Below, piece by piece: positions 1 through 64,000 of a DNA stretch of 64,000 nucleotides; positions within the stretch are counted from its first letter, which is position 1; each line of letters begins with the position of its first letter. A program made the position numbers and the translations under genes. The notes beneath the pieces were generated by a model that was not told the origin of the DNA, did not search any database, and saw only the letters and a program-made list of their open reading frames with translations. Where the stretch lies: the NCBI RefSeq assembly GCF_032884065.1, contig NC_088883.1:29711355-29775354 (forward strand), in the 5' to 3' direction. The DNA comes from Artemia franciscana. Lineage: Eukaryota; Arthropoda; Branchiopoda; Anostraca; Artemiidae.

Positions 1-734
1 CTATTATAAGAAAATAACGGTGTAAGAAAAAATTAAATTCTGAACGAGCCGCATGAAGTGCATCGAAAGAAAATTCAAATTTGAATTTTAAACCATGACT
101 GCTTGTGAGCCATAACATTATAACATTAGTTATCATATTAACATTAGTGATCATATTATAGCAAAGTTTTGTTTAAGGTTCTCGTCAATTCCCAGTAGGT
201 ACTCTTCAGATGATTAGTCTGGCTGAACCTAAGGAAACTCTACCCGAGTTTTAATCACAATTACCTTAGGACCGTGCCCATACCCCCTCCAAGGGCAAGG
301 TTAACAACCATTATAGTAACAAACAACAAAGATAGATAAAACTCAACCAAGAAAAAAAAAACTTAATTGAGACTGCGGCCAGTAGAGAGAAAAGAGATGA
401 AAGACTAAAATAACATGGATATGTCGCTTGTGTCTAAGCTAGGCGTCCTCAGCACAGAAAAAAGAAAAAAAACACTAAACTAAAAACAAATGAAACCACC
501 TCCAATAATAATAAATACAATTGTCGCTACTGATCCACGTAGGGGAAAGAAGCTATTAGAGTAACTTCAATGAGAACATCAAAGCAACTGAGAAAAAATT
601 AAACTAAGTTAACTATTCTGTTACGAAATAATCCTCTTGCTAGCTAATATTGAAACTCTTTTTCATTTCATCTCTTTTCCAACCATTATAGTACTACAAC
701 AAAATCTACTTTACTACATTAATCATTGTTTGCA
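1..734. other. Non-coding, nothing recognised
   Basis: AT-rich sequence without a convincing ORF, splice-flanked FAS1 exon or repeat that I can recognise. It would be downstream intron or 3' flank of the minus-strand FAS1 gene. Confidence 0.4.
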
Positions 735-1425
735 GACTTATTCTTCGAAACTTTTATTCAAGCTTGAAAAAACACTCTGAGCCTTGGCCGTTCTGCTTTT
801 AACATCTTCGTTGTACCCACTGTCTTTACTAATAATACTTTCTAGGTAAGAGAAGCTGTCCACTTGATCGATCTTCTCATTGTCCAACATCATTTCTTCT
901 CCTTCACTTAAACTAAGCCTCTGCGACTTAGTCTTCTAAAGATTAATTTATAAGCCTTTCCTGAACTTGTAAAACCTCTTAGAGTTCATTAATTCATCTA
1001 GGATGGTCACATCATCAGCATACTTTAAGTTCAAAAGAGTTTTACTTCCTCATTTGATTCCGTTTTCTCGCATTGCCTTTACTGTGCTCTTTAGAACAAA
1101 GTCCATCATAACCATCCGAATAGATATGGACAGATCGCAACCCTGCTCCTGACGTAATACGAAACCAGTTACTTACCTCATTTCTTATCTTAACTGCAGA
1201 AATGTTATTCCCGCAGATAGAACTAATCACTTTAATGTATTTAGCTGGTATACCATGCAAGGGTAGTACCCATACAAGGATATTTTTCTCTATAGCTCTT
1301 CTATCTGCTGAACCAAACGCTTGCACATAATCTGTAAAACTCAGGACTAATGGCATTTGGTGACTCAGGTACCTCTCAATTATTAGGATAAAAGCGAGAA
1401 TTTGTTGACACACCCTCCATCCGTC
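735..1425 (-). pseudogene. LINE reverse transcriptase remnant
   Basis: Decayed piece of the reverse transcriptase domain of a non-LTR retrotransposon, which copies element RNA into DNA at a nicked target. Reading the minus strand from about 1425 one sees LVLSFTDYVQAFGSADRR (the finger/palm motif usually written F-D-A-F-D-S-V-D-R, here with the catalytic Asp replaced), then LHGIPAKYIKVIS and SNWFRITSG. After a frame change come KYADDVTILDE (catalytic YADD at 1011-1022), KIDQVDSFSYLESIISKD and DVKSRTAKAQSVFSSL. In-frame stops and lost frames show it is dead. N-terminal endonuclease and C-terminal tail are missing here. Plus-strand tails at 21500 and 61385 look like the same broad class. Confidence 0.85.
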
Positions 1426-1528
1426 CTAAAACCACACCGTTCTTCTATTAAAACTTTATTTATAGCATTTTTAATGCTAGAAAGTATCATCATACAAAGT
1501 AATTTACTTCCTATAGAATCCAAACTAA

Positions 1529-2010
1529 TCTATATATATAAAAATAAGCTGTTTGTCTTTTGACTGACGTCATGTTTGTGTGTCGACTGACGTCATGTTT
1601 GGCGAATATATATAAAAATAAGTTGTTTGTCTGTTGACTGACATCATGTTTGTGTGTCGACTGACGTCATTTTTTATAAGATGACACAACAGACCGGGAC
1701 ACAAATGACGACCGGGACACAGGGAATATAAATGACGACTGGGACATAGTGACATAACTACAACGGGGACGCTGGGGGGCACAGGGGATATATAAATGAC
1801 GACGGGGACACAGAGAATGTTCGGTTAGCAATCACCATCAACAAAGCTCAAGGGCAATCATTAGAATAATGAGGTATAGATCTGAATACGGATTGTTTTT
1901 CCAATGGACAATTATATGTTGCATTTTCAAGAGTCGGTAAACCTGAAAATCTATTTATATGCACAAACAATGGGACAGCGAAGAATGTTGTATATTCGCA
2001 AGTTTTACGT
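1529..2010 (+). mobile_element. Helitron remnant: 5' end joined to helicase C-terminus
   Basis: Starts with A/TCTATATATATAAAAATAAG, the same 5' terminus as the Helitron at 13168, followed by GACTGACGTCATG repeats. A second copy of the 5' end begins near 1605. Then comes a GGGACAC-type minisatellite (about 1690-1820). From about 1820 there is a fragment of the Pif1-like helicase C-terminus (AITINKAQGQSLE-like, then a stop, then QLYVAFSRVGKPENLF-like). The Rep domain and most of the helicase are missing, so this is an internally deleted copy. No CTAG-type 3' end was found; the copy runs into a TA microsatellite. Confidence 0.8.
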
Positions 2011-2017
2011 AGTTAAA

Positions 2018-5199
<3,182 letters not shown>

Positions 5200-5465
5200 G
5201 TATTTGAAAAACGATCAGAAATAAAAAATAATCAAGTAAAATTACGGAGCAATATTAAAACTAAAAACGAACAGAAATTATTCCGCTTAGAGGGGAGCTG
5301 CACCCTCCTAAATACCTAGCACTTAAAAAAAAACTTCTTGTTCTAATTAAACAGCCCTTGTGTTTTAGGGGTCATTTTTTAAGAACTGGCACAAAGGATT
5401 CCCTTGAAAGCTCATTTATTTGGGCTTGAAATTGTACTTCTAAAGTACCCATAGAAGCTTACAAT
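5200..5465. repeat. Foldback repeat family, long-loop core (degenerate)
   Basis: Contains AAAACGAACAGAAATTATTC and then a block like CTAATTAAAC-GCCCTTGTG and AGGGGTCATTTTTTAAGAA. These are the hallmarks of the long-loop variant found at 40.29, 48.04, 50.48 and 54.66 kb. The second arm is poorly preserved. Confidence 0.6.
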
Positions 5466-5509
5466 AGATATGAGGCCTTGCTACGTTTTGTTGATTCTAG
5501 AAAACATAT

Positions 5510-6310
5510 GAAGCATGATGCCTAAAGTCAGAATAGGTCGGAGTTTGTTTTCATGCTAAGGTTTCTGTTGTTTTTCCCGTTGTCCCCTGTACAGTTTTGT
5601 GTTGCGCAACACATCTATTGCATACCATATAGAACTGACACCTAAAGTCAGAATTGGTCAGAGTTTGCTTTCAACCTAAGGTTTCTGGTGTTCTTCCCTT
5701 TGTCCCGTATACAGTTATGTGTTGGACTCCACATGTGTTACACAATGTATGAAAACTGATGCCTAAAGTCAAAATATTTTGGAGTTTTTTTTTTCATCCT
5801 AAGGTGCCTGGTGTTCTTCCCGTTGTCCCGTATATGGTCTTGGGTTGCACAACACATGTTTCGCATACCATATGAAAACCGACACCTAAAGTCTGAATAG
5901 TTTGGGATTTGCTTTCATCCTTAGGTGCCTGGTGTTCTCCCCTTTATCCCCTATACAATTATGTGTTGCACAAAACATGAAACCCGCGACCTAAAGTTAG
6001 AACAGTTCGGAGTTTGTTTTTATCTAAAGGTTTCTGGTGACTGTATTGTCCGGTATACAGTCATGTATTGTACTATACATAAAACCCGACACCTAAAGTC
6101 GGAATAGTTCGGAGTTTGTTTTCACCCTAAGGGTTCGGGTCTTCTTCTCACTGTCCCGTATATAGTTCGTATATAGTTATGCGCTACACAATGCAGGAAA
6201 CCGGACACCTAAAGTCAAAATAGTTCGGAGTTCGTTTTCACCCTAATGCTTCTGGTGTTCTTCACGTTGTCCCGTATGCAGTTAGTTCAATTTTGAAACA
6301 GGACACCAAA
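5510..6310. repeat. Degenerate ~100-123-bp tandem array
   Basis: Each unit starts near CCTAAAGTCAGAATAG and contains GGAGTTTG-TTTCA, CTAAGG-TTCTGGTGTTCTTC and GTTGTCCCGTATA. Unit starts are at about 5521, 5641, 5761, 5885, 5990, 6092 and 6208, with a partial unit at about 6300. Spacing falls from 120-124 to 102-116, so copies carry indels and are old. Confidence 0.85.
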
Positions 6311-6794
6311 CAAATTATATGAAACACAAATGGAACGACGATACCACATAATCAACTTTGAAACCATCGGATTAGTTCAATTTACTGTGGTAAAATCAAG
6401 CAAACATCTCTAAGCATAAGACAAACTGTCTAATGATAAACGACTAGAGGTGATCCTACTATTAAGAACTTTTCATCATAAGAGACAGAAATTTTTAAAA
6501 TGAGACATATAGGCTGCCTAATCTGGGAATAGAAAACAAAATAGAAGTGATACGGTTTTCTTTCGAATTTAAGTTTAAATTGATCAAATCACCATTTTTT
6601 CACTTTAGGCTGTGATCTTGCTCGACCAAACATAAAAAATTATTTTAGATTGGTTAATTATTCTGTTCTTTCAAATGAAAACGGAGCTATTTGGTTCTTA
6701 AAGCGCGAACGATCAGGGGAATAAAAGATTAGCAATGTTAAAAATTTCCAAATTAAAAAAAAAAGAAGAAAATATTAAAAATTTCATTACTCAC
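6311..6794. other. Intron or 3' region downstream of exon c1
   Basis: AT-rich, no recognised feature. It follows the GTGAGT donor of exon c1, so at least one further exon should lie before position 1 or be too weak for me to see. Confidence 0.4.
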
Positions 6795-6931
6795 TCTTGG
6801 GTTTTGATCCAAAATCTTCTGAATTCTATCAAAATGGAAAAATAGAATGCTATCAACTATGTATAAATCTCCCTCGTCTCCCAGGGAATATGGGCCAGAA
6901 GTGATATCGCCCATTGCGTTCAAACCTCCAC
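6795..6931 (-). CDS. FAS1 gene exon c1 (end of last visible FAS1 domain)
   Basis: Coding exon for the C-terminal part of a fasciclin domain. Acceptor TTCTCTATTTAG precedes 6931 and donor GTGAGT starts at 6794. The exon opens with two bases completing a glycine codon, then 45 codons: GGLNAMGDITSGPYSL, then the H2-like box LYIVDSILFF and a helix DRIQKILDQNPR. In FAS1 domains this segment forms the last beta strands, with a hydrophobic V/I-D-S/N-V/I-L box. It joins exon b1 in phase 1 and ends in phase 0, as exon c2 does. It closely resembles c2 (31313-31437), sharing MGDI-SGPY and IDSILFF. It is the most 3' exon I can find. Cellular role inferred: extracellular or membrane-linked adhesion. Confidence 0.85.
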
Positions 6932-8040
6932 CTAAATAGAGAAGAAAATGAACAAAAAACTTAAAAAACAGGCTTATGATTGACACAAAATTTATTACTT
7001 TGACAAGTGTAAACAGTTTAATTAAAAAATATTTCATTAACTTAATAACTTCTTTTACTGTTAACCATTAGAAAAAGGCAGCAAAGGTAATGCTTCTATT
7101 TAAAGACTTGACCACGGTATTTTGGGTCTTACCATAAGAAGGTGCTATTCATTGCCACGTTTATGCATATATCTATTTAAATTTTTGGCGAATCTACAGG
7201 AAAAATTTTGTAAACTTTGGGCGAAGAAATAAATTTTCAAATGAGTATAAATCCATTTATTAAGACAGTGAAAGAAACAGGTGCGAAAGTCCAAATATTT
7301 TGATCACATATACAGCTATCATCATCAGTAGAATTACTAAAATAATATAATTGAAACTAGTATATTTATACATATATAACATAAATAACTTTTCGGGTCA
7401 TTCAAGGATGATGAACCCCAGATTATTCACTAGATTATTTTCGGAGAGAGTTCAATGAAAAGTTTATTCAAAGTCTTGATGTAAGTTCACTATTTGGTCT
7501 TGCCCAAAAGTAAAACAAATTTTCAATGAAGGTGGCAAAGCCTTCCGTGTCTTCTAATTGCAAACGAAACTTTGAGTTTTATACTTGTTCATGTGGTTGG
7601 TCTCATTTCCCCATATATACTACGTATTTTCGACGTAACACCTTAAATTAGGTAGCCTTTTCATAGACCACACTGCGGTTTTACTATTTATCCCCATTTG
7701 AAGATTTATTTATATAGAACGGCAATTCAGTCTAAGAAAAAAGATACCTATTTCAAGGTGTTGCGTCGGAAATAAACTTTTGGGCGAAAATCTCTTCATG
7801 GGAGTATATTTTAGAGTAACCACATTTACTGACATAACTTGACAATACGGCATTGACAATGACAATGACAATGGCAGCAAAAAGGGTTTGGTTTGAACCT
7901 GTTAATAGCCTTAATGAACAATTTGAACCTCAAAAACAAGTTATTGTTCTAACAAAAGTTTTTAGAGCCTTACTAAAGTCATTTTAGGTCTCAGTTGATA
8001 AGGGAACTTTAAGTATTTAGATTTATTTTATGAAGTATAT
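6932..8040. other. Start (in window order) of the 15-kb intron b1-c1
   Basis: AT-rich intron without a recognised gene. A short GACAAT microsatellite-like run sits near 7850. Confidence 0.5.
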
Positions 8041-9118
8041 TTGATTTTTTCTGCAAGGACTACTTGGAAATGCTTGTTGATGAGTAAAAATGGTGGAATA
8101 GTGAGCTTTATCTGCTTTTCATTGACTTCGAAGAGGCGTATGACACAGTTGATCGACTTTGTTTATAGAAAGTCCTCAGTTAATATAGAGAGGAGTGTCA
8201 GAAAATCCTGTGAGCATGATTATAGCTCTACATGGGGAGACTGAGTGCTGCGCCAACCAGGTTTTTTTTTCCAAGCTAATATCTGGTGTGTACCAGGGAT
8301 GTGAACTTTTCCTGTTCCTTTTCGTGATTGTTATAGATTGAGGCACGATTCGTGATAAGGCGTGGAAGGATGCAGTAAGCAACATTCTGACTCCAACTTG
8401 AAGGCCAACACGTAGGCTTGATAGAAAGCTCTAAACGGAGGTTGCCGCAGCCACTTGAAACGATCATTGAAAACTAATAAAACGCCAATCTGCTGAAACT
8501 GAACAAGTGAAGAGTATGTCCATCTTAGCTTCACCGCTTGTTCTGTATTGCCATAATTATGATCTATAGCAGCTAATGGAGTTGAATTGTCTGAGTAGTT
8601 TGAGGGATTGTGATGGCAAAATAGTGACCGAGATTACTAAAATAGTGACTATCCAGAATTGGACAGTCAACCAGAGCCTTCAATAGATTAAAGCCCTTCG
8701 AGAGAAGCAACAAATATTCCATACTAGTGCAGTTATATCCCTTTAAAGCAGCGTAGAGTACATAGTCTTATATAAGAGGACTCTCTCATTCGAAAATGTG
8801 TGCCTGAGGAAAATTCTACATTTAAACAATTTTTGAAATTCTAATACAATGGATCAGACTATTATCACTGCTGCACTAAAAACAGAAGAAGTGGACATAT
8901 TTGGGACACGTCCTCCATGTGAAGCAAAAATGTGTTCTTCGGACAACCTAACGATTAGGTGTAAAATTGTCGAAGAAGATTACTACCAAAAAAAATCCGT
9001 ACGGGGAACTTACGACCAAGGACTAAGGACGGATGAGACCACATTGGCACCTCACAGGGAAGACGTCACAGTTATAGTGCCGATTTGAGATAAGTGACAG
9101 ACTTCGTCAACGCCCTGT
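8041..9118 (+). pseudogene. LINE reverse transcriptase and tail remnant
   Basis: Plus-strand translation gives LLFIDFEEAYDTVDR (8112-8156, the palm motif with catalytic Asp) and, after stops, SGVYQGCELFLFLFVIVID (8283-8339, matching the SGV-QGC-LSP-LF motif of LINE RTs). Frames are broken several times. Downstream text is weaker: a segment like DCDGKIVTEITKIV resembles the YLGS-region of the RT tail. The last segment, just before the satellite, reads FVNALCATDLLGIEAG, like the WR-FVDALCAT tail found in some animal LINE proteins. No intact ORF remains. Confidence 0.75.
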
Positions 9119-12100
9119 GCGCCACCGACCTCCTCGGAATTGAGGCAGGGATATTATTAGATTGATTTGGTAGAAATCAAAAGCTTATTAAGAACTAAGA
9201 ATAGTAGTTTAAATCTATTTCGAGGTAAGTTTTACGCTCAAGAGCTTAACAGCGACGCTATTTCAAGATTGCCACGAGCTGTTTGCCACCGACCTCCTTG
9301 GAATTGAGGCAGAGATATCATTAGATTGATTCGATAGAAATCAAAAGCTTATTAAGAACTAAGAATAATAGTTTAAATCTATTTCGAGGTAAGTTTTACG
9401 CTCAAGAGCTTAACAGCGACGCTATTTCAAGATTGCCACGAGCTGTTTGCCACCGACCTCCTTGGAATTGAGGCAGAGATATCATTAGATTGATTCGATA
9501 GAAATCAAAAACTTATTAAGAACTAAGAATAATAGTTTAAATCTATTTCGAGGTACGTTTTACGCTCAAGAACTTAACAGCGACGCCATTTCGATATTGC
9601 CACGAGCTATGCGCCACCAACCTCCTTGGAATTGAGGAAGAGATATCATTAGATTCATTTGATAGAAATCGAAAGCTAATTAAGAACTAAGAATAATAGT
9701 TTAAATCTATTTCGAGGTAAGTTTTACGCTCAAGAGCTTAACAGCGAAGCTATTTCGAGATTGCCACGAGCTGTTCGCCACAGACCTCCTTGGAATTGAG
9801 GCAGGGATATTATTAGATTGATTTGATAGAAATCAAAAGCTTATTAAGTACTAAGAATAATAGTTTAAATCTATTTCGAGGTAAGTTTTACGCTCAAGAA
9901 CTTAACAGCGACGCTATTTCGAGATTGCCACGAGCTGTTTGCCACCGACCTCCTTGGAATTGAGGAAGAGATATCATTAGATTCATTTGATAGAAATCGA
10001 AAGCTAATTAAGAACTAAGAATAATAGTTTAAATCTATTTCGAGGTAAGTTTTACGCTCAAGAGCTTAACGGCGAAGCTATTTCGAGATTACTACGAGCT
10101 GTGCGCCACAGACCTCCTTGGAATTGAGGCAGGGATATTATTAGATTGATTTGATAGAAATCAAAAGCTTATTAAGAACTAAGAATAATAGTTTAAATCT
10201 ATTTCGAGGTAAGTTTTACGCTCAAGAGCTTAACAGCGACACTATTTCAAGATTGCCACGAGCTGTTTGCCACCGACCTCCTTGGAATTGAGGCAGAGAT
10301 ATCATTAGATTGATTCGATAGAAATCAAAAGCTAATTAAGAACTAAGAATAATAGTTTAAATCTATTTCGAGGTAAGTTTTACGCTCAAGAACTTAACAG
10401 CGACGCTATTTCGAGATTGCCACGAGCTGTGCGCCACAGACCTCCTTGGAATTGAGGAAGAGATATCATTAGATTCATTTGATAGAAATCGAAAGCTAAT
10501 TAAGAACTAAGAATAATATTTTAAATTTATTTCGAGGTAAGTTTTACGCTCAAGAGCTTAACAGCGAAGCTATTTCGAGATTCCCACGAGCTGTGCGCCA
10601 CAGACCTCCTTGGAATTGAGGAAGAGATATCATTAGATTCATTTGATAGAAATCGAAAGCTAATTAAGAACTAAGAATAATAGTTTAAATCTATTTCGAG
10701 GTAAGTTTTACGCTCAAGAACTTAACAGCAACGCCATTTCGAGATTGCCACGAGCTGTGCGCCACCGACCTCCTTGGAATTGAGGAAGAGATATCATTAG
10801 ATTCATTTGATAGAAATCGAAAGCTTATTAAGAACTAAGAATAATAGTTTAAATCTATTTCGAGGTAAGTTTTACGCTCAAGAACTTAACAGCGACGCTA
10901 TTTCAAGATTGCCACGAGCTGTGCGCCACCAACCTCATTGGAATTGAGGAAGAGTTATCATTAGATTCATTTGATAGAAATCGAAAGCTAATTAAGAACT
11001 AAGAATAATAGTTTAAATTTATTTCGAGGTAAGTTTTACGCTCAAGAGCTTAACAGCGAAGCTATTTCAAGACTCCCACGAGCTGTGCGCAACAGACCTC
11101 CTTGGAATTCAGGCAGGGATATTATTAGATTGATTTGATAGAAATCAAAAGCTTATTAAGAACTAAGAATAATAGTTTAAATCTATTTCGAGGTAAGTTT
11201 TACGCTCAAGAACTTAACAGCGAAGCTATTTCGAGATTCCCACGAGCTGTGCGCCACAGACCTCCTTGGAATTGAGGAAGAGATATCATTAGATTCATTT
11301 GATAGAAATCGAAAGCTAATTAAGAACTAAGAATAATAGTTTAAATTTATTTCGAGGTAAGTTTTACGCTCAAGAGCTTAACAGCAAAGCTATTTCAAGA
11401 TTCCCACGAGCTGTGCGCCACAGACCTCCTTGGAATTGAGGCAGGGATATTATTAGATTGATTTGATAGAAATCAAAAGCTTATTAAGAACTAAGAATAA
11501 TAGTTTAAATCTATTTCGAGGTAAGTTTTACGCTCAAGAACTTAACAGCGACGCTATTTCAAGATTGCCACGAGCTGTGCGCCACCGACCTCCTTGGAAT
11601 TGAGGAAGAGATATAATTAGATTCATTTGATAGAAATCGAAAGCTAATTAAGAACTAAGAATAATAGTTTAAATTTATTTCGAGGTAAGTTTTACGCTCA
11701 AGAGCTTAACAGCGAAGCTATTTCGAGATTCCCACGAGCTGTGCGCCACAGACCTCCTTGGAATTGAGGAAGAGATATCATTAGATTCATTTGATAGAAA
11801 TCGAAAGCTAATTAAGAACTAAGAATAATAGTTTAAATTTATTTCGAGGTAAGTTTTACGCTCAAGAGCTTAACAGCGAAGCTATTTCGAGATTCCCACG
11901 AGCTGTGCGCCACAGACCTCCTTGGAATTGAGGTAGGGATATTATTAGATTGATTTGATAGAAATCAAAAGCTTATTAAGAACTAAGAATAACAGTTTAA
12001 ATCTATTTCGAGGTAAGTTTTACGCTCAAGAACTTAACAGCGACGCTATTTCGAGATTGCCACGAGCTGTGCGCCACCGACCTCCTTGGAATTGAGGAAG

Positions 12101-12559
12101 AAATATCATTAGATTCATTTGATAGAAATCGAAAGCTAATTAAGAACTAAGAATAATAGTTTAAATCTATTTCGAGGTAAGTTTTACGCTCAAGAACTTA
12201 ACAGCGACACCATTTCGAGATTGCCACGAGCTGTGCGCCACCGACCCCCTTGGAATTGAGGAAGAGATATCATTAGATTCATTTGATAGAAATCGAAAGC
12301 TAATTAAGAACTAAGAATAATAGTTTAAATCTATTTCGAGGTAAGTTTTACGCTCAAGAGCTTAACAGCGAAGCTATTTCGAGATTGCCACGAGCTGTGC
12401 GCCACAGACCTCCTTGGAATTGAGGCAGGGATATTATTAGATTGATTTGATAGAAATCAAAAGCTTATTAAGAACTAAGAATAATAGTTTAAATCTATTT
12501 CGAGGTAAGTTTTACACTCAAGAACTTAACAGCGACGCCATTTCGAGATTGCCACGAGT
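9114..12559. repeat. 164-bp satellite, 21 tandem copies
   Basis: The motif GCCACCGACCTCCTTGGAAT recurs from 9121 to 12401. The spacings I measured near the start are all 164 bases, and the full span is exactly 20 x 164, so there is no net length change. Monomers fall into at least three subtypes by diagnostic words: GCAGAG with GATTGATTCGAT; GAAGAG with GATTCATTTGAT and CGAAAGCTAA; and GCAGGG with TTATTAGATTGATTTG. The subtypes are interleaved. The array stops abruptly after GCCACGAG and within about 25 bases meets a minus-strand Helitron 3' end. Fragments of the same monomer occur at 19368-19502, 20041-20430 (inverted) and 20455-20515. Confidence 0.97.
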
Positions 12560-12585
12560 TTAAGAGATATATATATATTTATATA

Positions 12586-13076
<491 letters not shown>

Positions 13077-13334
13077 AGTTGACTGTGTGTGTGTGTGTCG
13101 ACTGATGAAATTACACACCGGGACATCGGGACAGAAATGACGACAGGACACCGAGACATTCTATCTATCTATATATATAAAAATAAGTTGTCTGTCTGTG
13201 TGTCTGTCTGTGGATCAGATGACGTCATGTTTCTGTGTCAGCTGACGTCATGAAGTTAGTTGTCGTCATTTTTGCTATGACGGTGACGTCATTAAAGATA
13301 TTTAAGACATATATGTTCACTTAGAAATCTATTA

Positions 13335-13685
13335 ATGTTTAAGTTTAAAATGACTGATGAACTTACAATGGCTAAAGCCGATGAAGATGCTCAAAGAGTC
13401 TATGCCAAAAAACTTGCTGCTGATAGAGAAAGTCAAAAAAGAAAGCGTGCCGAGGAATCAAAAGAACAGCAAGGAAACAGGCTTGAGGCTAAAGAACGCA
13501 AAACCGCGCAGTTAGATGAAGATCCACCTGGACAGCGAGAGTCAAAACATATCAAAACTGAAAATGATAGCGATGATGATTGGGTTTGGGATTTTGACTC
13601 GGATAAGGTCATCAATGCCTACCAGATTTTAGTTAAAAAAACAAAGGTTCGGCGATATGTATTTCATAGTGAAGCTGAAAAATAA
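13335..13685 (+). CDS. Short charged ORF in Helitron 5' region
   Basis: A 116-residue ORF of unknown function. Residues 1-60 are rich in Lys, Arg, Glu and Gln (KKLAADRESQKRKRAEES), likely helical. Then comes QLDEDPPGQRESKHIKTEND and the acidic-aromatic patch DSDDDWVWDFDSDKV, followed by INAYQI and a basic end. A second copy lies in the Helitron at 52734-53679, where SKHIKTENDSDDDWVWDFD is unchanged. The N-terminal part also matches the repeated KLAADRES-KRK segment ahead of the RepHel zinc finger (14400-14460), so it may be a truncated RepHel N-terminus with its own end. The start used is the ATG at 13335; MTDELTM just inside it is an alternative. Confidence 0.5.
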   Translation: MFKFKMTDELTMAKADEDAQRVYAKKLAADRESQKRKRAEESKEQQGNRLEAKERKTAQLDEDPPGQRESKHIKTENDSDDDWVWDFDSDKVINAYQILVKKTKVRRYVFHSEAEK

Positions 13686-13761
13686 AGAAGAAAAAGAAAA
13701 CTGAAAAAAGAAAAAATGTAAAAAACTAAAAAATACTAAAAAGAAAAAACACTCAAAGAGA

Positions 13762-13912
13762 AATTACAGACCGGGACACAAATGACGACCGGGACAGAGG
13801 GAATATAAATAACGACCGGGACACTCAAAGAGAAATTACAGACTGGGATACCGGGACACAAATGACGGCCGGGACACAGGGAATATAGATGACGACCAGG
13901 ACACAGGTATTT
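13762..13912. repeat. GGGACAC minisatellite inside Helitron
   Basis: Units such as GACCGGGACACAAATGACGA, GGGACACAGGGAATATAAAT and ACTCAAAGAGAAATTACAGA are repeated. The same words build the arrays at 1690-1820, 18955-19290, 19505-19862 and 52998-53140, always with Helitron sequence, so the minisatellite is an internal component of this Helitron family. Confidence 0.85.
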
Positions 13913-13997
13913 AAGAATATCGTTCAAAGACAAATTTTTAATTGTAAAAAGACAGTTGAAAGAGAAATTTCTAATTGTAAAATGACTGAAGAACCTA

Positions 13998-14315
13998 CAA
14001 TGGCAACGGTACCACCATCGAAGTAGATAACCAGTGGGTTGTTCCATATTCCCCATTAGTGCGAAACGTCAACCCCAAGTCAAATTCGTGCATTGTTTGG
14101 CATCATTTTAACAACTTGCTCTCCATCAGCTCCTACAGAGTTATGGGAAAAATATAAGTCAAAAATGTCCGAAGATATACTCCATCGAAAACAGTTAGAG
14201 ACGTCAGATATGACTTTTTATTTTACATCAGAAATTTATAACTACACTTTAGTTATTATAGAAGATTTGTGCGTACGTATGGCAAACAAACCTCTTCAGG
14301 ATTTGGGAATAAAGG
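13998..14315 (+). other. Chimeric internal duplication inside the Helitron
   Basis: Bases from about 13998 to 14058 match 16154-16212 (GGTACCACCATCGAAGTAGA). They jump directly to sequence matching about 16873-17124 (TGCGAAACGTCAA...CAGGATTTGGGAAT), then switch to the N-terminal KRK-rich coding region. So two separated parts of the Rep/helicase gene were copied, joined and inserted just after the codons MTEEPTMAT of the N-terminal ORF. Divergence from the source is small. Confidence 0.85.
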
Positions 14316-15245
14316 CGTGTCGAGGAACTACTAGAGCAACGCGAAACCAGACTTGCTTCTGAAAGAAAAAGTAAAAAAAGAAGGCGTGCCGAGGAATCAC
14401 AAGAACAGCAAGAAAACAAGCTTGCGGCTGATAGAGAAAGCAAGAAAAGAAAGTGTGCCAAGGAATCACAAGAGCAACCTGAAAATTATCGCCTGGCATT
14501 CAGCCCAGTCGATGATTATAGTAGATGTGTTCAAATCGGGACTATGTCTAAAATTTGTCCCTATTGCAAGGCCTTGAAATTCAATGGTGAAACAATGGGA
14601 GTGTATTGCGCCTCAGGTAAAGTTAAACTTCCTCTATTGGCTGCACCACCAGAGCCATTGAAAACTTTGCTTACTGGAACTACGTCAGAATCTAAGCGTT
14701 TTTTATCACAGATCAGAAAATATAACTCATGTTTCCAAATGACGTCGTTTGGTGCACAAATCGAAAATCCAGATTAATTTATGCCTACTTTCAAAGTAAA
14801 AGGGCAAATTTATCATAAAGCAGGGTCCCATCTGCCATTCTCAGGCGAGAATCATAAATTTTTACAATTGTGCTTCATCAGTGATACAAATTCTGAATTG
14901 AATGCACGTTGCGAAATTTCTCCCAACGTTGAAAGGACAATCGTTTCCCAATTGCAACATCTTTTCCACGAAAATAATATTTTAGTGCGTCTGTTCAAAA
15001 CAGCCATCAATTTGATGCCTACTGATACGCATAAAATTGTTATTTCTGCTCACAAAACGCCTCCTGGCCAACATGTGCGTAGATACAATGCTCCAACTAT
15101 CGACGAAGTGGCAATCGTTATGGTCGGTGATCAGTTTTTACCTCGAGATATTATTCTTCATAAGCGAAACGCTCAGTTGGTAAGAATTGCTGAAACTCAT
15201 CGATGCTACGATGCCCTACAATATCCTATCATTTTTTGGGATTGA
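14316..15245 (+). pseudogene. Helitron RepHel N-terminus with zinc finger (broken)
   Basis: Coding for the N-terminal part of the Helitron replication protein. A KRK-rich segment (KLAADRESKKRK) leads to NYRLAFSPVDDYSRC and a zinc-finger-like MSKICPYCKALKFNGE followed by YCASGKVKLP. Then come PLLAAPPEPLKTLL and TSFGAQIE. A stop follows IENPD (14776), and the frame resumes at FKVKGQIYHKAGSHLP. The segment PGQHVRRYNAPTIDEVA, then MVGDQF, is typical of Helitron proteins. The last segment ends CYDALQYPIIFWD with a stop at 15243-15245, where a Gly or similar codon is usual. It belongs upstream of the Rep fragment that starts at 15273. Confidence 0.8.
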
Positions 15246-15272
15246 GCCGACGGCTATCACTTTAATATTAAA

Positions 15273-16958
15273 TTGATGAATCCAGCCACTAACAAAGAAA
15301 TGAATAAGAAATGCAGTGCAATGCATTATTATTCCTATAGACTAATGATTCGGCAGGATGAAGAGAATTATATTTTAAAATTCCGTCAATTGTTTCACCA
15401 ATATGTCGTTGATATGTATGCGAAAATTGAATCAGAACGTTTGCTATATATCCGCCTGAATCAGACCAAGCTCCGCTCTGAACAAAACATTCATTTGCGA
15501 GATGCAGTTGTAAATGACGGTAATACCACAAACGTTGGAAGATTAACGATTTTACCTTTGTCATATACTGGCAGTCCCCGTCATTTGCATGAATATGCTC
15601 AAGATGCTATTGCGTATGTTCGTCTCTATGGTCGTCCAGATTTATTTATTACATTTACATGTAATCAATCTTGGGACGAGATACAGCAGATTTTACTTCA
15701 AGAACAATCGGCGGTTCATAGACATGACATTACGACCCGTGTCTTCCGGCAAAAGTTGAAATCACTGATAAACTACATAGTAAAACTTGAAGTGTTTGGG
15801 TCAGTGCGATAGTGGATGTACTCAGTGGAATGGTAAAAACGAGGTTTGCCACACGCACATATACTAATCTGGCTACATAATAAAATTACGTCTAACGAAA
15901 TTGATGATGTGATTTCCGCTGAAATACCTGATGAAAATGTCGATAAGGGGTTATATGATGTTGTTGTAAAAAATAATACATGGACCTTGCGGTGCATTGA
16001 AGAAAATTCACCATGCATGGCCAAAGGAAGGTGCACAAAGCAATATCCTCGACTTTTAGTATCCAGCACAATTACTGGCAATGATGGTTACCCACAATAT
16101 AGAAGAAAATCTACTGAAGATGGTGGTAAAACAGCAATAATAAAGAAGCATAACGGTACCACCATCGAAGTAGATAACCAGTGGGTTGTTCCATATTCCC
16201 CATTATTATCAAAAACATTTAATGCACATATAAACGTTGAATACTGTAACTCCGTAAAGCCAATCAAATACATATGTAAATACGTCAACAAAGGCGGTAA
16301 AATAAAAGATATCGACGAAATTGTACAATATCAGGCTGGAAGATACATAAGCAGTAATGAAGCTGTTTGGAGAATTCTTTCATTTCCGATGCATGAACTT
16401 AGTCCAGCTGTTGTTCACTTAGCGGTACATTTACAGAATAGTCAACGTGTTTATTTTTCGGAATCCAACGTGCAACAAAGAGCCCTGAATCCACCGGATA
16501 CAAAGTTAACTGCTTTCTTTTCGCTATACAAAAATGATTCTTTTGCAAAAAAACTACTGTATACTGAAGCGCCTTCGTATTACACGTGGAATACTAAAAA
16601 TAAAGTATTTGAACGTCGAAAACAGGGTAAGTCAGTCGACGGCCAATCTACCATCTTCAAAGATACCACGATAGGAAGACTCTACACCGTTCACCCCAAT
16701 CAACATGAATGCTTCTTTCTACGTCTGCTTTTGGTGAATGTACCCGGTCCGACGTCCTTTGAGTATTTGAGAACTGTAAACGGTACTATACATGACACTT
16801 ACCGTAGTGCATGCCAAGCTCTGAATTTATTGGAGAATGACCTACACTGGGATAACTGCATCAATGACGCGTGCGAAACGTCAACTCCAAGTCAAATTCG
16901 TGCATTGTTTGGCATCATACTAACAACTTGCTCTCCATCAGCTCCTACAGAGTTATAA
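15273..16958 (+). pseudogene. Helitron Rep (HUH endonuclease) region, broken
   Basis: This part would nick and join DNA strands during rolling-circle transposition. All three Rep motifs are visible: LFITFTCNQSW (about 15640-15675, motif 1), LPHAHILIWL (15844-15873, the HUH metal-binding motif, here H-A-H) and IKYICKYVNKGG (16263-16298, motif 3, with the two catalytic tyrosines). Two or more stops near 15809-15835 split motif 1 from motif 2. The second piece runs to a stop at 16956, ending IRALFGIILTTCSPSAPTEL. The retained catalytic residues suggest recent inactivation. Confidence 0.85.
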
Positions 16959-16976
16959 GAAAAATATAAATCAAAA

Positions 16977-18603
16977 ATGTCCGAAGATATACTCCATCGA
17001 AAACGGTTAGAGACGTCAGATATGACTTTTAATTTTACATCAGAAATTTATAACTACGCTTTAGTTATTATAGAAGATTTGTGCGTATGTATGGCAAACA
17101 AACCTCTTCAGGATTTGGGAATGCCTTCACCTAATCGTACCGCTGCTGTTTCGACATGTTTAGAATTGGATCGTGAACAAAGTTACAGTACGAATGATCT
17201 ATTGTCGTATCTACAAAATAACATTTCCAAGTTAACGTCAGAACAAAAAGACATTTATGATATGATAATGCATTGTGTCGATAACAACGTTGGAGAAACT
17301 TTCTTTTTGGATGATTCTTCTGGCATCAATTCGATCAAAAAATGATATAGAGTTGGCAATTGCGTCGTCCGGAATAGCCGCAACGTTGCTGCCTGGTGGA
17401 AGAACTGCTCATTCCGCTTTGAAATTGCCTCTGAATTTGCATTCTACAGAAACTCTCACGTGCAATATTTCCAAATCATCTGGGATGGGTGAAGTATTGC
17501 AGCAATGCAAACTTATCATTTGGGACGAGTGCACAATGGAACACAAAAAATCGCTCTAGGCTCTGGATCAATGTTTGAAAGATTTGCGAGGGAATTCGAA
17601 ACCCTTTGGCAGCACATTAATATTGCTTGAGGGAGATTTCAGGCAAACATTACCTATAATACCTAGATCAACCCCTGCAGACGAAATGAATGCTTGCCTA
17701 AAAAATTCTAATTTATGGGCACACGTAAAAACATTAAAATTAACTACAAATATGCGTGTCCAATTGCAATACGATGACTCTGGTCAAACATTTTCAGATC
17801 AATTACTGGCAATTGGAAACGGAAAGCTCCCAGTAGACTCAATTTCAGGACGTATACAAATACCTACTTAATTATGTAATTTAGTGACGTCCAAAAATGA
17901 ATTGATTGAAAAAGTATTTCCGAATATTCTAAACAATTATAAAAATAATAAATGGCTAAGTGAAAGAGCGATTCTTGCACCCAAAAATATAGACGTCCAC
18001 GAAATCAACAATATTGTTTTGACCAAGATTCGAGACCAGGCAGTCCTTTACAAGTCAGTCGACACAGTTTTGGAACCAAATGAAGCGGTTAATTATCCAT
18101 CTAAATTTTTAAATTCCGTGGATATTTCAGGGTTTCCAGCACACGTGCTACAACTAAAATAGGCGTACCAATAATACTGTTAAGAAATATCAACCCACCA
18201 AAGCTTTGCAATGGCACGCGACTTGCCGTAAAAAAAAACGATGGAAAACGTAATAGAGGCCACAATCTTGACAGGGCCTTTTGAGGGTGAGGCTGTTCTT
18301 ATTCCTCGCATTCCCATGATTCCAACGGATCTGCCTTTTCAGTTCAAAAGATTGCAATTCCCAATTCGATCAGCATTTGCAATCACCATCAACAAAGCTC
18401 AAGGTCAATCATTAGAAAAATGCGGTATTGATCTTAATACTGATTGTTTTTCCCATGGACAATTGTACGTTGCATGTTCGAGGGTCGGTAAACCTGACAA
18501 TCTATTTATATGCAGCGACAATTGGACAGCGAAGAGTGTTGTATATTCGCAAGTTTTACGCAGTCAATTTGTACTGTATCTATCTATCTATCTATCTATA
18601 TAA
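16977..18603 (+). pseudogene. Helitron Pif1-like helicase domain, P-loop lost
   Basis: SF1B helicase domain that would unwind DNA during transposition. Segments: LTSEQKDIYDMI (Q-like region), ETFFLDDSSG, where the Walker A motif (normally G-G-T-G-K-T) is absent and the frame shifts, then IASSGIAATLLPGGRTAHSA (motif Ia), LIIWDECTM (Walker B, DE kept), a stop in the following helix, LLEGDFRQTLPI (motif III), TTNMR (motif IV), ITINKAQGQSLEKCGIDL (motif V) and LYVACSRVGKPDNLF (motif VI). Further stops sit at 17869 and 18160. The missing P-loop means it could not bind ATP even if frames were restored. Confidence 0.88.
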
Positions 18604-18749
18604 AAACGAGTTGTGTGTAGGCATGTTTGTTTGTTCGTAAAAAGAGCGTTTGCATAAAAAGACGTCGTTATTAGTTCATAAGGCTTTGTATATGCACAGA
18701 CAATGGGAAAGCAAAGAATGTTGTATATTCGCAAGTTTTACGTAGTTCA

Positions 18750-20037
18750 AAACACATATATAAATCTATCTATATTCATAGGTGGTACACAGGGACACAA
18801 CTACAATGGCGCGTAACTAATATGGCACGTAACAACTTACCCACGCGGGGGGCTTGGGGGAGCACGAAGCGCCCCCACCAACTAGGTGTTGGGGTGACGC
18901 GAAGTGCCACCCCAACAGCTAGTAGGGAATATAAATAACGACCGGGACACTCAAAGAGAAAGCTACCGGGACACAAGGAATGTTCGATTAGCAATCACCA
19001 TCAATAAAGCACCGGGAAACAAATTACGACCGGGACACATAGAATACAAATGACGACCAGGACACTCAAAGAGAAATTACAGACCTGGACACTGGAACAC
19101 AAATGATGACCGGGACAAAAATGACGACCGGGACACCGGGACACAGGGAATATAAATGACGACCGCGACACTCAAAGAGAAATTACAGACTGGGACACCG
19201 GGACACAAATGACGACCGGGACACAGGGAAACAAAGGGGACGCCGGGGGACACAGGGGGATATATAAATGACGACGGGGACACAGGGAATGTTCGATTAG
19301 CAATCACCATCAACAAAGCTCAAGGGCAATCATTAGAATAATGAGGTATAGATCTGAATACAAATCCGAATAATAGTTTAAATCTATTTCGAGGTAAGTT
19401 TTACGCTCAAGAACTTAACAGCGACGCTATTTCGAGATTGCCACGAGCTGTGCGCCACCGACCTCCTTGGAATTGAGGAAGAGATATTATTAGATTCATT
19501 TGATAATCGAACATTCCCTGTGTCCCCGTCGTCATTTATATATCCCCCTGTGTCCCCCTGTGTCCCCGTTGTTTCCCTGTGTCCCGGTGTCCCAGTCTGT
19601 AATTTCGCTTTGAGTGTCGCGGTCGTCATTTATATTCCCTGTGTCCCGGTGTCCCGGTCGTCATTTTTGTCCCGGTCGTCATTTGTGTTCCAGTGTCCAG
19701 GTCTGTAATTTCTCTTTGAGTGTCCTGGTCGTCATTTATATTCCATGTGTCCCGGTCGTAATTTGTGTCCCGGTGCTTTGTTGATGGTGATTGCTAATCG
19801 AACATTCCTTGTGTCCCGGTCGCTTTCTCTTTGAGTGTCCCCGTCGTCATTTATATTCCCTACTAGCTGTTTGGGTGGCGCTTCCCGCCACCCCAGCACC
19901 TAGTTGGTGGGGGCGCTTCGCCCCCCCCCCCCAAGCGCCCCGCCCGCGTAAGTCGTTACGCGCCATATTAGTTACGCGCCATTGTAGTTGTGTCCCTGTG
20001 TACCACCTATGAATATAGATAGATTTATATATGTGTT
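18750..20037. repeat. 1.3-kb inverted repeat of Helitron 3' ends and minisatellite
   Basis: The left arm (about 18750-19299) and right arm (about 19503-20037) are inverted copies. Both run from ACACATATATAAATCTATC through GTCCCTGTGTACCACCTATG, a G/C-rich hairpin with CTAG (18919-18922 plus; 19863-19866 minus), and GGGACAC minisatellite to GGAATGTTCGATTAGCAATC. The ~200-base centre holds a helicase scrap (ACAAAGCTCAAGGGCAATCA) and one partial 164-bp satellite monomer. The sequence just outside both CTAG ends is identical (TAGGGAATATAAAT), so the inverted duplication copied an existing insertion junction. Confidence 0.88.
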
Positions 20038-20040
20038 TAG

Positions 20041-20515
20041 ATTTAAATAGCGTCGCTGTTAAGCTCTTGAGCGTAAAACTTACCTCGAAATAGATTTAAA
20101 CTATTATTCTTAGTTCTTAGTAAGCTTTTGATTTCTATCAAATCAATCTAATAATATCCCTGCCTCAATTCCAAGGAGGTCTGTGGCGCACAGCTCGTGG
20201 CAATCTCGAAATAGCTTTGCTGTTAAGCTCTTGACCGTAAAACTTACCTCGAAATAGATTTAAACTATTATTCTTAGTTCTTAATTAGCTTTCGATTTCT
20301 ATCAAATGATTCTAATAATATCTCTTCCTCAATTCCAAGGAGGTCGGTGGCGCACAACTCGTGGCAATCTCGAAATAGCGTCGCTGTTAAGTTCTTGAGC
20401 GTAAAACTTACCTCGAAATAGATTTAAACTAATATTCAGATTTGTATTATTTCAAGCTGTTTGCCACCGAGCTCCTTGGAATTGAGGCAGAGATATCATT
20501 AGATTGATTCGATAG
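20041..20515. repeat. 164-bp satellite fragments, mostly inverted
   Basis: From 20041 to about 20430 there are about 2.4 monomers of the 9.1-12.6-kb satellite in reverse orientation (CCAAGGAGGTC-GTGGCGCAC). At about 20455-20515 a partial monomer is in forward orientation. The inverted block directly continues the right arm of the Helitron inverted repeat. Confidence 0.9.
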
Positions 20516-20520
20516 AATCA

Positions 20521-20656
20521 ATCTGAATACAAATTGTTTTTCCCATGGACAATTCTATGTTGCATGTTCAAGAGTCGGTAAACCTGACAATCTATTTATA
20601 TGCACAGACAATGGGACAGCCAAGAATGTTCTATATTCGCAAGTTTTACGTAGTTA
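20521..20656 (+). pseudogene. Helitron helicase C-terminal scrap
   Basis: Encodes CFSHGQFYVACSRVGK-like text (here MDNSMLHVQESVNLTIYL in the ATG-starting frame) with TTGCATGTTCAAGAGTCGGT, matching motif VI and the tail of the helicase at 18430-18560. It ends in GCAAGTTTTACGTAGTTAAA and a TA microsatellite, as do the pieces at 1820-2020 and 18660-18760. Confidence 0.8.
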
Positions 20657-20664
20657 AATATATG

Positions 20665-20669
<5 letters not shown>

Positions 20670-20742
<73 letters not shown>
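20670..20742. repeat. (TA)n microsatellite
   Basis: About 70 bases of TA directly after the helicase scrap. This helicase-tail/TA order is the same as at 2020, which suggests the microsatellite grew from the Helitron's own TATA-rich end. Confidence 0.93.
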
Positions 20743-20743
<1 letters not shown>

Positions 20744-21259
20744 ACATATATCATGAAATTTAACCCCACTCATCCATACAATCACATAGGTCAAACAGCA
20801 TAGCCATACACAATCAACCATAAAGAATAATCCATGGACAGGCATTCATGTCGTCAATAAGGATAAGTCGTCATTTACTAAACAATAGAAAAAATAATAA
20901 AGACAAATAATTCAGAGGCAACAACCCAACACAAGGGCTCAAAAGGAGAATACACTGGCCTATATAGGGTTTCGCCACTTTAAATTCTCTACCCAGCCAA
21001 GTGTTGTGGCTACCACAGAATATCCATGGCATCCCCGTGTCAGGTATCACCCCCAAAATACATGCCTATGAAAGAAAAAAAAACAGCCAATGTAAAACAA
21101 CCAAGTAACACCAAAATAAGCTTATCCTGTTAACATATCCCTCTTTTTAGCAACAATAGGTAAACTAAATATAATAAATTTTACCAAATCACAAATATTA
21201 ACACATTGCAAAAACCTGAATGAACTAAACAATTATAGAATTCATCTTTGCCATGTGGC

Positions 21260-21295
<36 letters not shown>

Positions 21296-21490
21296 GCTCA
21301 ATTAGAAACACAATTCAAAATAAATGGCGCTGCAACAACATTTCTCGAACCTCCGAAATTAGTTGAAAATAGAAATTTGTATTCCTGTTATTTGTTTATT
21401 CAATACTATTTTTATACTAAAACTTGTTGTGCTAAAAAAATTTTTGTTTGTATCATTTTACAATAGGAAGCAGGTGCCACGTGACAAAAT
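20744..21490. other. Intron, no gene recognised
   Basis: Contains ACAACCCAACACAAGGGCTC and GAGAATACACTGGCCTATAT, which look like the 3' part of some interspersed repeat that I cannot name, and a pure A run at about 21268-21291. No usable ORF. Confidence 0.4.
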
Positions 21491-21499
21491 ATATTCAAG

Positions 21500-21760
21500 G
21501 GAGCCGAGCTAAATGGGGCTATAATGAGAGAAAGTTTGAGATGGCTGGGGCACCTTCTACGGATGATGGATGACAGATTACCAAAAATTGTCCTTTTCGG
21601 CCAACCATCTAGGGCGAAACGGAAAGCTGGTTGTCCGCGGTTGGGGCGGGATGGTGTTCTAAAAATGACTTAAGGGAAATGAAACTTTCTGGGAGAGTGT
21701 AAAGAGGTAGGCTTTGAATAGACTAGGATGGAGGAGGAGCGTGCGAAGCTGTAAGGAGAA
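21500..21760 (+). pseudogene. LINE C-terminal tail remnant
   Basis: Plus-strand translation gives LRWLGHLLRMMDDRLPKIV, then LFGQPSRAKRKAGCPRLG, a stop where the next helix should be, and LGWRRSVRSCK. This R-W-x-G-H-x-x-R-M-x-D-x-R-x-P-K pattern is the standard C-terminus of several animal non-LTR retrotransposon polyproteins. It sits just outside FAS1 exon b1. Stops after GRDGVLK show decay. Confidence 0.85.
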
Positions 21761-21890
21761 AAAAACAGTTTCTTTGATTCTGACTTTTTTGGCTTTTCGA
21801 AACATTAGGCAATGATTTCTGAACCCTATTGATTTAGGACAAGGTTTACCTGTAGAGGAATGGGAAAATACACAAGAACCAAAACAGTAC

Positions 21891-22115
21891 CTTCTTTTGC
21901 CACTTCAATTTTCCTTCCAGTAACAGTTTCGAAAGTTGATCCAGCAGACAGATCTTTCTGCTGAATAAGCTGCGGAACTATATGATCTATTATCATCTCA
22001 TCCCTGAAAGAAGGATCTACCATATAAACGTCTTGGGTATCTCTAGGTATCCATTGCCGAATGCCCTGCTTTGTTGGAACAAAAACTGTGTACTTCTTGG
22101 TATCTTCTGAGTAGC
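21891..22115 (-). CDS. FAS1 gene exon b1 (domain core)
   Basis: Central part of the third complete FAS1 domain. Acceptor ATCCTTTGCAG precedes 22115, and donor GTACTG starts at 21890 after GCAAAAGAAG. Two bases complete a Gly codon carried over from exon a1, then 74 codons, then one base shared with exon c1 (phase 1 at both ends). Visible are YTVFVPTKQGIRQWIP (the H1-like T-V-F-x-P-T box), DPSFRDEMIIDHIVPQL (the L-x-x-H-V-V region), KDLSAG and TFETVTGRKIEV. Compared with textbook FAS1 domains, the usual A-F after P-T-N-E is replaced by Q-G-I. It is most like exon b2; b3 is more distant. Confidence 0.9.
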
Positions 22116-22329
22116 CTGCAAAGGATAGATATAAAAAAAAACAAGGAGCACAGGCCTGTAGTGCTTATGGATCTGTCGGCTGCCACAAATAAAAAAAGTC
22201 AATATCATCTTGACGTAATACCTTAAACAAGGTATCATTTTCCCAGACCACACTGCATTTCTATGACGAACAAATAAACGTTCAAATGGCGACAATTCCA
22301 TTTATTTAGACAGCAAAAAAAGGCACCAA

Positions 22330-23560
22330 GTCTAGGTTTTTCGAAATACTGATTACGACTGGATAAATTGAAACGACTGGCTTGAAGAGGAACAAAAGTT
22401 TGAAGCGATTGTTAAGGCTTGGATAGACTTGGTTAGACTTGGATCCACCTCTATTATGAATATATTTAAAAGATCGTTTTATCACTGCGATATGATACCC
22501 ACCCGGCAGAGATCCTAACAGAATATATGTTCTATCCGAATCATGAAGGATGTCACAATTCATATCAGCAGCTAAGATCCAGCTGAGATTCTAAGAACAG
22601 AGGTTTTCCAAGAACGATTTGAGTCTAGAACAACATTTGGCAAATGTGGTCAGAGATGCTGCGGTGATCCCAGGGAAGGTATAAATTTACAAGGACAAGG
22701 TTTCCCCACTGAATCATTAGAATATTATCGTCAGAATGAAACATAGATGGCATGAACATACCACGGATGAGAATCGCTAGACCACCAGATGGGCAGCCTT
22801 TTATTTTACGTGCCTTGCGAGTGAACAAATTACGAAAAAGAGATCGCTCAAGAATAGAAATACTAACCTTCACTAGAAGGTGTTCTTGCAGAAACATAAT
22901 ATCATGAGATACTAGATCGTTAAGCAGGTGGTCTTTATCCTTAATACCCTTCATAAAGTTCGCTTACGTTGGGTGAATCATTTTGAGGTACTACACAAAG
23001 TTTTTTTTAGCACTTCATATCTGAGACTACAGGACACATGATCTTTACCACAATTTGCACATTTTGACCAAGCGTTACATGGAATTTCCTCGGTGTTTGC
23101 ATAGGTGCAGGCAGATCTAGAAAACTTCATTTCGTGGGGCTTTAGAGGGCAACTAGTGAGTAGCAGTTTTACGGTGAAGATAATGCCTTGGGATTTTGTC
23201 TGTAAATGTGTACAGGAAAGATTTCATATCCAAGATGAAAATCCAGAAGTAATGGCAGAATCAATGAGCAGCAAAATCAAGGAACTCTAACGGAAACGCA
23301 TGCGAAAATACAATTTGAACAGCTTTAACAAGCCCGGGGATTACAACCTCAGTGTCTTCACTCGAGGTGCTATTGGGAACACCTTTAATAACACTGAGCA
23401 CTTTCCGGTCGATAATCTTTCGTCGAATATCGGGTAGGCTTGACGAGGACGCCGCAACTAAGTCATCGAGTTCCTTTCAATTTTTCTTAAATCTCCCTTT
23501 TGCTTTCCTACTCCTAGTTAAAACAATTTTTTTTTTCCAAAATTAGTTGTACTAGTTTTT
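22330..23560 (-). pseudogene. LINE remnant: ORF1 zinc knuckle and endonuclease
   Basis: Reading the minus strand, about 23560-23030 holds a decayed ORF1-like part (LVAASSSSLPDIRRKIIDRK, KSQGIIFTVKLLL) ending in the knuckle PCNAWSKCANCGKDHVSC (Cys-x2-Cys-x4-His-x4-Cys type, 23042-23095). Next, about 22960-22630, is an APE-type endonuclease start: VSHDIMFLQEHLL, GCPSGGLAILIRG and LVLVNLYLPWDHRSISD. After a frame change comes ILAADMNCDILHDSDR (22530-22580), corresponding to the G-D-F-N motif with Gly and Phe altered. No RT domain follows. It is an old 5' part of a different LINE from those at 735 and 8041, unless a rearrangement separated them. Confidence 0.75.
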
Positions 23561-24249
23561 CTTTTTCCTCCCAAAATTGTAAAAAATTACACAAAAACGA
23601 CTCTTCGGCTATGTAATGGCTAAAAAAAACCTTTATTCACTCTTTTCTTCGTCAAAACGGTTTAAACCACCCCAAGAAATAAGCAAACCCCAGGTTTGTT
23701 CCTAATTTTGCATTATTTCAATCTATTGATTCTCGCCAACTTCCTTGAAGCTCAATTTGACATGTGAAAAAAAAATGTATCCGTTGAAAAACCAACCAGG
23801 TTAGTTTTGAATTAAGCAGCGAAAAACACCCTTAAATACATGCTATTACACGAAGCAATTAGCATTATCTTGAACTTAAACAAAGTAAAATTTCCTTTTG
23901 TTTTATTTCCCTCAAAAAAGTAGGATTTTCTGATTTTTTACTTGATGGATCGCGTGGACGAATCTTGGGGATTTGCTTATTACAAGAGGCAAGCAATATT
24001 TATAAGGATTGAGAGTCCTAATATTTGTTTAAAATTTTTAATTAATTTGTCTATAATATTGCATTTATAGAAATCTAAAAAGTAATTTCTAAACATAGAA
24101 TTTAAAAGAAAAACATGGAAAAAGAAAAGAGAAGAAAGCTTTTCAGCTCCTATGAATCCGTATGAGCTCAATCTCACTTCAAAAAAAAAAAAATACAAAG
24201 GCATACAAATAAAACAAAAAAAAAATATAAAAATCCACAAAACACTAAA
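23561..24249. other. Intron a1-b1, no gene recognised
   Basis: AT-rich sequence with A and T runs; no supported coding or repeat feature. Confidence 0.45.
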
Positions 24250-25610
24250 AAAAAATATCCGGGTAACTCAGGAGTTAAGCGATAAAAGCGACGAAGTACA
24301 TCCTCAAATGCAAATGCTGACCTGAACTCCTTCTAAAGAAGTAGTTAGTGTTGTCTTATATTCAAGCAATTTTTTGGGGAATATTTGTTTAATTTCCTCA
24401 TAAAAGTAGGATTTTCTAATATATTTTTGTTTTTGCTTGATGGAAGGCCTAGTTGAATTAATTATTTTCACAAGATGTCAGCAATAACTATAAGCATCAA
24501 AACACCTATTAATTATCAAATCCCAGTAATTAATGTGTCACAATAAAGGGATTGTATCTACAGATCTGTAGAAAAGTATTTTGTGAAGGTTCGACAAACA
24601 AATTTAATAAAATGGGGAAGGGAAGAAAACTGTTCAAGTGCTATGAACTGTCGTGATGCTCAATTTAGTATTGTGAAAAAACTTTAAGCAGTATAAAAAT
24701 AATACCTAAGTAATTTGGAGTTAAATAACAAAAACAAAACCCACTCAAAAAGTACCTAGGACAATGAACATAAAAACCTGATTGCCTTAATTAGTTAAGT
24801 GAAAATTTGCATAAATTTATCTTTGAAAAAAAAAGAAAATAAGGAATTCATTTTAATCAGGAATTCTTTTTAACCTGGAGTTAAAAATAAAAATAATAAA
24901 GCTCAATCATAAAGTACCGAGGACACTGAATATGAAACCCAATTGCCTGAATTGGTTAAATGGAAACGTGCATGAATCTATCTAAAAAAAAAAAAAAAAA
25001 AAAAAAAAATCAGAAAATCATTTTTATCAGGAATTCTTTTAACTTGGAGTAAAACAATAAAAATAAAGTACACTTATAATGTACCAAGGACACTGAATAT
25101 GAAACCCGATAGCCTGAATTGGTTAAGTGGAAACTTGCATGAATCTTTCCATAAAAAAAAAAAAAAAAAAAAAAAAAAATCAGGAATTCATTTTAATCAG
25201 GATTCTTTTTGATGAGTAATTCAACAATAAAAATAAAGCCCACTCAGGAAGTACCGAGGTCAGTGAGTATGAAACCTAACTACCTGAATTGGTTAAGTGG
25301 AAACTTGCATGAATCTATCTGAAAAAAAAAAAAAATCAAGGATCCATCTTAATCAGGAATTCTTTTTAAATTGGAATAAAACAATAAAAATAAAGCACAC
25401 TCATAACGCACCAATGACAGTGAACATGTAGTCTAATTGCCTGAATTAATTAAGTGGAAACTTGCGTAAATTTATCTTGAGAAAAAGAACAATCAGGAAT
25501 TCATTTTATTCAGGAACTTGTTTTAATTTGGAGTTCAACAACAAAAAGTCAGTGAAAATCAGTGAACATGAAAACTGATTGCCTGAATTGACTAAGTGGA
25601 AACCTACATT
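24250..25610. repeat. ~160-bp tandem array (first array)
   Basis: Units contain CTGAATTGGTTAAGTGGAAA, CTTGCATGAATCTATCT, an A-run, TCAGGAATTCATTTTAATCA, AACAATAAAAATAAAGC, CACTCA and AAGTACCGAGG-CAGTGA. Unit starts near 24787, 24956, 25115, 25283, 25440 and 25583; the older copies before 24787 are poorly conserved. The A-runs vary in length. The same unit forms a second array at 30370-31135. Confidence 0.88.
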
Positions 25611-26257
25611 AATTTGCCTTTATAAACCAGGAAAACCAGGAATTCATTTTAATAAAAAAAAGACCTCCAAAAATAGTTATACAGCCCTTGCTAGTAGCTT
25701 GCGCTAAATCATAAAGAGGGGGGGGGTTAAGCCGGAAAAATATGGCACCAAACGAATTAAGAAGGCGCGTCTCCCCTTTGAAGGTGTACTTGTCCTTGGG
25801 AATCAACTGATTTCTAATTTTGAATTTTTAAGGACAAGAAGTGTCTTTAAATCTAACTAATTTGTTTTGCTTATTTACTTTCATGGAATAACGTGGCAAC
25901 ACTGATGAAACTGTCCTAAAAGCTGACGATTTTCGAAACAACCAGTGGCGTCGTTTTTTTTGGAGGGGGGCGGTCGCAAGGGGGGAAGTCCTTCCCCCTA
26001 CCCAATAATTTAGAAAAAAATATTATGTAGCCTATGCCCTTTGACTCTCTGGATGGAGACGCCTCTTGCCCCCCCCCCACCCAGTCAAAATGCTGGAGCT
26101 ACGTCCCTGGAAACAACCAAAAGAAAAGTGGTAGTTCGTGGCAAATGAAAAGTCGTAAAAATGACAGTTTTTAGGTATGAATAGTCCTGAGATGGACTCA
26201 GGGGGAAAAAAAGGTTTTTATTTTGATGTCCTTGGTATTGTAAATGCAAATTATTAC
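25611..26257. other. Intron a1-b1, no gene recognised
   Basis: Contains short C or G runs (25720, 25965, 26070) and nothing else I can name. Confidence 0.4.
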
Positions 26258-26612
26258 CTGAACTGCTCCTAAGGAGGCGACTCAGGTTTTTACTCGCCAA
26301 AAAATATTCTCGATACAAGCTTATCTCGTCGGTAGCTTGTCGTGACAGAAGAAAGGACCGAATACTTTCAATCAAATCATGGTCTTTTTCTTGTGAGCCG
26401 TGCCCTATACCTTCAACATTCTTCAGTGAGCATATTTTGGAATCAGTAAGTGGATTTGATTTTGGGTAGACCGGAAGACCAGTTAATAGGTAAGGCTTCG
26501 GAGGGGCGACATGACTTGTAGATGGACTTCCCTCTGGATAGTCTCCTTGGTCGGTAAGTGGATTAGGCTCAGGATTGTCTTCCTGACTTGTAAATGGGTT
26601 TGAAGGATTCTC
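26258..26612 (-). CDS. FAS1 gene exon a1 (linker and domain N-terminus)
   Basis: Longest exon of the set: 118 codons plus one base. Acceptor CCCTTATTTTTCACAG precedes 26612; donor GTAATA starts at 26257 after AGCAGTTCAG. It begins in phase 0. Residues 1-75 are a Pro, Asn, Ser and Thr-rich linker containing imperfect repeats (NPSNPFTSQEDNPEPNPLTD, then YPEGSPSTS and SNPLTDSK). Residues 76-118 are the first helices of a FAS1 domain: LIESIRSFLLSRQATDE, SLYREYFLASKNLSRLLRS. The last base joins GC of exon b1 to make Gly before YSEDTKKYTVF. It is 45 codons longer than a2 because of the linker, which probably acts as a flexible or O-glycosylated spacer (inference). Confidence 0.88.
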
Positions 26613-27850
26613 CTGTGAAAAATAAGGGCAAGAATTAGACTAGGGAGCTACACTTCAGAAGCCAAAAAACAGTTATCAGTGCTTTTTAAAAATAAATATT
26701 GTGTATTAATAATATTGTGTAAATAAATTGTGTAAAATAAACAAATAAAAAATAAATATTGTAGAAAATTATAATATATAAAATATTATAATATTAATAT
26801 TATAAAATATTATAAATAAATATTTAACATACAGCACAGAAAACAAAAGGAAAATTTTTTGATGCTATTAATGTCAGGTGAAGATACTTTTTACACAAAA
26901 TACTATACCCTGCACACGGGTGCCATCAGGACGAGCAAAAAAAAAATAAAATAAGAAAACGTTAAAAATCATCAAAAAGAAAAACGGACTGAACCTTTTT
27001 TTTTTCTCAGATTATGCTATCACCAACAAACCTAGTACAAGAGGTTTTAAATATGTTACAGAATATTATTCTAAAATTACACTCTAACATATTATTCCAA
27101 TATGTAATAAAACATACTGTAATATATTGATATTATTTACGAGTTCGACCTTTAAACTGACTGTTGCTTACCGTTACTTAAACCCTTATCTTATAAAAGA
27201 GTTACTCGTATAGAGCCTTAACCGCCATTAGTTGTTAATTACTTAACTTGACATGAAATCACATAAAGATAATAGGATCAGTGGTAGTTATCATGTTAAT
27301 TAATATCAACCCTTCAATTTTTGCAAAAATATCCTTCTCTAGAATGAGCTAAATAGCTTAAAAATAACTGAGGTAACTGAAAAAAAAATAAATAAATAAA
27401 AAAAAGTTGAAATTAAAGTAACTTAAAAATAACTGAAAAAATAACTTAATTGGTTTTAAAACATTTGTTATTGGTAAACTAATATCGGAGAAGTGAAGAT
27501 ATGCTGATTGCTGCTTTGAAATATTTGAAAATACATTAATGACAAAATATCTAAAATAAGTAGCTCTTTGATCTCCCTTTGAAGTTTAGTTAGCCCAGTT
27601 ATTGGGCTGACTATTTGGCAATTGTTGGGTTTTGGTCACTCACACTTGCTTGTTTTCAAATTTGTTTCTGTTAAATTACCTATAAATCGTTAATTTTTTT
27701 TCGGGGAGGGGAAGGAGCCTTTTATCTTTTTTTTCTTACTTACTTTCTCGAACTTTTAGTTAAAAAATATGAATGGATCTTAGATAATATAAAAAATGAC
27801 TATCAATTTAAATAATTTCAAACAGATCAGAATCGCTCCATACTACAATC
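26613..27850. other. Intron c2-a1, AT-rich, no gene recognised
   Basis: Contains runs of AATATTATAA near 26690-26830 and 27030-27130; no coding evidence. Confidence 0.45.
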
Positions 27851-28211
27851 ATGCTACGAATTTGTGAATTATGGCTAAGTGTTTGGTGCTCTGGTTTGAG
27901 AATTCTTTGTCGAAAGGGCAGGGGTTTGATTCCTGTAGTAGCCAGTTATTTAATTTGGGACGGGGGTCAGTTGCTTGACTCTGTAAGTTCAGCCAGGTTC
28001 AACCCAGCTGTAAATGGGTACCTGGAAAAATCTGGGGAAGGTAACCAGGCAGGATGTGCAAAAGCGCAGGGTGGCTGGCCCCCAACCCCCCAGTGCACTT
28101 CCCGGGTGAAGGGCCAAAAAACGGAGTTCAGCACCGTCAGTTTGGACCTTGAGGGTCTAAGGCCGTCATATTTACTTAAATTAATTTTTACATGCTACGA
28201 ATTTACGAATT
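27851..28211 (+). mobile_element. tRNA-derived SINE with flanking duplication
   Basis: A tRNA-like head has box A TGGCTAAGTGTTTGGTGC (27872-27889) and box B GGGTTTGATTCCT (27922-27934). The body carries AAATGGGTACCTGGAAAAAT, CTGGGGAAGGTAA and GGGCCAAAAAACGGAG. The insert is bounded by near-identical ~20-base copies of ATGCTACGAATTTGTGAATT at 27851 and 28192 (two differences), a plausible target-site duplication. The RNA would be made by RNA polymerase III and moved by a LINE. The ORF across it is not a gene. Confidence 0.8.
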
Positions 28212-28389
28212 GCACTACAGATGGCACTATAATTAAGACGTTTCCATTTCAGCTGCGACAACTCGAGTTACAATATGGTACAAGACAAACCTTTTATAGG
28301 AGCACGAAAAAGACACAAAAAGGTCGCTGAGCTCGTTTCCAGTTTGATCATCTATGGGTGGTCGCTTGTTTTTGATAAGAATAAATAAA

Positions 28390-28870
28390 AAAAAAAACTA
28401 GTTTTTTTAACTGAAAGTAAGGAGCGACATTAAAACTTAAAACGAACAGAAATTACTCCGTATATGAAATGGGTTGTCCCCTCTGCAATCCCTCGCTCTT
28501 TATGCTAAAGCTTTTAATTGTTTTAAAAAGTAGAATTGTGGCAAAGAGTCAAACTTTAGCGTAAAGAGCGAGGGATTGCGGAGGGGACAACCCATTTCAT
28601 ATACGGAGTAATTTCTATTCGTTTTAAGTTTTAATGTCGCTCCTTACTTTCAGTTAAAAAACTAGTTTTTTTTATTTAATTTCTGAACGTTTTTGAATTA
28701 ATGCATGTTTGATTTTGGCTCTCCACACATAAATTATTGAAATGAAATTTGTATATTTTTTTTTTGGGCTAGATAGCTTTCTCTTAGTTTTGATCAGACG
28801 ATTTTGAGGAATAAGGGGTGGGGAAGGAAGCCCAGCTGCCCTCCACTTTTCTGGAGGGCATAATTTTCTC
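28390..28870. repeat. Foldback element (short-loop core) with linker module
   Basis: Bases 28390-28676 form a near-perfect foldback: the left arm AACTGAAAGTAAGGAGCGAC through CATTAAAACTTAAAACGAAC to TAAAGC pairs with GCTTTA-like, GTTCGTTTTAAGTTTTAATG and GTCGCTCCTTACTTTCAGTT on the right, with ACTAGTTTTTTT on both ends. Bases 28677-28870 are the linker module in reverse orientation (TGAACGTTTTTGAATTAATG, TTTTGGCTCTCC, CTGGAGGGCA). Each arm is about 130 bases. Confidence 0.92.
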
Positions 28871-29554
28871 CTTGTTTCCTGGCTTCTGAACTGTCAGCTA
28901 GAAAGTCTGGTGCTAGACTGGCTATACAGATTTTAACACTTCAAAACTTTGCAAGATATATTAGCAAATAATCTCCTTATCAAGTTGAAGATAGTTTAGG
29001 TGTACTCATTTATGTCATTTCTTTACTTCTTTTCCTACAGTTTCGAGATTCATTCGTTAATCATTCTGAACACTCTAGCGTCTACCAATTAAACAAATTG
29101 TTACAGTCGGGAAAAACATCTAATTATTAATTTCATTCTTTTGGATAAATTAAATTATTCATTCCAATTTTTAGTTGACTTTTACAAAGTATAAAGGCAG
29201 TTGTCTAAAAATGTTTAAATAAATTGCCAAGAATTTTCGTCATCTCTATAAATTTTTCATGCAGTTTTCCGTAATTTTCTCCTTTCATTCCGCACAAGCT
29301 TTGGCTAAAACATTAATTAGATTCAAGGCTGTGAAATCGTCTATCTGGATAATGCCCCATTTATTTAAGTAAATTTGGATGGTGTTAAATGGAAAAATTA
29401 AGTCAGCATTTTTTATTGAAGCAGGCTAATTATTTGATCAAAGTGAGTATTAAAAACGAAACAGTAAATATTAGCTTTTGCCTAAAAACTGCAATCGTGA
29501 GTCTAAAATACTTTTAAAGTCGTTTGTTTTCCAAACACCGCGAGGTGTTTAAGT
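28871..29554. other. Intron c2-a1, no gene recognised
   Basis: AT-rich intronic sequence; nothing supported. Confidence 0.45.
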
Positions 29555-29815
29555 TTTTCAGTTTATGGTGACAAGTTGAGTTTGGTGACAGTTAAGTTTT
29601 TCGGTTTATGGTGACAAGTTAAGTTTATGGTGACAAGACAAGTTGAGTTTGGTGACAGTTAAGTTTTTCGGTTTATAGTGACAAGTTAAGTTTATGGTGA
29701 CAAGACAAGTTGAGTTTGGTGACAGTTAAGTTTTTCGGTTTATGGTGACAAGTTAAGTTTATGGTGACAAGACAAGTTGAGTTTGGTGACAGTTAAGTTT
29801 TTCGGTTTATGGTGA
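29555..29815. repeat. 67-bp minisatellite, about 3.7 copies
   Basis: GTTAAGTTTTTCGGTTTATG recurs at 29591, 29658, 29725 and 29792, exactly 67 bases apart. The unit itself contains shorter related words (GTTAAGTTTATGGTGACAAG and GTTGAGTTTGGTGACA), so it probably grew from a ~20-base repeat. Copies are nearly identical. Confidence 0.95.
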
Positions 29816-30369
29816 CAAATTCACTACAATTTACCAGAAAATTAAAAAGTCGCCAAAAACCAGACCTTATACTGCAAAAACACGAGGGCAATTCTGAATC
29901 CAGTTATTTGACTCCAGAAATCTTTCAAAAACACTTGAAAATACAGTGGCTCATGTCTAGCGTAAATTGTGTGAAGGAAATCACCCTTAATTATCATCAA
30001 CATAATATTCATTTTATACTAAATATAACACAAACAAAAACAAGTCGAAAAGAAATAAAAATATGTCAACAGAAGCAATCCTGTTGCGGGATCCATTAAA
30101 CATTTATAAAACTATAAACTGAGAACACTCACGAAAATTAATTAATAAATTAAAATGACCTATGAACCATCATCTGGTAAATGGCAAAAATTGAATCAAA
30201 TAAGTGAAAAAACACAAAACAAAGAAAAACTAAAAGGGAAACAATAGGAAAAGAGAAGCGGGGAAAAATAAAAAAATAGCAGGAACAAAATTACTGAACC
30301 AAAATTACAGAAAGGCCTACCGAGAAACTGCCTTTGCCGAGAGAGATAGAGAGAAACGAGAAGGGCATT
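29816..30369. other. Intron c2-a1, no gene recognised
   Basis: A 96-residue ORF at 29809-30099 starts within the minisatellite and matches nothing I know. I do not call it a gene. Confidence 0.4.
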
Positions 30370-31135
30370 CTACATGAAGCTTGCATATATCTATCTTAAA
30401 AAAAGAACAATCAGGAAATAACTTTAAACAGAAATTCTTTTTGATTTAAAGTTCAAAAGTAAAAATAAAGCACACTCAGAAAACATCGTGGTTAGGTAGC
30501 ATGAAAACTAACTGCCTGAATTGGTTAAGTGGAAACTTGCATAAATTTATTCTAAAAAAAGAAAAATCAGGAATTAATTTTAACAAAGATTCGGTTTAAT
30601 TTAGAGTTCAACAATAAAAATAAACCACACTCAGAAAGTACCGAGGTCAGTGAGCTTCAAACCTAACTGCCTGAATTGGTTAAGTGAATACTTGCAAAAT
30701 TTATCTGAAAAAAAGAACAATCAGGAATTCATTTTAATCAGGAATTATTTTTAATTTGTAGTTCAACAATAAAAATAAAGCACACGCAGAAAATACCGAG
30801 GTCAGTGAGTAAGAAACCTAACTGCCTGAATTGGTTAAGTGGAAACTTGCATGAATCTATCTAAGAAAAGGAAAATAAGGGATTCATTTCAATCAGTAAT
30901 CCTTTTTAACTTGGATTTGAAACAATAAAAATATAGCACACTCATAATGCACAAAGGACAGTGAATATGTAAACTAATTGTCTGAATTGATTTAGTGGAA
31001 ACTTGCATAAATCTATCTTAAAAAAAATAACAATCAGGAATTCATTTTGATAGAGATTCTGTTTAATTTGGAGTTCAACAATAAAAATAAAGCACACTCA
31101 GAAAGTACTGAGGTCAGTGAGGATGAAAACTAACT
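30370..31135. repeat. ~160-bp tandem array (second array)
   Basis: Same unit as the array at 24250-25610, same orientation: CTGAATTGGTTAAGTGGAAA near 30515, 30671 and 30831, with weaker copies near 30390 and 30980 and a last partial copy ending at about 31128. AACAATAAAAATAAAGCACA and CTCAGAAAGTACCGAGGTCA are clear. It ends fewer than 190 bases from exon c2. Confidence 0.88.
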
Positions 31136-31312
31136 CATGTAGAATGAGTTCATGTTACTATCATGTAGAATAGGTTTATAAAGATGAGACCTCTGAGCTG
31201 ATATTGGTGATCGTTTAGGCACAGAAAATCTACGAGTAGAAATTATTACAGTGAAACACCCTATTACAGTAAAGATATAAATACATTGCATTACGGTCTT
31301 ATTGTCTCTTAC

Positions 31313-31437
31313 CGCATATATTTGATTAATCCTGTCTTGGTCAAAGAATAGAATACTATCTATTATGTACGAACGGCCTTGGCAATCGAGAGGATATGGA
31401 CCAGAGACTATGTCACCCATTCCATTCAAAGGACTAC
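31313..31437 (-). CDS. FAS1 gene exon c2 (domain C-terminus)
   Basis: Two bases plus 41 codons. Acceptor TTTTTTTCTAG precedes 31437; donor GTAAGA starts at 31312 after ATATATGCG. Starts in phase 1, joining the last G of exon b2 (Gly), and ends in phase 0. The protein reads SPLNGMGDIVSGPYPL, DCQGRSYIIDSILFF and DQDRINQIYA, with the H2-like box YIIDSILFF. Compared with c1 it is four codons shorter at the end; c3 and c4 are two codons longer than c1. It completes FAS1 domain a2-b2-c2. Confidence 0.88.
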
Positions 31438-31527
31438 CTAGAAAAAAAGAAGCGTAAACCGATCTGAAGGCTCCAATGGTAACTTACCACTATTTTTTCT
31501 GTTTGTGATTATTTTCTTACTGTCTAA

Positions 31528-32470
31528 TACAGGGTGACGCAAAAAGATCCGTACCCATATTTTATTCGATAGAAAATCCATTTTTTTTTAGCAAATATCC
31601 TTTCTGTTGCAGGACATGAAAGGTGAACCTTTGGATGATCGCAGCTATAGTTGCCCCAAAAATGTCTTGGACCAATTAGCAGAAGATATTCTCCCTGGAG
31701 ACTTATTTTGCGACAAAATCATACCAGAGTGTGCAAATTCAGTTTCGAAAACTTTTCCATTGTCGCAACTTATTTTGAGACCTATTTTGGACGAATGTCT
31801 CCAAAATAGTTTTTGATTTATGTTCTAAAGCCACGGGGGGAACTTATTCAGGCTGGAAAAAGAGGAAAATATCACAGCAATCAGTGCATAGACGCAGCCA
31901 AGAAGTCGGAATGACAAGGGAGTGCAAGGACATGCAAGGAATGCAAGAACAGAAGAAAAAATTGCTGCAGTAAGGGACTCAGTAGGACGCAGCCCTAGAA
32001 AATCAGTGCGTAGACACAGCCAAGAACTCAGAATGACAAGGGAGTCACTGTGGCATGTTCTCACGTTTAACTGGACAGTGTAGTCCCTCACTACAGCAAT
32101 GCTTTCTTCTTTCCTTGCACTCTCTTTCCTGCCTGAATAAGTTCCCCCTGTGGCTTTAAAAAATAAGTCCACTGCAGTCCCATGCTCACTGGACTTCGTA
32201 ACACAACTAAGAATCGTGATTTTGGTGGAAAGTTGCGACAATGGAAAAGTTTTCGAAACTGAATTTGTACACTCTGGTATGATTTTGTCGCAAAATAAGT
32301 CTCCAGGGAGAATATCTTCTGCTAATTGGTCCAAGACATTTTTGGGGCAACTATAGCTGCGATCATCCAAAGGTTCACCTTTCATGTCCTGCAACAGAAA
32401 GGATATTTGTTAAAAAATGGATTTTTTATCGTATAAAATATGGGTACGGATCTTTTTGGGTCACCCTGTA
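31528..32470. mobile_element. Long-TIR DNA element with an exon-like ORF in each arm
   Basis: Begins TACAGGGTGACGCAAAAAGA and ends as its inverse (TTTTGGGTCACCCTGTA), so the terminus is (TA)CAGGGTGAC and a TA target is likely, as in the Tc1/mariner superfamily (assignment inferred from ends only). Inverted arms run to about 31772 and from about 32228, about 245 bases each and nearly identical. Each arm contains ATCCTTTCTGTTGCAG/GACATG followed by an open frame reading MQDMKGEPLDDRSYSCPKN, VLDQLAEDILPGDLF and IIPEC. The minus-arm frame stays open for 189 codons. The middle has two related ~45-base blocks (about 31886 and 32004). No DDE transposase is seen. Confidence 0.75.
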
Positions 32471-34979
32471 TATTTATTATCTTTTTGGGTATATTATTTT
32501 ACAACATAGTTTTTTATTTTAATATGCGTTTTATGTTGCAGAAATTATTTTAATACCCTTGATCAGATCCGTTTTAACAGCCCTACCGGCTGTCATATCT
32601 AAGATTTTTGTTCAAGGTAGAGAACATTTTCCTCCGACTTTTCCAACTGTTTCGATTAAGATTAAGTATGAGCTACTAGTTCATGATTGTTGGCCCATCC
32701 CTTGCGAACATTTACATGTAAACTAGGTTATCTGTTGCTCTTGGTAAAGCCAAAAATAGCCTCTAGGTCAGGTTTCTAGGGATGTAAAGTGCGAGTAGTC
32801 ACTCGCTAATCCCAGTTCTGAAGAAGCTCAAAGGTATATGAAATCGAGTGTAATGATTGCTAATTTTGGCATTCAGGAAAGTTAATAAAGATATTTAGAA
32901 AATATAATAATACATCTTATGTTACCCATGGGATCATCACTTTCAATCTATTTTGTTAGGCAACATGAATCAACAGTCTAAATCAACAGAAACTGAGAGC
33001 ATATTTTTGTTTTTGAAATACCTCCAACCTTCCTCCCCCAAGGGCAAAAAATGTAAAGCAAAAGCTACTAAAAATTTATGTGCTCTACAAAAAATCCCCG
33101 ATTGATCTAGCCAAGGAAAAGTGGGAAAAAATTTGATCCCACCCTCAGAACCCAATTAAAAAAATTGCCAGAACACAAATCAAATTGGTTGGATTACCTA
33201 AAATAATAGAGTAAGTAAGTTTCTATCCCGGTTTTTGAGGCCTTTTAGTCCTGAAATTAGAAAACGTGTAACTCTATTTTAAACCCCAAAAAGCACAGGT
33301 CTGGATACCAAAGAAAGAATTTTAGTCGGAACCTTGTTGTTCCTTAGATGTTTTTTTGTGACTTCGGATATCCATGATATGTTTACAAAGTCGACCGAAA
33401 AAATTATCAAGTTAAATACAGTAAATATCTACAAAACGAAGTCTCCATGATGATATTTCTCTCCTATAAAAAATGTTTACAAAATTCTTCGGACAGACAT
33501 CAATGCCCCTATTAACGGCTACTACGGCTAAACTAATCCTATCTTTATCCTGTTGAATTTTTTAGCCAGAGTCTTAGCCTATCAAGTGTAGGAAAGTTCT
33601 TCTCTGGGTGTAACAGCACTTACAGACAACTTTTCAAGGATGGCAAAAAGCCGAACAACACTTGGAGGAAAGATAGGGCCGTATTTATAAAGAAAGCGTA
33701 GCACATGAAGGCGTTTCTTTGACCGAGATTATTCCAAATGCCACATAAAGCTGAACGGCTTGCCTTCAACAGCCTGCCTTGGTAAAATATTATCATATAG
33801 CTCAAAAAGACACTCACTTTATTGTCTTGGGATAGTAAGAAGAATCTTAGAAGGATCAAGGATGCCGAGTTGAGACAAAACATTATATTTAAATTCACAA
33901 TGTTGTTTCAGATGCGAAATGTAGTGGTCTGGAAAAGAAATAAATAGAGGTTGTCTAGTTAGTAGACAATTGAGCATTGCTTGAATGCACAATCCTTCCA
34001 CCTCTTGTCTTTCCGATATCTCAAGTCTTCAAGTTAAGGCAAAATGCTAAGTTTTTTTCAAACACAGAAGCGAAAGAAGTGGCTGTATTTTCTCAGATCT
34101 GTTGTTTTGGAACGTATAGTCACTGGAATGTATATCACTGGAATGTTTTATGATTTAGCCTAATTTAGAATTTATTTGGTACTTATGGAGTATATACTCC
34201 ATAAACGTTCTGACATTCCACTTACTACGTTTTCAATGGGACCAAGTACCAATGTATGCTCCATAGGCTAATTTTGTCATCATGATAGACAATTGTAAAA
34301 AGCCCTCTGTCTTCTCATTCGGGCTCCCTTGCAGGTGTGCCAACTTATGAAAATATAGGGGCGCAGTAAAAACTTTTTTCAATTTTTAAATGAAAATTCA
34401 AAATTTTTTTATTATTTTAAATCAAATATTTGGGTTAAAGAAAATACCTGGCAAAAACCAAGGGGGAACAGTTACATCTGAGCAAGGATCAATTGTCCCT
34501 CCACCCGCACCAATTGGTACCCCTGCTTCTCTGACTAGTAATATTTTAGTCAGGTTATTGGTCATTTTTTAAAATTTGAAAATTAATTAATTTAAAATTT
34601 GAAATTTGAAAATTAAATTTGAAAATTAGTATTGATCAATAGACTTTATAACAGCTATTCACTACCAGAACATTAAGACAAATAAAATGTCTTAGCATAG
34701 AACTGCATCATAAAAGAGAGGGCATAGATTAGCATAGAGGGCTGCAATATGTTGGTTTCATGGCTGTAGTATGTAGGCTGTATGGCCTTGTGTACGCTGT
34801 GTGATATTATGTATGACTGCGTGGTTTGGCGTTGTGTGTCGTTGTATGTACACGATGCCAATAGCAAACTTTAGGAATCTTATATACAAGGGCAAATGTT
34901 CTATTATTTTGCGTATACCACCTTATGATAGATAGATATATAAGTGTATTTCAAACGCCCATGGGCCATATACACACAA
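32471..34979. other. Intron b2-c2, no gene recognised
   Basis: Several ORFs of 60-100 codons exist here on both strands, but none has a recognisable motif. The stretch 34700-34870 is unusual in being rich in TGT and GTATG words. Confidence 0.4.
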
Positions 34980-35345
34980 CAATATAATCAAATTAAAAGC
35001 AAGCAAGAAAATTAAACAACAGCACAAATTACAAACATGCGCAAAAACAGAATACAACGCGAAAATACCTAATCTAACAACAAAAGAAATTAATCATATA
35101 AACTTGCTCTTCTTACTAAGGATTTATCAATTTACACTCCCACTTGAAATATTGTGGTTGGATTACTATTTTGCAGAATACCAGGAAGCATAAAATTAAT
35201 CCCATACAAATAAATTTCCCGTAAATCCAAGAGCACCGGGCATTTCCGGAGAAAATGATCCAAGTCTTCATCCTCATCTTTACAAAGGGGACAAACAATG
35301 ATATTATTTATTGCTGCACAGCCTATGGATGGTATTCAGGTATGG
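34980..35345 (-). pseudogene. LINE C-terminal zinc-finger remnant
   Basis: Minus-strand frame from about 35345 gives RYHTWIPSIGCAAINNI, IVCPLCKDEDEDLDHFLRKC and PVLLDLREIYLYGINFMLPG. The C-x2-C-...-H-x4-C arrangement with L-x-H-F-L-x-x-C-P is the zinc-binding domain (zf-RVT type) found after the reverse transcriptase in many LINEs. About 60 codons are open; below 35130 the frame is lost and what follows looks like a 3' UTR. No RT domain is found upstream. Confidence 0.8.
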
Positions 35346-35662
35346 TAACGGCATATTTTCGACAAATATTTGGGAAAAATTTTGTGACCTAAAAAGTTAA
35401 GGTAAATGTTCTATCTGCACTTCCATGGTTCATGGCTGAATGGCCGCAGCGGCACCCGGCCATTCTTTCTTCTGTGGTACGATATAGAAGAAAAATTACT
35501 CCAATTTTTGTTTATATTAGAAGATTTTAATTTATATCATACGTTTTATATGTTTGCTCTGGGTAATTATTAAAAATCTAATCAAAGTAAGGAATTATAA
35601 AAATAAAAAAAGAGGTAAGGAAGGATTCATCAAAAAGGACTGAACAATTAGAACAAACAAAC

Positions 35663-35890
35663 CTTTTTCTGATCCATAGTTTATTATTTTCCCAGTCACA
35701 GTTTTAAAAGTTGCATTTTCAACAAGATCTTTGGACTGAATAGGCTGTATAAGAATGTGATCCAATATCATTTGATCTCTATAGGAGGTATCCATCATGT
35801 AATAATCGCCCGCATCACTAGGTATAAATCTTTTAATTCCGGAACTTGTTGGAATCAAAACTGTATATTCACTGATGTCATCAGAATATT
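35663..35890 (-). CDS. FAS1 gene exon b2 (domain core)
   Basis: Two bases, 75 codons and one base; phase 1 at both ends. Acceptor ATTCTGTTTTACAG is at 35891 upward, and donor GTTTGT starts at 35662 after TCAGAAAAAG. Protein: YSDDISEYTVLIPTSSGIKR, FIPSDAGDYYMMDTSYRDQM, ILDHILIQPIQSKDL and TFKTVTGKIINYGSEK. Aligned with b1 the T-V-x-x-P-T, R-D-x-M-I-x-D-H-I and T-V-T-G-x-I positions are shared, and about half of residues look identical by eye. Joins exon a2 through a Glu codon and exon c2 through Gly. The core repeat is one codon longer than b1. Confidence 0.9.
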
Positions 35891-37106
35891 CTGTAAAACA
35901 AGACTCAGTAATCCAATTTATAATTTTAATCTAATTTCTCTTAAGTTTATAATTAATAAGTCTACGTTTAATATTAATACACTTAATAATATGATAATAT
36001 ATTTAATATCATAATAATTTAATTAATAAGTTTGTAATTAATAAGTATAAATAATAATAACCAGGGGCATATCTAGGATTTTCTTTAGGGGAGGGGCATA
36101 ATAGGTTGCTTCGATAAACATGCGAACAAAGAAATACGAGTAATTTGAAGGGAACCTCGACAATTATGTGTTGTAGGCAGGTAGTGGAAATGGTCGAAAA
36201 TTTAATCTAAAATCTGGTGAGGGTTAAAGTTGTAATAAATGTGTTGAAATTAAAATGGTATAAAAATATTGATACAAAAAATAATAAGTTATAAGAATCA
36301 CCCCGTCATAACAAAAACAATTAAAAGCTGTTCACCATTTAAAACGAGGGTTTTAGTTATGGTCAATAAAATATTAACTAATTACTATTTCTTTTTAAAA
36401 TAGTGTTTCAAAAACAGTCTCAGCTTTGACGAAGCTTATCTTTCCACTTTTCAAAGTTCGATATATTTTGCTTAAATTACAGAATACACAATTTTATAAG
36501 AAAACGTATATCTCTTTATTTCCTCTCCCGCCACGTCTACTTATTACACGGTTGATGTAAATATTTCTGATTCAATATTTCGGTGAACATTTATAATAGC
36601 TAGTCCTGTCCGTCTGGAGTCCTGTCAGCTTAGAGCTCTTCGTTAGTATTTCCCTCCTAGTGATCTAAAAATATTCGAACGAAGACCAAAATCGTCAGGA
36701 AAATATGGACTCTAATAAAGATGCATACAGTTGTGTCCTTCAAACTAAGTATACGGGGTGAAATACTCCTTAAAAGACAAATAATTATGTGTTTGTTATT
36801 TTTTAATTTGATAGGAATAGATTGGGGATTTAAATTCTCAGGGTTTTAAGACGTGGTAGATTTCTTTTTTTTTATCCTGAGATTTCAGATATTCAATTTA
36901 AACGTTTAAATTTCAACATACCCGTTGAGCACATAAATAAAAAAAAATTACTCAGATTTAGCATTAAGTAAGAGAATTGTCCAGCAAAATTTTTGATTTA
37001 TTAACAACTAATCGTGGAAATATGATTGGTTGACATGCATCAAAATAAGTATGAAAATCATCGGAGGTATATATAGCAGTTTATATAAGTTCATGGACAA
37101 ATCAAA
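35891..37106. other. Intron a2-b2, no gene recognised
   Basis: Very AT-rich stretch around 35900-36060, otherwise unremarkable. Confidence 0.45.
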
Positions 37107-38350
37107 CAATTCGTGGTAACGAACTGTAGTAAGGAGCGACCCGTCTCAATAGTAACTAAAACTCTAAAAAATGGAATTTTGATACCAATAACTACATCAA
37201 AAGATTCAAAGTTTTAATTCTAAATAAATATACAAGTTTCATCAAGTTTATTTTTACCCATCAAAAGTTATGAGCCTGAGAAAATTTGCCTTATCTTAAA
37301 AAATAGGGCAAAACACCCCCTAAAAATCATAGAATCTTAACAAAAACCACACCATCAGATTCAACGTATCAGAGAACCCTGTTGTAGAAGTTTCAAGCTC
37401 CTATCTACAAAAATGTGGAATTTTGTATTTTTTGCCAGAAGGCTGATCACAGAAGCGTGTTTATTTGTTTGTTTTTTTTGTTTTGTTTTATCCCAGGGGT
37501 GATCGTATCGACCCAGTGGTCTTAGAATTTAGTGAGAGGGCTCATTCTAACGGAAATGAAAAGTTAACTGCCCTTTTCAAGTAACCAAAAAAATTGGACG
37601 GCACCTAGGCCTTCACTCTTTACGCTAAAGTATTTTTAGTAATTTCAACTATTTATTCTACGGCGTTTGTGATTCAGGGGTCATTCTGAATGAATTGGGA
37701 CAAAATTTAAGCTTTAGTGTAAAGAGCGAGGTACTGACGAGGGGTGACCCCCCTCATATATGTAATAAAAACATGAAAATACAAAAGTTCGCTACGTAAG
37801 CTAATTTATAAGTTACGTATATCTTTTACTAATAAAAACATAGGTAAAAAATTAAAAGTTCTAGTTGCCTTTTTAAGTAACCAAAAAATCGGAAGGCAAC
37901 TAGGCTTCCTCCCCCACTCTTTTTTTTTCTCAAAATCATTCGATCAAAACTATGAGAAAGCCATTTAGCCAAAAAAATTAAATATGCAAATTTCGTTTTA
38001 ATTATTCCTCTGCGGAGAGCCAAAATCAAAACATGCATTGATTAAAAAACGTTCAGAAATTTAATAAAAAAAACAATTTTTTTTAACTAAAAAAGGAGCG
38101 ACATTAAAACTTAAAACGAACAGAAATTACTTCGTATATGAAAGGGGCTGCTTCCTCATCAACGTCCCGCTCTTTACGCTAAAGTTTTTTACTGTTTTAA
38201 AAAGTAGAGTTGAGAGAAACAAACAAACTTTAGCGTAAAGAGCGGGACGTTGATGAGGAAGCAGCCCCTTTCATATACGAAGTAATTTCTGTTCGTTTTA
38301 AGTTTTAATGTCGCTCCTTACTTTCAGTTAAAAAAAATTGTTTTTTTTAA
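37107..38350 (+). repeat. Composite foldback repeat, copy 1 (X-B-linker-A)
   Basis: Starts TCGTGGTAACGAACTGTAGT, which contains a short palindrome (GTTCG...CGAAC type). Module X follows (GAGCCTGAGAAAATTTGCCT, AATCTTAACAA, TTTCAAGCTCCTAT, AAAATGTGGAA, TTTTTTGCCAGAAG, CCCAGGGGTGATCGTATCGA). Then comes a degenerate long-loop core B (about 37610-37770), a linker (TTAAGTAACCAAAAAATCGG, GAGAAAGCCATTTAGCC, GCGGAGAGCCAAAATC) and the short-loop core A (38066-38350), which is a ~285-base foldback. The same order is found at 47174-48874. Confidence 0.88.
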
Positions 38351-40179
38351 TTTAATATATACAACACCTACACAAAAAATAACTATATTTTGTGACTGGT
38401 TGGTACTGAGTGGGTAAAAAATTTCTGAAGTAATATTCTTGTTGCATTCCGTTTCCGTGGTTAACTCAAGTGGTGTGAAATTTCACTTTTTTCAACATTT
38501 TATTAGTAAATGTTTGAAAAATCAATGCCATTCCGCTGATTCAAACTGAGAATTCAACCAGCTAGATAAAAAAAAAATAAACACATAATTATTTGCCTTC
38601 TTTTAAAAACAATTTTTCGAAAATCTATCTTAAATGGTTATTCCGACCTTTGAAGGAGTATTTCGACTCATATACTAAGTTTTAAGCATATACCTATATG
38701 AACCTTTATTAAAGTTCTAAAGAGTTTGGCCTTTATTTTAATGCCTAAGAATGAACAGAAGAGGTGAAATGTAATATAGTGCATAACTTCAATTAGATGA
38801 AATTAGGCAGTAAACTTGCCACTATTCGCTCACCGAAATTCAAAAAGTAAATTAACAATGTTTGCACTTCTCATACATCCACTTTCTTCTATAAAAATCC
38901 CCTAAAAACCAAAAACGTTGTAAAAACCACCCCACTTCGCAAAAAAAAAGTAAACCTAAATTTTGTGACAGCCGATAAAAGTAATGATATCTACTTGTTC
39001 GCCTCAGGGCCACAGCAAGACTCGAAGACAAATTTTTAACAGTAAAAAAGTTTAAATATTTTGCTTGTCCGCCTCGTTGTGACAGGACGGTCCTAAATAC
39101 ATTTCGACAGCCTGAAGAAGTTAGGCTTTAAATTTCCCCTCCTTGTTGTTACGGAATGAAGATTTTCACCTCCCAGTTGGCTTTCGTGGTAATACAGATA
39201 GATCCCCTTGATAAACCTAAATTTAATTAAATACTTTTAGGAGGTATGCATCATCAGAAAAATCTAACAGAGACCACACAAAGTAACTGACACTTTTTTC
39301 CAAACTTATTTGCAAAAAGATAGTCTTCATAATTAAGACTTACTAAAAACTAAGCTATTAAAAACCAATTACACAAAAGTAACTTCCGTCCCAACCCAAA
39401 GCAGAGCAATCAGTCCCAATCCCAAATCCACCACTACGCTAAGGGGGGGGGGGCTTGTCTCCATCGACTCCACCTGAATCCGCCCCTGACAATAAGTCTA
39501 TAATTGAATATATGGAATAAATTCAAGTTCCAAGTCTAAGATCATTTATGATCATCACTAATCCTTTTCGTCACCTGGTCGATCATAGCGGGCGTAGAGT
39601 GTGGGCTTTTAGAACCTTGCCCACCTTTGAAATCCAATGACTAAAATCGACTTATTTTATATAGACTGATTTTGCCTTGAATATGCTTAGCATAAAAAAC
39701 CTGCTGAAATTTCAGAAAATTAAACCTAAACTTATTTTAAACTTGTTCTGAATTTATCAAGCTCAATTGGATGATGATGGAATGCTAGTGACCTTAATGA
39801 TTCTATTTCCTTCTATTCCCATATTAAAGCATAAGACATTTGCTACTATATAGTTTCGTGCTGTCATTTCCTAGCATTTTTATATTTTCTGAAATTTTGG
39901 ACCTTCTGCCCAAAGGGCAAAACAGGTTTGTACATTTTTTTTTTAAATTGGCCCGTTTTACCGTAGGCATCATATAACACAAGTTTGTCGCTAAAATTGG
40001 GTTTTCGGTTCCCGTGCTGCTGATCTTCTGGGAGGGGGTCTAAAATTAGGATAATAGTTTGCTAATATCGAGATCCAGAGACATCTAAAGTTTGGATATA
40101 AATTCATTCCTTTGCACAGTTAAGAAAAAATCCATGTGAAATATAATAAATCTGACTCTTAGGGAAGGGATACCATGCA
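38351..40179. other. Intron a2-b2, no gene recognised
   Basis: No coding evidence. GGGGGGGG run at about 39445 and several T runs only. Confidence 0.4.
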
Positions 40180-41125
40180 TCAGGGTTACGTGGGGGGATC
40201 TTTCAATGGAAGAATTTATCATGGGGGAAGAGAATTTCCATGAAGGGGGTGCTGGATTTTCAAGCATTATTTAAATAACAATGCGAAATTAAATTAAAAC
40301 AAGTTTTTTCAACTGAAAGTAAGGAGCAACATTACAACTTGAAACGAACAGAAACTATTACGTATATGACGGGGTTTGTCCCCTGCTCAATACCTGGCTC
40401 TTTACGCTAAGGTATTTTTGGTAGTTTCAAAAGAACTCTTTATTCTAATTAAACGACCTTTGTGATTCAGGGGCCATTCTTAAGGAATTGGAACAAAATT
40501 CAAACTTTAGTGTAAAAACCGAGGCATTGAAAAGAGGGCGAACCTCCTCATATACATAATAAAGATATACGAATATAGAAGTTCGTTACTTAAGTTAATT
40601 AGTAAGTTACGTATATTTATTACTGATAAAAACGTTCGTAGATAAAATTAAAACTTGTTGTGGCCTTATTAAGTAACCAAAAAAATTGTATGGTGACTAG
40701 GCCCCCTCCCCCAGCCCTTTTTCTCAAAATTTTCCGAACAAAAAAGCAAAAGTAAAATGCAAATTAAATTTTAATTATTCATGTACGGTGAGCAATAATC
40801 ACAAACTGCATTAATTCAAAAACGTTCAGAAATCAAATAAAAAACAAGTTTCTTAACTGAAAGTAAGGAACGATGATAAAACTTAAAACGAACAAAAATT
40901 ATTCAGTATATGAAAGGAGATGTCCCCTTCTCAACGCCCCGCTCTTTACACAAAAGTTTCCCTCTTTGTCACAACTCTACTTTTTAAAACAATAAAACTT
41001 TAGCGTAAAGAGTGGGGCGTTGAGGAGGGGCAGCCCTTTTCATATTCAGAATAATTTGTGTTCGCTTTAAGTTTTAATGTCGCTCCTTACTGTCAGTTAA
41101 ACAAAAACTTGTTTTTTTATTTAAG
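40180..41125 (+). repeat. Composite foldback repeat, copy 2 (G-rich, B, linker, A)
   Basis: The G-rich leader GGGGGGATCTTTCAATGGAA with TTTATCATGGGGGAAGAGAA precedes the long-loop core B (40290-40560; TTCTAATTAAACGACCTTTG and CAGGGGCCATTCTTAAGGAA in the loop). The linker (AAGTAACCAAAAAAATTG, GTTCAGAAATCAAATAAA) and the short-loop core A (40840-41120) follow. Module X is absent here. Confidence 0.85.
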
Positions 41126-42335
41126 CTTTTTAAAGAAGTATCTTGACCATTTACATTATGTAATGTTGCACTCCAGCGTATTAAAAACCGAATAAAAAGG
41201 GCATTCTAGCATTTTCTGAAATTTGATAATGTTGTCAAAAGGGGATAATAGGTATGTGCATATTTTTTTTTAATTAGATTAACGCATGCACCCTAAACTT
41301 AGGCCACCCTAAATATTTTATAATAAAAAAGTTCTGGAAATAAAAAGAACCTTCTGAATTTCAGGAATTTTTATGTTTGGATAATATTTAATTAAAATCC
41401 AATTTTAATGTATACTGAGTCTAAACTTGTTCTGATTTTTTAACTTTCAATATATACTCAGTTTAAACTTGTTCTGATTTTCAATTTCTGTTTGGTATCA
41501 CCGTACTGTTATTTTTTAAATTATACTCCAATAATAATTTTTATGCTCCAAATATTTTTTTAAATTATACGTACCGTACTGTTATTCCTATTCCGTTCGA
41601 ATTCAAGTACCAGAGGTTTAGTTCTTATTTTGGGAGGTTTAGTTTATTATTATTAGAGGTTTAGTTTATTTCTTTTTTGTCAGAGTTTTTAAAGAGATTT
41701 ACCCAAATAACAGGCAAAAATAAATTCACTCATAGAATGTAAACTGCATCTGATCAAAAACATTTTGAACGAAGAAATCAAACCTTAAAAAAACGAAATT
41801 ACCATGAACAATCAAGCCAAGATTAAAACAAACGTAAGTTAGCACCAATTTCCATTGGTCCCTTTCTAATGGCACCCTAATGGCTAGATTACCATTCGTG
41901 CTGCTCAACATGATACATTTGACAGTCTAAATGTTTTTCTGTAAAATTCAAAAATATGAAAATTAACAAAATATAAGTTTTTGGGGGATAAGAATCGTCT
42001 TCATGATCTAAAATTAACTTTCCACGATTAATTTAATTTTAAATTTTAAAAAGGTGTCGTTGTCTCACTATATTCTACCTTTTTAATCCATCAATCTAAA
42101 TCTATAAAGATTGATAGATGAATCAAGCTTTCAAAAATGTGACACGTAACCAGTGAAACTTAAGTGACTTAAGTGGCTTAGTGAAACTTAAGTGACTTAG
42201 TCTTGAAGCAACACCATTCCCTAAGAATGTTCCGATCCAAAAAAAATATATTTCCAGAGAAAAAAAATCATAATCGCTCAAAATAGGTTCAATTCACGAC
42301 AATTAGTCAAAAATGTTTTAGCTTCAATAGACTAC
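41126..42335. other. Intron a2-b2, no gene recognised
   Basis: Short local duplications such as AAACTTGTTCTGATTTT (41430, 41465) and GAAACTTAAGTGACTTA (42155, 42182). No gene. Confidence 0.45.
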
Positions 42336-42555
42336 CTGGACTTTTTCTAAGCACTTCGCTCAAATTTCTGCTGTCTAAGAAATATTCTCGGTATGAGCTA
42401 ATATCATCTTGTGATCCAGTGTCATCCATGGATAGCCTCGACGTAATGAAAGAACGAATGCTTTCAATCAATGGATGTGGATTTTCTTCAGGGAGTCTTT
42501 CCACAGAATCCTCTTCATTTGGAGTAGGACGATACCATGGGTTTTGAGGAGGGTT
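42336..42555 (-). CDS. FAS1 gene exon a2 (linker and domain N-terminus)
   Basis: 73 codons plus one base; starts in phase 0 after acceptor ATCTTTTTGTAG and ends in phase 1 at AAAAGTCCAG before donor GTAGTC (42335 downward). A short Pro-rich linker (NPPQNPWYRPTPNEEDSVER) leads into the first helices of the domain: LIESIRSFITSRLSMDDTG, DISSYREYFLDSRNLSEVLR. The segment LIESIRSF and YREYFL-S-NLS is shared with a1, so the two exons are paralogues by duplication; a2 has a five-residue insertion in the loop. Follows exon c3 and precedes exon b2. Confidence 0.9.
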
Positions 42556-43315
42556 CTACAAAAAGATACGAGGAAATAATTTCAGGGGTTATGACTCAGT
42601 GCTGTTCCTGGCGGGGAGCAGCTGAGGAAATTGCCTTGAGCAACGTAGCCTGCGGGGCGTGGTGGCTGGTTAATTGCCCACATTGATCTAGTTTTCACTT
42701 TGAGTCGGCTAGTTTTGCTTATATTTGAGTCAGGAGGGGAGTGTTTTTATTAAGTTTTCTCCAGACGCCACCAACCCCAGGAACGGTTCTGCTGTGACCA
42801 CAAGTCAGAACAATCAAGACAAACCTTAGGAGCTGAATTTGCTGATTGGAGAAATGTGACAATTTGGTTGGAATGAATGATGTAATGTTAAGCGAACAGT
42901 ACTTGAAAAATAGCATAATCCGATTCAGAGTTATGTCGATTTTTTGTTGAAACCGTCGGAATTGCTTTAAATCTGAACACTTGAGATAGCCAAGTTTTAG
43001 AGTTTCTGAGACCGTCTGATTTAAATATGAGATATAAGCATATTTATTTTAAAGTACAGCCAATTTATTAATTGGCTGTATTACATATTTTAACATATTT
43101 ATATTTATTTTAAAGATATTTATTATATATGTGCTATATTTATCCCTTTGATTAATCCTTTAATCCTTTAACATATTTATTAATAAATATGATATTATTA
43201 ATTTATTAATTATATAGGATTTATTAATAATATAGGATTAATCCTATATTAATCCTTTAACATATTTATTTTAAAGGCGTCAGAATGACGCCTTTAACCG
43301 TTAAACCGTTTTTTT
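42556..43315. other. Intron c3-a2, AT-rich
   Basis: Runs like TATTTATTTTAAAG and TTAATCCTTTAACATATTTA recur between 43030 and 43280, forming an irregular AT-rich local repeat. No gene. Confidence 0.5.
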
Positions 43316-43880
43316 AGGATTTATCTTTTGATTGCTATACAACTATTAGGATCTTTTTTAATGCTTAAAGTATCTCCTTGTCACCATACTGAATTGTGAA
43401 AAGAAACAAATAGAAAGCTTTTCCTGTTTACAGAAAAAGGTGAACCAAACGATTGTACAGCCAATTCGCCTGTATCATTATTCAAGTACTTCAACAATTA
43501 ATAGGATACTACAACCGTGTGTTATTGAAAGATAGCCTGACTTTAGGCTTCTAAAACCGTCTGATGTAACTATGAAATAAAGGCGTGGTTCATTTAAGTA
43601 CCTAAGACATCAGAATAAAAGTATTTTTAACCCCGTGGCTCCATCTTCATACCTGAAATCCTAAATTTTCCAGGATTTTTCATGATATACAACTGCTAGG
43701 ATCTTTCTTATTGCTCAAAGTATCTCCTTTACCATACTGAATCGTGAAAAGAAACAAGTGGAAAGCTTTTCTTGTTTACAGAAAAAGGCGAACCGAACGA
43801 TTGTACTGCCTAATTCGCCTGTACAATCTTGTCAAGTATTTCAACAAATAGGAGTTACAACAACAAGTATTTCAACCATG
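43316..43880. repeat. Direct duplication, ~340-bp spacing
   Basis: About 43330-43530 and about 43680-43870 share ATACAACT-TTAGGATCTTT, AAAGTATCTCCTT, CCATACTGAAT-GTGAAAAG, GAAAGCTTTTC-TGTTTACAG and CGATTGTAC. A third, shorter relic of the preceding part (GACCGTCTGAT-TAA-TATGA) is at 42993 and 43555. Moderately diverged. Confidence 0.85.
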
Positions 43881-45729
43881 TTCTACTGAAATAAATATAG
43901 TCTTGTGAGAATATATCGAAATTAAGTAGAAAATGGCTATTTTACGAATTAGAAGAGACAAAGAATCTTATTGATGTGTCAGTGGCCAACTAAAGGGATA
44001 AATATAGCACAATAATATAGCCTAATTGGACTTTCTAAAAATACATTCCTACAGATAAGCCAATTAAGTAGTAATTTGAAGTCTTTAATATTGAAGAATT
44101 TTAATAATAAATGATATTAATAGGTGCACAGCTTGGATTTTTAGCTGTTCGGTGATATATCCTTTTTTCAGTTTTATTACGGTAATATGGTACTAGGGTT
44201 ATATTTCTACACTGCTTTGATCATCCCATTGTTGTTTTTGCCCAGCTGACTGCCAATTAATGACAGTACTTTTTTTTACAGCAATCAGAAAAATTATAAT
44301 TTTTCGCTCAATATTTGCTGATTTTTCCAGCTTGTTCTTTATTTTTAAACTTGGGGTCCGCTAAGTGTTAAAACTGCATACCTACATCGAACATATTTAG
44401 CATTTATTGAGTTGTTGGATTATCTAAATTTCTCAAGACGGTATGTGGTTGCAGAAGTTCCAACTTAACTAATTAGAAGAATCAGATATAATTTTCACTA
44501 TTCTTGGTACTTTAACCTTTTGATGCTATCTTAGAATCTCCGAGTTTTTTCTTAGAAACCAAAAATGGTTCATTTAACAATCGAAGAATATAATTCTAAT
44601 CTTTTGAAAATGAACTACGGTATGTTATGGCTGAAGAGGTATCAAAGTGAATACGGAACATACTTTTTTTTGTCACTTCTAAAGAAAATGATTTATCAGT
44701 ATGGCCGAGCTAGAGTCGAATCCCTTACTTGGCCTGGTAAAATATAATTTTTTTTAATTAACTATGCATACAGTGGTCCATCAGTGTAAGCAATTAGGTA
44801 AAATAGGTTCAAGTAAAACAAAAAACCAAAAAAGATCAAATAAACTAATTTAGGAAAATAATTGAAGCCAGTTGAGCTTAGCTAGTTTATTAAGTCTTCC
44901 CCCCGGCTGGTGTATAAGGTAACAACAGCACCTTTCCATGACAAAATATCAAGGGTTGTAAACTAGGAATCTGTCAGTGGCGGTGCAAACAGCATGACGA
45001 CAGCCTGAAGATTGATAAATATGCAATTCTATCTCTAAACTGTGGTCCCACATCCAACTAAAACAATTCCAATAGCCTTTAAAGCTTGTGCTAAGTAATA
45101 CAAAGTGGAGAGAATAAAAAACATGGCGGTTTGCCATAACTCATTTATACTACTCCTATTCTTATCAACAACAATCTTATTTACGAGGAAGAAAGAGGGA
45201 ATATAAAGGTTAAGTCCTAAATAAAAGCTGCAACTACTTCTACTTGTAAAGGCTAATTGCAGCACTAAGCTACCTGATCCTCGCAAATACGCGCATAGTC
45301 TTGACCCCCCCCCCATTTTATTTAAAGGTTTATTTTTTATCGCCTGCCATGAAGTTGAGATTTCCTTTTTATCTTTCGCTCTTAATTACAACAAAAGAAT
45401 AAGAAAGGTGGCAGCATAGCACAACTCAATTGTACCACTTTTAGTTTTTCTTATACACTACACTTACCTAAAAGGACAGCGAAAGGAAAAATTTTGAAAA
45501 GTTGTAGGAAATTGCAGCTCAATAGCTACTACTACTACTTTTAACGGAACACTGCAGCACGGGCCGTCTTAGGGTATCACAGCTGCACATGCATCTCTCT
45601 AAATACAAATCTTTTCAAAGCCTCATTTTTTATCCTCTTCAATGAAGCTCCAATTCTATTAAATCTTTCACCGTGAATTAAAAGAGAAACAGATAGATGA
45701 GAATAAAAAAGTGGCAAGATACCACCACT
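43881..45729. other. Intron c3-a2, no gene recognised
   Basis: Two loosely similar stretches near 45400 and 45680 (AGAATAA-AAAGTGGCA and ACTACT-CTTTTA) seem to be early relics of the polypurine array that follows. Confidence 0.4.
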
Positions 45730-46945
45730 TAATTATACCACTGGCAGTATTGGTAATAGCAGTACTGTTTAAAAGAAAAGGAAAGGAAGAAATGAAAAAG
45801 GGAGTAAACTGCTAATCCCTAACTACTGCTACAAGTAGAAAAGGAAAAGGAAAGAAATTCAAAAGAAAAGTAAAAGGAAGGAATGAAAGAAGAAATAAAC
45901 TGGTATTCCCTAACTACTGCTACTAGAAGAAAAGAAAGAGGAAGGAATGAAAAGGAAATTCGTTCCTTCTAAAAGGAAATTTTAAAATAAAAGGAAAAGG
46001 AAGGAATGAAAAAAGGAGTAAACTGCTATTCCCTAACTACTGCTATTAAAAGGAAAGGAAAAGGAAGGAAGGAAAAGGAAATTCATTCCTTCTAAAAAGA
46101 AACATAAAAGAAAAGAAAAAGGAAGGAATGAAAAATGGAGAAAATGGCTTTTCTCTAAGTACTGCTACTAAAAGAAAAGAAAGACAAGGAATGAAAAGGA
46201 AATTCATTCCTTTTAAAAGGAAATTCAAAAGAAAAAGAAAAGGAAAAAATGAAAAAAGGAGTAAACTGCTATTCCCTAAGTACTGCTGCTAAAAGAAAAG
46301 GAAAAGGAAGGAATGAAAAGGAAATTTATTTCCTCTAAAATGAAATTTACAAGAAAAGTAAAAATAAGGAATGGAAAAAAGAAGTAAACTGGTAATCCGT
46401 AACTACTGCTATAAGTAGAAAAGGAAAAGGAAAGAGTGAAAATGAAATTCAAAACAAAAGGAAAAGGAAGGAATAAAAAAAGGAGTAAACTGCTATTCCC
46501 TAACTTCTGCTACTAAAAGAAAAGAAAGAGAAAGAAATGAAAAGGAAATTCGTTATTCTAAAAGGTAAAAGAAAAGGAAAGGGAAGGAATGAAAAGGAAA
46601 GGGAAGGAATGAAAAAGGAGTAAACTGCTATTCCCTAGGTACTGCTACTAAAAAAAGGGAAAAGGAATGAATGAAAAACGGATGCTGCTAAAAAAAGGAA
46701 AAGGAAGGAATGAAAAGGAATGAAAAGAAAATTTGTCTCTTCTACAAGGAAATTTAAAAGAAAAGGGAAAGGAGGGAATGAAAAAAGGAGCAAACTGTTA
46801 TTTCCTAACTACTAGTACTGAAAGGAAAGGAACAGGAAGGAACAAAAAGGAAATTCATTCCTTATAAAAAGGAAATTTAAAAGAAAAGGAAAACAAAGGA
46901 ATGAAAAATGGGGTAAGCTGTTGTTCCCTAACTACTGCTGCTAAT
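45730..46945. repeat. Polypurine (A/G) tandem array, ~11 copies
   Basis: Units of about 90-130 bases alternate a short mixed word (GTAAACTGCTATTCCCTAAC, TACTGCTACT) with long runs of A and G (GAAAAGGAAGGAATGAAAAA, GGAAATTCATTCCTTCTAAA). Copies of AAACTG-TA-TCCCTAA lie near 45807, 45897, 46019, 46140, 46262, 46384, 46487, 46620, 46790 and 46913. The plus strand has almost no C or T for long runs, a composition that can form triplex DNA. Confidence 0.9.
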
Positions 46946-47173
46946 ACTTCTGATGACGCATTACAGACTCATGTTACCAGAGGCCCACGGCTGCAAGCAC
47001 TCTTCCTCTACCCCAATCTGTTTAAAGCTTCACGCCTTATCCCTCTTATGGGGTTTCTGTTTTCTTTAAGCCCTTTTTATACTTTCGTTCCTTATTAGAT
47101 CCTGTTTGACTTATTCTGTAGAGTTAGCTATCTCCTATTGCTTGAAGCAATTTTAAAGTGTATTCAATTATAT

Positions 47174-48874
47174 CAAACAGTTCGTGGTAACGAACTGTAG
47201 TGAAAAGCGACCCGGCTCAATAGTAAACGAAACTCTAAAAAACAAAATTTTGATACTAAGAGATACATCAAAAGAATTGGATTTTTATGCTGATTTTAAA
47301 TATATAAGTTTCGTCAAATTTAGTCTTTGTCATCAAAAGTTAAGAGCCTGAGAAAATTTGCCTTATTTTGGAAAATAGGGAGAAACGCCCCATAAAAGTC
47401 ATAGAATCTTAACAATCACACCATGAAATTCAGCGCATCAGAGAACCCTACTGTTAAGGTTTCAAGCTCCTATCCACAAAAATGTGGAACTTCGTATTTT
47501 TTGCCAGAAGACCAGTCACGGGTGCTTGTTTATTTGTTTTTTTGTTTTTTTTTCCCAGGGGTCATCGTATCGACCAATTGGTCCTAAAATGTCGCGAGAG
47601 GGCTGATTCTAATGGAAACGAAAAGTTCTAGTGCCCTTTTTAAGTAACCAAAAAAATTGGAGGGCACCTAGGCCCCCTCCCACGCTCATTTTTTTCCCAA
47701 AGTAAACGGATCAAAATTTTGAGATAGCCATTTTGTTCAGCATAATCGAAAACCATAATAACTATGTCTTTGGGATGACTTACTCCCCCACAGTTCCTGG
47801 GGGAGGGGCTGCAAGTTACAAACTTTGCCCAGTGTTTACATACAGTAATGGTTATTGGGAAGTGTACAGACGTTTTTCAGGGGGATAATTTTGGTTTGGG
47901 GGGGGGGGTTGAGGGGAGGGGGCTATGTGGGGGGATCTTTCTTTGGAGGAATATGTCATGGGGGCAGAGAAATTTAAGGAAGGGGGCACAGGATTTTCTA
48001 GCATTATTATAAAAAAAAACAATGAAAAAATAAATACGAAAAAGTTTTCTCAACTGAAAATAAGAAGCAGCATTAAAACTTAAAACGAACAGAGGTTATT
48101 ACGCATATGAGGGGTTCATATCCTCCTAAATACCTCACTCTTTACGCTAAAGTGTTTTTAGTAATTTAAACTATTTATTTTACGGCCGTTCAGGTTCAGG
48201 GGTCATTCTTAAAGAGTTAGGACAAAATTTAAGCTTTAGCGTAAAGACTGAGGTATTAGCAAGGGGACAAATCCCCCTCATATACATAATAAAAATGTAA
48301 GAATTTAAAAGTTCGTTACGTAAGTTAATTCTTAAGTTACGTATATTTTTTACTTTAATAAAAACGTTCGTTAAAAATTAAAAGTTCTAGTTGCCTTTTC
48401 ACGTAACCAAAAAATTAGAGGGCAACTAAGCCTCCCCCCTTTTTTCTCAAAATCGTGTGATCAAAACTAAGAGAAAGCCATTTGGCCAAAAAAAGAATTA
48501 ATCTGCAAATTTCATTTTCATAATCTATATGCGGAGAGCCAAAATCAAACATGCATTAATTCAAAAACGCTCAGAAATTAAATTAAAAAAAAACTAGTTT
48601 TTTTTAAACTGAAAGTAAGGAGCGACATTGGAGCTTAAAACGAACAGAAATTACTCCGTGTATGAAAGGGGCTATTCCCTTCTCAACGCCCCACTCTTTA
48701 CGCAAAATTTTTTTACTGTTTAATAAAGTAGAATTGAGACAATGAGTCAAACTCTAGCGTAAAGAGCAGGGCCTTGAGAAGGGAACAGCCCCTTTCATAC
48801 ACGGGGTAATTTTAGTTCGTTTTAAGTTTTAATGTCGTTCCTTACTTTCAGTTAAAAAAACTAGTTTTTTTTTA
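47174..48874 (+). repeat. Composite foldback repeat, copy 3 (X, G-rich, B, linker, A)
   Basis: Fullest copy. Starts AACAGTTCGTGGTAACGAAC, then module X (as at 37107), a G-rich piece (GGGGGGATCTTTCTTTGGAG, ATGTCATGGGGGCAGAG; about 47900-48000), the long-loop core B (48040-48300), a linker (TTCACGTAACCAAAAAATTA, GAGAAAGCCATTTGGCC) and the short-loop core A (48586-48874) with ACTAGTTTTTTT at both ends. Nothing in it encodes a transposase that I recognise. Confidence 0.9.
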
Positions 48875-49373
48875 ATGTGATCTTATCTTAAAGTAATGTG
48901 TTAATTAAGTTTCTACAACAAATTCATTTATTTTATTAAGTTTTGGTTGATTGACAGATCAATCAGTTCCGTGGTTTGTGGTTATTGTCAGATTTTGGTC
49001 TTTCGTTTGCTTGTAAACTCATTAAGTTGTAATGGTAGATTGGCGTTAGTTTATTTAAATAGTCCTCTTACCACTAAAAATTAACATTTAATTACTTTTA
49101 TCTACTTTTAAATAATTATTTAATTATTAATTATTAATTATTTAATCTACTTTTAAAGATACAAGAGAATCTGAAGAAAAAAAAGCTCACTTGTTAAATA
49201 CGCTTATAAAACGTGGCACGTAGGAGTTTACAAATCTGTTCGCGCGCCACTTAACGGTTTATTGTTATGCCTATTAATTCTGCTGATCTATAAAAACGGT
49301 AGAAAAATAGATCGGTACTTCTTGTCCGCTAGTAGCGTTTCCCCAACTTTCATTATTAAACCTTGTCTTCGAG

Positions 49374-49520
<147 letters not shown>

Positions 49521-49806
49521 TATATATTTTATAATAGCAAGAGAAAAAGGTCTTCACTGTCATTTAGTGGTAAGTTGTCTAAATGTTGTTCCAATTTTAT
49601 TTATTAAATTTATATTTAATTTAAATTTGTGTTTAAATATATTTAAATTTGTATTTCTTTTGAGCTTGTTTCTGCATAAAAATAGTCAGGGACATATGCG
49701 TACTTGCAGTATATGAGAGCCATTTTGAAATTTAAATCACATTCTAGTCTAGTTTGAATAAACCAGGCTTCTAGCATACAAAGTCCTCGTGTCAGCCCTA
49801 CAACAG

Positions 49807-49870
49807 CTAGGATCGAACCCCGGTCCCGATGTCTTCAAGCAGATATCGAACCATTGTACCATCATAGGCA
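49807..49870 (-). repeat. tRNA-like SINE head or tRNA relic
   Basis: On the minus strand the sequence contains a box-A-like TGGTACAATGGTTCGATAT and a perfect box B GGGTTCGATCC inside the T-arm-like CCGGGGTTCGATCCTAG. The 3' acceptor arm does not pair with the 5' start (TGCCTAT), so I call it a tRNA-derived SINE head, not a functional tRNA. It resembles the head of the unit at 60640. Confidence 0.6.
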
Positions 49871-49995
49871 CAAATAAAATGAAACTTATTAATGACACTC
49901 TTTTGGGAAACCATGGGAGGATAAGAAGTAATATTCTACCTCCTCCTCAATATATATTTTAAGGGAAATAATTTTAATTTTTAATACAGACTTAC

Positions 49996-50138
49996 CTTTT
50001 CGTGAAACTCATCAAGTGCTTTGTTCATCTCATTGAGGTCTACAAACACAATACTGTCTGTATTTATATAAGGGGCAATAGGATCACTCAGACCTTCCAA
50101 AGAAGTTACGATTGCTTCGTCAGCTAGTATTATAGAAT
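49996..50138 (-). CDS. FAS1 gene exon c3 (domain C-terminus)
   Basis: Two bases plus 47 codons. Acceptor ATTGTTTTATAG precedes 50138; donor GTAAGT starts at 49995 after CACGAAAAG. The first two bases complete an Asp codon from exon b3; the exon ends in phase 0. Protein: SIILADEAIVTSLEGLSDPI, then APYINTDSIVFVDLNEMNKA and LDEFHEK, where NTDSIVFVD is the H2-like box and the last residues form a helix. Same length as c4 (143 bases), while c1 and c2 differ, which suggests c3 and c4 belong to an older pair of domains. Next exon on the transcript is a2. Confidence 0.9.
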
Positions 50139-50479
50139 CTATAAAACAATGTATAATAAAACAATATGTATAAATCTTAATTTAGAATCAAATAGTAATT
50201 TATCAAAGAATATTATAAGACAAAATAAGGACCATACTTTAAAAGTCATAAAACTGAGCCCTATGGAATGCAAGTTCTGGGTCCCTCAGACACAAACTTT
50301 AGGAGGTTATTAAGTATTTTAAATGAGAAAATTAAATTCACCCACATTTAAGATCAGAGTGATTTTTCAATTGTTAGTCACTTTGTTAGTCACTATGTTA
50401 CTGTTGGTCACCGTTAGACAGCGTTAGTTACTATGCTGGCATAAATCAGAATTTTGGCTCTGGTTCCCCTAATAAATAA

Positions 50480-51880
50480 ATAAAGAACAGTTTTTCAACT
50501 GAAAATAAGGAGTAATATTAAAGCTTAAAACGAACAGAAATTATCACTTCTATGACGGGGGTTGCCTCATTCTCAACACCTCACTCTTTATGCTAATGTT
50601 TTTTAGTATTTTTAAAAAAGCTCCTTATAGTTCTAATTAAACGACCCTTGTCTTTCAGGAGTCTTTCTTATAGAGTTGGGACAAAACTAAACTTTAGCGT
50701 AAGGAGCGAGGTGTTGAGGAGGAGAAAACCTCCTTCATATATGTAGTAATTTCTGTTCGTTTGAGTTTTAATGTTGCTCCTTATTTTCAGTTGAAATAAC
50801 TTTTTTTTTAATTTAGTAGGTTAAAAAAAAAATTAATTAAATTTCTGATCGTTTTTCAATAATTTCATGAAACCAAGCACCACCTCCATTGAAAAGTACC
50901 ATCCCAAGGAAATGTCCTCTAGACAATTCAACCCCGTTGAAAATTTGCCCATAACAATTACCCTTAACATCTCCACGCGTAAAATTGAGACGGAAGAGAG
51001 AAAGAATGGCATATAAAAACAATTTGGTCTATGAATTCTCGCTAATTCCCCAGTGTCTAATTTCCCCTGAAAGGTTCATCCCCTGGAAACTTCTCTTCGC
51101 ATGAAAAATTCCCCCTTAGAAAAGCCCTCATCGGGGAACTCCCCCCACCCTAAAATGTAAGCATGCTTCCCAGTAACAAACACCATGCGTAAACAATGGG
51201 CAAATCTCATAATTCAAAGGCCTTTCCTCTGGGGCTCTGGGCGAGGGGTCATATTATATACAAAGGAATAGTTATTCGGCCTTTCAGCTATAATGAACAA
51301 AAGGACTATCTTAAAATTTTGATCGGGCGATTTTGGGGAAAAAGGAGCGGGGGAGGGGGACGAGTTGCCCTCCAATCTTTTAGTCACTGAAAAAGAGCAT
51401 TATAACTATTTATTTCCGTCCGAATGAGCCCTCTCACGATATTCTAGGACGACTGGTTCAACACGATCACCCCTGGGGAAAAGAAGAAAAAAAACATAAT
51501 AAATAACACGCATCTGTGATCTTTCCTTTAGCAAAAAAAAAAAAAACAAATTCCACATTTTTGAAAATAGGAGTTTGAAACCTCTACAGTAGGATTTCCT
51601 GATACGTTGAGACTGACGGTGTGATTTTCATTAAGATTCTGTGACTTATAGGGGTGATTCCTCCTTTTTCAAAAATTATTCAAATATTATCAGGCTCGTA
51701 GCCGTTAATGGGTAAGACTAAGCTTAATGAAACTTGTATATTTGAAATCAGCATAATAAGCCAATTCTTTTTACATGAATATTGGTATCAAAATTCCGTT
51801 TTTTAGAATTTCGGTTACTATTGAGCCAGGTCACTCCTTAGTTACAGTTCTTTACCACGAACTATTTGATATTCCTCAGA
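50480..51880 (-). repeat. Composite foldback repeat, copy 4 (inverted: B, G-rich, X)
   Basis: The long-loop core B at 50480-50815 (AACTGAAAATAAGGAGTAAT ... ATTGCTCCTTATTTTCAGTT) is followed by C-rich sequence (AATTCCCCAGTGTCTAATTT; 51030-51150) and module X in reverse: GTCACTGAAAAAGAGCATTA, AACACGATCACCCCTGGGG, ATTCCACATTTTTGAAAATA, GGTTACTATTGAGCCAGGTC and AGAACTGTAACTAAG-like reverse ends at about 51870. So the order of modules matches copy 3 in reverse, without A. Confidence 0.85.
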
Positions 51881-52733
51881 ATTATTTGAGTGTTAAAACT
51901 GTCTGAACTCAAGAAAACTTTTTAAATGGTACATGGCGTATAAGTTAACTTTTATTTAAGAACCAATGCTAACTTTAACATACTTTTACCAAAGTGCAGC
52001 TAGAGGTTAGGACACGTATTCAGAACTATTGCTTGAGTATGGAGATAGGGAAGGAGACAGACCCTAGGCAAAGACCCTGGGCCCGTATTGTCTAGTGGAG
52101 CATCAATTCACTGTGCGACAACAGGGTAGATAAAACATCTAGGAGGGTCAAAATCCAAGAAGGAAAGGAATGTATAAGTATTGCACACAGACCCTTTGTA
52201 TTGTCTGTGTCATTATTGATATTGTCCTGTCATAATAGCGTGTGAAACAAAGATGAAAAAAATAATAAATGAAAAATAAAATCAAATAGGCGAGAAAAAT
52301 GAGGGTAGGGTCAGACAGTGGAAAAATATGAAACAAAAATAAGCAGATATTTTTACAAGGGCCTCCACCAAGTCGTCTTCAGTGCTCAGTAAAAAAGAAC
52401 AAAAAAAATGACACTCACAGGATATTTTGCTATAGTCCTAAGTTAGGACATTTTGGAAAAAATCACTCCCCTGTTACAAATCGGTTACTTTATCACACAG
52501 AGAAATGTTGCTTTTTGAAAAATTTTATCTTCTCCTCTTCAACAAATTAAAAGGCAAGCTGATCTTTCTTAAATCCCTTTTTATATCAATGTAAGTTTTT
52601 CTGACTTGACGAAAAAACTAAAAAAAAAGCAAAGAATTTAGGGGAGCACCTGTGAATCATCCAAGGATACGAAAATTCATTTTTACAGTGTAATCTGTAT
52701 TTATCTAAATTCTATCTAATATATATTTATATA
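51881..52733. other. Intron b3-c3, no gene recognised
   Basis: No coding evidence. Its end (TTTATCTAAATTCTATCTAA at about 52700) is repeated on the other side of the Helitron that follows. Confidence 0.45.
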
Positions 52734-53679
52734 CTAGCTGTTGGTATATATATACCAACCAAATATACCTAGGTATATTTATATACCTAGTTGGTGGGGC
52801 GCTTCGCAACCCCTCACCACCCCCCCCCCCCCCGCGCGCGTAAGTCGTTACGCGCCATATTAGTCACGCGCCATTGTAGCTGTGTCCCTGTGTCCCACCT
52901 GTGAATAGAGATAGATATAAATATATATTTTTAACTACGTAAAACATGCGAATATACAACATTCTTCGCTGTCCCATTGTCTGTGCATATAAATAGCATT
53001 TATATTCCCTGTGTCCCGGTCGTCATTTGTGTCCTGGTGTCCCAGTTTGTAATTTCTCTTTGAGTGTCCCGGTCGTCATTTATATTCCCTGTGTCCCAGT
53101 GTCCCGGTCGTCATTTGTGTCCCGGTGTCCCGGTCTGTATATCTTTGAGTGTTGTTTCTTTTTAGTTTTTTTTTAGTTTTTTACATTTTTTCAGGTTTTT
53201 TTTCTTCTTTATTTTTCAGCGTCACTATGAAGTACATATCGCCGAACCTTTGTTTTTTAACTTAAATCTGGTAGGCATTGATGACCTTATCCAAGTCAAA
53301 ATCCCAAACCCAATCATCATCGCTATCATTTTCAGTTTTGATATGTTTTGACTCTCGCTTTCCAGGTGGATTTTCATCTAACTGCGCGGTTTTGCGTTCT
53401 TTAGCCGCAAGCCTGTTGCGGCTTACGCTTTCTTTTCTTACTTTCTCTATCAGCAGCAAGTTTTTTGGCATAGACTTTTTGAGCAGCTTCCTCGGCTGTT
53501 GCCATTGTAGGTTCTTCAGTCATTTTACAATTAAACATTTTTCCGTGAACGCATGTCTTAAATATCTTTAATGACGTCACCGTCATAGCAAAAATGACGA
53601 CAACTAACTTCATGACGTCAGTCGACACAGAAACATGACGTCACCTGACAGACAGACAACTTATTTTTATATATATAGA
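52734..53679 (-). mobile_element. Short non-autonomous Helitron
   Basis: The 5' end on the minus strand is A/TCTATATATATAAAAATAAG (53679 downward), identical to that of the main Helitron at 13168. The 3' end is CTAG at 52734-52737. The 946-base body holds GACGTCA-rich 5' sequence, the short charged ORF and the GGGACAC minisatellite (about 52998-53140), then the usual subterminal block (GTCCCTGTGTCCCACC, GCGCCATTGTA). The usual GC hairpin near the end is replaced by a TA palindrome (GTTGGTATATATATACCAAC), and a second CTAG with a broken GC stem lies 45 bases inside. No RepHel, so it would need a partner in trans. Confidence 0.88.
53230..53628 (-). pseudogene. Second copy of the short Helitron ORF (frameshifted)
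   Basis: Reading the minus strand: MFNCKMTEEPTMATAEEAAQ, KVYAKKLAADRESKKRK, then the frame shifts within KPQQ/RNRL, and continues KERKTAQLDENPPGKRESKH, IKTENDSDDDWVWDFDLDK, VINAYQI and a stop. It is about 20 residues shorter in the middle and ends 18 residues earlier than the copy at 13335-13685. The acidic-aromatic patch is preserved. Function unknown. Confidence 0.6.
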
Positions 53680-54429
53680 TTTATCTAAAATTCTATATTT
53701 ATCTAATATATATTTATATATTTATCTAAAATTCTATTTTGACTGTAAATTCAACACTTTCATGGTGTGAAATTTTACAATATTTTTTTATGGTTTAACT
53801 TGTGCCACTTACGCAATTATGCAAGGACACAAAATTTATATGTTTTTACCGTTTTAGAGGCAGGAAAGTAGTTTTAAGGTTTTACCCGTACAAGATATAT
53901 TTTTGATTTTCATTCATTTGACTTTATTATTTTTTTTAATACTGTATCTAAAGTTCGTAGATAAAAAAGAAAGTCAACACCGTCGCACTGCAACGTCATA
54001 AAATGTCAAAAATCAACACCATAATATGCACTCAATTGTAAAAAGACCATAAAACAACCAGAAAATTGAAGGAATAGGCGGATTAACTCAAAAAAGAAAC
54101 TAAGAAAAAGCCAGGCAATGAAAATCAGTTTGAAAAGAAAAACAAAAGAACTACTAAACAACCAAAAAAAGACAGGAAAGTCAAATAAGTGTGTCTGAAC
54201 ACGCAATTAGGGCTTATACCCCATCACACATCAGTACAAAGCTCGGTAATAGCTACTAGCAAAACATTGCTACGAAATTCGTATTTTTTACATAAGCCTC
54301 ATTCCTCCCAAAAAAGCAAATCATCAGTACAAATATCGACCTGTTTTAACTTGTTGATAACTTTAGACTGAAATGCATCTTCCAATCACACTGTCCAATT
54401 CTCAAGAAAAGTATTTTTCAAATGGCTCT
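53680..54429. other. Intron b3-c3, local repeat then unremarkable DNA
   Basis: From 53680 to about 53735 TTTATCTAAAATTCTA and TATTTATCTAATATATATTT repeat, echoing the other flank of the Helitron. The rest has no supported feature. Confidence 0.5.
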
Positions 54430-55500
54430 AATGGTTCTAGAAGTTTAACCCTCAGGAAACATCCCCCCGTGTTTACCCCCAGAAAAATCTCCCACGGAAA
54501 ATCCCCCCACCCTAGCGTTTACCCCCTCCCCCGGAAAATACCTCCAAGAAAAATAACCCTGCGGAAATAGACTCCGGGAAATAACTCCCCCTGTAGAAAA
54601 TAACCCCTGAAAAATACCCTACGGAAAATATCCCTGTGTGAAATACCCCGGTAAAAAATTAAGTTTTTCAACTGAAAGTAAGGAGCGACATGAAACATTA
54701 AAACGAACAGAAATTCTATAAAAAGAGTTGCCTTCTCCTCAGGACCTTGCTCTTTACTCTAAAGGTTTTCTTATAGAGTCTTAAAACAAAGGTTATTATT
54801 CTATTTAAACGGTCATTATGTTTCAGGAATCGTTCTTAAAGAGTTTTGACAAAAGTCAAAACTGTAGTGTAAAGAGCAAGATCTCGTAGGGGGGACAAAT
54901 CCTTTCATATACTTAACATTCCCTATTCGTTTGAAGTTTTGATGTTACTCCTTACTTTCAGTTGAAAAAACTGTTTTTTTTTTTAATTTATTTAATTTCT
55001 GATCGTTTTTAAACAGTACCGAAAAATTCGGTATTCTGTGCAAGATATTCTGCATATTATGAACTAAAAATTGTTTTCTGACTTCAAACTGTCCAAATAA
55101 GTTACCCCCTCCCCCCTTGCTCCTTATGTGCAAATATACAGCCCAAATTATATATTTCTCATCTATTCTGTCACTTGTCTTTTTCTTGTCTCACGCTAAG
55201 CTGAAAGAAACTACCGAAGAAACCAGTTTGTTATTCATTTTTACACAGTGTAAACTTGAGTGAGTGGCATGCAATACGCAAGTATTTCGGAAAAAAATTC
55301 AAATAAAATTCTCAAATTTGGGAAACCTTATTTTCCACGGGTGGGGGGTATTTTCTGGGTATATTTTGAGTGGGGGGTCTTTTCCACGGGAGAAGGGGTA
55401 TTTTCCGTGGGTGAAAGGGCGATTTCCACAGGGGGTTAATCTTCGGGGGATATTTCACCCGGGGGGGGGGGTAAATGTCAGGGAGAGGCGGGAGGAAGCA
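54430..55500. repeat. Inverted C-rich/G-rich arms around a foldback core
   Basis: Left arm 54430-54650 is C-rich (AACATCCCCCCGTGTTTACC, GGAAAATACC, GGAAATAACTCC); right arm 55315-55500 is G-rich (CCACGGGTGGGGGGTATTTT, GGGGTATTTTCCGTGGG), an approximate inverse. Between them sits the long-loop core B (54658-54985; AACTGAAAGTAAGGAGCGAC to TACTCCTTACTTTCAGTT). ORFs in the arms are products of low complexity. Confidence 0.78.
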
Positions 55501-55674
55501 CCAGCCACTTTTTCAAATATAGTGTTAAAACTACACCGTTTTACCATTTTTTCCATAGACTACGTCATCAGGGTATCTTACTTTACCGTAATTATTCATT
55601 CTTCCATGTGACGCAATACTGTTAATAATGTTTTCAAAATTTATACATTCTTGTAATATCTAAGTCGAACTTAC

Positions 55675-55893
55675 CTCCCTTGATGCTGATAGGAATTTTT
55701 TTCCCAGACACTGTAATTAATTCAGCACCTTCAACAAAGTCCTCTTTCTGCAATTTCCCCTTAACAATATGATCCTTGAGCATCTTCTTTCTCAGCCACT
55801 CACTGACATAATATGGATCAGCTGCATCTTGCAACAGCCATCTTGTGATTCCAAAATTATCAGGAATGATCATTGTGAAAGAGCCATCTGTGT
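55675..55893 (-). CDS. FAS1 gene exon b3 (domain core)
   Basis: Two bases, 72 codons and one base; phase 1 at both ends. Acceptor TGTAACCTTTTTCAG precedes 55893 and a strong donor GTAAGT starts at 55674 after AAGGGAG. Protein: DGSFTMIIPDNFGITRWLLQ, DAADPYYVSEWLRKKMLKDH, IVKGKLQKEDFVEGAEL, ITVSGKKIPISIKG. FTMIIPDN is the H1-like box; LKDHIVKGKL fits the family's L-x-x-H-V-V-x-G-x-L better than b1 or b2 does. Joins exon a3 through an Asp codon and exon c3 through Asp. Most diverged of the three b exons. Confidence 0.92.
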
Positions 55894-56141
55894 CTGAAAA
55901 AGGTTACATAGAAAAAAGGTGGGATAACTTATGTTGGTTAGATAATTCAAAATGAAAAAAACACCTATTTTGGGTATTTCAGTGAAGATGTCCTTTTTAA
56001 GATTTTTTCGGATAGGCAGGAATTTTTTCCGGGGGGGGGGGGCAAAACCTTCAAAACAGCAGATATAAAGTAGCACTTTTTTATTTGGTAACTAAATAAA
56101 GGCAAAAAGCACGTATATCAGAAAATACAGATTAACTTTAT

Positions 56142-57216
56142 CTATACTTTAAATCGTAACCTTCGAGCAGAGCTAATAGCAAATTTTTCCAAAATTTCAT
56201 CGACTGATACGAGAACATCTCTGTGGACATTCAAGAGTGCCAAGCCATTCAGTCGGTCTTCACTCATCCGACTGCGAAGATACGTTTTGATCCTTTCCAT
56301 CGAAGAAAATGACCTCTCAACATATGCTGTAGACGTGGGAATGACACAAAAGATGCTCAGTAACTTGTGAATATTCGAAAATATTCCACGTTCGCACTCA
56401 GCCAAGCTCTGCACTGCTGTCTTCGGGAAAAGACTTGGTACTACTTTCAGCCACTTAGCTCGCCATAGTTCAAGCTCAGCCATCACAGCGGAGTCTGAAC
56501 TCGTTAGATCTGAGGCATATAATTTGATCAGTTCTTTAAGATCGCTACTAGACTGTTTCACAACAAAAGATGGCAGTATTCCGCTGAGGCCTTTCAGCGT
56601 GACCTTGTGCTTTGCGAATCGAGATTCAAGTGATTGTATTAGCTGATCTGCAAATGGGAGGAAAATGGAGACGCGATAGTAAAATTCTAAATGTTTTTCT
56701 GCCGGGATATCACTTGGTATTTTGAAAAGGTTCCTCTTTCGTGGCATGACAAGAGTAACTTCTAGTTCTCTGCATAGCCTAGTTGCTTCCAGAAACAGCT
56801 GATCAAACCTTCCCTCGGCACTATTTCTGATTTCTTTGAACATTTCTGTTACACTTTCGACGCACTGAATGCACATAACCATATCTATGTTTTCAGACTG
56901 CTGCAGCTTATATAGACTCAATGTATACCCAAGAAAAGAATTCATCACAATGGGGGTCACTATGTAGTCCAAGCTCAGGAAGTTGTTGAGCAGACTTCTC
57001 TTTCGACAACGTTACCGAGTCCCCGTCTGTCTCTATCTCCTCTAGGGCCTTAAAGATAGGTACAGACAACTGTTTTGAGATCTGAATAGCATCTTGTCTT
57101 TCGACCCACCTAGTTTCGCACAAGCCTTTAAGATTAAGCGCAGTACAATTTTTTAGGATAGCGCTTCGCTTTACACTAAAGCGGAAGAAATTAACTGTTT
57201 CACGAATTACCATCAT
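56142..57216 (-). pseudogene. hAT transposase remnant (C-terminal half)
   Basis: C-terminal part of a hAT-superfamily transposase of the type also seen in ZMYM1- and THAP12-like host proteins. First piece (57216-56908 in minus order): CTALNLKGLCETRWVERQDA (the C-E-T-R-W-x-E-R block) and FKALEEIE. A frameshift around 56950-56985 leads to the second piece (276 codons): FLGYTLSLYKLQQSENID, ATRLCRELEVTLVMPRKRN, YYRVSIFLPFADQLIQSLES and the dimerisation domain TSTAYVERSFSSMERIKTYL, RSRMSEDRLNGLALLNVHRD. The zinc finger and first catalytic Asp region are absent; no ends were found. One frameshift in 1.1 kb suggests a fairly young insertion. Confidence 0.88.
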
Positions 57217-60200
57217 ACAGTGCTTTTTGATCTGATCTTAACGGAAACTGCACTGTCTAATTATATACTCCTAACATTCTCTAAGCAGAATTTCCAAGTC
57301 CCTAACTAAGAAATGCGAAATTTCTGATGTTACATTGTTTATTATTATTATTTTTTTGCCAGTGTATCAAACAAGCAATCGTAGAAATTCTGGAGGAATC
57401 TCATTTCAACATGTGTTGTTAGCTCTTTAAGAGTATTGAGGCATAATTTAGAGCTGTTGCTCCCGGGACTATGGGTGCCATTGTATCCGATCTTTCAAAT
57501 ATTTTAAACAAAATGGCGATTTTAAAACGCTGATTCAGTGGAAATTGGGTATATAAGGACCCCTAAGGCACATTTGTTGTTGGTCGATCTGTTCTCCAAT
57601 CGTTTTTAGCCAGAAAAAGGAACTAGAAAAAGAGTTCGGTTGGGGACAAGAAGACTAAGCCTCAAAAGTACGTTTTAGGCTCAAGTTATGTTCATAGCGA
57701 TTTAGAACCAGTGATTAATCTATTATGTCCCACTGAAAGGGAAATTTTAGGGTTAACAGTGCAATATGGGTGCTGTGGGGGTAGTTCTTCTATTGCGAAA
57801 ACGTTGATTTTAATGAAAAACGATAGTTTACAAAATTGATCCATTAAAAGATGTACTTTCCTGAAAAGGGGGGATAAACGCCCTAATATCAAGGATAATT
57901 CTATTTTGCTGTGGAAAAACAAAACTCTCTTTACAAAAAAAAAATAACAGTACAATCGCTAATTAGGGGATTGTGGGGTTGGTTCGGACAATGTCCGAAT
58001 GCACCCCACTGTAGTTGTCCAAATCAACCCCACCTCAAAGAAAAAGCCTGAAACCTCACCTACGCCTCAGAAATTACGGATGGGGCCAAAAACCAAAATC
58101 GATCAACTTAACAAAGTCTAAGTTAAACGTGTCATGCATTAAGAAAGCTAAATGTTTATTAATATAGGCTGAATTAAATATCAAATTAAAGAAGATACAG
58201 GATGCCTTTTCTTGTTTTTTTTTTCTGTTTTTTTTCAAGTATTTCCAGAACGACTGCACGAGGGGTAACAAAACTACATACGCAAAAAATGTGCTAGATG
58301 GCATGTCTACAGTGTTTTTTTTTCTTGATTAGAAGACGGCGCTGTAGGGAGAGAAGCGCTTGTCCAGATTCACCGCGTCCGTACCAACCGCACTCTCCCC
58401 TACTTCAACCCTTAACTCCCCCGGTACGGAACTCTCTTCCGACCTGTTGGCATATATCCCATGTGTGGAACTCTTTCCACCATGTCAGTCCTTAACTCTC
58501 CAGGTACGGAACTCTTTTCCGACCTGTTGATAATTATGTATCTAATCTACATTCACTACTTTCAAAGTTTACACCAGCCCCACTCTCCTCTACTTCAAAG
58601 ACGGTAAAAAGTTAGACAGAAAATGGGTTAATAATTGGGCAGTGACTTGACCGGATAATTCCATGCTGTAAAATCACAAAAAAAGGCTTCACACATGATT
58701 CCTAATAAATGTCCTACTTTTGCCAGAAATCCCAAGAAACCATGCGGATATTAAACATTTCACAAAATTTCGGCGGAGGGGGGCGGGCCCGAAGGCCCCC
58801 CCTGCCTACGTGCCAGATCTGCTCCCTTCCCAAGATACTAAAAAATGCACTTTGCCCATTCCCTCACAATTGGGCAAATTCATGCCATTTGGTAGACATG
58901 CCGCAGGGACATCCCAAAGAAATCGAATGCAAAGCTCAACATCTTCAACCCACACAATCAACGTCTTCAAATGGCTCCTAGACAAGATGGCTTCTAACTG
59001 ACAAAATCCATTTTAATTCTGCCAAACCCGTCGATTTTATGCTATTTATTGATCAAAGTGATTGGAGAAGTTTAGATTCATGAATTTGTAAGATATTTCG
59101 GAAAATTAAAATTCGCACACAGCTGCGATATTCTTACATTTGGCCGAATAATCGTGTTTATATGCGAATAATTGTATACATGGGAATCCAAAGTCGACAC
59201 CTAGTCATGACAATGAAGGCCTTGGTTGGCTTGTCAAAATATTGACAGGCTAAGTAGAGTTGTTGACTTTAAGCCGGTAGGCCTATTGAAGAAAGAAAAC
59301 TTATTTGTTAACTCTCTACCCCCTTTTAAATTACCTGAAAAGACAATTATGAAGCAGTTTTTAGGTAAAAAAAAGATAGCCCATTGCTAGATAGAATTTT
59401 CGATTTTTTCTTTTCGACATTAGCACCAGTTTCCATTGCACCATATTATCACCAGTGGCATTAGCACGACATAAAATTCCAAGACTCCTTGTTCTTGTCT
59501 TTAAAAATGGTGGTATAAAGAAAGAATGTAACTCTTGGGGAGGAGTAGATTTATTTTTAGAAGTAACTAGTTATAGAACGCAGTTAAGGTAATTTAAGGC
59601 AATTAATTTAATCTTTAAAAGATAATTTGCAAACAGAACCAAAAAAGAAACAAGAAACAAAAAGGAACAAATAAAAAACAAAAAAGAAACAAGACAAACG
59701 GTCTTGTTAAAACCATTTCTTCGCTACGTAAGCCGGTGCTCCTTTAAATCTAAATTCTGGGTACCAGATGTCACTTTACGACCCAAAGACAACTATACTC
59801 GGGATAGCAGCTTGTTAATTATTTATTTATTGCACCCTCATCATTCACATAACATGATAAGACGAAGTAGAGGAAAAACACAAGAAAACAAAAACAAACA
59901 AAAGAGAAGCACCAAAAGAAGAAGAATAAACCATGAATTAGTAGCAATTCAAAAATTACTGCACGACATAAGGTCGTGGTATAGACATACAAAATACAAA
60001 GTTTTGAACAAGACTGAGCAAAAGAAAGAGAGAAAAAAGGACAACAAACAAAAAACATCAATAGCACAAAATAAGAAATAAGCAATTTAAAGAAAAGGCA
60101 CGGATTGCTGAAATAATACAGAATACCACTCCTGGGCAGTCATATTCACTTTTTTATTGAGTTTAGCTGCTACTTGTTACTTCTAGTAGGCTAACCTATA

Positions 60201-60639
60201 CAAACCAATATATCAATTAGATGGTGTAATAGTATTTGTTTTTATATAAGGTAGGGCAGTCCTCGATACATTCTATAAAAAATAAAATGTTTAATTCTAA
60301 TTACTTCAAAAATTTTGACTCTTGGAAGGGGGATATGGAGGTAATATGTCAACAGTGATTATTCCCTATTTTCTTCAATACATATTGTTGAGTTATTTAT
60401 CCCTTGAAAAATTTTTTAATAAGTAATGATCCAACTTGTACCCTATACACATCGAGGCACTATCATCTGATTCCCTTGAATTTAGTGATTTTTCTCAGCA
60501 CCGAAATTAGCTATCTGCATCACCGATTTAAGATACCTTTCTATTTTTTGGTTACTGAAACTAGTAAGCTGTTGCACTGATTTTAGATTTAGAGAGACTC
60601 AACCCGGGTACCGAGGAACCGAACCCAAATTTAGACAAC
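57217..60639. other. Intron a3-b3, no gene recognised
   Basis: Near 58400 and 58485 a ~45-base word is repeated (CTTAACTC-CC-GGTACGGAA, CTC-TTTCCGACCTGTTG). 59820-60090 has a purine-rich 125-codon ORF with many Lys that I take as low complexity. Nothing else supported. Confidence 0.4.
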
Positions 60640-60900
60640 TTTAGTTACATCGAAACCGGGGTTCGAGTCCTGGTATCACTGTTTATTTGGCCTGGAACTG
60701 GGGTCAAGGGTGTGACCCTGTATGCTCAGCAGGAGTTGACTCACCTTCAAATGTGTACCTGGAGGAATCTAGGGGAAACAAGGGAAGCGTTGGATAATTT
60801 GCTCCAACCACGCATTGTACTCCCGACCGAAGGCAGTGAATCAAAAGATCGTTACGTGCGCAACGCAGACCATTGGTCAGCATGCAAAAAATTTAAGTAA
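60640..60900 (+). mobile_element. SINE-like unit (tRNA-related head)
   Basis: Contains a T-arm-like CCGGGGTTCGAGTCCTGG (about 60655-60673, box B GGTTCGAGTCC) and then a body with AATGTGTACCTGGAGGAATC, TAGGGGAAACAAGGG and TGTACTCCCGACCGAAGGCA. The GTACCTGG-...-GGGGAA order parallels the SINE at 27851 (GGTACCTGGAAAAATCTGGG). No box A is convincing and no flanking duplication was found. Confidence 0.55.
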
Positions 60901-60933
60901 GAAGACAAATTTAAATTGATCATCACCACATAC

Positions 60934-61141
60934 CATCTTTTCTTATTTCATCATCCAGATCGACTGTTCTTTCTAAGTAATTTTTAAAGATGTGATAGTC
61001 TTCTTTGTCTTGTAGAGATGAATATGTTTTTTCCAAGAATGGTGAGTTTTTAAACAAATTAGAGCTGACCTTTGTTACACCAGGCTTTGGAGCATCACGG
61101 GTTGAAATGGGCTTTGCTATGAACACCGGGCCTTTACCATA
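60934..61141 (-). CDS. FAS1 gene exon a3 (linker and domain N-terminus)
   Basis: 69 codons plus one base. Acceptor CTGTTTTATTTTTAG precedes 61141; donor GTATGT starts at 60933 after AAAAGATG. Starts in phase 0 directly after exon c4 and ends in phase 1, joining exon b3 with an Asp codon. Protein: YGKGPVFIAKPISTRDAPKP, NLFKNSPFLEKTYSSLQDKE and DYHIFKNYLERTVDLDDEIR. The last stretch gives the first helices of the FAS1 domain (F-x-x-Y-L-x-x-x-x-x-L). The linker is short and not as Pro-rich as in a1. Little identity to a1 or a2 except Y-x-x-F/Y-x-x-Y-F/L, so this assignment relies on phase, order and the domain plan. Confidence 0.85.
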
Positions 61142-61384
61142 CTAAAAATAAAACAGAAAAATTTAAAACAAAAACAATAGCAAAACTTAATAAATAGAAA
61201 AGAGGAAAATAATATGGTTTACATTTTATCCACTCGAAATGAAATGTAACCAGACACCTTAGACCTGATTTTTAGCTCTGACGGTCTCAACAAAAGAATT
61301 GTAAAAATTATAGAGGCTTCGAAATAAAACCGTTTGAAACTATGCTTTTGATTAAAAATAAATCTGCGAACCAAGTATAGAATA

Positions 61385-61560
61385 TTAGAAGCTACAGTAA
61401 CGGCATTGGTCAAGTATGGTTTCGAAAGATGGGCTCTTTGGGAGACAGAGGAGAATTTGTTATATATTTCCCAGATGAAGTGTCTACTGATTATTTTGGG
61501 GACCCCTCTGGTAGAAAGGTACTTAGAGCTTAAAGATGTATTTGTCAGCTATTAGTACCC
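61385..61560 (+). pseudogene. LINE polyprotein fragment (post-RT region)
   Basis: Plus-strand frame gives TVTALVKYGFERWALWETEE, NLLYISQMKCLLIILGTP and LVERYLELKDVFVS. The pattern L-x-Y-G-x-E-x-W-A-L-x-x-x-E-E ... Q-x-x-C-L-x-I-x-L-G-T-x-x is the conserved region just after the RT domain in several animal LINEs. No start, no RT motifs; old fragment. Confidence 0.75.
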
Positions 61561-61689
61561 AGCGGCGTTTTCTTCCATTTCGATCGTAGAAGAGGAATTT
61601 TGGCCCAACAGGACTGCAAAATGCTCGAAAGTAATTCTATAAGCTTTTAAAGGGGTATTATATAGGCTCTTATAGTTATCAAAACAAAT

Positions 61690-62340
61690 GCACTTCATTA
61701 AGACAAGAGCCGTTATACACCGTATACAAAACCGTTGTTATACACCGTTTATTCAATGAATGTATAATACAAAATAAAACCTGAGCAGAATACATGAGAA
61801 TTTCTCCAATGAAGCTATGCGAACCCGTTGTTATACAGCGTTGTTAAACCGTTGTTATACAAAACCGTTGTTAAGCCGTTGTTATACATAACCGTTGTTA
61901 TGTACCGTTTATTCAATGAATGTATAATACAAAATAAAACCTGAGCAGACTACATGAGAGTTTCTCCAATGAAGCTATGAAAACCCGTTATTATACACCG
62001 TTGTTAAACCGTTGTTATACAAAACCGTTGTTATACACCGTTGCTAAGCTGTTGTTATAGAAAACCGTGGTTATACACCATTTATTCAGTGAATGTGTAA
62101 TAAGAAATAAAACCTGAGCAAGAATTTCTCCAATGAAGCTACGCAAACCCGTTGTTATACACCGTTGTTAAACCGTTGTTATATAAAACCGTTGTTGTAC
62201 ACCGTTGCTATACAAAACCGTTGTTATACATCGTTTATTCAGTGAATGTATAATACGAAATAAAACCTGAGCAGACTACATGAAAATTCTCCAATGAAGC
62301 TATACGAAACATTAATGTTTCCAAATTTACAACGGTTGTA
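61690..62340. repeat. ~160-bp tandem array with CCGTTGTTATAC subrepeats
   Basis: The block TTTATTCA-TGAATGTATAAT, AC-AAATAAAACCTGAGCAGA, CTCCAATGAAGCTATG recurs near 61748, 61910, 62081 and 62234. Between blocks, the 12-14-base word AAACCGTTGTTATACACCGT is repeated a varying number of times. So a long unit contains a short one. Confidence 0.92.
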
Positions 62341-63837
62341 GAGAGTCGAATAAGTGCTCACCATCTGCTAGGGTGAAGGCTAGCAGATTTTTTACGTGGT
62401 GTACCTAAGCTTTACCCCTGGTTCCCACTCCTGCGTCAATCCGGAAGCAATTTTTTTCTGGCGGAACAGACGTACGACAGAATCGGATGGAGGTTCACAA
62501 AGAAACGCAGACTTTTGCGTCGCTGCGACAAACTTTAGAAGAATTCAAACAGCCAAAATTAGCTTTTCAATCAGCTCCATGACTTTAGTTATGATTTTTT
62601 TTTTTAAGTCACAACAAAGCATGCGATTTGTCGGATGAGTTGAAATTATTCAGCGCATCCGACATTGCAGAAAAACGAATGGTATTGCATCGTTTGTCGC
62701 ATGATATGTGCCATTTATCGCATGTCGCAGGATTTTGCGCGAAATCATGGCAGTGAGAACCAGGGGTTAGAACGAAAGTTATTTTAGGCCCACTTCTTAA
62801 AGTGATCCATGACGTGGGTCAGATGAGATGAGAATGGAACCGGGATTTTTTTTTTTTTTTTTTTTTTTTACTATGCATCAAGAATGACAGGGCTTAATAT
62901 TTTGAATTTTTTTTTATGCACAAAAAATGTTTTGAATTGCTGTTTCAGAAGGTAAAATATTTTCGAAAATCAATCGGCTACAATTGTGGTAGTAAAAAAT
63001 GCTTTCACAAAAGAGAAACAAAACTTCAGCGTGAACAGTGGAAGTTTAAGTAAGGGATAGCCGTCCTCATATAAATGAACTTTTCAGTTTGGTCTGTGGA
63101 TCGAGAGTGCTGTAAACATCAGAAATTTCTCGACCAAATTAATTTGCCGTTTTCATCAATAAAGTTATCAATAACGCCATCTCGAATCAACAACAAAATG
63201 AATTGTTGAGATGAAGGGGCTAATAGCCGTGTTCCCTTTAAAGATCGTAACATAACTTTTCTTTTAGTGAAAACAAAATACATTTTAAACCTTTTCTCTT
63301 TTTTACTTTAATAAAAAAGTATGTAATTTAATAATTAAGTCTTTCAGAAAGATTTTCTTGGCACATGAGTAAATTTCGTGCTTTCCAACAGGCACTATGA
63401 TCCCCGGATAAGCATTTCATAAGCATTTAGGTGGTGTTTTCTCCCCTAAATAATGAAAATACATAAATATAGATATTCTCAATAATGTAAACACTAGTAT
63501 TTAGTATTAAAAGTGAAATTTAAACTTAGAGAATTTTAGATATTTCAAATCACCGAAAACTAAACAGCTGATTTACTTTGATCTATAGGTTATTATCAAT
63601 GTTTTGTTCATTAGAGTTTTGGTCACTTTTGACAGGTGTTGCTTTTGACACGTGTCACTTTTTAATTGGAATTCCTTAACTATAATATATTTGGCTATTT
63701 CCATTTATTTAGTTTTTTTTGCTGCTTTTATCGTGTAGTATTTCTTCATATATTTTACAGCAAGAAGCATTGTTCCTTAAGATATATACACAAGGAAGCG
63801 AAAAAAGATGCAAGGTAAGAAAATTGAAAATACTAAC
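62341..63837. other. Intron c4-a3, no gene recognised
   Basis: Contains a T run of 23 or so at about 62848-62870 and a piece near 63000-63070 (AAACTTCAGCGTGAACAGTG, GATAGCCGTCCTCATAT) that faintly recalls the foldback core arm. An imperfect GTTTATCGCATG-type repeat lies near 62700. Confidence 0.4.
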
Positions 63838-63980
63838 CTTGGCTTGATACTCAGCAATGGCTCGGTCAATATCATCAGAGTTAACACTTATCAGGCTGTC
63901 AGTAAAAATTATTTTAGCTCCAGGATTTTCAGTAGCTTCTTCCCCAATTACAGTTGCCTTGTCTCCGATCATTACGACTC
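63838..63980 (-). CDS. FAS1 gene exon c4 (C-terminus of the upstream domain)
   Basis: Two bases plus 47 codons, exactly the size of c3. Acceptor CCTTCTTTCTTTTAAG precedes 63980; donor GTTAGT starts at 63837 after CAAGCCAAG. Protein: VVMIGDKATVIGEEATENPG, AKIIFTDSLISVNSDDIDRA and IAEYQAK. The segment IIFTDSLISV is the H2-like box, and DDIDRAIAEYQ is the closing helix. It follows a phase-1 intron, so a 'b4' exon is expected beyond position 64000. It connects in phase 0 to exon a3. First exon of the gene visible in the window in transcript order. Confidence 0.87.
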
Positions 63981-64000
63981 CTTAAAAGAAAGAAGGTAAA

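Follow-up and report, generated by a model that had tools for sequence, protein, structure and literature searches.

Symmetrical three-exon modules of a FAS1 gene in Artemia franciscana and their probable growth by duplication

Five FAS1 domains lie in tandem in the Artemia franciscana genome (1.27 Gb), and each is encoded by a module of three exons, a, b and c, that begins and ends in phase 0. Duplication of these symmetrical 0-0 modules within the gene is the most likely way in which the array grew. The five complete modules, D3 to D7, hold 3,003 coding bases across 100,056 bases. Part of the array lies in a 64,000-nucleotide stretch of contig C21 (the window), and the analysis covered 200 kb around the window; coordinates are window coordinates throughout. 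A sequence-only reading of this DNA had placed ten exons in the window, in the order c followed by three rounds of a-b-c. All ten (10/10) could be rebuilt on the minus strand, in that order and at those positions, with matching outer ends at 63980 and 6795:

63838..63980, minus strand: exon D4c (the first c of the earlier reading), phase 1 to 0
60934..61141, minus strand: exon D5a, phase 0 to 1
55675..55893, minus strand: exon D5b, phase 1 to 1
49996..50138, minus strand: exon D5c, phase 1 to 0; weakest match in the profile search, E 0.00088
42336..42555, minus strand: exon D6a, phase 0 to 1
35663..35890, minus strand: exon D6b, phase 1 to 1
31313..31437, minus strand: exon D6c, phase 1 to 0
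26258..26612, minus strand: exon D7a, phase 0 to 1, including a long linker rich in proline
21891..22115, minus strand: exon D7b, phase 1 to 1; the sole window exon from the Pfam genome search
6932..21890, minus strand: intron D7b-D7c, 14,959 bases, the longest in the window, with a Helitron and a 164-base satellite inside
6795..6931, minus strand: exon D7c, phase 1 to 0

Each of the 10 window exons is preceded by AG and followed by GT, and the phases are the same for every exon of a type: 0 to 1 in the a exons (3/3), 1 to 1 in the b exons (3/3) and 1 to 0 in the c exons (4/4). The split codons are GAC, GAT, GAA, GGT, GGC and GGT, which read as Asp, Asp, Glu, Gly, Gly and Gly. The rebuilt exons therefore bear out the phases, the GT-AG junctions and the Gly, Asp or Glu split codons that had been claimed for the window, and the longest intron, at 14,959 bases, agrees with the claim of introns of up to 15 kb. 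A missed module inside that intron was considered and rejected, as its content is the Helitron and the satellite.

Profiles built from the window exons were used to search the surrounding 200 kb for further exons. This search extends the locus upstream by the following exons:

66550-66765, minus strand: exon D4b, upstream of the window; obeys the rule for b exons (1 to 1)
67819-68050, minus strand: exon D4a, upstream of the window; obeys the rule for a exons (0 to 1)
77942-78078, minus strand: exon D3c, upstream of the window; obeys the rule for c exons (1 to 0)
90696-90905, minus strand: exon D3b, upstream of the window; obeys the rule for b exons (1 to 1)
106646-106850, minus strand: exon D3a, upstream of the window; obeys the rule for a exons (0 to 1)
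135266-135333 and 156856-156955: two assembly gaps in the intron between D2b and D3a
161211-161432, minus strand: exon D2b, far upstream; obeys the rule
170693-170983, minus strand: fused exon D1c-D2a, phase 1 to 1; a single open exon between D1b and D2b
177633-177848, minus strand: exon D1b, far upstream; obeys the rule
183128-183263, minus strand: exon D1a, far upstream; obeys the rule

The next five exons upstream of the window (D4b, D4a, D3c, D3b and D3a) constitute an out-of-sample test of the phase rule, and all of them follow it (5/5). Within D3 to D7, a symmetrical module of class 0-0 corresponds to one domain in 5/5 cases, the exons flanking D3a and D7c lying outside the set seen. The rule breaks down once every domain is considered, because D1c and D2a are joined in a single exon of phase 1 to 1. 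The earlier claim of invariant module phases is thus correct for all five modules from D3 on and does not hold gene-wide. The profile search returned no separate D2a exon in any phase, nor a separate D2c exon in any phase, and it gave no convincing match to an a exon downstream of D7c. Six hydrophobic candidates for a signal-peptide exon were seen upstream of D1a, none of them convincing, so that neither the opening nor the closing exon of the gene was located. As it stands, the whole locus comprises 19 exons with 3,868 coding bases over a span of 176,469 bases.

The fused exon raises the question of whether the locus is one gene. We infer from the sequence that D1 to D7 belong to one transcript, in which case the protein would have at least seven FAS1 domains. 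The alternative, which we consider possible but unlikely, is that two genes are neighbours here: D1-D2, built with a fused c-a exon like the two-domain paralogues described below, and D3-D7, the module array. The missing D2c, the 54 kb that separate D2b from D3a, and the presence in D1-D2 of the fused exon seen in the two-domain paralogues all speak for such a division. However, D1-D2 and D3-D7 share a strand and have compatible phases, the b exons of D1 and D2 fall on the locus side of the tree branch discussed below, and D2c could lie hidden in either of the two assembly gaps of the long intron.

To guard against phases having been picked to fit, every frame-keeping AG or GT within 60 bases was ranked, blind to phase, by a generic splice matrix of textbook-like frequencies. 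With this scoring the claimed site ranks first at 34/38 sites of the 19 exons, and the top-ranked site has the claimed phase at 35/38 sites (19/20 in the window alone), so that selection of the phases to fit can be rejected. Within the window only the D7b donor misses: 41 bases further on there is a stronger site in phase 0, which would be incompatible with the D7c acceptor in phase 1. Three more misses fall upstream of the window: the D3a acceptor, the D3a donor, where another site ranks first with the phase unchanged, and the D4a acceptor, where the claimed site is outside the best three. Several donors are weak, as is one acceptor, which might be cited for a decayed gene or for a splice pattern read into noise. 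Against this stand 19 open exons in order, with phases that match at every neighbouring pair seen, the Pfam matches of D3-D7 described next, and dN values well below dS for D6-D7 and D3-D4; we regard decay or noise as very improbable.

The domains themselves are FAS1 domains. Spliced in silico, D3, D4, D5, D6 and D7 score 62.6, 35, 37.1, 23.7 and 36.9 bits against PF02469 (FAS1), and all five (5/5) pass the gathering score of 22 bits. The Pfam search of the genome for PF02469 gave 58 matches, of which one, D7b, lies inside the window; only D7b was matched there because the other window modules are divergent. The 17 solved-structure matches listed are headed by human TGFBI, at E 3.5e-18, and periostin, at E 2.6e-13. 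A Pfam scan of D3-D7 gave no match to EGF or X-link families. A search for EMI domains gave no match at the locus and one in the genome, on C14; an EMI domain split between exons, as in periostin, where it is divided across exons 2 and 3 according to the accessible part of PMC2824660, could escape the search. To judge from its family, the product would probably be secreted or lie at the cell surface as an adhesion or matrix protein, with linkers between its several FAS1 domains. Exon a contributes the linker and the N-terminal helices, exon b the central strands and helices, and exon c the last strands and the C-terminal helix.

The domain alignment, which omits P33_1c, shows where the introns fall. 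The a/b intron (phase 1) is located in the loop just ahead of the first strand, and the b/c intron is at columns 211-213 in D1 and D3-D7. Eight paralogous b exons from the same genome (L001-L008), whose phases were read by eye, have the a/b junction in phase 1 in 8/8 cases. Their b/c junction is in phase 0 in L001, L002, L005 and L007 and in phase 1 in L003, L004, L006 and L008. The c and a exons are fused into one exon in four paralogous loci, on C3 (the near-copies L029 and L030), C54 (L032) and C16 (L033). For L032 and L033, where the profile score for a was almost nil, the a portion of the fused exon was identified by eye, and for L029 the first b exon was given an acceptor just ahead of the domain in place of the automatic one; L034 has no called c or a exon and a weak second b match. 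A further FAS1 locus, L031, which might be stabilin-like, divides its exons at other borders. With b/c phases split four to four and c-a fusion in four loci, invariant phases are not a family-wide trait. The a/b and b/c introns are a feature of the family in this genome, and the phase-0 border intron is seen among D3-D7 only. The two-domain paralogues of C3, C54 and C16 therefore resemble the locus in the phase-1 a/b intron and in a b/c intron at nearly the same column; they are unlike D3-D7 in the c-a fusion, in the phase-0 b/c junction of the first domain of C3 and C54, and in sequence, matching D3-D7 no better than E 0.55.

Since the a/b and near b/c introns are common to the paralogues, those two introns are older than the modules of the gene. 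This also bears on a second alternative, in which the module architecture as a whole is old and descends from an ancestral multi-domain FAS1 gene, the likeness among modules being due to convergence or homogenisation and not to recent module duplication here. The shared phase-1 a/b intron (8/8) and near b/c intron of the paralogues favour it, as do two observations on other genes. The four FAS1 domains of periostin occupy exons 3-14, twelve exons or three per domain on average, in the available portion of PMC2824660. In human TGFBI the variant c.1804-35C>T, as given in the part of PMC3102024 at hand, implies an intron before codon 602; this intron 13 is in phase 0 and, as read by eye from the alignment with the TGFBI structure, lies roughly 4 to 7 bases away from the b/c site. 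Yet the b exons of the locus group together, apart from the paralogue domains, the border intron is absent both in the paralogues and in D1-D2, and the a/b intron is absent in TGFBI, where codons 522 and 555 share an exon in the accessible text of PMC2786890 and PMC3102024. We consider an old architecture without local duplication improbable.

The preferred reading, duplication of modules within the gene, draws on the relationships among the exons. The tree was built from 17 b exons only, in short rows of 73 columns, and the tool's own mark for support is 95. The seven b exons of the locus lie to one side of a single branch, whose support of 93/93 is just below that mark, and the D6 and D7 b exons form a pair at 96/98. 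Second domains of the paralogues group at 93/98 with one C79 domain of uncertain place, and the first domains of the paralogues form no resolved group. Of the 14 inner branches of the tree, 1 is starred and 10 are shown as open, and the branches of D4 and C16_d2 are long. Identity between D6 and D7 is 49% in a, 53% in b and 59% in c, and they are the top pair for every exon type, which is the pattern that joint copying of the three exons would leave. A whole-genome search with D3-D7 returned 17 matches at the locus and, elsewhere, nothing better than E 0.55 (23 candidates scored), so that modules shuffled in from elsewhere in the genome can be rejected.

The intron sequence beside corresponding splice sites gives 0 matches between modules, and duplication of whole genomic stretches, as the earlier reading had it, is consequently drawn from the exons alone. 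A further 398 matches between introns exist, away from corresponding splice sites. For D6-D7 dN is 0.41 and dS 2.06, for D3-D4 dN is 0.61 and dS 2.14, and for D3-D5 dS is not computable; the D6-D7 values fit a sequence under constraint, with the reservation that dS is close to saturation. The lack of shared intron sequence is what would be expected between old copies, and together with the near-saturated dS it argues that the copies are old. Module duplication is, in sum, supported but not proven: the grouping of the b exons at 93/93, the ranking of D6-D7 in all exon types, the coincident intron positions and the outside best of E 0.55 uphold it, while no intron likeness is left.

A plausible course of events can be outlined. 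The introns between modules are in phase 0 and sit at the domain border, so that a copy made from border to border leaves the reading frame intact and inserts a complete domain. Unequal recombination may have been the means. The intragenic duplications would have occurred long ago, with D6 and D7 as the youngest pair, and the introns would afterwards have filled with transposons and satellites. Because the untouched two-domain arrangement is kept at the 5' end of the locus and in the paralogues, the order of these events is testable, and the question it raises is whether a phase-0 border intron came first and growth of the domain array followed. The mechanism is an ordinary one and the general picture of how repeated-domain genes originate is unchanged, but the locus is a clear new example of a known mode of growth, and a clean case in which one domain equals three exons equals one symmetrical module. 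It is conceivable, if rather improbable, that this is a lineage-specific FAS1 protein with at least seven domains, every one from D3 onward being a self-contained 0-0 cassette; proteins of varied length might then arise by skipping or repeating cassettes, and species or individuals may differ in their number of modules.

Elsewhere in the genome, three mitochondrial-like copies (L035-L037), probably nuclear, carry cox2 directly after cox1, with an estimated 60 or so bases between them. ARAGORN found no tRNA in L035, L036 or L037. In the gene order of chelicerates and of the ancestral arthropod, no tRNA-Leu separates cox1 from cox2, and arachnids often have cut-down tRNAs.

Our literature search, whose coverage leaves out many journals, listed no publication that treats FAS1 exon phases, to judge from titles and the opening lines of abstracts. 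In the available part of PMC5606126, two fasciclin genes of Taenia solium have 15 and 11 exons. TGFBI (beta-ig-h3) and periostin carry tandem FAS1 domains, as does the locus. The accessible part of PMC6032426 gives four FAS1 domains each for insect Fas1 and Mfas, TGFBI and periostin; the locus, in contrast to TGFBI, periostin and Mfas, has seven b exons on one strand, which we take as one gene. Fasciclin 1 and Midline fasciclin of insects are arthropod tandem FAS1 proteins by the same account, and no Drosophila fasciclin chain is among the 17 solved-structure matches listed. The resemblance to TGFBI implied in the sequence-only reading extends to the protein sequence and stops at the a/b intron. 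In the portions available of PMC2786890 and PMC3102024, human TGFBI codons 502 and 509 belong to exon 11, codons 522 and 555 to exon 12, and codon 613 to exon 14. By the alignment with TGFBI the a/b site of domain 4 would fall between codons 522 and 555, and as these two share an exon, this domain is without the a/b intron. Stabilins, as described in the part of PMC6032426 at hand, have EGF and X-link domains, families that D3-D7 do not match; in their seven FAS1 domains they compare with the at least seven present here, if D1 to D7 form one gene.

The longest intron of the window, which lies between the second and third exons (D7b and D7c) of FAS1 module D7, contains a Helitron flanked by copies of a 164-base satellite. 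The elements in this and the other introns are as follows.

13296-18603, plus strand: Helitron, from Pfam domain matches, inside intron D7b-D7c
15246-15809: Helitron_like_N, within the Helitron (Pfam E 7.8e-42)
17560-17868: PIF1 helicase, within the Helitron (Pfam E 1.8e-22)
18232-18600: additional helicase match (Pfam), within the Helitron
9115-12558, 19368-19505 and 20042-20521: 164-base satellite, from repeat analysis, intron D7b-D7c
24711-25654 and 30376-31135: tandem repeats of 155-170 bases, introns D7a-D7b and D6c-D7a, respectively
56145-57011, minus strand: hAT transposase C-terminal dimerisation region (Pfam E 2e-9), intron D5a-D5b

The open frames of the Helitron are fragmented into several pieces. 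Ahead of it the satellite is present as 21 direct copies, and past it as a few copies, some of them inverted; Helitron and satellite may have been introduced jointly. The 155-170 base repeats in the two other introns belong to one family. Two near-identical peptides adjoin on opposite strands (31592-31816, plus; 31825-32409, minus), the latter giving no match in a Pfam scan.

In the whole source genome, a search with COX1 returned 75 matches spread across many contigs, pointing to a genome rich in mitochondrial insertions.

The PF02469 search of the same genome reveals FAS1 locus pairs with equal or almost equal scores, at C2:30.68-30.71 Mb and 31.75-31.76 Mb, and at C3:0.79 Mb and C54:0.42 Mb, which represent recent duplications or uncollapsed haplotypes. 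On contig C3, locus L030 (14616501-14626000) is a near-copy of the two-domain FAS1 gene L029 (2929501-2938500), 11.7 Mb away. The automatic exon call gives the L030 b exons phases that differ from those of L029, and the copy looks as if it were decaying. Finally, at least eight FAS1 matches from the PF02469 search cluster across 124 kb at C79:2517853-2642030, perhaps another domain array or a gene array.
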